Part shown: positions 1-38,221 of the stretch, in pieces
How the letters are laid out: every line of letters starts with the position of its first letter
How positions within the stretch are numbered: the stretch's first letter is position 1
Virus record (IMG/VR): IMGVR_UViG_3300030101_002526
Span: 1-38,221 of that record
Length of the DNA: 38,221 nt
Strand: one strand, 5' to 3'
Source: a virus
Notes under the pieces: generated by a model
Seen by the model: the letters and a program-made list of their open reading frames with translations, nothing else
The model's database searches: none
Told to the model about the DNA's origin: nothing
Translations under genes and position numbers: made by a program

Positions 1-1
1 C

Positions 2-1702
2 ATGGCTGCTTGCGAAGCTGATCCCCGTTGTTTCGGTCAGCTATATACTAAGTGTCGTCGCTCTGGCTACACTAATATATGTTCTAGCATTCTTGTGGAC
101 GAAGCTAGTCAAGTTAAAGAGAAGCTGTTGGGCATACAGTCGAAAACTGGTAAAGACGCTCAGGAGAATATTTTTATGAAAAAAGTAGTCTCTATTTTTA
201 GAGGCTACCCATTCTTTTTCAAGCCTATCCAGGACGGTACCACGAACCCTCGTATGGAGCTGGCCTTTCGTGAGCCCTCGAAGCGCATCACGAAAAACAA
301 TAAGACTTCTTACAGGGGCGATGCACTAAACACAGTCATTAACTGGAAGAACACTACGAACAATGCATACGACGGAGAGAAGCTACACATGCTGTATCTC
401 GACGAGGCGGGTAAGTGGGAGAAACCTACAGATATACGTGAGGCGTGGCGTATAGAGAGAACATGCCTTATAGTAGGTAAGCGTATCGTAGGTAAGGCGC
501 TAGTTGGAAGCACTGTAAACCCAATGGCTAAAGGCGGGGAGGAATACAGGGGGCTGTGGCAAGACTCCGACCCAAACGAAAGAAATAATAATGGTCGAAC
601 AAGATCTGGACTGTACAGAATCTTTATCCCTGCATACGAAGCTCTAGAGGGGTTCTTTGACAGGTATGGTAACGCCGTCATAGAAAACCCTGAAAAAGAA
701 ATAGAAGGCATTGATGGAGAGCCAGTAGATCAGGGGAGTCGAGGATATCTAAAGAACGAGCGTCAGTCATTTAAGGACGACCCATCGGAGCTGAACGAAA
801 TAATCAGGCAGTTTCCGTTCACCGAAGACGAAGCATTCAGAGACAGCATCGAGGGTAGTCTATTTAACATCGGAAAGATCTATCAGCAGATAGAACATAA
901 CGATGGGCTTTATCCTAACCCTGTAGTCAAGGGTAATTTTGTTTGGAGGACAAAAGACGAAGAAGTAGTTTTCTCTCCAGATCCGAACGGTAGGTTTCAT
1001 GTGGCTTGGCTGCCGCCTGATCACCTCAGAAACAACAAGGCTGACGAACGAGGTAAACGGGTTCCGCCGAATGGTCATATCGGTGTAGGTGGAGTTGACT
1101 CCTACGATCTTGACTCTACGGTAGACGGTAGGGGCTCGAAGGGTGCTCTGCACATGTACAATAAATTCAACATGGATGTCCCGCCTAACATGTTTGTTGT
1201 GGAGTACGCTTCTCGTCCAGATCTGGCTAGCATCTTCTACGAAGATGTATTAATGTGTGCATTCTTTTACGGGTATCCTCTACTTATAGAAAACAACAAG
1301 TATGGGATTGCAAGATACTTTGAATCAAGAGGTTACGACGGTTACTTAATGGATAGGCCAAATCACCTAAAGAATCCAAATGCCTCTTCCAATGTTAGAA
1401 CAAAAGGCATACCCTCTAACTCACAAGATGTAATACAGTCCCATGCCCAGGCCATTGAAGCTTACATCCACGACCATGTGGGTATCAGGGCAGAAACGGG
1501 TGAAATAGGCAAAATGTTGTTTAACAGAACCTTGGAGGATTGGATTGCGTACAAAATAGACAAGAGAACTAAGTTTGACCTTACTATTAGTTCTGGCCTG
1601 GCTTTATTAGGAGCCCAAAAACAAAAGCAGAAAAAATTAAAATCAGACTTCAAAAACAAGAAGTTTTTCAGGACATATACCTCAAAAGTCTGGCACTCTT
1701 AG
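2..1702 (+). CDS. Terminase large subunit, C-terminal part (5' truncated by window)
   Basis: Packaging motor that translocates DNA into the prohead and cuts the concatemer. The visible 566 codons contain a Walker-B strand ending in Asp134-Glu135 (LHMLYLDEAG), a coupling-motif-like STVNP at 170-174, and an RNase-H-like nuclease domain with candidate metal ligands Asp366 (GGVDSYD), Glu430 (LLIENNKYG) and Asp526 (KFDLT). The Walker-A lysine loop expected upstream of Walker B is absent, so the real start lies before the window; the ATG at position 2 is most likely an internal Met. The portal gene follows after a 44-nt gap that carries a promoter. The family call is firm; the subfamily cannot be fixed from this fragment. 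Confidence 0.9.
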   Translation: MAACEADPRCFGQLYTKCRRSGYTNICSSILVDEASQVKEKLLGIQSKTGKDAQENIFMKKVVSIFRGYPFFFKPIQDGTTNPRMELAFREPSKRITKNNKTSYRGDALNTVINWKNTTNNAYDGEKLHMLYLDEAGKWEKPTDIREAWRIERTCLIVGKRIVGKALVGSTVNPMAKGGEEYRGLWQDSDPNERNNNGRTRSGLYRIFIPAYEALEGFFDRYGNAVIENPEKEIEGIDGEPVDQGSRGYLKNERQSFKDDPSELNEIIRQFPFTEDEAFRDSIEGSLFNIGKIYQQIEHNDGLYPNPVVKGNFVWRTKDEEVVFSPDPNGRFHVAWLPPDHLRNNKADERGKRVPPNGHIGVGGVDSYDLDSTVDGRGSKGALHMYNKFNMDVPPNMFVVEYASRPDLASIFYEDVLMCAFFYGYPLLIENNKYGIARYFESRGYDGYLMDRPNHLKNPNASSNVRTKGIPSNSQDVIQSHAQAIEAYIHDHVGIRAETGEIGKMLFNRTLEDWIAYKIDKRTKFDLTISSGLALLGAQKQKQKKLKSDFKNKKFFRTYTSKVWHS

Positions 1703-1708
1703 TTTTAC

Positions 1709-1716
1709 TATATTTG
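1709..1716 (+). promoter_or_regulatory. Bacteroidota-type -7 promoter box TATATTTG upstream of portal
   Basis: Exact TAnnTTTG match in the short gap between terminase and portal genes, with a T-rich stretch just upstream. It would give a leader of roughly 25-30 nt before the portal ATG at 1747. No convincing -33 TTTG element is visible. Confidence 0.55.
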
Positions 1717-1746
1717 CATTGAGTTACAATAACTCTAACATTCCGC

Positions 1747-4146
1747 ATGTATAGTAGCAATAAAAAATCTTCCAATTTTCCAGACCCATTATCTCCTTCT
1801 GAGGAAAAGCAAGGGAAGAGTTATGGCCTGAATTATGCCAAGGCCATATACAGTCAGTGGGGCAAGATGGATCAGCATAACTCCCCATACGGTAACAAGC
1901 GCAAAACCTTTGAAAGAAACAGAAGGTACGCAAACGGTACTCAAGATACGGCTATATATAGATCGCTTCTTACTTCGCTGGACCCTAACAATGGTGATGG
2001 CAGTATGCTAAACCTGGATTTCACTCCAGTTCCTATACTGCCTAAATTTGTGAGAATTGTAGTAAACAAAATACTTTCCCTTAACCCATATCCTAACCTA
2101 GAGGCTGTTGACCCTCTCTCTTCTTCTGAAAAAGACCTTGAGAAAAAAAAGATAGAGTTTTCGGTCAAGGCAAAGGAGTCTTTAAAGGGCATAAAAAATG
2201 GTCTTGGGATTGAAATAAACGGAGATCCAGACCAGGTTCCTGATACGCTTGAGGAGGCTGAAATATTTATGGATTCAAACGTAAAAGTTTCTTCTGAGAT
2301 AGCTGCTCAAATAGCCACTAATCTTACGCTTGAGTGGAACGACTTCAACGATTCTATTTTTCGTCGTTGTGTTAATGACATGACTATTCTTGGAATGTCT
2401 GTAGTCAAGAGGGAAAACGATCCTCAATATGGATTAAAGACTAATTATGTTGATCCCGCAAACTTCATACACAGCTTTACGGAAGATCCAAATTTTGGGG
2501 ACTTAGTTTACGCTGGAGAAGTAAAGCACATTCCTATTCAAGAGCTAAAGAGAATTGCTGGCGACCAGTTCACGGAGGATCAATATAAATCTATAGCCAA
2601 GAAGGCTCAGAAGAAGTACGGATATGACTCTGGTAAAATGTCTCAGTCTTCTTATGACAGATCAAATAACTCTTACTCGTTCGGCTATGATGAATACATG
2701 ATCGAAATTCTAGACTTTGAGTTCATGGGTGTTGATTGTGAATATTATGAGTCTAAGGAAAGTCGATACGGAAATGTGGGTTTTTACGCAAAAGGAGAAA
2801 AATATAAAGCCCCTACTAGCTCAGTGTTTAACAGGGAGGTCATGAAACTAGAGACTTCTTCGGTTTATGGTGGTTGTTATATCCTGGGGACTGATTTCTT
2901 GTTTAATTATGGCAAGAAAAACAATATGCCTAGAAACATTCATGATATTTCTAGAACCAACCTTTCATACTCTGTTTGTGCCACTAACTTGCTAGATATG
3001 ATGCCTAAGTCCATGGTGGATAGCTGTGTGGGCTTTGCAGATCAACTTCAGCTTACCCATCTTAAAATTCAGCAGGCCGTAGCTAAAGCTAAGCCTGACG
3101 GTATCATCATAGACATTGAGGGGTTAGAAAATGTACAGCTTGGAAAAGGAGGAGAGCTCCAGCCCTTGGATCTCCACGATATCTACGAGCAGACGGGCGT
3201 CTTTTATTACAGGAGTAAAAACCCAGAAGGAGGGTTTCAGAATCCTCCGATTAGAGAGATAGGGAATAGCATTCGTAATATTAATGAGTTGATAGGTCTA
3301 TATAATCATTACTTAAGAATGATTAGGGATGCAACTGGCATAAACGAGGTAATGGATGCGTCTACCCCTAAATCAGATTCTTTGGTAGGTGTAAGACAAC
3401 AAGCATTGGCCGCTGCAAACAATGCAATTTATGATATTACAAACTCTTCTATGATTCTTTATAAGAAGGTTTGCTCTGACGTTGTAAAATGCATTCAGGT
3501 TATTCACCCAGACGCCGTTCTTTACAAAATATATGAAAATGCTATAGGCAAAGAAAACATGAAAGTCCTTAGCTCTTTCAGGAACCTTGCTATGTACAAC
3601 TTCGGGGTCAAGGTTGTTAAAGATATGGAGGAGGCAGAGCGCCAGTACCTTGAGCAAAATATTCAGGTAGCTCTTGGACAGAAAGAGATAGACCTTGAGG
3701 ATGCGATTGCCGTAAGACAATTAAAAGATTTGAGTCAGGCGGAACGACTTTTGATCGTTCGAAGGAAAAAGAGAATAGCGCAGAATCAACAGATGGCAAT
3801 GCAAAACTCTCAACAACAGTCTCAGGTACAGCAGCAGTCTGCTCAGGCCGCCTCTCAAGCTAGGCAGCAGGAGATGCAGATGGAGGCTCAGATCAGGGCT
3901 CAGGAGATGCAGCTTAAGGCTCAACTAGATTCTCAATTAGAAGAAGTGAAACACGGATTCAGAAAAGAGATAGAGCTTATAAAAGCTCAGGCAACGTTAG
4001 GCTTTAAAGAAACTGATGAGAATTTTAAGGAAAAGCTTGAGGTCCTAAAAGAAGATAGAAAGGATGAAAGGGTAAAAAAACAAGCCGAGGAACAAAGCAA
4101 GCTTATATCTCAGCGCAAATCTGAAGATTTTCAACCCTCAGCTTAA
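1747..4146 (+). CDS. Portal protein
   Basis: Forms the dodecameric ring at the capsid vertex through which DNA is packaged and ejected. The 799-aa product lies directly after the terminase gene, the classical location. The N-terminal segment (GSMLNLDFTPVPILPKFVRIVV, about residues 78-100) resembles the portal entry region of Bacteroidota podoviruses of the crAss-like type. A long helical core follows, with a DATGINEVMDASTP motif near residue 530 typical of portal crown/stem regions. The C-terminal ~130 residues are a Gln/Lys/Glu-rich coiled coil (about 660-790), matching a portal barrel-like extension. The size fits the ~800-aa portals of large podoviruses. The call rests on position, length and motifs; no search was run. 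Confidence 0.82.
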   Translation: MYSSNKKSSNFPDPLSPSEEKQGKSYGLNYAKAIYSQWGKMDQHNSPYGNKRKTFERNRRYANGTQDTAIYRSLLTSLDPNNGDGSMLNLDFTPVPILPKFVRIVVNKILSLNPYPNLEAVDPLSSSEKDLEKKKIEFSVKAKESLKGIKNGLGIEINGDPDQVPDTLEEAEIFMDSNVKVSSEIAAQIATNLTLEWNDFNDSIFRRCVNDMTILGMSVVKRENDPQYGLKTNYVDPANFIHSFTEDPNFGDLVYAGEVKHIPIQELKRIAGDQFTEDQYKSIAKKAQKKYGYDSGKMSQSSYDRSNNSYSFGYDEYMIEILDFEFMGVDCEYYESKESRYGNVGFYAKGEKYKAPTSSVFNREVMKLETSSVYGGCYILGTDFLFNYGKKNNMPRNIHDISRTNLSYSVCATNLLDMMPKSMVDSCVGFADQLQLTHLKIQQAVAKAKPDGIIIDIEGLENVQLGKGGELQPLDLHDIYEQTGVFYYRSKNPEGGFQNPPIREIGNSIRNINELIGLYNHYLRMIRDATGINEVMDASTPKSDSLVGVRQQALAAANNAIYDITNSSMILYKKVCSDVVKCIQVIHPDAVLYKIYENAIGKENMKVLSSFRNLAMYNFGVKVVKDMEEAERQYLEQNIQVALGQKEIDLEDAIAVRQLKDLSQAERLLIVRRKKRIAQNQQMAMQNSQQQSQVQQQSAQAASQARQQEMQMEAQIRAQEMQLKAQLDSQLEEVKHGFRKEIELIKAQATLGFKETDENFKEKLEVLKEDRKDERVKKQAEEQSKLISQRKSEDFQPSA

Positions 4147-4152
4147 TATTTG
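4145..4152 (+). promoter_or_regulatory. Possible -7 box AATATTTG, 4 nt before the ATG at 4157
   Basis: One mismatch (first T) to TAnnTTTG. It overlaps the portal stop codon and sits exactly four bases before the next ATG, the same spacing seen at 8184, 12671 and 17175. Weak on its own; notable because of the repeated geometry. Confidence 0.3.
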
Positions 4153-4156
4153 AAAG

Positions 4157-4558
4157 ATGGACAACATAATAAACCTGGACAGGTCTCAAAGGCTTGATAT
4201 TATTTGCAGGAAGGGTGATACATTTACTTTGAATCTTGAGCTAAAAGATGACCAGGGAGTTCCTATTGACTTAACTGGCAATCCGTTTGATATTTACAGT
4301 TTTCTTATGGAGGTAAGACTCAGTGATACTTCTAGTACTGTAGTTCTAACCCCCACCCCAAACATTGCTAAAAAAATAGACGGCCTCGTAACTTTTAGTG
4401 TTCCAGCTTCTGGAATGGTGGTAAATGCTGGTCTTTATGTTTACGATATTCAGCAAACCAGAACAGACACAGTGTCTGGAAACCCTAGCCCTCAAGAGCT
4501 CTCTGTTGAGACTTTGCTCTTCGGAACATTTAAGATTAACGAAGACGTAACCGTTTGA
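4157..4558 (+). CDS. Small beta-sandwich structural protein, BppU N-domain-like
   Basis: The 133-aa product has the alternating hydrophobic pattern of an Ig-like beta sandwich: [22 protein letters not shown], then FLMEVRLSD, then a [10 protein letters not shown] strand and a closing [13 protein letters not shown] strand. This pattern is familiar from BppU-like N-terminal domains in phage fibre and baseplate modules, where it acts as an anchor or adaptor for longer fibres. It lies 10 nt after the portal gene and ends one base before the collagen-like fibre gene, which suggests it is the adaptor for that fibre. No catalytic motif is visible. The fold assignment is inferred from sequence pattern alone. 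Confidence 0.5.
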
Positions 4559-4559
4559 T

Positions 4560-6686
4560 ATGGCAACTAAGATAAAGATTACCGTATCCAAAGGTCCTCA
4601 GGGCGAGCAAGGGCCACGGGGGTTTCAGGGAGCCAATGGAGAGAGAGGGGCTACAGGCGCTACAGGGCCACAGGGCCCTCAAGGAGATACTGGGCCACAG
4701 GGCCCTCAAGGAGATACTGGGCCACAGGGATCTACTGGGCCGCAAGGCCCCACGGGCCCACAGGGTTCTGATGCCAACGTTTCTTCCTCTAGTATTTTTG
4801 ATCTTTCCGACACAGAGCAATCTGGAGGCTCTGTAGCTGCTGGGTCTATCTTGTCGTTTATAAATGGGAGGTTTACAAATACCGCTCCTGCTTCCCCGCC
4901 GCCCAACAACACAGACTCTTTAACGGAGGGTAGTACAAATCTGTATTATACAGAGGCTCGCGTGTCGGCTAATACAAATGTGGCGGCTAATACCCTTAAG
5001 GTTTCATTTCCAGGATTCGGCACCACTTCTGGCACATCACTGGAGGGCAACACACCTTTGCTACAGTTAGGCACTACAGGCACAACCGCGCTGGCTGGAG
5101 ACACTACTACAATTTCAACAGCGCAGGCTAATGCTATAACAGCTAACACAGCAAAAAATACTTACCCAAGCGCAGACGCTTCTAAGCTTGCGGGTATCGA
5201 AGCTGGAGCCGATGTAACGGACGCAACCAACGTAGCATCCGCAGGCGCGTTGATGGCATCAAGCCCACAGCTTGACGGCAATCTTGATGTAAACGGAAAT
5301 GAAATCGTAAGTACTTCAAACGGACACATCGTTTTAGATCCGAACGGGACTGGAGAAGTTCGGCTGGATAAGACAACGGATGACGCTATCCTGCAGCTAA
5401 ACCATAAAACTAACGGCAACAATTCAAGGTTAGAGCTTACGGAAGGAAACGGAACCTTTGGGGCTTTTTTGAATTACGACAGCAGTAATTTTCACATTGG
5501 CTCTATAGATGGTAGTTCAGATATCGATTCAATAGAAATTAAACGCGCGGGCAATGTAATTTTTTCTAAGTCGGTAAAATTTGCAAGCCCTGCTATTTTT
5601 GAAATGACCGTAGACAATGATGCTACTAATTTTCCGATTGAGCTAAAGGATGAAAACTCGCAAAATCAAGTTTTTTATTTAAAGAACAGCGGTGTATCTG
5701 ACACGGTTGATATGTACCTCAAAGGAGATTCCCAAATAACTGGGAACCTAGAGGTTCAAGGAAATATTATTAGCACCTCCAATGCGAACGTAAAAATAAA
5801 TCCCAACGGCACGGGCTGCGTTGAGATTATGGGGGATGGAACTTCTAATGGAACGACAGGAGCAATACAATTAAATTGCTCAGTCAACTCCCACGGCGTA
5901 AAGATTCAGAGCCCTGCGCACTCAGCAGGGGCAACATATACATTAACTCTTCCTGACTCAGCGGGTAGCGCAAACCAAGTATTAAAAACAGATGGTAGCG
6001 GGGCTCTAGATTGGGTAAATCAGAGTGGCGGCGTAACGAGCGTAACAGCAGGGGTGGGTTTAAATGGAGGTGCGATTACTTCTACGGGTACAATCGACCT
6101 GGCAGACACTGCAGTTACAGCGGGTAGTTACACCTCAGCGGATATTACCGTGGATGCGCAAGGTCGTATTACTTCCGCTTCTAACGGAACTGGCGGGGGC
6201 GGAGGTGGCGGAGGCATATCAAATGTAGTTGAAGACACAACTCCACAACTTGGTGGTGATTTAGATACAAACGCAAAAAACATCGTTTTCGCAAAAACGT
6301 CAGCGACTGATCACAGCAGTAATGGAGATATAGTAAAGATTGGAACTGGCACAACAACCCAAGGGGAGCTTTGTTACTATACTTCAAGTGGCACCTGGGT
6401 TGCAGCGGATGCAGACGCTACAGGCACGGCTGGTGGAGTCCTTTTGGCTATAGCTCTAGGTACTGACCCTGATGTAGATGGGATGTTGCTTCGTGGCATG
6501 TACACACTCGATCACGACCCAGGGACTGTTGGGGATGAGTTATATGTCTCCACTACGGCTGGAGATATTACAGCTACGGCACCATCTGGCACAGGAGATA
6601 TTGTAAGAGTAGTTGGGTATTGCCTTGACAGCGCTAACGGACAGATTTGGTTTAATCCTTCTAATGACTTCATCGAACTTGCATAA
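4560..6686 (+). CDS. Collagen-like phage fibre protein
   Basis: The 708-aa fibre begins with a short basic lead and then 20 uninterrupted Gly-X-Y triplets (residues 12-71, rich in GPQ, GDT, GAT), expected to form a trimeric collagen helix. After it come a tail-fibre motif ([13 protein letters not shown], near residue 122), long Thr/Ser/Asn/Gly-rich beta repeats, a [11 protein letters not shown]...[12 protein letters not shown] module (about 492-546), a polyglycine hinge, and a C-terminal ~120-residue domain (about 589-708) shared with the fibre protein at 11774-12658. The start lies one base after the upstream stop, implying translational coupling. It is probably a receptor-binding or head-decorating fibre; which of the two cannot be told from sequence. 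Confidence 0.75.
4665..4718 (+). repeat. Tandem 27-bp repeat (two exact copies) in the collagen segment
   Basis: A 27-bp unit encoding GPQGPQGDT occurs exactly twice in tandem (4665-4691, 4692-4718), followed by a partial third copy that begins with the same 11 bases. The units are multiples of three, so gain or loss changes collagen length without breaking frame. Confidence 0.85.
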
Positions 6687-7909
6687 TGCCCGACATCAGC
6701 AAAAGAAACGGTATTGAAATGGCAGATATCGCAAAAATCAATGAACAAGACGTTCCTTCAGGTGGCGGTGGGGCTTCTGAGCCAACTTCAGGAATAATCT
6801 CTATTGGAGGCGGCTCCAGTTCAAATAACATCCTCGCTCACACCCCTGTTCAAAGGGTTTTCCAAACCGTTGAGTTTCATTCTAGCGTATCCTCACCTCC
6901 AGGTGCTTCTGATATCGCAAAAATAAAAGGGGGTAGATCCTTACTGGGCATGTTGGATAACTCTGGGAATTTGTTTCTTATTGGCCCAGGGGGTCATTCC
7001 AATGTTGGTCAAAACTTCGTTTACGGAGGGAAAAGACGGCAGTTTGGTCTTGCGTTAACTTCAGTCGCTGAATTTAGCTGTGGTGATAACCACACCTTGG
7101 CTGTAAAAACAGATGGAACACTTTGGGGTGTGGGGACAGGCGGTGACGGGCAGTTTGGGGATGGAACGTCCAATCGGTACACCAATTTTAGTCAGATTGG
7201 GACTGACACGGATTGGTCAAAAGTCTCTTGCGGGGAAGATTACAGTCTTGCGATAAAAACTACAGGCGCTTTATATAGCGCTGGTAAAAATCAAGACGGA
7301 AGAACAGGCCAAGGGACCACCAGCGGTGACACTACGTCTTGGACTCAAATAGGAACTGATACCGATTGGACTCAAATATCCGCAGGTCAGAGAACTTCTG
7401 CTACCATAAAGGGAGGCACTTTAGTTACATGGGGAGACGACACCAATAATTGCCTTGGTCTTTCTAGCTCTGGCGATCAGAGCTCTCCTGGTACAGCGAA
7501 CTCTGACACAGACTGGCAAAGCGTTCATGTGGGCGCTAATTACATCAAGGCCATAAAAACCACTGATGGTCATCACTACCATTGCGGATCGGGCGGTTCA
7601 TTTGGCGGGGGTACACGCGGTGATGGCTCTACAAGCAGCACTAGCAGCTTTACAAGAATAGGGTCGGATACAGGTTGGACTGAATTTCTTGAGCTTAAAT
7701 ACACTAGCTTTACCTATTACGCAGCTGGTAAAAAAAGTGGAAGCTGGTATGTATGCGGCAGATACGACGGCGTACCATACATAAGAGTAAACGGCGTTTC
7801 AACGACTTCTAATACAACAACTTTCGTACAATTAACCAGTCCCTCTCCTTCAATTATTGGTTTAGCGAACCCTGAGTCTGGTCGCCCCGAATTTATATAC
7901 GTAGTTTAA
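6686..7909 (+). CDS. RCC1-like beta-propeller structural protein
   Basis: The 407-aa product has repeated blades of RCC1 type: a motif like CGDNHTLAVKTDGTLWGVGTGGDGQFGDGT followed by a WxxVSCGEDYSLAIKTTGALYSAGKNQDG blade, with further decayed copies to about residue 370. The recurring GTDTDW linker between blades is clear. The first residues carry two DISK/DIAK-type short motifs followed by a Gly-rich linker, as in many phage fibre N-termini. This supports the start at 6686 (overlapping the upstream stop by one base) over a Met at codon 12. It is likely a virion surface or host-contact protein; RCC1-like propellers recur in marine phage structural regions. No guanine-exchange role is implied. 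Confidence 0.75.
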   Translation: MPDISKRNGIEMADIAKINEQDVPSGGGGASEPTSGIISIGGGSSSNNILAHTPVQRVFQTVEFHSSVSSPPGASDIAKIKGGRSLLGMLDNSGNLFLIGPGGHSNVGQNFVYGGKRRQFGLALTSVAEFSCGDNHTLAVKTDGTLWGVGTGGDGQFGDGTSNRYTNFSQIGTDTDWSKVSCGEDYSLAIKTTGALYSAGKNQDGRTGQGTTSGDTTSWTQIGTDTDWTQISAGQRTSATIKGGTLVTWGDDTNNCLGLSSSGDQSSPGTANSDTDWQSVHVGANYIKAIKTTDGHHYHCGSGGSFGGGTRGDGSTSSTSSFTRIGSDTGWTEFLELKYTSFTYYAAGKKSGSWYVCGRYDGVPYIRVNGVSTTSNTTTFVQLTSPSPSIIGLANPESGRPEFIYVV

Positions 7910-7910
7910 T

Positions 7911-8168
7911 ATGGCAGAATACACAGTTATAATTACAGGCGAAGATGATCTGAGCCAGTCTTGGACAGACTCTAGGGCTCCTAACTTTTCATGGAGATTT
8001 AGGGAGGAAGAATTAAGTGACTGCGTTCAGGTTGGTGAAGGTCAGTGGCAGGCCACCTATGAAAGCATGGAGTTGTCTTCTCCTAAAACATACACCTACC
8101 TGGATATGGTGAATGGGGGAGAGGTTACTTATACGTTGCCCGCTGGTGAATACGGGGTAAAACCTTAA
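7911..8168 (+). CDS. Hypothetical small protein, 85 aa
   Basis: Starts two bases after the RCC1-like gene and ends before a promoter, so it is probably the last gene of that transcript. The sequence is acidic and aromatic-rich (several Trp/Tyr) with alternating polar and hydrophobic residues, suggesting a small beta domain. No motif was recognised. It may be an accessory or cap subunit for the propeller protein. Confidence 0.6.
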   Translation: MAEYTVIITGEDDLSQSWTDSRAPNFSWRFREEELSDCVQVGEGQWQATYESMELSSPKTYTYLDMVNGGEVTYTLPAGEYGVKP

Positions 8169-8173
8169 CCTTC

Positions 8174-8191
8174 TTGTTTTTATTATCTTTG
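8174..8191 (+). promoter_or_regulatory. Extended promoter element ending in TATCTTTG, 4 nt before ATG
   Basis: An 18-base element, TTGTTTTTATTATCTTTG, differs by a single base from the element at 12661-12678. Its -7 box (8184-8191) lies four bases before the ATG at 8196, so the transcript should begin at or beside the start codon. The gap before it is only 27 nt and has no Shine-Dalgarno sequence. Confidence 0.6.
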
Positions 8192-8195
8192 TGGT

Positions 8196-9392
8196 ATGGC
8201 CGTAATAGTGGAAGATACCATAGAGATTGTAGTTTCCAACCCCCAGTTAAACAACACTGTAACCGTTACAAACCCAGCCTCTAAGAACACTATAAATGTT
8301 TCTCAGGGTTATACGGCATCTGTTGGAATACCTGGTCAGGGGGGTAGCGGAACCGTAACCCAGATCATAGCCGCTGATGGTTTGACGGGCGGCGTCATCA
8401 CCACTTCTGGGACAATCGGGCTCGAAGACACAGATGTTGATCCAGGTTCCTACACTTTGGCTAACATTACTGTTGATTCTAAGGGAAGGATTACCAGCGC
8501 GTCTAATGGTAGTGGCACTGGAGGCACTGACGTAACTACCGATCAGGTCATAAACATCACTAATAACGACGCTGCATTTAGCCACATGACTACCCCGATA
8601 GCTTCTGGGACGTCACTTCAATCGATATTAATAGATATGCTTCAAAAGTATACTCTATCCACGATATCCCTTAACGCTTTAAATGTCTCCTTTGAAGATG
8701 AAAATGGCTCTTACCCAGATCCATCCTTAAACGCTTCTAACATTATAACTAGAGAAGTAGGGGGAGGCGTCAGGGTTTTTGGTTTTCAACAAAGCCTATC
8801 TGATGACACTTCCGTTCAGGACAACTCTGTTTCTTTCTTTCAGAATGGCACGTTGGTAGAAGGGGGATTTAGCGATGTCGCTGCTTTTGGTACGCTTTCT
8901 CAGTTTATAGATCTCTCGCCTGGCGTTTCAACAAACGTCTTCAACTTAACCGCTATAGATGACGGAGGGGAATCTAACGAGACTATATCGTCCAACAACA
9001 AGACCATTAGATTTAGGTTTAAGGTTAAGGTAGGCGCTAGTCCTCTTGAGGTTTCTGATAGTAATTTCCAGAGCGTTTACGACAACCTCTCAACTATACA
9101 TGATGAGCTACAGCTAGAAACAACCATATTTACAACGTGTAACCCTGACACCAACAATGCTAGCAACTTTACCTACATTGTTTACCCAACCAGCTTTGGA
9201 TCGGTCATTAACGGACAGTATGTTGGTGTTACTGAGGTTTTGCAGGGGGCTCAACCAGTAACTGGAGCTTTCACTGATCATGGACCTTTCGTAGTAACCA
9301 ACAGCTTTGGCGCCCAGATAGAATATAATTTTTTTAGAACTAATGATCCTGGGGCTTTTGCCGATGGTGTCGTCTTAACTATAAACTTCTGA
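8196..9392 (+). CDS. Beta-rich fibre/tail structural protein
   Basis: The 398-aa product opens with a Val/Thr/Asn-rich strand region, then carries the module TVTQIIAADGLTGGVITTSG...[13 protein letters not shown] (about residues 50-108), closely parallel to residues 492-546 of the collagen-like fibre. The remaining ~290 residues contain Ig-like beta strands (SVSFFQNGTLVEGG, STNVFNLTAIDDGGES) and no enzymatic motif. It overlaps the next gene by one base (TGATG). It probably forms part of a fibre or decoration complex. It has its own promoter just before the start, with no room for a ribosome binding site. Confidence 0.6.
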   Translation: MAVIVEDTIEIVVSNPQLNNTVTVTNPASKNTINVSQGYTASVGIPGQGGSGTVTQIIAADGLTGGVITTSGTIGLEDTDVDPGSYTLANITVDSKGRITSASNGSGTGGTDVTTDQVINITNNDAAFSHMTTPIASGTSLQSILIDMLQKYTLSTISLNALNVSFEDENGSYPDPSLNASNIITREVGGGVRVFGFQQSLSDDTSVQDNSVSFFQNGTLVEGGFSDVAAFGTLSQFIDLSPGVSTNVFNLTAIDDGGESNETISSNNKTIRFRFKVKVGASPLEVSDSNFQSVYDNLSTIHDELQLETTIFTTCNPDTNNASNFTYIVYPTSFGSVINGQYVGVTEVLQGAQPVTGAFTDHGPFVVTNSFGAQIEYNFFRTNDPGAFADGVVLTINF

Positions 9393-10102
9393 TGCCAGTT
9401 TTTTTTCCAGAAGCGGTAGCTCACAATAACCCAAGCAGGCCCATCCTAGACGCCACTAATAGGCAGATCAAAGGATTCGGTCTATTTGAGTCAAAGGCGA
9501 ATAGAGACACCCTGGATGCGTCTATCAGGACTGGTGGGTTTTTGGCCGTCACCCAAGAGAACTCCAGCTACAAGGCGTTTATATTTACTGGCTCTACTTG
9601 GGATGACTCTGGTTCATGGACTGAATTAGGAACCCAGCCTGGGGGAAACAAGTTTGCCGTTTTAGCTAAGCTTAGCGACGTAGACTTTGATTACGACTGG
9701 ACAGAAACCCCTCAGTTTGAGTCTGTGTCTATGGTCAAGAGTAGCAATTCTACCTTCCCCTCTATAAATCTTTTTAGATCCAGGGGCTCTGATAGCCTGC
9801 TTACTCCAACCCAATCTGGGGACGTTATAGCTCAGATCGCTTTTTTTGGGGCGGACACAGGAGGGAACCAAGCCACTGCTGGAAAAATGGTTTTCACTCA
9901 AGTTGATTCTGCTGGAAGCGGCCCAGGAGTGTCTACTAAGATGGAGCTTTTTGTTGGTAATAACAGCGGAGACGTAGCCGCACTTACATTAAATGAAGAA
10001 AGGGTTGTATCTATATCAAGACAGTCTACGCCTCCCACACCAGTGCTTGGAGGTATATACGCTAGCAGCAATAACGAATTGTTTTTTGGTGTAGATAATT
10101 AA
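9392..10102 (+). CDS. Fibre-associated structural protein, 236 aa
   Basis: Translationally coupled to the preceding fibre gene (start codon shares a base with its stop). It begins with PVFFPEAVAHNNPSRPILDATNRQIKGFGLFESKANRDTL-type sequence, then GGFLAVTQENSSYKAFIFTGSTW, a pattern found in phage fibre proteins that describe a short beta domain with an exposed tip. It ends with a ProThrPro-Val-Leu-Gly-Gly-Ile-Tyr segment and a short NNELFFGVDN tail common at fibre-protein C-termini. No enzymatic motif. Role inferred from location. Confidence 0.5.
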   Translation: MPVFFPEAVAHNNPSRPILDATNRQIKGFGLFESKANRDTLDASIRTGGFLAVTQENSSYKAFIFTGSTWDDSGSWTELGTQPGGNKFAVLAKLSDVDFDYDWTETPQFESVSMVKSSNSTFPSINLFRSRGSDSLLTPTQSGDVIAQIAFFGADTGGNQATAGKMVFTQVDSAGSGPGVSTKMELFVGNNSGDVAALTLNEERVVSISRQSTPPTPVLGGIYASSNNELFFGVDN

Positions 10103-10105
10103 TTG

Positions 10106-10113
10106 TATATTTG
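10106..10113 (+). promoter_or_regulatory. -7 promoter box TATATTTG upstream of 429-aa fibre gene
   Basis: Exact TAnnTTTG match, 17 nt before the ATG at 10131. The A-rich leader between them has a weak purine run (ACAGAG). The spacing to the ATG is identical to that at 13704-13711. Confidence 0.6.
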
Positions 10114-10130
10114 CTTAAAACAACAGAGAT

Positions 10131-11420
10131 ATGAGTGCTACTTGGAGAAAAGTATTAACTGACGCTGACTTAGCCCCGAACACGGGGGATGTAGGTGCCT
10201 CGGTCGCAAACGGCCAAGAGGGTCTTGTGACTGGGAATAGCGTATTTGATTATATCGCTGCTCAAAACTTTGGCTCTGGAGCGGGCGATATTCAATCCGT
10301 AAATCAAGGTAATGGAATTGAAACTTCTGCTACCGCTGGCGGAACCGCAGGAAACATAGGTAGTGGGGATGCTTTCATCAGGGTAAAGGCAGCCGCAAAC
10401 GGAGGGATTGATGTTGCGTCTGGTGGTGTTGGTCTTGCTTCAACGTTAGCGGGAGATGGTCTTGCTCTTTCAAGCGGGATAATGACCGTAGACTTAGCTA
10501 CTGGCTCTGGACTTGAGTTTAATTCTTCTAAGCTCGCTGCTAAGTTAGATGCAAATACGCTTCATGTTGACAACTCCTCAGGGGGCATCGACATTAAAAA
10601 CGGAGGTGTTCAGTTGGTTCACTTGGACCCAGATATGGTCTTCACTACCGTAGACTCGTCAAATACTTCTCTGTCATTTACCGATGACACGAAAATTCTT
10701 ACCGCCTCTGCGATTAACGACAACTTCCCTAATGTAACAACAGCAGTCGGGGCAGAGACCTATGTCACTATGGGGGCAAACCAGGTGTTGTCTGTCAATG
10801 AGATTGACATCAGCGCCAACACAAATTTAGACACTGCTGCTGCCACTGCCGCTCAGGGTAATGTTGTTATTAGTCTTACTAACAGTACTCTTTCCGCAAA
10901 CGCAGTAAACTTAGGTACTGACGACGCTGTTAGTTTTGCTGGAGTCACTTCTACTGCTCAGCTTAGTGTTACTGCTGGTGGCGCTGCGATCACTGGTAGC
11001 ACAGCGATAAATGGTAATTTAAGCGTCCAGGGTAACTTTAGTGTAACTGGAACTACTACAACTGTAAACTCAGAGACCGTAACGATTAAGGATCACGTAG
11101 TCACTCTTGCCACTCAGGATACTACCCCTTCGGTAACTGACGCCACCGAGTCTGGGCTCGATGTATTTACTTCTTCTACAGAAGCTTATAGACCAAGGTT
11201 TGCATGGAGGCATGGTCAGGTTTCTGAGCTTACTGGATGGCAGATAAAAAATCATAACGGTTCCGCATCAAGCACTACAGATGGCCTTGTGGACATTGCT
11301 GTTATAGACTTTAATGCAGGCTCTCCTACAAGTGGCGCTCAATCTACAGATACATCTGCTGGGGTTGGAGCTTTCTGGTTTGATTCAGGTACAAAAGATC
11401 TTTACTTAAGAGTGTCATAA
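10131..11420 (+). CDS. Long beta-rich fibre protein
   Basis: The 429-aa product starts with MSATWRKVLTDADL, an anchor-like motif echoed by MASWKKVVLEGDI in the 294-aa fibre at 11774. The body is Ala/Gly/Ser/Thr/Asn-rich with repeated short strands, and near residue 310 it has NLSVQGNFSVTGTTTTVNSETVTIKD, a motif widespread in cyanophage and other marine phage tail fibres. The C-terminal ~90 residues (WRHGQVSELTGWQIKNH... GAFWFDSGTKDLYLRVS) look like a compact tip. Own promoter upstream; the next small gene overlaps its stop by one base. It is probably a tail or head fibre. Confidence 0.65.
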   Translation: MSATWRKVLTDADLAPNTGDVGASVANGQEGLVTGNSVFDYIAAQNFGSGAGDIQSVNQGNGIETSATAGGTAGNIGSGDAFIRVKAAANGGIDVASGGVGLASTLAGDGLALSSGIMTVDLATGSGLEFNSSKLAAKLDANTLHVDNSSGGIDIKNGGVQLVHLDPDMVFTTVDSSNTSLSFTDDTKILTASAINDNFPNVTTAVGAETYVTMGANQVLSVNEIDISANTNLDTAAATAAQGNVVISLTNSTLSANAVNLGTDDAVSFAGVTSTAQLSVTAGGAAITGSTAINGNLSVQGNFSVTGTTTTVNSETVTIKDHVVTLATQDTTPSVTDATESGLDVFTSSTEAYRPRFAWRHGQVSELTGWQIKNHNGSASSTTDGLVDIAVIDFNAGSPTSGAQSTDTSAGVGAFWFDSGTKDLYLRVS

Positions 11421-11593
11421 TGGGGCTTCTAGGAAAACAATCCAACGAACATAGCGTATCTACAGACACCCTCTCTAAGCAGGAGTTAAATTACTTGCTC
11501 GTTTTGCTTTCTGAGTCTACTTTTGAGGGAAAGGATGTACTTTTGCTTAGTAACGTGGTTAACAAGTTAAACAATCAGCTTGAGGCTAAGTAG
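11420..11593 (+). CDS. Small helical protein, 57 aa (paralogue of the next gene)
   Basis: Its ATG shares a base with the stop of the 429-aa fibre gene, the coupling used throughout this operon. The product begins MGLLGKQSNEHSV and continues with a helical segment LNYLLVLLSEST, FEGKDVLLLSNVVNKLNNQLEAK. Such short proteins with a helix, a STFxGxD turn and a second helix recur as hypotheticals in marine phages; no function is known to me. The reading frame fills an otherwise empty stretch. Confidence 0.65.
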   Translation: MGLLGKQSNEHSVSTDTLSKQELNYLLVLLSESTFEGKDVLLLSNVVNKLNNQLEAK

Positions 11594-11617
11594 TTTAATT
11601 TTAAAATTTAATTCATT

Positions 11618-11770
11618 ATGAAACTTGACATTCAAGAAGTTTACTTCCTGAGCCAATGTGCTAGTAACGCTACAATTAAAGCGTCTGACGCTGAAATAGT
11701 ATATAAGGCAATACAAAAGCTCGAAAAAGAGTTGTCTAGATTGGAGAAGTTAGAAGCAAGCAAAGATTAA
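11618..11770 (+). CDS. Small helical protein, 50 aa
   Basis: The second short gene of the pair follows 24 nt of A/T-rich leader typical of Bacteroidota translation starts. The product has the same helix-turn-helix layout as its neighbour: VYFLSQCASNATIKASDAEIVYKAIQKLEKELSRLEK aligns with the 57-aa product over its length, with shared Leu, Ser, Asp and Lys-Leu positions. It ends four bases before the next fibre gene. Function unknown; the pair may be small virion or assembly factors, or regulators. Confidence 0.6.
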   Translation: MKLDIQEVYFLSQCASNATIKASDAEIVYKAIQKLEKELSRLEKLEASKD

Positions 11771-11773
11771 TGA

Positions 11774-12658
11774 ATGGCTTCATGGAAAAAAGTAGTATTA
11801 GAGGGGGACATCACTGCGACAGCCCCTGTATCGGTATCGTCTAGTGCGCTATCTCTTTCTGTATCTGGCTTAAGTGATGCAGGAACGCCCGCTGGTACTG
11901 ATAAGGTGCTGCTATGGAATGGATCTGTATGGGAAACAGTTGACGCTTCTGAGTTTTTGGGGGGTTCTGGTTCCATAACCATCAACAACAACTCCGACAA
12001 CAATCTTTTAACAGCTTCGGGGACTTCTAATACCCTGAATGGTGAGAGCAATCTTACTTACTCAACAGACTTACGTATAAACTCTGGGTCTATTATATTA
12101 GGCACTAACAATAATTTCTTAAAGGGAATATCAGGAACCAGCATCAGAAACCTTATAGGTTACAATTCTTCTGATGATGTTATAGTTGGAGGAGACGTAA
12201 ACTCCAATGTTAGCCTTGTAGGTAAAGCAAAGGCAGATTACGGTATAGAAAAAATTCTTACTAGCACTAGCGGGATCTCTAACGCTGGAGATTTTGGAAT
12301 AGGCGCCGAGATTATAAGGTATGGGAGTACAGCGACGGCTGCTGGCAGGCTATATTACTTGAATACAAGCGGTAGTTGGTCTGGCGCTGACAATAGCCAA
12401 TCGAGTTCTGCTACCCCACTTTTAGCTGTGGCGGCTGGGAATAATTCTGGCACTGCGGGAATGATAATCAGGGGTATGTTAAAGCCAGCAAGCATATTGA
12501 ACTCGCCTTCAATAGGAGAGCATGTGTATTTAGGAACTGGCGGTCAATTTGATGCAAATGCTCCGACTTCATCTGGAAGCGTAAAAAGGGCTCTCGGCCA
12601 TCTCGTCACGAGTGGCATTATATACTTCAACCCCTCTGTAGACTTTACGGACGTATAA
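11774..12658 (+). CDS. Fibre protein sharing a C-terminal domain with the collagen-like fibre
   Basis: The 294-aa product starts with the anchor motif MASWKKVVLEGDI, has a Ser/Gly/Asn-rich middle, and ends in a ~120-residue domain (about 175-294) homologous by eye to residues 589-708 of the collagen-like fibre. Matching landmarks, in order, are AGRLYYLNTSGSW / [19 protein letters not shown] / GMLLRGM, GEHVYLGT / GDELYVST, and IIYFNPSVDF / [10 protein letters not shown]. The shared end suggests a common trimer cap or attachment function. It is the last gene before the promoter at 12661. Confidence 0.65.
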   Translation: MASWKKVVLEGDITATAPVSVSSSALSLSVSGLSDAGTPAGTDKVLLWNGSVWETVDASEFLGGSGSITINNNSDNNLLTASGTSNTLNGESNLTYSTDLRINSGSIILGTNNNFLKGISGTSIRNLIGYNSSDDVIVGGDVNSNVSLVGKAKADYGIEKILTSTSGISNAGDFGIGAEIIRYGSTATAAGRLYYLNTSGSWSGADNSQSSSATPLLAVAAGNNSGTAGMIIRGMLKPASILNSPSIGEHVYLGTGGQFDANAPTSSGSVKRALGHLVTSGIIYFNPSVDFTDV

Positions 12659-12660
12659 TT

Positions 12661-12678
12661 TTGTTTTTATTACCTTTG
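12661..12678 (+). promoter_or_regulatory. Extended promoter element ending in TACCTTTG, 4 nt before ATG
   Basis: TTGTTTTTATTACCTTTG, 17 of 18 bases identical to the element at 8174-8191. The -7 box is 12671-12678 and the ATG of the basic-protein cassette is at 12683. There is no space for a ribosome binding site, so a leaderless transcript is expected. Confidence 0.6.
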
Positions 12679-12682
12679 CCGT

Positions 12683-12976
12683 ATGGCATTGACTAAAAGC
12701 GAAAAAGCAAAACTTAAGAGGTATGGTCTTTCTGGCTTAAGCAAGCCTAAGAGAACATCGGGCGGCAAGAAGTCGCACGTAGTTGCTGTTCGCGTAAACG
12801 GCAAAGTCAAGATTATTCGCTTTGGTCAAAAGGGAGCCAGCACAGCTGGTAAGCCTAAGAAGGGGGAGAGCGCTCGCATGAAGGCGAAGCGCAAGTCCTT
12901 CAAAGCCAGACATAGAAAAAATATTGCTAAAGGACCCAGCAGCGCTGCTTACTGGGCAAATAAGGTTAAGTGGTAA
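12683..12976 (+). CDS. Small very basic protein, 97 aa
   Basis: First gene of a four-gene chain of Lys/Arg-rich proteins placed just before scaffold and capsid. It contains GKVKIIRFGQKGA and a C-terminal KAKRKSFKARHRKNIAKGPSSAAYWANKVKW. That ending recalls a small basic family seen in marine phages (RKSFRARH...ARYWSCKxW type, DUF6321-like), but without the cysteines. The strongly positive charge suggests nucleic-acid binding or contact with packaged DNA. Function is not established. The next gene starts on the last base of its stop codon (TAATG). Confidence 0.7.
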   Translation: MALTKSEKAKLKRYGLSGLSKPKRTSGGKKSHVVAVRVNGKVKIIRFGQKGASTAGKPKKGESARMKAKRKSFKARHRKNIAKGPSSAAYWANKVKW

Positions 12977-13176
12977 TGAAAGCTATCAAATACAACAAGG
13001 GCGGTAAGGTCCCCAAACTAACTATTTTAAATAAGTCTGTTATGGTGGACCCCCCGAAGGGTTTTCACTGGATGGAGGAACAAGGTAGATACTATCTAAT
13101 GAAGGGTGATTATAAGCCTCACCCAGGAGCAGTAAAGCAGGCCAAGTTCAAGCAGGCCAACCACCCAAAATCATGA
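12976..13176 (+). CDS. Small basic protein, 66 aa
   Basis: The start chosen is the ATG overlapping the upstream stop (TAATG) rather than a GTG six bases earlier, because the one-base overlap matches the style of this operon. The product (MKAIKYNKGGKVPKL...) has a central PPKGFHWMEEQGRYYLMKGDY segment with many aromatic residues, likely a small beta hairpin, and a basic C-terminus. No family recognised. Probably co-expressed with the other basic proteins for virion assembly. Confidence 0.6.
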   Translation: MKAIKYNKGGKVPKLTILNKSVMVDPPKGFHWMEEQGRYYLMKGDYKPHPGAVKQAKFKQANHPKS

Positions 13177-13370
13177 AGGCGAAGAAGAAGTTTAACGCCA
13201 AGTATACCCGTGGCAGCTCTAACGTAGGCAAGAGAAAAAAACTTATGGCTGAGATCGCCGCTATCTATAAGAAGCATAGAGGCACTAAGTCAAAGAGAAA
13301 GAAGAAAGGATTCCCACCCGCTGTGGCTGCCCGACTCAAGAAGCTCATGGCACAAAGAGATAAGATATGA
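13173..13370 (+). CDS. Small Lys-rich protein, 65 aa
   Basis: Coupled to the preceding gene by an ATGA overlap. More than a third of its residues are Lys or Arg, in helical blocks (KRKKLMAEIAAIYKKH, KSKRKKKGFPPAVAARLKKLMAQ). This looks like a nucleic-acid-binding or capsid-interior peptide. No catalytic motif. The next gene starts within its last codons, again by ATGA. Confidence 0.6.
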   Translation: MKAKKKFNAKYTRGSSNVGKRKKLMAEIAAIYKKHRGTKSKRKKKGFPPAVAARLKKLMAQRDKI

Positions 13371-13699
13371 AACTCAAAAAGGCATCAGACGAGCAAGTCG
13401 GATTAAAAAAACTTCCAGAAGAGGTGAGAAACAAAATGGGCTACATGGAAGACGGTGGCGTGTTGAAGTATAGGAAAGGGGGGAGCGTCAAGAAGAAGAA
13501 AAAGAAAAAGAAAGGTGGAGGTATGGCTGGGTTGTCTGCGGCACAGAAAGAAGTGTACCGTAGAGGCTTGGCTGCATATATGTCTTCTGGTAATAGACCG
13601 AAGGTGTCTCAACACGCCTGGGCTATGGCTAGGGTGAAGAGCGAGTTTGGTAGAAAGGAAGCCGCTAAGATCCGCGCCAAGAAAGGCAAGAAAAAATAG
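13367..13699 (+). CDS. Basic protein with Lys-run and HAWAMARV motif, 110 aa
   Basis: Fourth member of the basic cassette (ATGA overlap). It has a run of eight lysines near residue 46, followed by a Gly hinge and a C-terminal domain with EVYRRGLAAYMSSGNRP and SQHAWAMARVKSEF. A short RGL... SSGxRP... HAWAMARV pattern of this kind recurs in small proteins of marine phages; its function is unknown to me. The end is again Lys-rich. It ends 30 nt before the scaffold gene, with a promoter between. Confidence 0.6.
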   Translation: MKLKKASDEQVGLKKLPEEVRNKMGYMEDGGVLKYRKGGSVKKKKKKKKGGGMAGLSAAQKEVYRRGLAAYMSSGNRPKVSQHAWAMARVKSEFGRKEAAKIRAKKGKKK

Positions 13700-13703
13700 T
13701 TTA

Positions 13704-13711
13704 TATATTTG
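13704..13711 (+). promoter_or_regulatory. -7 promoter box TATATTTG before scaffold/capsid genes
   Basis: Exact TAnnTTTG match 17 nt before the scaffold ATG at 13729, with an AAGTAAAA leader. It is well placed to drive the scaffold and capsid genes as one transcript ending at the hairpin at 16281. Confidence 0.6.
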
Positions 13712-13728
13712 CATTCAATTAAGTAAAA

Positions 13729-14814
13729 ATGGAAGAAAACACACAACCCGTAGAGGTTGCGGAGCAAGAGGCTCCCGTCTCTACACCCGAACCGTCATTT
13801 AGCTTTGTCTCTGATGAAGAGGTGGCGGCTATGCAACAACCTCAGGCTCCAGCCGTAGAAGAACAGCCTACGGTAGATAATGCCCCAGAGGTACAACAAG
13901 AAATTACTGATGAGTCTCAACCCGATCAAGCAGAGACTCAACCAGAATACCAACCAGAAGAAATAGAAGGAGCAGTCTTTAACTTCCTTAGCGAAAGGCT
14001 TGGAAGGGACATAAATTCCTTTGATGATCTTACGGTTCAACAGCAGGAGCAAAGAGAGCTTGATCAACGTATTTCTGTAATCGCTGACTTCGTAGAGAAG
14101 ACAGGTCGCGACCCTCGCGACTGGTTTGTTTATCAGTCTATGAACCCCTCCGAAATGGATGACGTGACTGCTATTCAGGTTCAGATGAGCACAGAATACC
14201 CTAACCTTTCTTCACAAGAGGTTAACACGTTGATTTCAGGTAAATACAAAATTGACCCCGATCTGCACTCAGAAGAAGAGGTTCAACTTTCGCGCCTGCA
14301 AATGAAGATCGATGCGGAGAATGCTAGAAGAGGTATTGATGATATGCGATCGCAGTATCAAGCCCCTTTGCAAGAGCAATCACAGCAGGATTCTTTAATT
14401 GATGATGATTGGATTTCAAACATGCAAAAAGACCTATCCGAAATGGATGGGATTGAGTTCGATCTCGGAAACGGGAACAACTTTACGTTTGGCATGGATT
14501 CAAACTACAAGAATCAATTATCTGAGAAAAACACTCGCCTTGACGAGTTTTTTGACCCTTACGTGCGTGAGGATGGTAGTTGGGATTATGATATGCTGAA
14601 TATGCACAGAACCGTTATCGACAACGTAGACAAAATCGTTCAGTCTGTTTACAGGCAGGGGATGGCGGATGCTCAGAGATCGGTAGTGCAGAATGCAGCT
14701 AACGCAACACCCACCTCTCCTAATCAAGGAAGCGCACCAAGCGGACCCGATCCTTTGACCCAGCAATTAAAAGAAGCGCTAGGAGTCAGCAAAGGAGGGT
14801 TCGGATTTATCTAA
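13729..14814 (+). CDS. Capsid scaffolding protein
   Basis: The 361-aa product is acidic and Gln/Glu-rich, with a disordered N-terminal ~80 residues (EEQPTVDNAPEVQQE...), a helical middle and a basic-poor C-terminal tail (GSAPSGPDPLTQQLKEALG). Position (immediately upstream of the capsid gene), charge, length and predicted disorder all match scaffolding proteins of podoviruses, which guide procapsid assembly and are then expelled. No protease motif is visible, so the scaffold is probably recycled or cleaved by another factor. The identification is by context rather than similarity. Confidence 0.7.
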   Translation: MEENTQPVEVAEQEAPVSTPEPSFSFVSDEEVAAMQQPQAPAVEEQPTVDNAPEVQQEITDESQPDQAETQPEYQPEEIEGAVFNFLSERLGRDINSFDDLTVQQQEQRELDQRISVIADFVEKTGRDPRDWFVYQSMNPSEMDDVTAIQVQMSTEYPNLSSQEVNTLISGKYKIDPDLHSEEEVQLSRLQMKIDAENARRGIDDMRSQYQAPLQEQSQQDSLIDDDWISNMQKDLSEMDGIEFDLGNGNNFTFGMDSNYKNQLSEKNTRLDEFFDPYVREDGSWDYDMLNMHRTVIDNVDKIVQSVYRQGMADAQRSVVQNAANATPTSPNQGSAPSGPDPLTQQLKEALGVSKGGFGFI

Positions 14815-14834
14815 ACTTTTAAAAAGAAAACAAA

Positions 14835-16265
14835 ATGTCTACATTTCAATTTGGAGGCGGCGCTAACGGAACCAACGTAGCTGATGCTACAGGTTTGAGC
14901 GGTAGTGGCCTCCAGGCAACGCCACAGAACTACACTTCTTTGGCGACTTTGATTGATCCTACGAAGCCCGACGTAAGAGATCTTTATGTACAAACTTATG
15001 GTGATCAGGGCATCACTGGTTTCTTGGAGCTCACGGGCGCCAAGAAGAACGCAGGTACCTCCGACGAGGTTGAGTGGTACGAAGAAGGACGTCTGCACAA
15101 GACGGTAACTGGTCAGTATGACGAAGGCGATAACAAGATCTACCTTACTCCTAGTAACGTTGATGGTGGAGGTGTTGCATCTCCATGTAGAGTCAATGAC
15201 GTGCTTTTGTCCCCAGCGGGGCATAGACTTTTGGTGACTGCTATCACGGAAGATGCCGACGGCGCTACCACTGACAACCGCAAGGCTTTGGTTGTTACCG
15301 ACTTGGGTAAGACAGACGCAGCAACTGACGAAGGTACTCCTGGTGCAACTGGTACTTTTGCTGCTGTTACCTTTGCGATCATTGGTAATATGCATGCTCA
15401 AGGCACAGAGCAACCAACAGCTTTCTATCAGACTGGCTTGATCAAGCGCTCGAACCCATACATCATCGTTAAGGAGATGTACGAAGTAAACGGTTCTCAA
15501 GCTACCAACATTGGTTGGTTGAACGTGAACGGTCAATACATGTGGTACCTGAAGAACGAGATGGATGCTCGTAAGCGCTTCATGAACGAAAGAGAGATGA
15601 TGTTGTTGTACTCTGAGGCTAACAGCGGTTCTTCCGTTACTGTAGGCTCTGGCAGCATTGTTCCTTCTGAAGGTTACTTCGAGGCTGTTGAGAAGAGAGG
15701 TATCACCGTTTCTGGATCTCCAGCAAACTTTAATGGTGATTTCGATAACATCATCCTTGAGCTCGACAAAGAAGGTGCACCTAACGAGTACGCTATGTAC
15801 CTGAACAGAGAGCAGTCTTTGAAGATTGACGACTTGTTGGCTAAAGGCCCAGTAGCTGGAAACTCTGTTACTGGAGGTCTTGCTTCTCAGTTTGGTGCGT
15901 TTAACAACTCTCAGGACTTGGCTGTTAGCCTTGGATTTAAGTCGTTTACTCGTGGTGGTTACACTTTCCACAAGCACGACTGGAAGTTGTTGAATGACCC
16001 AACTTTGGGTGCTATCGGCGGACCCACTGGAGCTATGATTCCAATGTCTCAGGTGGCTGACGCTAACACTGGCGTTAAGTCTCCAGCCTTGGAGATGAAC
16101 TACAAGGCTGCTGGCAACTACTCTCGTGAGATGGAGCACTGGGTAGAAGGTGGTGGTGTCCTCGGACACGTAACTAGCGGTAAGGATACTGTTAAGTTTA
16201 ACTACCGTTCTGAGTGCAACCTCGTAACTCGCGCTGCTAACCAGCACGTATTGTTGCAGGGATAA
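14835..16265 (+). CDS. Major capsid protein (HK97-like fold expected)
   Basis: The 476-aa product lies between scaffold and a strong terminator, the expected place for the most abundant virion protein. Features consistent with a capsid subunit are a flexible Gly/Ala N-terminus, long beta-rich segments (ELTGAKKNAGTSDEVEWYEEGRLHK), a helix of E-loop/spine character near residues 240-260 (NEMDARKRFMNEREMMLLY) and a C-terminal FNYRSECNLVTRAANQHVLLQG. Codon use differs from neighbours (frequent TTG, AAC and AAG codons), as expected for very high expression. The leader is A-rich (AAAAAGAAAACAAA). The size is close to the ~480-500 residues of crAss-like capsid proteins. Confidence 0.82.
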   Translation: MSTFQFGGGANGTNVADATGLSGSGLQATPQNYTSLATLIDPTKPDVRDLYVQTYGDQGITGFLELTGAKKNAGTSDEVEWYEEGRLHKTVTGQYDEGDNKIYLTPSNVDGGGVASPCRVNDVLLSPAGHRLLVTAITEDADGATTDNRKALVVTDLGKTDAATDEGTPGATGTFAAVTFAIIGNMHAQGTEQPTAFYQTGLIKRSNPYIIVKEMYEVNGSQATNIGWLNVNGQYMWYLKNEMDARKRFMNEREMMLLYSEANSGSSVTVGSGSIVPSEGYFEAVEKRGITVSGSPANFNGDFDNIILELDKEGAPNEYAMYLNREQSLKIDDLLAKGPVAGNSVTGGLASQFGAFNNSQDLAVSLGFKSFTRGGYTFHKHDWKLLNDPTLGAIGGPTGAMIPMSQVADANTGVKSPALEMNYKAAGNYSREMEHWVEGGGVLGHVTSGKDTVKFNYRSECNLVTRAANQHVLLQG

Positions 16266-16280
16266 TACATATAGGTAATC

Positions 16281-16308
16281 GAGAGGGGGAATACGCCCCC
16301 TCTCTTTT
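16281..16308 (+). terminator. Intrinsic terminator after the capsid gene
   Basis: Perfect 9-bp inverted repeat GAGAGGGGG / CCCCCTCTC with a 6-nt loop, followed by four T. It should end the scaffold-capsid transcript. Confidence 0.88.
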
Positions 16309-16316
16309 ACTTCTCT

Positions 16317-16324
16317 TAAATTTC
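16317..16324 (+). promoter_or_regulatory. Weak -7-like box TAAATTTC before the 260-aa gene
   Basis: One mismatch (last base) to TAnnTTTG, 14 nt before the ATG at 16339. A promoter is expected here because a strong terminator lies just upstream, but this candidate is weak. Confidence 0.3.
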
Positions 16325-16338
16325 AATTTTATTTTACT

Positions 16339-17121
16339 ATGACTACAAGCACAAAGCGGGCTCCTGGGCGCCCCAAAAAAACCCAGCAAAAGCAGAAGAT
16401 CCGCAGATCCGAAAAGACAAACAGCATTAGTCATTTCAAGGCCGTTAGGTCTAAGGCTGTTCTAATGTTAATGCAAAGCGGAATCACAGTCTTTGATAAG
16501 GAGTCTGGAAAGGTTAGAGAAATCAGATACTGTGAAAACGAGAATTCCATCTTTAGGGATGAGCAAGCTGAACACTCAGTAAAGAGTCCAGTCATATTCA
16601 CTATGGGTAACCTCTTGGTTGGTCCAGAAAAGCCAAACCTTCTTGCTTATTTGAATGCGCACCCAGAAAACAAAGCAAATGGAGGTGGGACTTTCTACAT
16701 GGTAGATACTGCTAAGAAAGTTGAGAAAGATCTAGATACGGAGTTCTTAGTAAACGACGCGATTAACATGCTGCGAACAAAAGAGTTAGATGAACTTCTC
16801 GCAGTTGCTTTAGCTTACGGCATGGACGTCAATCGCCCGACATCTGAGATCAAGCATGATCTCTTGCAAAAAGCCAAGAAATCTCCTAAGACTTTCATTG
16901 AGTCGTTCGACAACCCCGTCGTAACCATGAAGTCTAAGATCCGCCAGGCTATCTCTTATCAGATTCTCAAGGCTGATCGAGATGCTGTTAAGTGGTTCGA
17001 CACAAACAAGATTATTATATCGGTCCCAGCGGGCCAAGACCCAGTTGACGTTTTCGTGCGTTACTGCATGACAGAGGCTGCCGCTCCTGTCGTTGCTGAA
17101 ATCGAACGTCAGCTCGGCTGA
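16339..17121 (+). CDS. Virion-associated protein with N-terminal AT-hook
   Basis: The 260-aa product begins MTTSTKRAPGRPKKT: the Gly-Arg-Pro core at residues 10-12, flanked by basic residues, is a classical AT-hook that binds the minor groove of A/T-rich DNA. The rest (YCENENSIFRDEQ, PVIFTMGNLLV, LLAYLNAHPENKANGGGTFYMVD) matches a protein type seen repeatedly next to capsid genes in Bacteroidota phages, whose function is unknown to me. The gene stands alone between two terminators, so its dose is set separately from capsid. It may organise DNA at the capsid or assist packaging; that is inference. Confidence 0.6.
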   Translation: MTTSTKRAPGRPKKTQQKQKIRRSEKTNSISHFKAVRSKAVLMLMQSGITVFDKESGKVREIRYCENENSIFRDEQAEHSVKSPVIFTMGNLLVGPEKPNLLAYLNAHPENKANGGGTFYMVDTAKKVEKDLDTEFLVNDAINMLRTKELDELLAVALAYGMDVNRPTSEIKHDLLQKAKKSPKTFIESFDNPVVTMKSKIRQAISYQILKADRDAVKWFDTNKIIISVPAGQDPVDVFVRYCMTEAAAPVVAEIERQLG

Positions 17122-17142
17122 TTCTATATATATACCACTGGG

Positions 17143-17170
17143 AAAGCCTCCGCAAGGGGGCTTTTTCTTT
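17143..17170 (+). terminator. Intrinsic terminator with GCAA tetraloop
   Basis: Stem AAAGCCTCC / GGGGGCTTT (9 bp with one G-U pair), loop GCAA of GNRA type, then a T-rich tract. It ends the 260-aa gene transcript and abuts the next promoter. Confidence 0.85.
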
Positions 17171-17174
17171 TTCG

Positions 17175-17182
17175 TATATTTG
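17175..17182 (+). promoter_or_regulatory. -7 promoter box TATATTTG, 4 nt before ATG
   Basis: Exact match just after the terminator T-tract, with CTTC between box and ATG at 17187. Any transcript must start at or next to the ATG. The T-rich tract of the terminator doubles as the upstream region of the promoter. Confidence 0.65.
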
Positions 17183-17186
17183 CTTC

Positions 17187-17942
17187 ATGGCAAAGACATT
17201 CGGAGCTAGTATATCTTTAGTGCATGACACGCTTCAGGACCTCGCTAATAAAGACCAGCAGGGGTTCGTTTCTGAAGCGGAGTTCAACAACTTTGCACAG
17301 ATTGCTCAGCTAAACATATTTAATTCGCTTTTTGACAAGCTAAAGGATGCCAAAAGGCTGTCTCGCGCGGGCTTTAACCCAACTAGGGACAAGTCTAAGC
17401 TGAAAAGAATACAAGAAGACCTGTCTGCCTTTTCTACCAAGAAAGAGATAGAGAAGTCTAATGAGGTCTTTGATTTAGGTGCCTTGGTGGGTAATGGAGC
17501 AGCTGACCCGATGTCTAGGATTATTAGCATCACAACTGCTGGAAGCGTTATCCTTGATCGGTCTACCAAGAAGCCCATTGAAATTTGCTACGACGAAGAG
17601 AAGATTGAAAGAATACTCATAAGCAATCTTAGCGCCCCAACAGAAGACTTTCCTATCGCCCTTATATCAGACAACATACAGGTCTTCCCAACCAGTATAA
17701 ACTTGATTGAGGTTAGGTACTACAAGTATCCAGAAAGTAGAAACAGCGACGGTTCCAGAACCGTAGGACCGCCTCTGTATTCCTCTTCATCTGCCCCTAG
17801 AGATTTCGAACTTCCAGAGCACTACACTTCGGATTTGATTTATGAAATCGCAAGGCTCGTTGGGATCAATTTAAGAGACAACAGCATACTTACATATTCT
17901 AGTCAGGAAATGGCGACTAAGAAACAAGAAGAGACATTCTAA
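17187..17942 (+). CDS. Head-tail ring/adaptor protein 1
   Basis: The 251-aa product has the layout of ring proteins that sit below the portal: an N-terminal helical region (VHDTLQDLANKDQQGFVSEAEFNNFAQIAQLNIFNSLFDKLK), a beta middle (IISITTAGSVILDRSTKKPIEICYDEEKIERIL) and a C-terminal helical stretch after ELPEHYTSDLIYEIARLVGINLRD. The NKDQxGFVSxxEFN pattern recurs in ring/adaptor proteins of Bacteroidota podoviruses. It shares a base with the next gene (TAATG). The call is supported by position before another adaptor and the nozzle-like protein; exact ring number unknown. Confidence 0.6.
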   Translation: MAKTFGASISLVHDTLQDLANKDQQGFVSEAEFNNFAQIAQLNIFNSLFDKLKDAKRLSRAGFNPTRDKSKLKRIQEDLSAFSTKKEIEKSNEVFDLGALVGNGAADPMSRIISITTAGSVILDRSTKKPIEICYDEEKIERILISNLSAPTEDFPIALISDNIQVFPTSINLIEVRYYKYPESRNSDGSRTVGPPLYSSSSAPRDFELPEHYTSDLIYEIARLVGINLRDNSILTYSSQEMATKKQEETF

Positions 17943-18784
17943 TGGCTAGGAATACAGTACCACTTAATCAGATTATTAATGATTTTATCATTACTCTCGC
18001 TGATGACGATTTTGCGGGGACCGCTTCTGATACTCAGTTGAGGACTCATGCCCTTAGGGGTATTAGGGAGATTGGGTTTGATATGTCCAATAAGGTGAGA
18101 TCGTTAAAGCTTACCGTAAATAAGTCCAACAATACTGTCGAGCTTCCTGACGACTATGTGGGTATAAACAAGATTGGCGTAGTTGGGGATGATGGTATAG
18201 TTTACGTCTTGGGCGAAAACAAAAACATCAATTACTCTCAGGCTTATAGCGATGCAGATGGAAAGGTCACTGATTCTTCGAATGCTAACGATAGAGACGG
18301 GGATGGAGTATTAGATAGGATTGACGATAAATCCGCCACTAATAGTGGAAGTCCTTCTTCAAGTGATGAAATCTCCCAAGGGTTCAACTCATATATCTTC
18401 AGGAATTACGTATATGGGTCATCAAGCGCTTTGTATGGCGTTGGTGGGGGTCATTTGTATGGAAATTACAGATTGAACTTAGACCAAAACAGGATAGAGC
18501 TTGAAATGAATCAAAGTATTGACGAGATTGTCATGGAGTACATTGCCGATGAGGGTAGGTCTAAAAACCCTTCTGTCAGTGTTTATGCACAAGAGGCTCT
18601 CATGGCATACATGTACTACAAGATCATTGAGCGCAAAGCTTCTGTGCCAGCAAATGAAAAGGCGAGAGCAAGAACAGAATACTACAACGAAAGAAGAAAG
18701 GCAAACGCACGAATTAAGTCCTTCTCAAAGGAAGAGGCGTTGAAGACAATCAGAAAGAACTTTAAGCAATCTCCTAAGTTCTAA
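17942..18784 (+). CDS. Head-tail ring/adaptor protein 2 with Ca-binding-like insert
   Basis: The 280-aa product resembles tail-tubular/gp4-type adaptors: an N-terminal helical bundle (RTHALRGIREIGFDMSNKV), a beta module with LKLTVNKSNNTVELPDDYVGINKIGV, and a C-terminal helix (YAQEALMAYMYYKIIERK). Inserted at residues ~98-145 is a Ser/Asp/Gly-rich loop with DRDGDGVLDRIDD (117-129), which matches a thrombospondin-type-3 or EF-hand-like calcium-binding repeat. Such an insert is unusual in an adaptor and may stabilise a loop or contact the surface. It overlaps both neighbours by one base (TAATG), consistent with stoichiometric production. Confidence 0.62.
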   Translation: MARNTVPLNQIINDFIITLADDDFAGTASDTQLRTHALRGIREIGFDMSNKVRSLKLTVNKSNNTVELPDDYVGINKIGVVGDDGIVYVLGENKNINYSQAYSDADGKVTDSSNANDRDGDGVLDRIDDKSATNSGSPSSSDEISQGFNSYIFRNYVYGSSSALYGVGGGHLYGNYRLNLDQNRIELEMNQSIDEIVMEYIADEGRSKNPSVSVYAQEALMAYMYYKIIERKASVPANEKARARTEYYNERRKANARIKSFSKEEALKTIRKNFKQSPKF

Positions 18785-21700
18785 TGGCTATTGATAAAAT
18801 CAAACTTAGATCTCTCGCGAAAGACAAAGATGAGAGGTTTTTTGCTGAAGGCGATATGCTGGACGCGAAGAACATCACTGTGTCTACTAGTGAGGAGACG
18901 TCTGGAGGTGTTGTGAAAAATACCAAAGGAACCGTCCCTGGATCTGCTGCAACTACGAGCGATCAAATACCGAACCAAAGAGCCAGGGTAATAGGCAGTG
19001 TCTCTGACGACGCTAACGGAAAGGTTTACTTCTTTGTTTGGTCTACTAGCAGTTCTGTTCATGGAGTCTATGAGTACGATGTTTCAAACGACAGCTATAA
19101 GGTTCTCATAAGATCTACGGTGTTAGACTTTGACGAATATGGATTTGTTAAGGCTGATATTGTAAGTGGACACTTCAGGAGAGAGGAGTCTTTAGAGACT
19201 ATGATATATTTTACTGACGGTAAGAACAATCCAAGAAAAATAAATGTACAGCAGGCTTTAGAGCACAGATTTCAGGGTTTTTCCAATCAAGAAATAGAGC
19301 ACTCTTTAGCTGTCGTAAAAGCGCCTAGCCTTTTACCTCCTACCGTAGAATTAAAAACAGACACAAGCAGAAAGACTAACAACCTATACGGAACCGTCTT
19401 CCAGTTTGCCGTACAGTATGTGTACACCAACGGAGAGAAGTCTGCTCTATCTCCTCATTCGGAGGTCGTTTACCCTAAGTATATGTCTCTTCAGGGCATA
19501 GAGTCCCAAGACGCAAATTTATTGGGGTCTGCAACTGAAGAAAACAAAGCTGAAATAAATACTAGATGGGTCAATCAGCCCTCTACCGTTTCGTACAACA
19601 AGGCAGACGTTAAAGAAATTGTAATTCTCGCTAGAACGGTAAACACAAACCCTTTCTTCGTTGTAGACACCTTTGATCCAAACCAAGACCTAGTAAAGAA
19701 CGGTTCTACTGTTTACGGCTCCGCCAGCGGTATATACTCATTCTATAACGATGGTCTGTATCTTTACGAAAGCAGTTCTGTAACTGACAGGGTGTTTGAT
19801 GACGTCCCCCACAAGGCTGTCGGGCAGTCTGTTTCTGGTGGTAGGCTTATGTATTCAAGCCCTACTTCTGGTTATGAGAACACTAACGTACAAGGGACTC
19901 TTGCGGTCAACTATGAGGAAACACCCTCTGGAGTGTTTGTTTCTGACTCTGAATCAAACCCAAGTATAACTCACGGAAACACTGCGTTGACGACTAACAT
20001 TTACGACGGGTCTTTTGAGCTTGATGTTTCTTCCGTTCCACCCACTGTAACGGCTAAATCAAGGCTTTCTGTTTCTTTTACCTATAAGCCAACAGGTTTT
20101 AAGCAGTACGGTTTTTATGGCTCAAGCGGAATCGGAGGTGTTGACGTAGACAACTCTATTCTAGACCTTTCGTTTACCAAGGCTGACGGAACATCTATCA
20201 CTTTAAGTGGTGGAAAGGCTGATGACAGCGCAGGCAGCGATTTTCTTGGCTCTTTAAGTATGTCGGTGCTGGACGGTAATGACGGTGCCAACGTAAACTC
20301 TAAGGTTTTTTCTGCGTCTGTAGTTATAGATGAGGAGACGACTAGAGCTTTTGCTTGCGGTAAGCTGGTTCAAGCTCTTGAGGATGAAATAGCCACATAC
20401 ACTTACAGTATACCCAAAACGCTTGGGAACGCTCCTATTCTCTGGCAGCTAAAGGACTCTTCCAACGCTAAATACCCCCTTTATATGAGGAGGGTTAAGT
20501 TTGATTTAAACTTTGATTGCGCTTTCCTCTCCTCAAGCGACACAATTAAATGCATCCCAAGGGTTGGAAATTGGGATCTGCCAGTTGGTTCAAATGCTTT
20601 TACCTCGTCTGGCCCGATTTTATTTAGTGTGGGTGCTTTTGTGTTAAGCGATGCTGACTTTTATATAGACTTTGACCTCACCGACAGCGACGCACTAGGC
20701 GATCCCGCTACATCCTTAGACACGGTTGTTCAGTCTAGTTTCTTTACCTCCTCAGCCACCGCTCCAGCAAACAGGAACGGAATATTTACATCTGGAACTC
20801 CAGAAACGTGGGAGAACTACAACCTTGGCGATAACGTTTCTCCTCAAGATAATGGAGCCTCTGCGTTTAACCTTCTTATTTCTCAGTCTTTCAAGAGGAG
20901 AACCTTTAAAGCGGGAAGCACTCATAAGTTTGGTGTTGTTTACTTTGATGAATTTGGAAGATGCGGTAACGTAAACGAGATAGGAGATACTTATGTGTTG
21001 CCGTTTGGGGACCCAGGCAGGTTGAGTAAGAACGGACCCTGTACAATTAGCGTTACTATTACCTCCGATCCTCCTTCGTGGGCTGTGTCTTATCAGATAG
21101 TTTACTCTGACATGGGCAGCTGGGAAAAATTTGAGTCATTCGTTGTTGGTGGGGGAATATATAAGAAAACCGATAGAGGTGATGCCATTGGTGGAGGCAC
21201 TGGTACCGCCGAGACGCCTCGTTACAAATCTCAAACTGACGCCATTTATGTCAGCATTAACACCCTATCTAGATATCAATTTGAAAAAGGAGCCATAAAG
21301 GACTACGTGTACACTCCAGGAGACAAGCTAAGGATTATAAGCTATAAAGACACGACAACCAACGCCCCAACGTTTTACACATCCTCCGATGCGGATATAC
21401 ATGATGTAGCTGGAATCGAAGTATTCACGTCTAATATAAACCCTGAGTATACTGATACTTTTGTTCAAACGAACAGGGTTGGAAAGTTCCTGAAGGTTAT
21501 TCCCCCAGGAGGTCAGGCGGTAACAAACTTCGATCCAGGCGGAACAAACTTCTGGGATAACGAGTGCCTGGTGGAGATACTAACCCCAAGAAAAGACCCA
21601 CCTACCGAAATATTTTACGAAATAGGAGCATCTATTCTACTAGAAAGCCCTAGGGATGGCGCGAACAGACATGGAGATGCCGTAAGCCTTACTGAAGGAA

Positions 21701-23289
21701 GCGTTTACTACGGGACTAGATCGGTAATAACACCTAATGTCTACGACGACGGTGACGGAAACCCTATGACCTCTTTCTCTGATACCAACATAGAGGACTT
21801 TGATTACGACACAAGGGAGATGGAGTCTATGGACGCCTCTGATTTTGTTGCCTCTAGGTGCTGGAGCAAAGGAAGAGCTCATGTAAAATATGATCAGGCA
21901 AAAACTAAAACCCTAGAAAACAGAATTGTATATAGCGAAGAACAGGTTGACCCGCTTGGGGACACCAAGTTCTCTAGCTTCAACCCAGGCTCAAATTCGT
22001 TTAAGGATCTTCCAGCTAATTACGGAAGCATAAACTATATAAATGAGTACAATCAAGGTCTTGTGGCTATACAAGAGAATAAGCTATCTTACATTCCTGT
22101 AAAGAGAAACATTATCGAGTACGCTGATGGCTCTTCTGCAATCACGGCAAACGCGAGCGTGCTAGGAACGCACAAGGAAGCGAACGGAGACTTTGGCATA
22201 GGATCGGACCAATCGTCTGCTCTAGTTAGAGACGGAATGGTATTCTTTGTAGATAAGTCTAGACAGAAGTCTATCATGGCGAGCGGGGCAAATATGATTT
22301 CTATTTCAGACATAGAGATGAGTTCGTTCCTTGAGACTGAGATAAACAACATGGAGGCCGCTACTGGATCTGGAGGTAGAATTATAAGTGGGTATAACCC
22401 AGACGAAAACTTGTATTTACTAACTATAGAACCTAAGGTTAGCGGGCCAAGCACAACTTACGCTGGCATTACTATAGGTTATTCTATATCAGATAAGAGG
22501 TGGATTAGCAGGTATGACTTTAAGCCGTCAAACTACTGCTTTATAGATAATAAGCTTTTATCTGGTTTTTGGTATCAGAACGCTGACGACACGCAGTCTT
22601 ACCTGTTCAATAACCACAAGTCAACCACAATGAACACCTTCTACGGAACAGCTTACCCGTCTTCCGTTAAGGTTATCTCAAAGATCTCTCCATCTAGAGT
22701 AAAGGTATTTAACGCCATATCATATGAGGGCGAATCCAGTGAATGGGAAATGTCTACTGGAGCAACAACAAATCTAAACCAAACATCTGGAGTCATTCAT
22801 GATGCTGCCGATATTGTAAACACTCCAAAATTCGTAGAAAAAGAGGGTGGGTATTACGCCGCTATGTCTAAGTCATCGGCTCTAAAGTATTACTATATAG
22901 GCACTATTTCGGATGGTGGTGTAACCCCTGGAAGCAACAATATTAATCTCTCTGATATTTCTAGGCTTGACAGATTGAATTTCTTTACATCTGAAGTTTC
23001 TCTTTTTACCTCTTCTGATGGTCAGACATTTACGCAGGATGACCTTGGTGCTAGTGTCCTTATTTCTTTTAATCTGTCTACCAAAAGCATAACGATAACA
23101 CCCAATCCGAATACGAATATCGCCAACGGAAAAAAACTGTATGCTGGGGTGGAAACTAACGGAGACGCCCTGAGGGGGAACTTTGCTAAAATCACTCTAA
23201 CTAACAGCTCAACTACTAAGCACGAGCTATACTGCATTAACACTCACATCACTGATTCTAAGCTTCATCACCCCTTAGGTCAACAATAA
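18784..23289 (+). CDS. Large tail nozzle / muzzle-like protein
   Basis: The 1501-aa product follows the adaptors, as the muzzle or stabilisation protein does in crAss-like and P22-type short tails. Recognisable landmarks are the N-terminal LRSLAKDKDERFFAEGDMLDAKNITV, a propeller-like YFFVWSTSSSVHGVYEYDVSND, the signature YFTDGKNNPRKINV (near residues 142-156) and GTVFQFAVQYVYTNGEKSALSP. A second propeller-like region (about 1090-1260) has SYIPVKRNIIEYADGSSAI and MVFFVDKSRQKSIMASG. There is no enzymatic motif. It probably closes the tail channel and contacts the host surface. Tail-nozzle role is likely; a tail-hub role is the alternative. Confidence 0.65.
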   Translation: MAIDKIKLRSLAKDKDERFFAEGDMLDAKNITVSTSEETSGGVVKNTKGTVPGSAATTSDQIPNQRARVIGSVSDDANGKVYFFVWSTSSSVHGVYEYDVSNDSYKVLIRSTVLDFDEYGFVKADIVSGHFRREESLETMIYFTDGKNNPRKINVQQALEHRFQGFSNQEIEHSLAVVKAPSLLPPTVELKTDTSRKTNNLYGTVFQFAVQYVYTNGEKSALSPHSEVVYPKYMSLQGIESQDANLLGSATEENKAEINTRWVNQPSTVSYNKADVKEIVILARTVNTNPFFVVDTFDPNQDLVKNGSTVYGSASGIYSFYNDGLYLYESSSVTDRVFDDVPHKAVGQSVSGGRLMYSSPTSGYENTNVQGTLAVNYEETPSGVFVSDSESNPSITHGNTALTTNIYDGSFELDVSSVPPTVTAKSRLSVSFTYKPTGFKQYGFYGSSGIGGVDVDNSILDLSFTKADGTSITLSGGKADDSAGSDFLGSLSMSVLDGNDGANVNSKVFSASVVIDEETTRAFACGKLVQALEDEIATYTYSIPKTLGNAPILWQLKDSSNAKYPLYMRRVKFDLNFDCAFLSSSDTIKCIPRVGNWDLPVGSNAFTSSGPILFSVGAFVLSDADFYIDFDLTDSDALGDPATSLDTVVQSSFFTSSATAPANRNGIFTSGTPETWENYNLGDNVSPQDNGASAFNLLISQSFKRRTFKAGSTHKFGVVYFDEFGRCGNVNEIGDTYVLPFGDPGRLSKNGPCTISVTITSDPPSWAVSYQIVYSDMGSWEKFESFVVGGGIYKKTDRGDAIGGGTGTAETPRYKSQTDAIYVSINTLSRYQFEKGAIKDYVYTPGDKLRIISYKDTTTNAPTFYTSSDADIHDVAGIEVFTSNINPEYTDTFVQTNRVGKFLKVIPPGGQAVTNFDPGGTNFWDNECLVEILTPRKDPPTEIFYEIGASILLESPRDGANRHGDAVSLTEGSVYYGTRSVITPNVYDDGDGNPMTSFSDTNIEDFDYDTREMESMDASDFVASRCWSKGRAHVKYDQAKTKTLENRIVYSEEQVDPLGDTKFSSFNPGSNSFKDLPANYGSINYINEYNQGLVAIQENKLSYIPVKRNIIEYADGSSAITANASVLGTHKEANGDFGIGSDQSSALVRDGMVFFVDKSRQKSIMASGANMISISDIEMSSFLETEINNMEAATGSGGRIISGYNPDENLYLLTIEPKVSGPSTTYAGITIGYSISDKRWISRYDFKPSNYCFIDNKLLSGFWYQNADDTQSYLFNNHKSTTMNTFYGTAYPSSVKVISKISPSRVKVFNAISYEGESSEWEMSTGATTNLNQTSGVIHDAADIVNTPKFVEKEGGYYAAMSKSSALKYYYIGTISDGGVTPGSNNINLSDISRLDRLNFFTSEVSLFTSSDGQTFTQDDLGASVLISFNLSTKSITITPNPNTNIANGKKLYAGVETNGDALRGNFAKITLTNSSTTKHELYCINTHITDSKLHHPLGQQ

Positions 23290-23290
23290 T

Positions 23291-23298
23291 TATATTTG
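23291..23298 (+). promoter_or_regulatory. -7 promoter box TATATTTG, 3 nt before ATG
   Basis: Exact TAnnTTTG match two bases after the upstream stop codon, with GAC between it and the ATG at 23302. A TTG inside this box is in frame with the gene but is better explained as promoter sequence than as a start codon. Confidence 0.55.
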
Positions 23299-23301
23299 GA
23301 C

Positions 23302-24348
23302 ATGGCTGAACTAAAAGATTTACTTAAATACATCCCTGAAGCTGTAGGATACTTCCAGGGACGACGTGCAATAAAGGACGAAGTAGCTCGACTGAGAGAG
23401 CAAGATCCTGTGCGTCAAGAACGTATCCAGATGGACCCAGGCTTACAGCAGGCGTTCCGAGAAGGAAACACTCGCGGGGACGTTGACCAGCAACTGAGTA
23501 TCGATCGTTCAGTGCAGGAGGCGATTAGAAGAAACCCAAGAAACATCGCAAAGGCTATTGAGGCTGGTCAGGCGGCCAGTTCCAAGACGAGAGCAGCTGA
23601 CAACCTCAGAAGAATCAGAAACCTGCAAACCGCTGGTACGCTGGGACAGAGGCTGAATCAGCTTAACGCTACTATTGATCTTGGTAACGAGATGCGGGAG
23701 AGACAGCAAGAGGATAGAATTGCAAATGCTGAGTTCCAGAAGAGAAGACTGAATATGAGAGGTCTTAGCACCCTCGGCGACCTTATTGGTGATGCCGCTA
23801 GTCTTAACTCTCTTAGCGATAACCCAAATCAAAACCTAAATCAACTCGAAACAAGAACAGCTCAGGAAATCGACCAACCAGAAGGGGTAGAGCTGCCACC
23901 TATTGAAGAAAGAGAGCTTATTAGGTCCCCTCAGCCCGTGGGCACCTTTGAGGAAATTTTAGCTGCGGCCAAGCGGGAAGATGAATTAAACAGACTTAAT
24001 CAAGACCCCACCTCTGGGCTGGACCCTGAATCTTTAGGTCTTGAGCAATATACTCAGCCGTCTCGGATGAGTCCGATTCCAGGCGAAGGTTACGTAGAAG
24101 GTGGCGCTGTGGTCACCCCAGACGGGTACGATCATGACGGCGTGGACATCAACATGACCGATGCTGAAAGCGGTAGGTTCTTGGGTAGTGTAGAAAGCGC
24201 TGAGATGATCGTCAACGCAGACGACACGAACGAGGGTCTGAGACTAGCCAAAAAAAACCCCGACAATCCGTTGTCCAAATGGTATCTTAACCTCACGAAA
24301 AGATTCCAAAAAGAAGCTAAGGAAAGAGAGGCTCAAAACAAACGATAA
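23302..24348 (+). CDS. Internal virion / ejection protein, 348 aa
   Basis: Start set at the ATG after the promoter box rather than the TTG within it. The product is helical and charged for ~170 residues, with many Arg/Gln, then a Pro/Glu-rich linker, and ends in a short domain (EGGAVVTPDGYDHDGVDINMTDAESGRFLGSVESAEMIVNADDT, about 268-320). Short C-terminal segments of this kind occur in many phage virion proteins, often associated with attachment of internal or tail-channel proteins. No enzymatic motif. It overlaps the next gene by one base (TAATG), as expected for components of one ejection complex. Confidence 0.5.
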   Translation: MAELKDLLKYIPEAVGYFQGRRAIKDEVARLREQDPVRQERIQMDPGLQQAFREGNTRGDVDQQLSIDRSVQEAIRRNPRNIAKAIEAGQAASSKTRAADNLRRIRNLQTAGTLGQRLNQLNATIDLGNEMRERQQEDRIANAEFQKRRLNMRGLSTLGDLIGDAASLNSLSDNPNQNLNQLETRTAQEIDQPEGVELPPIEERELIRSPQPVGTFEEILAAAKREDELNRLNQDPTSGLDPESLGLEQYTQPSRMSPIPGEGYVEGGAVVTPDGYDHDGVDINMTDAESGRFLGSVESAEMIVNADDTNEGLRLAKKNPDNPLSKWYLNLTKRFQKEAKEREAQNKR

Positions 24349-26042
24349 TGTCGCAGACAAAAAAACAACAGAGTAATCAGTCCTTCTATCCTGGGATAGA
24401 TATTGCGGGCCAGGCAGTCAATGACTTTATTGGCTTGCAGAATCAGCGTATCCTCAAGGACCAGGCCCTGCTAAAAGCGGAGTCTGACCTTGCTGTGGCT
24501 CAGCAGAAAGCTGAGGGGGACCTCCAGAAGGAGATGCTGAAGCAGCAAACTAAAGCGATCGAGGCGGAGCAGAAGGCGCAAGAGGAGGCCAGGAAGGAGA
24601 TGGAAAAGCTTAGGTCTGATTTGCCCATTCAGGCTGGAGGCTTATTCAATTCTCATGCTCAAGCTTTGTTGCAGGTTGGTGGCATGATGTCTGAAGATCT
24701 CCCAGGAATGATCGAGAACCTTGGTGTAGATGGTGCAGCCGCAAAAGCAGCGGAGTTTAAGGGGTATCATGATGCGTTTGAAAAGATGCACACGAAATAC
24801 ATGACTCTAGGCAACAACATGGCTTCAAAAACAGGCACGGAGCTCGACGGTGAAGCGGGTATGGTTGAGGGGTATGACGACATTGCTTTCAATGAGTCTA
24901 CTCGTGTAGCAAACCTTGCGGATAGGTTTTTAGCCACTAGAGATGAGAACTACAACTACTTCGTTGAAGACAGAGGCTACAAGGACGCCAATGGAAACAA
25001 AGTGCAGGGTTTAGGCGTTTTACCAATGGCTGATTGGGTTAGAGCGGTTCAAGATCAGGACATACCAGGACTGTTTAAATCGCAACCCAAATTAATTTAT
25101 GACAAAACGTTAGACGAAGCGTTTAATTCTATTACAACAAACGACAAAGGTGACGTTAGAATGCCAAGCGGATTCAAAACAGATGAAGCCCTTGACATCT
25201 TCTTGGACTTTAACTTAAACCAGAAGACGGCCACCGAGAAAAACAAGCCATTGTTTAATACGGCTATTTCTCAGCATGCCATCAACGAAGGAATCACTTT
25301 CAAACAGGTCATGGATGACCCCCAGGAGCGCACCGAAGCTTTACAGAATTTTAGAGAAAGCTTTAAGCAGAAAGCAAAGGACTTTAGAAAGGCACAGCCG
25401 TCTACAGGAAGCAGCTCTACCAAATCTGGAGAGACTGGTAAAGAAATCCTTGAGGATCAAGGATTTGGGACAGTAACTGCCGATCGGGCTCAGAAAGTCG
25501 CTGAATTGTTTGCGGGAGATGTCGGCGGACCTGTAAGCCCTGAGTCCATGGGTATCACTAACGTGGCGACAACAGGGGCGGTGTCTGTTAGCCTTGGCGA
25601 TGAGTTTGCGACCAGTATAGGAGCCGAATATGATGACTTTAAGGTAGAGGAAGCGGCTTTTGATGCCGATGGGAATATCTATGTGGCTTTATCAGGAAGC
25701 TACGGATACAACCCGTATGAGGGTATGGACTCTGTAGAAGGCGCGGGGATAAACGCTATAGAGTACGAAAATAAAACAAAGGACTTCATCATCGATAAGT
25801 TTGGGTCTGGGTACGTTACAATACTGCAAGGGCTGGGAGATAAGCTGTTAACCGAAACCGAGAGCGATAAAGTCAAAGACTTTTATGAGGGGTTAGATAC
25901 TCCGTCTCAGGCTAACTTCTATGCGGGGCTCATGGTGCTTGCAAAAGAAACAAACCCCACCTTCGAACAGAAGGTAAAAGAATCTTTCAACACCAACGTC
26001 CGAGGTATTACGTATGACGAGCTTATTAGCGCTCTTCAATAA
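24348..26042 (+). CDS. Internal virion / ejection protein, 564 aa
   Basis: The N-terminal ~90 residues after a Gln/Ser-rich start form a strong coiled coil rich in Gln, Lys and Glu (residues ~30-85). The rest is helical with acidic blocks and no catalytic motif. Position between the 348-aa protein and the giant polyvalent gene, and absence of transmembrane segments, fit a core or ejected internal protein of a podovirus. Function assigned by context only. Confidence 0.5.
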   Translation: MSQTKKQQSNQSFYPGIDIAGQAVNDFIGLQNQRILKDQALLKAESDLAVAQQKAEGDLQKEMLKQQTKAIEAEQKAQEEARKEMEKLRSDLPIQAGGLFNSHAQALLQVGGMMSEDLPGMIENLGVDGAAAKAAEFKGYHDAFEKMHTKYMTLGNNMASKTGTELDGEAGMVEGYDDIAFNESTRVANLADRFLATRDENYNYFVEDRGYKDANGNKVQGLGVLPMADWVRAVQDQDIPGLFKSQPKLIYDKTLDEAFNSITTNDKGDVRMPSGFKTDEALDIFLDFNLNQKTATEKNKPLFNTAISQHAINEGITFKQVMDDPQERTEALQNFRESFKQKAKDFRKAQPSTGSSSTKSGETGKEILEDQGFGTVTADRAQKVAELFAGDVGGPVSPESMGITNVATTGAVSVSLGDEFATSIGAEYDDFKVEEAAFDADGNIYVALSGSYGYNPYEGMDSVEGAGINAIEYENKTKDFIIDKFGSGYVTILQGLGDKLLTETESDKVKDFYEGLDTPSQANFYAGLMVLAKETNPTFEQKVKESFNTNVRGITYDELISALQ

Positions 26043-26047
26043 TTTCG

Positions 26048-26055
26048 TAAATTAG
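26048..26055 (+). promoter_or_regulatory. Possible -7 box TAAATTAG, 4 nt before ATG
   Basis: One mismatch (third T of TTTG) to TAnnTTTG, four bases before the ATG of the giant gene. It repeats the geometry of stronger boxes at 8184, 12671 and 17175. Weak if taken alone. Confidence 0.3.
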
Positions 26056-26059
26056 CGGT

Positions 26060-29000
26060 ATGAATTCTGAGCCAACTCCACAACAGCCTACTCTCGACGA
26101 ACTCATTGAACAAGGCAAGGATGATTTGTTTCTCGCTGCAAGCGGATTTAGCGGGGCAGAAATAGAAGAGGCAACTAAAAAAAAAAGTACCGACGACCTG
26201 CTGAGCGGAAGTTCTACGGGATTGTCATCGGTAGATTCTCCCTCGGAATTACAATCTCCAAAGCCAGACGCTGACCTTGTAGACTGGGCATCGGGTCAGA
26301 CAATCCTGATGAACAGTGTTACGGAGAATACGTTTGACGTAAACACTGGGGAGGTTACGGGTGAGGTGGTAACTACCGCAGCTCCTGGCTCTGCTTTTGT
26401 GCAGCCATCTATCACTGAGACGACATCAGACATAGAGAAGGAGACAGACGTACAAAGACAGCAACTAGGCGAGGATGCTGATTTTTACGGAGCTCCAAAA
26501 AAGGGCAAGAAGAGAGTTGTTGCTTTCGGTAGGGGCGAGGACACTTACGAGAGATATAGGGCTTTATCAGAAGGCCCAGCAGCAAAGGCCCTTGAGTACA
26601 GGGAAACAGCTAGAGCTTTGGCTAAAAAAACCCTCGCCGAGCAAGCAACCTCCATGGGGAGCCCAGAAGAACAAGCTGCTCAAAAAAGCCTTTTGGAGAC
26701 CCTGAAAGAAGCTCATGAGATAGACCCTAATTCTACTCAGTTTAATGTAGATGCGATCACGAATGAGCGGCTTCAGATTCAGGCAAACAACAATGAAGGT
26801 TATACCGCGCTAAGAGAAAGAACTTCAAAGGAGCTCGAAGAGGTTACCGAGAGACTGAAGGCTAATCAATATAGCTCAGACACTCCTATACCTGGAGCCC
26901 CATCATATGCTCAAGATCTGAAAAGCTCAAGAGAAAAAAGGCTTGAAGATGAAAGCAGAAGGGCTGAATTGCTTGCTGTCATAGCTGACGACCATACTAT
27001 GGCTCTTGAAAGGGAGAGAAGAACAATTCTTCAGGAAGCGTATCAGTTAGCAAACCCAGCTCCACAGAGAAAAGAAGGAGAGGGCTTCGGAGAGTTCAAA
27101 GAAAGGGAGATGGATTGGCAAACAAGAGTCCGTCAAGTGGAGCACATGTTGCTTAAAGGCGGGCTTTCTGTTGATATCGATGATGACGGCTACCTTTCTG
27201 AGCCTAGTTCTGGAATCGAAGATCGAATTATCGATGTAGCTCTCATGGTAAATCAAATAGTTGATATGTCTGCCTACGGTGTAGGAACGGCATTCTCTAT
27301 GCTCCCAGGAGCGGAAGAAAGCATGATGGACCATGTTCGTCAGTCGAGAGAGTTGCAGAAAAGACTGAGATCCAAGAAAAGCACTAAGGCTATTTCTTTT
27401 GCAGAAGAAGCAAGATTCGGAGCCGCAGAGTGGAAAGACTCCATGGTTTTTCTTGATGATGTTATAGGCAACTCTATCGTTTCTCTCCCCCACACAGCAG
27501 TAGCTATTGGGGTTGGTGCAGTCACTAAAATCCCCTATGCATCAGCGGCAGCAGTTAGCTACCTAGCTGGAGTGCAGCAATACTGGGAGAGCAAGGTAGA
27601 TCCCTCATTTGACACCTTTACTGTCAATGGAGCCTCGGTCGGGCCTATTACCATGGGTAAAATCAATGAATACTACGCAACGAAAGGGAATACAATTAAG
27701 ACAGACGAAGAGGGTGACTACATTTTAATTAGCGGCCAGAGAATTGACGTAGAGCAAAACAACACCATGCGTTGGGGGTATTCGACCGCCATCGGTTTTG
27801 CTGAGGGTATCCCAGAGGCTGTTGGTGCCAAACTCCTTACTAGTGCGATAAAGCAAGCTGGGATTGGAGGCAGTAGTTACGCTCTTGAGAACATGTTCAA
27901 AGGCGCTTTCAAAGCCTACGGCAAGGGTTTTGCCGCTGAAGCCCCCCAGGAAGCAGTAACAGAATATCTCACAATCCTAGCTGACGCATCAATCAAAGGT
28001 GAATACATCGATCCCGTAGAGGCTTTTGCTAGGATATCAGAGTCTTTCGTTACTGGGGGTTTCAGTGGTGGAGGAATATCTTCTGTAGTTACAACTACAC
28101 AAAGAATCAACCAGACCATCAATGCTGCTGACAGCAACATTAAAGGATTTTGGAATAGGTTAGAGAGCGGACACAAAAAACTGCAAGCACAACAGCCTTA
28201 TCAAGCTGTCCTTAACAACGTGACAAGCAGACTGCAAGAAGTTAGACTTCCAGGAATGGAAGAGGCCAACAAGGCCGCTGATCAACTCAGAGAGGCCCAG
28301 AAGTCTGGAAACGCTACGGAAATAGAACTTGCAGAGCTGAACCTAAGAGAGAAGCTGGACGAGGTAGAAGTTCAAGATGAACAGTTGAAGGAAATGGTTT
28401 CTGAGCTCTCACAGAGCGACCCCGCATTGGCAGCAACGATCGTTGATCTTGCTGAGCAAGCACAGGCAACAGAGGACGTCCTGAAGAGAGATAAAAAGGT
28501 GATTGACGAAACTCCTACCGCCCGTCCAGCGGCCTCTCAAGCTGCAAAGACCGCTCGCGAGAACCTTAACAAGGCTATAGAAGAGGGGCAGAAGAGACTT
28601 GAAGGGAGAGAGAAGCAGGACCCCACGTTTGTACAAGAATCACAAACAGAAGGCTTGACTGAAGGGCTATCTAAGTCTTTGCTTGAGATGGAGCAGGACT
28701 TCAAGCCAACGGCTCAAGAGATGTCAGACGTCTTTGGAAAGCCTATTGAGGAGGTCCAGAAGTACTTGGAACAGGTTTCAGCAAGCACGGCATACGCTGC
28801 TATGTCTGTTGGGCAGATGGTGCAGGTTTATGAGAGCGATGAAGCATACCTGGCTGCTGTTCCAGACAAGGCCCTTGCAGAGCGACTGCAAACATCTGCT
28901 CAGTACGACCCAAAGACAGGCACTATTCACCTTTCTCCCAAGGCAACGGCATTTGATGTTATCGAAGAAAGCATCCACAACGACGTTCGAGCAAAAGGCA

Positions 29001-32000
29001 TTGAGGCCGAGGACTTGAAGCAGATGGCCGAGGAGTTGCTCAACTCTGATAACGAAGAGGTCAAGCGGGTGGCTGAGGCAAGAAGCCAGAGATACAGCGA
29101 TAGCAGAGACCAAAACGAAGAGATCGTAGTTGGTGTACTCAGGGAAGTCAAAGGCCCTAAGTTTCAGAACCAACAGCTTAGAGAGTTAGCTGCCGAAACG
29201 ACACAGAAATACGGAACGCAGAGAGTCCAAGCCTCTATGGACGAAGCCATGACGAGTGAGGCTGTTAAGTATGACAGATACGCTCAGATATACAGCGACT
29301 ACGCCAAGGCTGGCCTCAGCGACTTAGATAGAAGGTTTGGTAAGGATGTTGTCGATCAGGTGCTAGAGGAGCGAGAGAGGTTCATCATTGATAAGCTCGG
29401 AGACACAGAGGCGACACCTCGAACCGCTGATGAGCTTCGTCAAGACGTTGGCTACAACGATGTGCTCGATATTCTTGATGATATCGAGATTGACGGCGAC
29501 AGAACCACCATGAACAAAGGCTATGAAAAGTCTGCCAGGTTTGGTGTTTCGAATACAACCACGAGAGAGGTTTACGATGCCATGGTGAAGTACAAAGGAC
29601 TCATTGGCGAGGACGGGATTCTACTGAAAGATGTCCCAGTGCTTGTCATGAGCATTGATGAAGTAGGAAACACTACATGGGGTACTAAGATCTACGAGTC
29701 AGGCATGGATATGGAAAAAGCCTCTTCTGAGCAGAGGGTCAAATTCATAGCCGCTAGTAGCGACCAGGCTACAGCCACTAGGTTTATGAAAAGTCTTACA
29801 GAGCTTTTGCCAGAAAACTCAAACACAGTCCTTATTCTCTACAAGAATATGGGTGTTGATGCAGCTCAAAGTAATGTCTCTTTCTTTAAAGGGGCCATGG
29901 AAGCGATAAAGCAAAAGCTTGCAGATGGAGAGATATCTTATCAGGAAGCAAAAAAAGCCATAATTGACGCCCATGAATCGTCTATCTCTCTTCAGAAAGT
30001 AGGCAGAGGAAAGGAGGCTACTTACGAATCTAAGAAGGATCAGCCCTTATGGTATGTAAACTATTACGTAAACACAAAGAAGGGTCGGAAAATCGTCCAG
30101 TCAGAAGGATTTAACAGCAAGAGAGAGGCAGAAAGTTGGCGAGCGCAAAACGTAAAGCCAGAATTTAGACTGCCAGCTGGAGGTTTGTTCAAGCACAAGC
30201 AAACAACTGTTCTGAGAGTCAGTAAAGCGTTCGAAGAAATAGTTAATGATCTGAGGGCTGCAACAAAGGACGACATCAAGGTTCTAGTTGATGAATACAT
30301 CGGAAACATGCTTAACAGGAAGTTCTCCAATACTCAGCTTCCGATGTTTTTCTCTATGAGCATCAATCAAAGAAACAAGTTTTTGAACGCCCCTGCCTTT
30401 AAGAAAATATTATCGCAAGCAGACCGACAGAGTATATCTGATCGCATTGTTAGCCCGTTTGTAAAGCCAGGCACCTTCGGCATGATCAACGGATTTACGA
30501 TAGCTGAAATAGATAGAACTGGTTTTAACAGAGCTGACAAGAAAGGGGGCCTTAAATCAAGCCCAAGGGAAGTGTTAGCCCCAGAAGGCTTCGACATTGT
30601 TACTCAGTATAAATTCGGTATTCCAGTCAGCAGGTCTGAGTTTCATGAGCTAAGCGAAGCTGTGGACCCTATTGAATTTAAGTTCTCTTCAGAGGCTCTA
30701 GAAAACTCAAGAAAAAGAGGCAAGTTCGCAAACGAAGTAGTGGACTCTTTCTCGGTGGAAGAAGCAAAGCTCGACAGGGAAGAAGCTGCTTCTCAGGATT
30801 TTGAGCCACAAATCATCATGAAGGTGAAAGATAGTCAAGAAGTGACTCAGCTTACATCGTCCCGCTTCATGGGTATGCCTGATAAGCCATTCACTATGAA
30901 CTACACAGAGGAGGTAGTGAACAGTAAGGGAACGTGGTCAAATCAGGTTCATAGACAGAAGAAGTTTCAGGACGGATGGCACTTTTGGAACTGGTGGGTG
31001 TTGCAGACGGGCAACGGAAAAGTAGACAAGCTTGGTGCTTGGGGATATACTGATGAAAATGGAGCTTACAGGATCTTGGGCAAGATTCCTAAGAAGAAAG
31101 ACAGATCTACAGGAGAGGTCCTAGATCTTGAGCCGTTGTTCAGAAGCAATCAACAGCGTCAAATCGACAGGAATGTAAGAGATGCTGAAATTGCAGCTCA
31201 GAGAGAAGAACAAAGAGAGTCGGATTTCTTGGCTGCTGAGCAGGAGCTCAAAGAAAAGCTGGACGAAGAGGGGTCTGATTACAGCTATTCTGTCTTGGCT
31301 AATGGCTACGGAACTTCTGAATTAAGCGCTCCAGGATCGATGGGAGGATTCAACAACAGGAGTGCTGAAGTAGTCCGCAAGGTGGACGCCTTCTACGAGG
31401 TAACCAAGAAGATCAAGAATCTCCAGCCTGGAGAAAAGACAGCGTGGATGCCGTCTGACTACTCTGATGCCAGCCAAGTCATGGAAGGTATGGAGTTGGT
31501 TACACTTGCAGGTAGAGGCGTAAACTTCGGGGCTGACTTCTCTTTAGGCAAGTTGATAAACTTCAGAAGAGAGCGGCAGTTTTTAGAGCGTGAAGAGCCA
31601 AACCTCGTCTACTCAATAGAGAATATCGATGGTAAATATGTGGCGAGACTGAGCATTGCTGTGTCGGCTGAAAACATGGACTTGATTGAGGAGTTCAGAA
31701 AACGCCCGAAGCCAAAAACCAGACAGGAGTTCTTAGATGCATTTGAGGTGTTCCGAGAGGGCGAGATAATTGATGATAGTGATGCAAGATCTGCAAGGTT
31801 TATGCCGCCTAGATATTATCAACTCAAAGAAGAAAGAGGTGCATATCAAGGTACTATCGACTTCTTGAATACCTGGTTGGTCAACAAGTACGCTGATGTA
31901 ATCGGCCTGGAAAAACAGGTCGAAAAAGAGCGCGGAAAGAAACTCCCTGAAAGCCAACGATTCAGCGAAGTAGAACAGCTTATGTATGGTCGGGCTCGAC

Positions 32001-34603
32001 AGGCCATGGACAATCTGGAGGTTGTTATGCAGGACGCTAGAGCTAAGATGAAGGAGTTCGGTCTGACACATAGCGAGGTAAGCGAGTTCATGTATGCGCT
32101 TCACGCCCGCGAGCGTAACGCGAAGATCCTGAAGACCCGTCCTGATCTGCCAAATGGTTCGGGTATGACCGACGAGAGAGCTGATGAAATCCTCGTCAAC
32201 AGCGACAACCCCCAGATGCGAGAGGTAGTTAAGATGTTCTCTGACTTGGTTCAGGACACCCGTAACACGATGGTAGAGATGGGTCTTGAAACGCAACAGA
32301 GAATCGACTCCTGGAACGAACTCTACGAGAACTACGTACCGCTTCAAGGCTTTGCCGAGGATGAGCTGGACTTGAATTCTAATAGCTACCCTACAGGAGG
32401 GGCTGGAATGAGCGTATACGGCTCTAAAACGAAAGCAGCGATCGGTCGTGAGTCTGAAGCTGCCAATGTGCTGGCAAATATCGTAATGCAGAATGCGGTC
32501 ACTCACCAGTGGGCAGAGAAGAACAGAACGCTTCAGGCTATGTATCAGCTGGTTAAGAAAAACCCGCAAGAGTCTGAAGGCGTGATGTCGATTGTGAATC
32601 AGTCGAAGCCGCTCACTAAGCTTGACGAGAACGGAAAGCAGGTGGCGATGACCATTGCTGAGATGGAGACAAGCCCCAACACTGTGGCTGTACGAATCGA
32701 TGGTAAGCAGGAGTTCATATACTTCAATGACCCTTACTACGCCTCCGTTCTGAGCGGCATGACCATGGAGAACAGCAACACCTTCATCAAGATGCTGAGA
32801 GGTCCTGTTGGTTGGCTAAGAGGTGTATTCACGCAGTGGGATCCGAACTTCTTCGTGTCTAACTTCGCTCGTGATATGGGTGGCTCTATCTATAACGCTG
32901 CCTCCGACCTTGAAAACGGCGAGCTTGGAAACATCGACACCAAGGGGTTCCAGAAGGAGATGATGGGGAACTCGTTTAAGTTCTTGAAAGCTCTCCTGAG
33001 AACGAACGCTATAGGTAAGCCACTCGACGCACAGACGGAGGCGTGGATTGCAGAATGGAAAGAGGGTGGCGGTCAGACAGGATGGAACTACATCGATAAT
33101 CTCAAGGAGATTGAAGAAAAGCTGATGGTCTTGTCAGATGACATAACCAAAACCCAGGCCCTGAAGGAATCGATCTTTGGTACACCTCAGAAGTTTTTTG
33201 GATGGGTAGAGGGTGTGAACGAAGCATTTGAGAACAGCATACGATTGTCAGCGTACGTCACGGCAAGAAACCGAGGTGCATCTAGACAGCAATCGGCTGT
33301 GTTCTCGAAGAACATCACGGTGAACTTTAACCGATCAGGAGAAGCTGGTCCAGTTCTGAACTCTGTGTATCTTTTCTTCAACGCAGCTATTCAGGGTAAC
33401 CTAAGGGTGTATAACTCCGTAGCAAAGCCGAAGCCTATTAAGAGACCTGACGGAACTTCTAGAAAGTTTTACGAAAGAGCTACAAACGCTCAAAAGATTG
33501 GGGCAGGCATGGCTGGATTCTCTGGTATGCTGACATTACTGAATATTGCTCTCAGCGGGAAAGACCCAGAAGACGATGAGTTGTGGTACAACAAGATATC
33601 TGAATACGACAAGTCTAGAAACATGATCATCTGTTATGGTCAGGATAGAGACGACTTCTTCAAGATTCCTTTGCCTTACGGGTATGGGCTATTTAACAAC
33701 ATGGGTATGGCCCTGGCAGAGACCAGCACTGGAAACAGAAGCATCAACTCAGCAATTAATCTGTTGGGTACTACAGCATTTACTTCGTTTTCCCCAATCT
33801 CGTTTGGAGGCATCGACGAAAACCCAGGAGCGTTTGTTCTGAGATCGTTTGCACCTACGGTAGTCAAGCCATTTGTGGAGATGGCCGAAAACAAAACATA
33901 CTTCGGGGCTCCAGTAACTGGCGAGCAGCTGCCGTTCGGAACACCAGTGCCGCAGTCTCAACTCTCGTTTAGATCTCCCCTCAAGATGCAGGAGTACTTC
34001 GAGTTCATGAACCAAGCTACAGGGGGTAGCCAATTCAAGTCAGGGTGGGCAGACTTCAACCCAGACTACGGATGGTATCTGTTTGAATACATGGTGGGCG
34101 GTTCGGGTCAATTCATAATGCAAAGTGGGGAACAAGCCAGAAACCTCTATGAGATGTCCAGAAGGTCTGCCGAGAAGGTAAAAGAGGCTACGACTATTGA
34201 CGAGGTTGTAAAGAGCTTGGGATACGGATTCGGAGAAGAAGGCGAAGTAAAGATTAGGTACAACGAGGTGCCGATTGTAAAAAAGCTTTACGGTGAAGCC
34301 TCCCCTTTCTACGATGTCGAAAGATTCAAAGAGAATCAAGAGGTGGTGAAACAGCTTTATAGGGAAATCAGAGAAAAGAAAATTGTCGCTGAGCCTGGAA
34401 GGTACAACGGTATCCAAGGGTTGTACGAGGACCTTAAGAAGAGGGACAAGCTATTGAAGTCGGTCAGAGAAAACATCAGAAAAGCAAGAGACATAGACAA
34501 TTATATCGATCGCCAAAACAGGATATTTGAGCTGTACGAAACACAGCGAAGGGTTATGGCGGAATGGAACTACAAATACGATACTATACGTGGAAAAGAT
34601 TAA
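26060..34603 (+). CDS. Giant polyvalent internal virion protein with LPD38-like region, 2847 aa
   Basis: One 8.5-kb reading frame encodes a modular protein of the polyvalent/ejection type. Residues ~472-510 are hydrophobic and may enter a membrane; ~575-680 carry GFAEGIPEAVGAKLL and FAAEAPQEAVTEY motifs; ~735-860 are coiled coil. At 967-974 VIEESIHN resembles a zincin motif whose first His is replaced by Glu. The segment LTHSEVSEFMYALHARERN (His2015) is typical of large internal virion proteins. The LPD38-like region follows: WDPNFFVSNFARDMGG (Arg2271-Asp2272), FFNAAIQGNLRVYNS, a hydrophobic GMAGFSGMLTLLNIALSG (~2480-2500) and KIPLPYGYGLFNNMG. It is likely injected with the DNA or packed in the head. 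No lytic catalytic pair was found. An A10 run lies early in the frame. Confidence 0.65.
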   Translation: MNSEPTPQQPTLDELIEQGKDDLFLAASGFSGAEIEEATKKKSTDDLLSGSSTGLSSVDSPSELQSPKPDADLVDWASGQTILMNSVTENTFDVNTGEVTGEVVTTAAPGSAFVQPSITETTSDIEKETDVQRQQLGEDADFYGAPKKGKKRVVAFGRGEDTYERYRALSEGPAAKALEYRETARALAKKTLAEQATSMGSPEEQAAQKSLLETLKEAHEIDPNSTQFNVDAITNERLQIQANNNEGYTALRERTSKELEEVTERLKANQYSSDTPIPGAPSYAQDLKSSREKRLEDESRRAELLAVIADDHTMALERERRTILQEAYQLANPAPQRKEGEGFGEFKEREMDWQTRVRQVEHMLLKGGLSVDIDDDGYLSEPSSGIEDRIIDVALMVNQIVDMSAYGVGTAFSMLPGAEESMMDHVRQSRELQKRLRSKKSTKAISFAEEARFGAAEWKDSMVFLDDVIGNSIVSLPHTAVAIGVGAVTKIPYASAAAVSYLAGVQQYWESKVDPSFDTFTVNGASVGPITMGKINEYYATKGNTIKTDEEGDYILISGQRIDVEQNNTMRWGYSTAIGFAEGIPEAVGAKLLTSAIKQAGIGGSSYALENMFKGAFKAYGKGFAAEAPQEAVTEYLTILADASIKGEYIDPVEAFARISESFVTGGFSGGGISSVVTTTQRINQTINAADSNIKGFWNRLESGHKKLQAQQPYQAVLNNVTSRLQEVRLPGMEEANKAADQLREAQKSGNATEIELAELNLREKLDEVEVQDEQLKEMVSELSQSDPALAATIVDLAEQAQATEDVLKRDKKVIDETPTARPAASQAAKTARENLNKAIEEGQKRLEGREKQDPTFVQESQTEGLTEGLSKSLLEMEQDFKPTAQEMSDVFGKPIEEVQKYLEQVSASTAYAAMSVGQMVQVYESDEAYLAAVPDKALAERLQTSAQYDPKTGTIHLSPKATAFDVIEESIHNDVRAKGIEAEDLKQMAEELLNSDNEEVKRVAEARSQRYSDSRDQNEEIVVGVLREVKGPKFQNQQLRELAAETTQKYGTQRVQASMDEAMTSEAVKYDRYAQIYSDYAKAGLSDLDRRFGKDVVDQVLEERERFIIDKLGDTEATPRTADELRQDVGYNDVLDILDDIEIDGDRTTMNKGYEKSARFGVSNTTTREVYDAMVKYKGLIGEDGILLKDVPVLVMSIDEVGNTTWGTKIYESGMDMEKASSEQRVKFIAASSDQATATRFMKSLTELLPENSNTVLILYKNMGVDAAQSNVSFFKGAMEAIKQKLADGEISYQEAKKAIIDAHESSISLQKVGRGKEATYESKKDQPLWYVNYYVNTKKGRKIVQSEGFNSKREAESWRAQNVKPEFRLPAGGLFKHKQTTVLRVSKAFEEIVNDLRAATKDDIKVLVDEYIGNMLNRKFSNTQLPMFFSMSINQRNKFLNAPAFKKILSQADRQSISDRIVSPFVKPGTFGMINGFTIAEIDRTGFNRADKKGGLKSSPREVLAPEGFDIVTQYKFGIPVSRSEFHELSEAVDPIEFKFSSEALENSRKRGKFANEVVDSFSVEEAKLDREEAASQDFEPQIIMKVKDSQEVTQLTSSRFMGMPDKPFTMNYTEEVVNSKGTWSNQVHRQKKFQDGWHFWNWWVLQTGNGKVDKLGAWGYTDENGAYRILGKIPKKKDRSTGEVLDLEPLFRSNQQRQIDRNVRDAEIAAQREEQRESDFLAAEQELKEKLDEEGSDYSYSVLANGYGTSELSAPGSMGGFNNRSAEVVRKVDAFYEVTKKIKNLQPGEKTAWMPSDYSDASQVMEGMELVTLAGRGVNFGADFSLGKLINFRRERQFLEREEPNLVYSIENIDGKYVARLSIAVSAENMDLIEEFRKRPKPKTRQEFLDAFEVFREGEIIDDSDARSARFMPPRYYQLKEERGAYQGTIDFLNTWLVNKYADVIGLEKQVEKERGKKLPESQRFSEVEQLMYGRARQAMDNLEVVMQDARAKMKEFGLTHSEVSEFMYALHARERNAKILKTRPDLPNGSGMTDERADEILVNSDNPQMREVVKMFSDLVQDTRNTMVEMGLETQQRIDSWNELYENYVPLQGFAEDELDLNSNSYPTGGAGMSVYGSKTKAAIGRESEAANVLANIVMQNAVTHQWAEKNRTLQAMYQLVKKNPQESEGVMSIVNQSKPLTKLDENGKQVAMTIAEMETSPNTVAVRIDGKQEFIYFNDPYYASVLSGMTMENSNTFIKMLRGPVGWLRGVFTQWDPNFFVSNFARDMGGSIYNAASDLENGELGNIDTKGFQKEMMGNSFKFLKALLRTNAIGKPLDAQTEAWIAEWKEGGGQTGWNYIDNLKEIEEKLMVLSDDITKTQALKESIFGTPQKFFGWVEGVNEAFENSIRLSAYVTARNRGASRQQSAVFSKNITVNFNRSGEAGPVLNSVYLFFNAAIQGNLRVYNSVAKPKPIKRPDGTSRKFYERATNAQKIGAGMAGFSGMLTLLNIALSGKDPEDDELWYNKISEYDKSRNMIICYGQDRDDFFKIPLPYGYGLFNNMGMALAETSTGNRSINSAINLLGTTAFTSFSPISFGGIDENPGAFVLRSFAPTVVKPFVEMAENKTYFGAPVTGEQLPFGTPVPQSQLSFRSPLKMQEYFEFMNQATGGSQFKSGWADFNPDYGWYLFEYMVGGSGQFIMQSGEQARNLYEMSRRSAEKVKEATTIDEVVKSLGYGFGEEGEVKIRYNEVPIVKKLYGEASPFYDVERFKENQEVVKQLYREIREKKIVAEPGRYNGIQGLYEDLKKRDKLLKSVRENIRKARDIDNYIDRQNRIFELYETQRRVMAEWNYKYDTIRGKD

Positions 34604-35021
34604 AGACACTAAGCTGGGGAGGTGGTTAAAGAGTAAAGCCCCTAACGTATTGGATACGGTCGGAGATCTGCTGCCAGATCAGGGAGGGCTTGGCATTGTG
34701 AAGAACATGCTCAAGAAAGAGCCAGACATTGATCCAGCAGAAGCGAAAGCTAAGATCGATGCTGAGGTTCAGTTCCAGAAGAACGTAACGGAGCGATGGA
34801 AATCCGATATGAGTAGCGACGTGAAACTGGCAAAGATTATTAGACCCGTTATGCTAATCGTTTTAATAACTGTTTTTGTGGTAACAATGTTCCTGGATTC
34901 CCTTGATAATCAGCCATTTAACGTCAAAGATAGTTACTTATCTTTGTTAGAAATATTGATGCTCACTGTGTTCGGGGCATACTTCGCTGGACGCACTGTA
35001 GAAAAGACCAGGAAACAATGA
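34590..35021 (+). CDS. Holin of the three-TM GTA type, 143 aa
   Basis: A GTG start at 34590 (MEKIKDTKLGRWLK...) is preferred over an upstream TTG that would overlap the giant gene by 77 nt; with GTG the overlap is 14 nt. The product has a cytosolic amphipathic N-terminal half, then the motif ERWKSDMSSDVKLAKIIRPVML that leads into transmembrane segment 1 (~87-104), and a second segment (~119-136). This arrangement matches the GTA_holin_3TM-type family in alpha-proteobacterial and Bacteroidota phages. Holins set lysis time by opening the inner membrane. It precedes a small membrane protein by ATGA overlap. Confidence 0.75.
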   Translation: MEKIKDTKLGRWLKSKAPNVLDTVGDLLPDQGGLGIVKNMLKKEPDIDPAEAKAKIDAEVQFQKNVTERWKSDMSSDVKLAKIIRPVMLIVLITVFVVTMFLDSLDNQPFNVKDSYLSLLEILMLTVFGAYFAGRTVEKTRKQ

Positions 35022-35227
35022 TTGATAGCTTAAGCCACTTCGAATTTATAATGCTGGCTATTACGCTAATAGGCGGGTGGGTTAAGTTTCACGCTGATTA
35101 TAATAAGCTTTCTGCTAGGGTGGACGCATTAGAAAACGACAACAACGAGTTCAAAGAGGATGTTAAGCAGCTGCTTAAGGACATTCAAGAAATTAAATTG
35201 CTGCTGGCTAAGAACCAGATGCAATGA
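35018..35227 (+). CDS. Small membrane coiled-coil protein, spanin- or holin-partner-like
   Basis: The 69-aa product has an N-terminal membrane helix (FIMLAITLIGGWVKF, ~10-25) followed by a coiled coil (LSARVDALENDNNEFKEDVKQLLKDIQEIKLLL). This N-in, coil-out layout is that of an inner-membrane spanin or a holin partner. No outer-membrane lipoprotein partner is visible. It overlaps both neighbours by ATGA, so it is made together with the holin and protease. Confidence 0.55.
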   Translation: MIDSLSHFEFIMLAITLIGGWVKFHADYNKLSARVDALENDNNEFKEDVKQLLKDIQEIKLLLAKNQMQ

Positions 35228-36378
35228 AAAAACATAAACTATGGGCTGTAATAACTGCATTATTATTTCCGTATTTAGCGGTTGCTCAGTATGTAACTGA
35301 TAGCTGCGCTGTATTTGAAGTACCCTCCCCATCCGTAAAGATGATGGGGTACAATCCAGACCCTCCATCATGGAAGAACGTTAACTACGTAGTACATGTA
35401 CACCACACGGACAGCTTTCCTTACGAATACAGCTACCTTGATCAGTCCATCATATGGGACGCTCACGAACATCTCAATGAAGAGTTCGAAGAGGCTATGT
35501 TTAGCTTCGACCTTCTTGCCATAGAATACCACAACTTGGATGAGGTAGAGGGAATGCAAGAAACCCTTGAGCTGTACAATACTTGCGTCCCCTACAGTTA
35601 CTACGGCTGGGAAACCACAGAGCAATACCTAGAGTCTATCGTTTGGAACAGGGAGCTGTACATGAACGTGCATGTATTCCCTCAGTTCTGCGCTGGAATA
35701 CTGGGCTTTGCTTGGACTGCTCAAGCTACTACTCCGCTTGATGGGGCTTGGGTTAGAACTAATGTCTTCGGGCGAGCGGGTGATCACCTGTGGGGAGATA
35801 GAGACGGAAACAAAACTTTGATCCACGAGGTGGGACATTACCTCAGCCTGCATCACGTCTTCCGTAGTGTTGATTATTGCGGGGAAGACCTTGGTCCGTG
35901 CGAAGAAACAGGTGACTACGTATGCGACACCCCTCCTACTAAGTTGAACTGGAGTTGTGAGAACCCCATATGCCCTACAGGAGCGTACAACTACGAGCCC
36001 AATAACCACATGGATTACTACGTTGATTCATGCAGGACTAACTTCACCGACGGGCAGATCGAACGCATGCATGCTATGATTTCAATCACTCGTCCAGGGA
36101 TCGTGAATAACGACGCCAATGTGTGTGTGGGGGATATTAGCGGAGACTACGTAGTGGGTCAGAATGACCTACTGTTGATGCTGGCTAACTTCGGAGACGT
36201 AAACTGGACTCAGGGTGATATCAACGGGGATGGATTCTTTACCGTTCTTGACTTTCAAATAGTGCTAGCAAACTTTGGTACGGTGTGCTTCGGAGCAGAG
36301 CTCGATCCTTTCTATCGTGAAGAGCCCCTCAAAAGATTAATAATCCGAGAAGTATTTCCAGACGCGATAAGAGAGTAA
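35224..36378 (+). CDS. Secreted M43 (pappalysin-like) metalloprotease with dockerin-like domain
   Basis: The 384-aa product has a signal peptide (MKKHKLWAVITALLFPYLAVA-Q), then a metzincin zinc site HEVGHYLSLHH at 201-211 (His201, Glu202, His205, His211; the usual Gly at position 8 is Ser208), and a Met-turn NHMDY at Met263 followed by the DSCRTNFTDGQIERM segment typical of M43 peptidases. A C-terminal module bounded by Cys301 and Cys355 contains two EF-hand/dockerin-like repeats (GDISGDYVVGQNDLLLMLANFG and GDINGDGFFTVLDFQIVLANFG). No T9SS C-terminal domain is visible. It is encoded in the holin cassette by ATGA overlap. It may degrade an envelope or surface protein during exit, or be a modified host gene. 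All catalytic residues are present. Confidence 0.8.
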   Translation: MKKHKLWAVITALLFPYLAVAQYVTDSCAVFEVPSPSVKMMGYNPDPPSWKNVNYVVHVHHTDSFPYEYSYLDQSIIWDAHEHLNEEFEEAMFSFDLLAIEYHNLDEVEGMQETLELYNTCVPYSYYGWETTEQYLESIVWNRELYMNVHVFPQFCAGILGFAWTAQATTPLDGAWVRTNVFGRAGDHLWGDRDGNKTLIHEVGHYLSLHHVFRSVDYCGEDLGPCEETGDYVCDTPPTKLNWSCENPICPTGAYNYEPNNHMDYYVDSCRTNFTDGQIERMHAMISITRPGIVNNDANVCVGDISGDYVVGQNDLLLMLANFGDVNWTQGDINGDGFFTVLDFQIVLANFGTVCFGAELDPFYREEPLKRLIIREVFPDAIRE

Positions 36379-36834
36379 GCTCTTTAGATCGCTAAGCTTT
36401 AAGCTGGTGATTACATCGGATCTGTCTTTCCTGGTGTACCTCCTCTTATAAGCTTTGGACTTATTATCTACAATCCCTTCTGGCACGTTAAGTTCGCAAT
36501 AATCTCTAAGCTCTTTAGTGTTTACTATGCTAAATCCACCTTCCTCTGGAAGGTCGAAAGCTATGATATTTGAGCCACCATACATCCATCCTGGATTACC
36601 CTGTACATTTTTGAACTCACACCAGATCTCATCTGGCAGGTTGTTTCCTTTCACGTCTACCCCCCACTGTTTGGATCCGCCATGCGCAATCCAATAATCT
36701 ACATGCAGGTGCATGTCGTCTTTCCTTGTACCCTTGGTGACCTGGAACCCTAAATGCTCAGCCGCTCGTATAAAGCGGACCTCAGCTACTCTCCCCGTCG
36801 CCGAAGAGTATCTCCGCCTGTTCTGACTGATCAT
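36337..36834 (-). CDS. PD-(D/E)XK nuclease, 165 aa
   Basis: The core Glu18 (RVAEVRF), Asp46 (HVDYWI) and Asp60-X-Lys62 (WGVDVKG) form the standard restriction-endonuclease-like active site. Such small phage enzymes act in recombination, repair or host DNA degradation; the exact substrate is unknown. The gene is the last of the minus-strand operon and overlaps the preceding gene by 53 nt and the convergent protease gene by 42 bp at its 3' end. No terminator is visible between the two convergent genes. Confidence 0.68.
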   Translation of the reverse strand: MISQNRRRYSSATGRVAEVRFIRAAEHLGFQVTKGTRKDDMHLHVDYWIAHGGSKQWGVDVKGNNLPDEIWCEFKNVQGNPGWMYGGSNIIAFDLPEEGGFSIVNTKELRDYCELNVPEGIVDNKSKAYKRRYTRKDRSDVITSLKLSDLKSLLSYRVWKYFSDY

Positions 36835-37063
36835 AATTGGCTTCGAAATGTTGGTATGAAGCTTCTCTAATTAAGTCAAGCTCCTGATTGATAACGACTC
36901 GAACGGCGCTTAGCATATTAGCTACAACGCCAGGGTTAATTCGAGGGTCCCCATCTCTCAGATGAAGATCCTCATAGAGCTCCGTAACGCATTCATGCAG
37001 CCTTTGTGTCGCCACGCTGAAGCTTGCGCTTAGTTGCTCCTCTGTTAGATCTTTTTTTACCAT
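36782..37063 (-). CDS. Hypothetical helical protein, 93 aa
   Basis: ATG start at 37063. The gene overlaps the endonuclease-I-like gene upstream by 71 nt and the next nuclease gene by 53 nt. The product is predicted to be helical (TEEQLSASFSVATQRLHECVTELYEDL; NMLSAVRVVINQELDLIREA). No motif was recognised. Placement between two nucleases suggests a partner or regulator, which is inference. Confidence 0.5.
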   Translation of the reverse strand: MVKKDLTEEQLSASFSVATQRLHECVTELYEDLHLRDGDPRINPGVVANMLSAVRVVINQELDLIREASYQHFEANYDQSEQAEILFGDGESS

Positions 37064-37511
37064 ATCCTAGTTCTTTAAGTTTAGCTATAGCTTGCTCTAC
37101 CTGCCGTTTGTTTTTGCAGATAAAGAGAGCTGGGACTGGTTCTCCTGAGTCTATCAAGTGGCGTAGGAACAGCTTCCATCGCATCGGGAAGTCATGATGC
37201 GAAGGAGTGTATCCTTTGGTTTCGATTATCCATTCTCCGTTTGGTCCTACGAAGTCTGGAGTGTATTTAATTGGAAGGATCGTCGAATCTGTTCGGTCCG
37301 ACAGGTCTTTCTTCTTGGCAGTCATCTTCCAGTATGTACCAGGGTACTTGAATTTATCTACGAGCATGTACTCATGTGTCTCGTAGGTAAAACTTATCCC
37401 TGATTCAGCTAGAAGATCAGCGCAAGACTTCTCTAATCCGCTCTTGTATTTACCTAAAGAACGTTTCTTAGCTGACTTACGCTTTGGTGTCCCGTTTGCT
37501 TTTCGCTTCAC
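36993..37511 (-). CDS. T7 endonuclease I-like Holliday-junction resolvase
   Basis: The 172-aa product parallels T7 gp3 closely in its signature order: SGLEK (Glu27) and ...SGISFTYE, then YTPDF (Asp86) with VGPNGEWIIETKG (Glu97-X-Lys99). These are the metal ligands and catalytic lysine of endonuclease I. The basic N- and C-termini fit DNA binding. It resolves branched recombination and replication intermediates before packaging. The start is GTG at 37511; the leader shows no clear ribosome binding site. It follows the helicase gene by 17 nt. Confidence 0.78.
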   Translation of the reverse strand: MKRKANGTPKRKSAKKRSLGKYKSGLEKSCADLLAESGISFTYETHEYMLVDKFKYPGTYWKMTAKKKDLSDRTDSTILPIKYTPDFVGPNGEWIIETKGYTPSHHDFPMRWKLFLRHLIDSGEPVPALFICKNKRQVEQAIAKLKELGYGKKRSNRGATKRKLQRGDTKAA

Positions 37512-37528
37512 TTACGGGAAGTTACAGC

Positions 37529-38221
37529 TTAATTTTTTAAAAAAGAACTGTTAACGGGAAACTCGAAGTAATCTTGCTTACTTGGCTGCAAATCAACAGA
37601 TTCAAACAACTCTTTTTGACTTCTCCACATTCTGAAAGCTGTTCGAGAAGTATTCATTTCGAAGCGAATTGGCTCGCCTAGTGGTGTAGGTTCACCTCCT
37701 GTCTCCACGTCTCGCACCTTTCGTACGTGAAACTCTGTTACTCTTTTCTCTGCGTGGTCAGGGTGCTGTACTTTACGATGTATCGTAATGAAGCAATCGG
37801 ATCGATTGACAAACTTTCCGCCACCCTCTGTGTCCTCTGCGTAAGGCGCGACAGGTAGTCCGTCGTCACCCTTACGCCTCTGAGCCTCAGTAACAGCATG
37901 CATATTCAGCCACACAGCTACGTCATTTGCTGTAGAGAATGTAAGGAACTCTGATGCAGCTTCGTAGTGGTAGTCGTGTACACCTATGGAGCTGTTACCC
38001 ATATCGATTTTAAGGCTGTTGTAGGGGTCTACAAAGACAGCATCGACTTCTTGTTGCTTCATTATCTTTTCTAAGAATACAATGATGTCTGCGTAGCTGT
38101 ATACTTGCTTGTTACTGATCACGGTGAAGTGCTCACCTACCCACTCGTATGCCTTCTTACGCTCCATGTGATTCATAGAGGATATAGGCTTGTCTAAAGC
38201 AAACTGTATCAGGGACATCTT
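37529..38221 (-). CDS. DnaB/Twinkle-type replicative helicase, C-terminal part (cut by window end)
   Basis: The frame is open to the window edge, so the true start and the Walker-A loop lie beyond. The visible 230 codons contain a Walker-B strand VDAVFVDPYNSLKID (Asp64 counting from the Met at 38218), a LNMHAVTEAQRRKG segment with the His of motif H3, and KVRDVETGGEP with the arginine that acts across the subunit interface. This is the RecA-fold core of hexameric replicative helicases. Its position at the start of the minus-strand block fits a replication operon. Confidence 0.78.
   Translation of the reverse strand, partial: KMSLIQFALDKPISSMNHMERKKAYEWVGEHFTVISNKQVYSYADIIVFLEKIMKQQEVDAVFVDPYNSLKIDMGNSSIGVHDYHYEAASEFLTFSTANDVAVWLNMHAVTEAQRRKGDDGLPVAPYAEDTEGGGKFVNRSDCFITIHRKVQHPDHAEKRVTEFHVRKVRDVETGGEPTPLGEPIRFEMNTSRTAFRMWRSQKELFESVDLQPSKQDYFEFPVNSSFLKN

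Follow-up and report, generated by a model that had tools for sequence, protein, structure and literature searches.

Promoter placement pointing to leaderless messages of selected virion genes in a clade of Bacteroidota phages

The virion operon of the IMG/VR record IMGVR_UViG_3300030101_002526 raises the question of whether some of its messenger RNAs begin directly on the start codon. The window is the whole stretch of DNA that was analysed, 38,221 nucleotides in length. Exact copies of the Bacteroidota sigma-A -7 box, TAnnTTTG, end there 4, 4, 4 and 3 nt before the ATGs at 8196, 12683, 17187 and 23302; the initial annotation had interpreted these as leaderless starts used selectively for some structural modules. 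Their coordinates are correct (Table 1), and they occur far above chance. The arrangement that predicts leaderless messages is real and conserved, and it is strongest for 17187 and 12683. Very probably, a conserved promoter placement within a clade of phages causes selected virion units to start on AUG, often in fusion with the terminator of the preceding unit. The leaderless state of these genes is a prediction, with the RNA 5' ends deduced from promoter position.

The phage and the boxes before its genes

The window comes from an uncultured phage related to the Bacteroidota phages phi38:1 (Pervagoviridae) and Elemovirus, and represents its virion half. An array of terminase, portal, tail-fibre, scaffold-like, major capsid (MCP) and tail genes is encoded entirely on the plus strand, with short intergenic gaps across the whole window. 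The source record comprises 45,371 bases and carries replication genes on the minus strand at its right-hand end. The MCP, portal and ring proteins are homologous to those of the cultured phages, and the gene order is similar, with the succession terminase-portal-scaffold-capsid-x-ring-ring-nozzle common to the window and its cultured relatives. The identity is only about 28-31%, as found for the capsid and tail-ring proteins compared with Flavobacterium Elemovirus and the Cellulophaga phi38:1/Calle phages. At 4560-7909 a collagen-like (GPQGPQG) tail-fibre protein is followed by an RCC1-like repeat protein, and 26060-34603 encodes a 2847-aa protein with an LPD38 domain close to the C-terminus. 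No tRNA genes were found in the window. Scanning it for sigma-70-type promoters gave a count no higher than in shuffles, which is expected for Bacteroidota. L081 (JABSPG010000006.1), a contig of 44 kb assigned to an Ekhidna MAG, is a related phage with an MCP identity of 47%. It gives a hint of a Cytophagales host, the host evidence from genome contigs consisting of this single MAG-binned contig.

Table 1. Coordinates of promoter boxes, hairpins and genes in the window
Feature	Position	Strand	Description
-7 box TATCTTTG	8184-8191	+	exact TAnnTTTG, 4 nt, then ATG 8196
-7 box TACCTTTG	12671-12678	+	exact TAnnTTTG, 4 nt, then ATG 12683
-7 box TATATTTG	17175-17182	+	exact TAnnTTTG, 4 nt, then ATG 17187; predicted +1 at 17187
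-7 box TATATTTG	23291-23298	+	exact TAnnTTTG, 3 nt, then ATG 23302
Second box TAATTTTG	12656-12663	+	19 nt before ATG 12683, 15 nt upstream of the 12671 box
-7 box, leadered contrast	13704-13711	+	17 nt before ATG 13729 (scaffold-MCP unit)
-7 box, leadered contrast	10106-10113	+	17 nt before ATG 10131
-7 box, leadered in the window	1709-1716	+	30 nt before portal ATG 1747
Intrinsic terminator	17140-17172	+	hairpin 17140-17167; U-tract reaching 2 nt before the -7 box of 17187
Terminator-like hairpin	16281-16304	+	3' of the MCP gene
Gene 8196	8196-9392	+	tail-fibre-like protein, PHROG 38058, E 9e-7; predicted leaderless
Gene 12683	12683-12976	+	small basic protein, PHROG 7595 (function not annotated); predicted leaderless
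Gene 17187	17187-17942	+	portal-tail ring (tail barrel) protein, PHROG 14543 virion structural; predicted leaderless
Gene 23302	23302-24348	+	virion-region protein; predicted (nearly) leaderless; heads 23302-24348-26060

Among the 670 plus-strand ATGs of the window, an exact box ends 3-5 nt ahead of only four, each of them a gene start. When the upstream regions of 25 genes were shuffled, such genes numbered 0.04 on average, and none of 4000 shuffles reached four. Boxes with one mismatch precede 9 of the 670 ATGs. The two further leaderless starts proposed on the basis of such boxes, at 4157 and 26060, were dropped; the boxes are present, but near-boxes of this kind are common and conservation is absent. 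None of 45 orthologs of 4157 is preceded by an exact box. For 26060, the stretches covering 80 relatives yielded no ortholog, although they may stop short of that gene. The leaders of 17 and 30 nt attributed to 10131, 13729 and 1747 stand in part: the boxes do lie 17, 17 and 30 nt from the ATG, but the transcripts would have leaders of about 13, 13 and 26 nt.

The cases of 23302 and 8196 are weaker than those of 12683 and 17187. For 23302 the distance is 3 nt, a spacing whose overall frequency in the relatives matches expectation (3 observed, 2.9 expected), and this makes it a less secure case than those with 4 nt. Genes in the corresponding position in relatives have mostly spacing 4, and a search of PHROG with 23302 gave no match. 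Leaderless spacing of 8196 recurs in one of the 13 relatives with an ortholog (L010). Gene 12683 may have a leadered start, from its second box, besides the leaderless one.

Spacing between box and start codon in related phages

A viral collection contained 245 stretches with a gene for a capsid-protein relative, of which 80 were kept; 57 related phage loci with less than 80% capsid-protein identity served as representatives. In the 80 loci and the window, the distance k was counted from each TAnnTTTG to any ATG that begins an ORF of 80 codons or more, and the 29 alternative permutations of the six fixed box letters served as controls. The full set gave 145 boxes at k=4, 23 at k=5, near-background numbers at k=6-13 and a broad hump at k=14-26. 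ORFs with several in-frame ATGs can count repeatedly, which affects long spacings more than k=4. In the 57 representatives, 103 boxes were found at k=4 and 15 at k=5 compared to about 1.9 per spacing for permuted boxes. The excess amounted to 0.6 in all over k=6-13 and to 134 over k=14-45. Spacing 4 is thus about 50-fold enriched, and the hump at 14-26 marks ordinary leaders. The count of box-N4-ATG in relatives, which the initial annotation had proposed as a check, is therefore in its favour (103 in 57 loci, about 2 expected). A sharp peak at k=4 next to an empty range at k=6-13 fits promoters fixed at the distance that would put +1 on the start codon. The portal gene of five loci (L025, L026, L032, L040 and L041) has the box 7 nt from the ATG, which is the sole sign of leaders of 2-3 nt.

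The start-site map of F. johnsoniae places +1 4-5 nt past the box (PMC6847099), and in F. psychrophilum the box spans -12 to -5 (PMC9723704). The N4 spacing would therefore put +1 on the A of the ATG. The -33 TTTG element is weak in F. johnsoniae (PMC6847099). In the leadered promoters of the same phages, the fifth base past the box is A in 68% of cases and the sixth in 81%, and these A-rich positions are the place taken by the A of the ATG in the k=4 class. Start codons at k=4 were 142 ATG, 2 GTG and 0 TTG. Leaderless messages show a strong AUG preference (PMC9031893), and this near-exclusive use of AUG is expected if initiation is signalled by a 5'-terminal AUG. Furthermore, a pyrimidine precedes the ATG at 91% of the k=4 sites, whereas A takes this position at 53-60% of leadered and internal starts (Fisher P ~4e-17). 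The stretch before the ATG at the putative leaderless sites looks like the initiation region of a promoter, unlike a leader. The spacing peak, the AUG preference, the preceding pyrimidine and the published +1 offset all argue for reading the N4 boxes as leaderless starts.

Gene-specific use and the fused terminator

Gene 17187 heads the tail unit 17187, 17942 and 18784. A sequence search of solved structures with this protein gave no credible match, and fold comparison alone found one. The AlphaFold model (pLDDT 87) matches the tail-barrel chains 7qoj_D/E/F of phicrAss001, solved with C12 symmetry, at E values from 6.5e-8 to 2e-6; by this match, its product is very probably a portal-tail ring protein. 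With the window included, a start was recognised in 68 orthologs, 63 with the leaderless spacing and five leadered (k=16-17); among 48 representatives these numbers are 45 and three. The spacing persists between phages whose MCPs have diverged to about 50% identity. The orthologs of 12683 are at spacing 4-5 in 29/41 cases, and in 19/20 of the box-bearing representatives. Other genes behave differently. Portal orthologs are mixed (k=5, 7 and 18-30), scaffold (13729) orthologs have k of at least 14 in every case with a box, and a box was found in 0/80 MCP orthologs.

The strands were compared in the record of the window and six relatives taken nearly whole; the division by strand was preferred to one by zone since the contigs of the relatives are permuted. 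Leaderless spacing precedes 29/319 genes of the virion strand and 2/195 of the other strand (P 8e-5). The ratio of leaderless to leadered boxes, 29:31 against 2:10, differs marginally (P 0.06). Together with the contrast between the ring gene and the scaffold gene, leadered wherever a box is present, the difference between strands supports the proposed selective use of leaderless starts for some structural modules. On the non-virion strand of G127 and G131, two short ORFs share a TAAATTTGGAAA start immediately 5' of the ATG, preceded by a CCTAAAGG inverted repeat. This common arrangement is possibly a shared early promoter, or chance.

The terminator fused to the promoter at 17187 is an addition missed by the initial annotation. 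Its hairpin has an energy of -18.7 kcal/mol (z -3.9); at 8196, 12683 and 23302 no significant terminator hairpin was found upstream in the window. A hairpin with a T-tract at most 52 nt upstream of the box accompanies 71/144 leaderless, 26/170 leadered and 14/600 random sites. The element precedes the 17187 orthologs of most relatives. In 34 aligned junctions of this gene, the sequence of the hairpin is variable, the T-tract, GTATATTTG and the ATG are constant, and TATATTTG with the preceding G is invariant. RNAalifold gave a weak energy for these junctions (-0.29 kcal/mol), since the hairpin does not keep a constant distance from the box; covariation was therefore left out of the evidence. 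Scanning the whole collection for T5-N-T5-NN-TATATTTG-Nk-ATG gave 27 stretches with k=4, three with k=9 and four with k=20; almost all k=4 matches belong to this clade, so they are not independent of the ortholog result.

The contig of the Ekhidna MAG has the junction with k=4. In the cultured relatives, gp95 of Cellulophaga phi38:1 and gp24 of Flavobacterium Elemovirus are the orthologous ring genes in the same gene order, and hairpin, T-tract (U-tract in the RNA) and a TATATTTG or TATCTTTG box are kept. However, the distance from the box to the ATG is 21 and 19 nt, respectively, so these genes are leadered, whereas it is 4 nt in the clade of the window. The presence of the terminator-promoter junction in both phages indicates that it predates the leaderless spacing, or at any rate has a wider distribution. 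The simplest interpretation would be that the leader was lost in the clade of the window; since five members of this clade are leadered, the leader state would have changed several times.

Competing explanations and significance

In the proposed mechanism, host RNA polymerase probably transcribes the virion genes from sigma-A (TAnnTTTG) promoters. With precisely 4 nt, or sometimes 5, between the end of the -7 box and the start codon, the RNA would begin on the A of AUG, and the message would presumably be translated by 70S-type initiation on the 5'-AUG. At many sites, including 17187, the hairpin, U-tract, -7 box, 4 nt and AUG follow one another within about 50 nt. Fusing the terminator of the preceding unit to the promoter means that such a boundary could end one message and start the next without untranslated RNA. 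The scaffold-MCP messages would retain ordinary leaders. Weighing against the mechanism, 8196, 12683 and 23302, which have no significant hairpin, could be read from upstream promoters in longer messages. No phage-encoded bS21, a candidate helper of leaderless initiation, was found in 40 records.

The leaderless messages of lambda cI, Mycobacterium and Deinococcus (PMC9031893) resemble the predicted ones in having a 5'-AUG positioned by the promoter, a preference for AUG and a dispensable ribosome-binding site. The present case differs in being predicted from sequence, in a phage of a phylum with rare leaderless messages, in its gene-by-gene conservation at virion genes and in its frequent fusion with the terminator of the preceding unit. 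Our search of the open-access literature brought up no description of leaderless transcription in phages of Bacteroidota.

Leaderless starts could arise from a habit of Bacteroidota hosts that have many leaderless genes, with nothing specific to virion genes. This explanation is compatible with leaderless messages in the phage and is possible, at a fairly low probability. In the mapped species, the leaderless minority uses the sigma-A -7 box and +1 offset seen here: 3.7% of leaders are shorter than 10 nt in B. thetaiotaomicron (PMC7366714), 5.5% of messages are leaderless or have very short leaders in F. psychrophilum (PMC9723704) and at most 13% have leaders of 10 nt or less in F. johnsoniae (PMC6847099). 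In some lineages, leaderless genes may be far more frequent than in these species. In four genomes of the phylum, counts of TAHHTTTG-N4-ATG compared to those at spacings 9 and 20 were 61 against 13 and 14 in G116, 108 against 44 and 43 in G042, 101 against 40 and 43 in G046, and 64 against 23 and 35 in G034. In the MAG holding the related contig, box-N4-ATG was found 62 times compared to 40 and 26 at other spacings. The strong excess in G116, G042, G046 and G034 means that host habit may contribute. However, about 46% of box-started genes are leaderless by spacing in the phage loci against about 12% in Bacteroidota genomes (a crude mixed sample of 0.75 Mb) and 3.7-5.5% in the published maps. 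Moreover, the use is mainly on the virion strand, and scaffold-MCP is exempt. In the mapped Bacteroidota, leaderless genes are a scattered few per cent, while in the sampled phage loci the predicted ones are about half of the box-started genes and are orthologous.

Leaderless initiation might also be a device for dosage and timing, in which low-copy tail, connector and internal virion proteins are leaderless, high-copy scaffold and capsid are leadered, and infection shifts host ribosomes to 5'-AUG initiation. This idea is speculative and rather unlikely; its basis is presumed copy numbers, the ring protein being taken as low-copy and the scaffold and capsid as high-copy.

Random shortening of leaders in compact phage genomes, some of them reaching zero, is very improbable. 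The short gaps of the window agree with it, and the U-tract of the terminator is even shared with the promoter. Yet such shortening should fill spacings 6-13, which remain at background while spacing 4 is strongly enriched; moreover, the leader state is gene-specific and persists over the divergence given above. The gap at 6-13 largely refutes this explanation.

Virion-operon genes are often co-transcribed, and no strong terminator lies upstream of 8196 and 23302, but that TATATTTG by the ATG is a translation or recognition signal within a longer read-through message, and no promoter, is scarcely credible in view of the same box, with the same terminator upstream, standing 19-21 nt away from the ATG of the phi38:1 and Elemovirus genes, the lack of the box at internal genes such as MCP, the strong terminator before the box at 17187 and the identity of the motif with the published sigma-A -7 box.

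The preferred reading thus remains the conserved placement of promoters at the start codons of selected virion genes. Bacteroidota ribosomes retain the anti-Shine-Dalgarno sequence while the genes lack Shine-Dalgarno sequences, and the way in which the start codon is chosen is debated. The clade and its cultured relatives provide a natural leadered/leaderless pair of one gene for testing leaderless translation in Bacteroidota. The junction offers a terminator-promoter-start element of roughly 50 bp, and box-N4-ATG may serve as a simple rule for recognising true gene starts in uncultured Bacteroidota phages.
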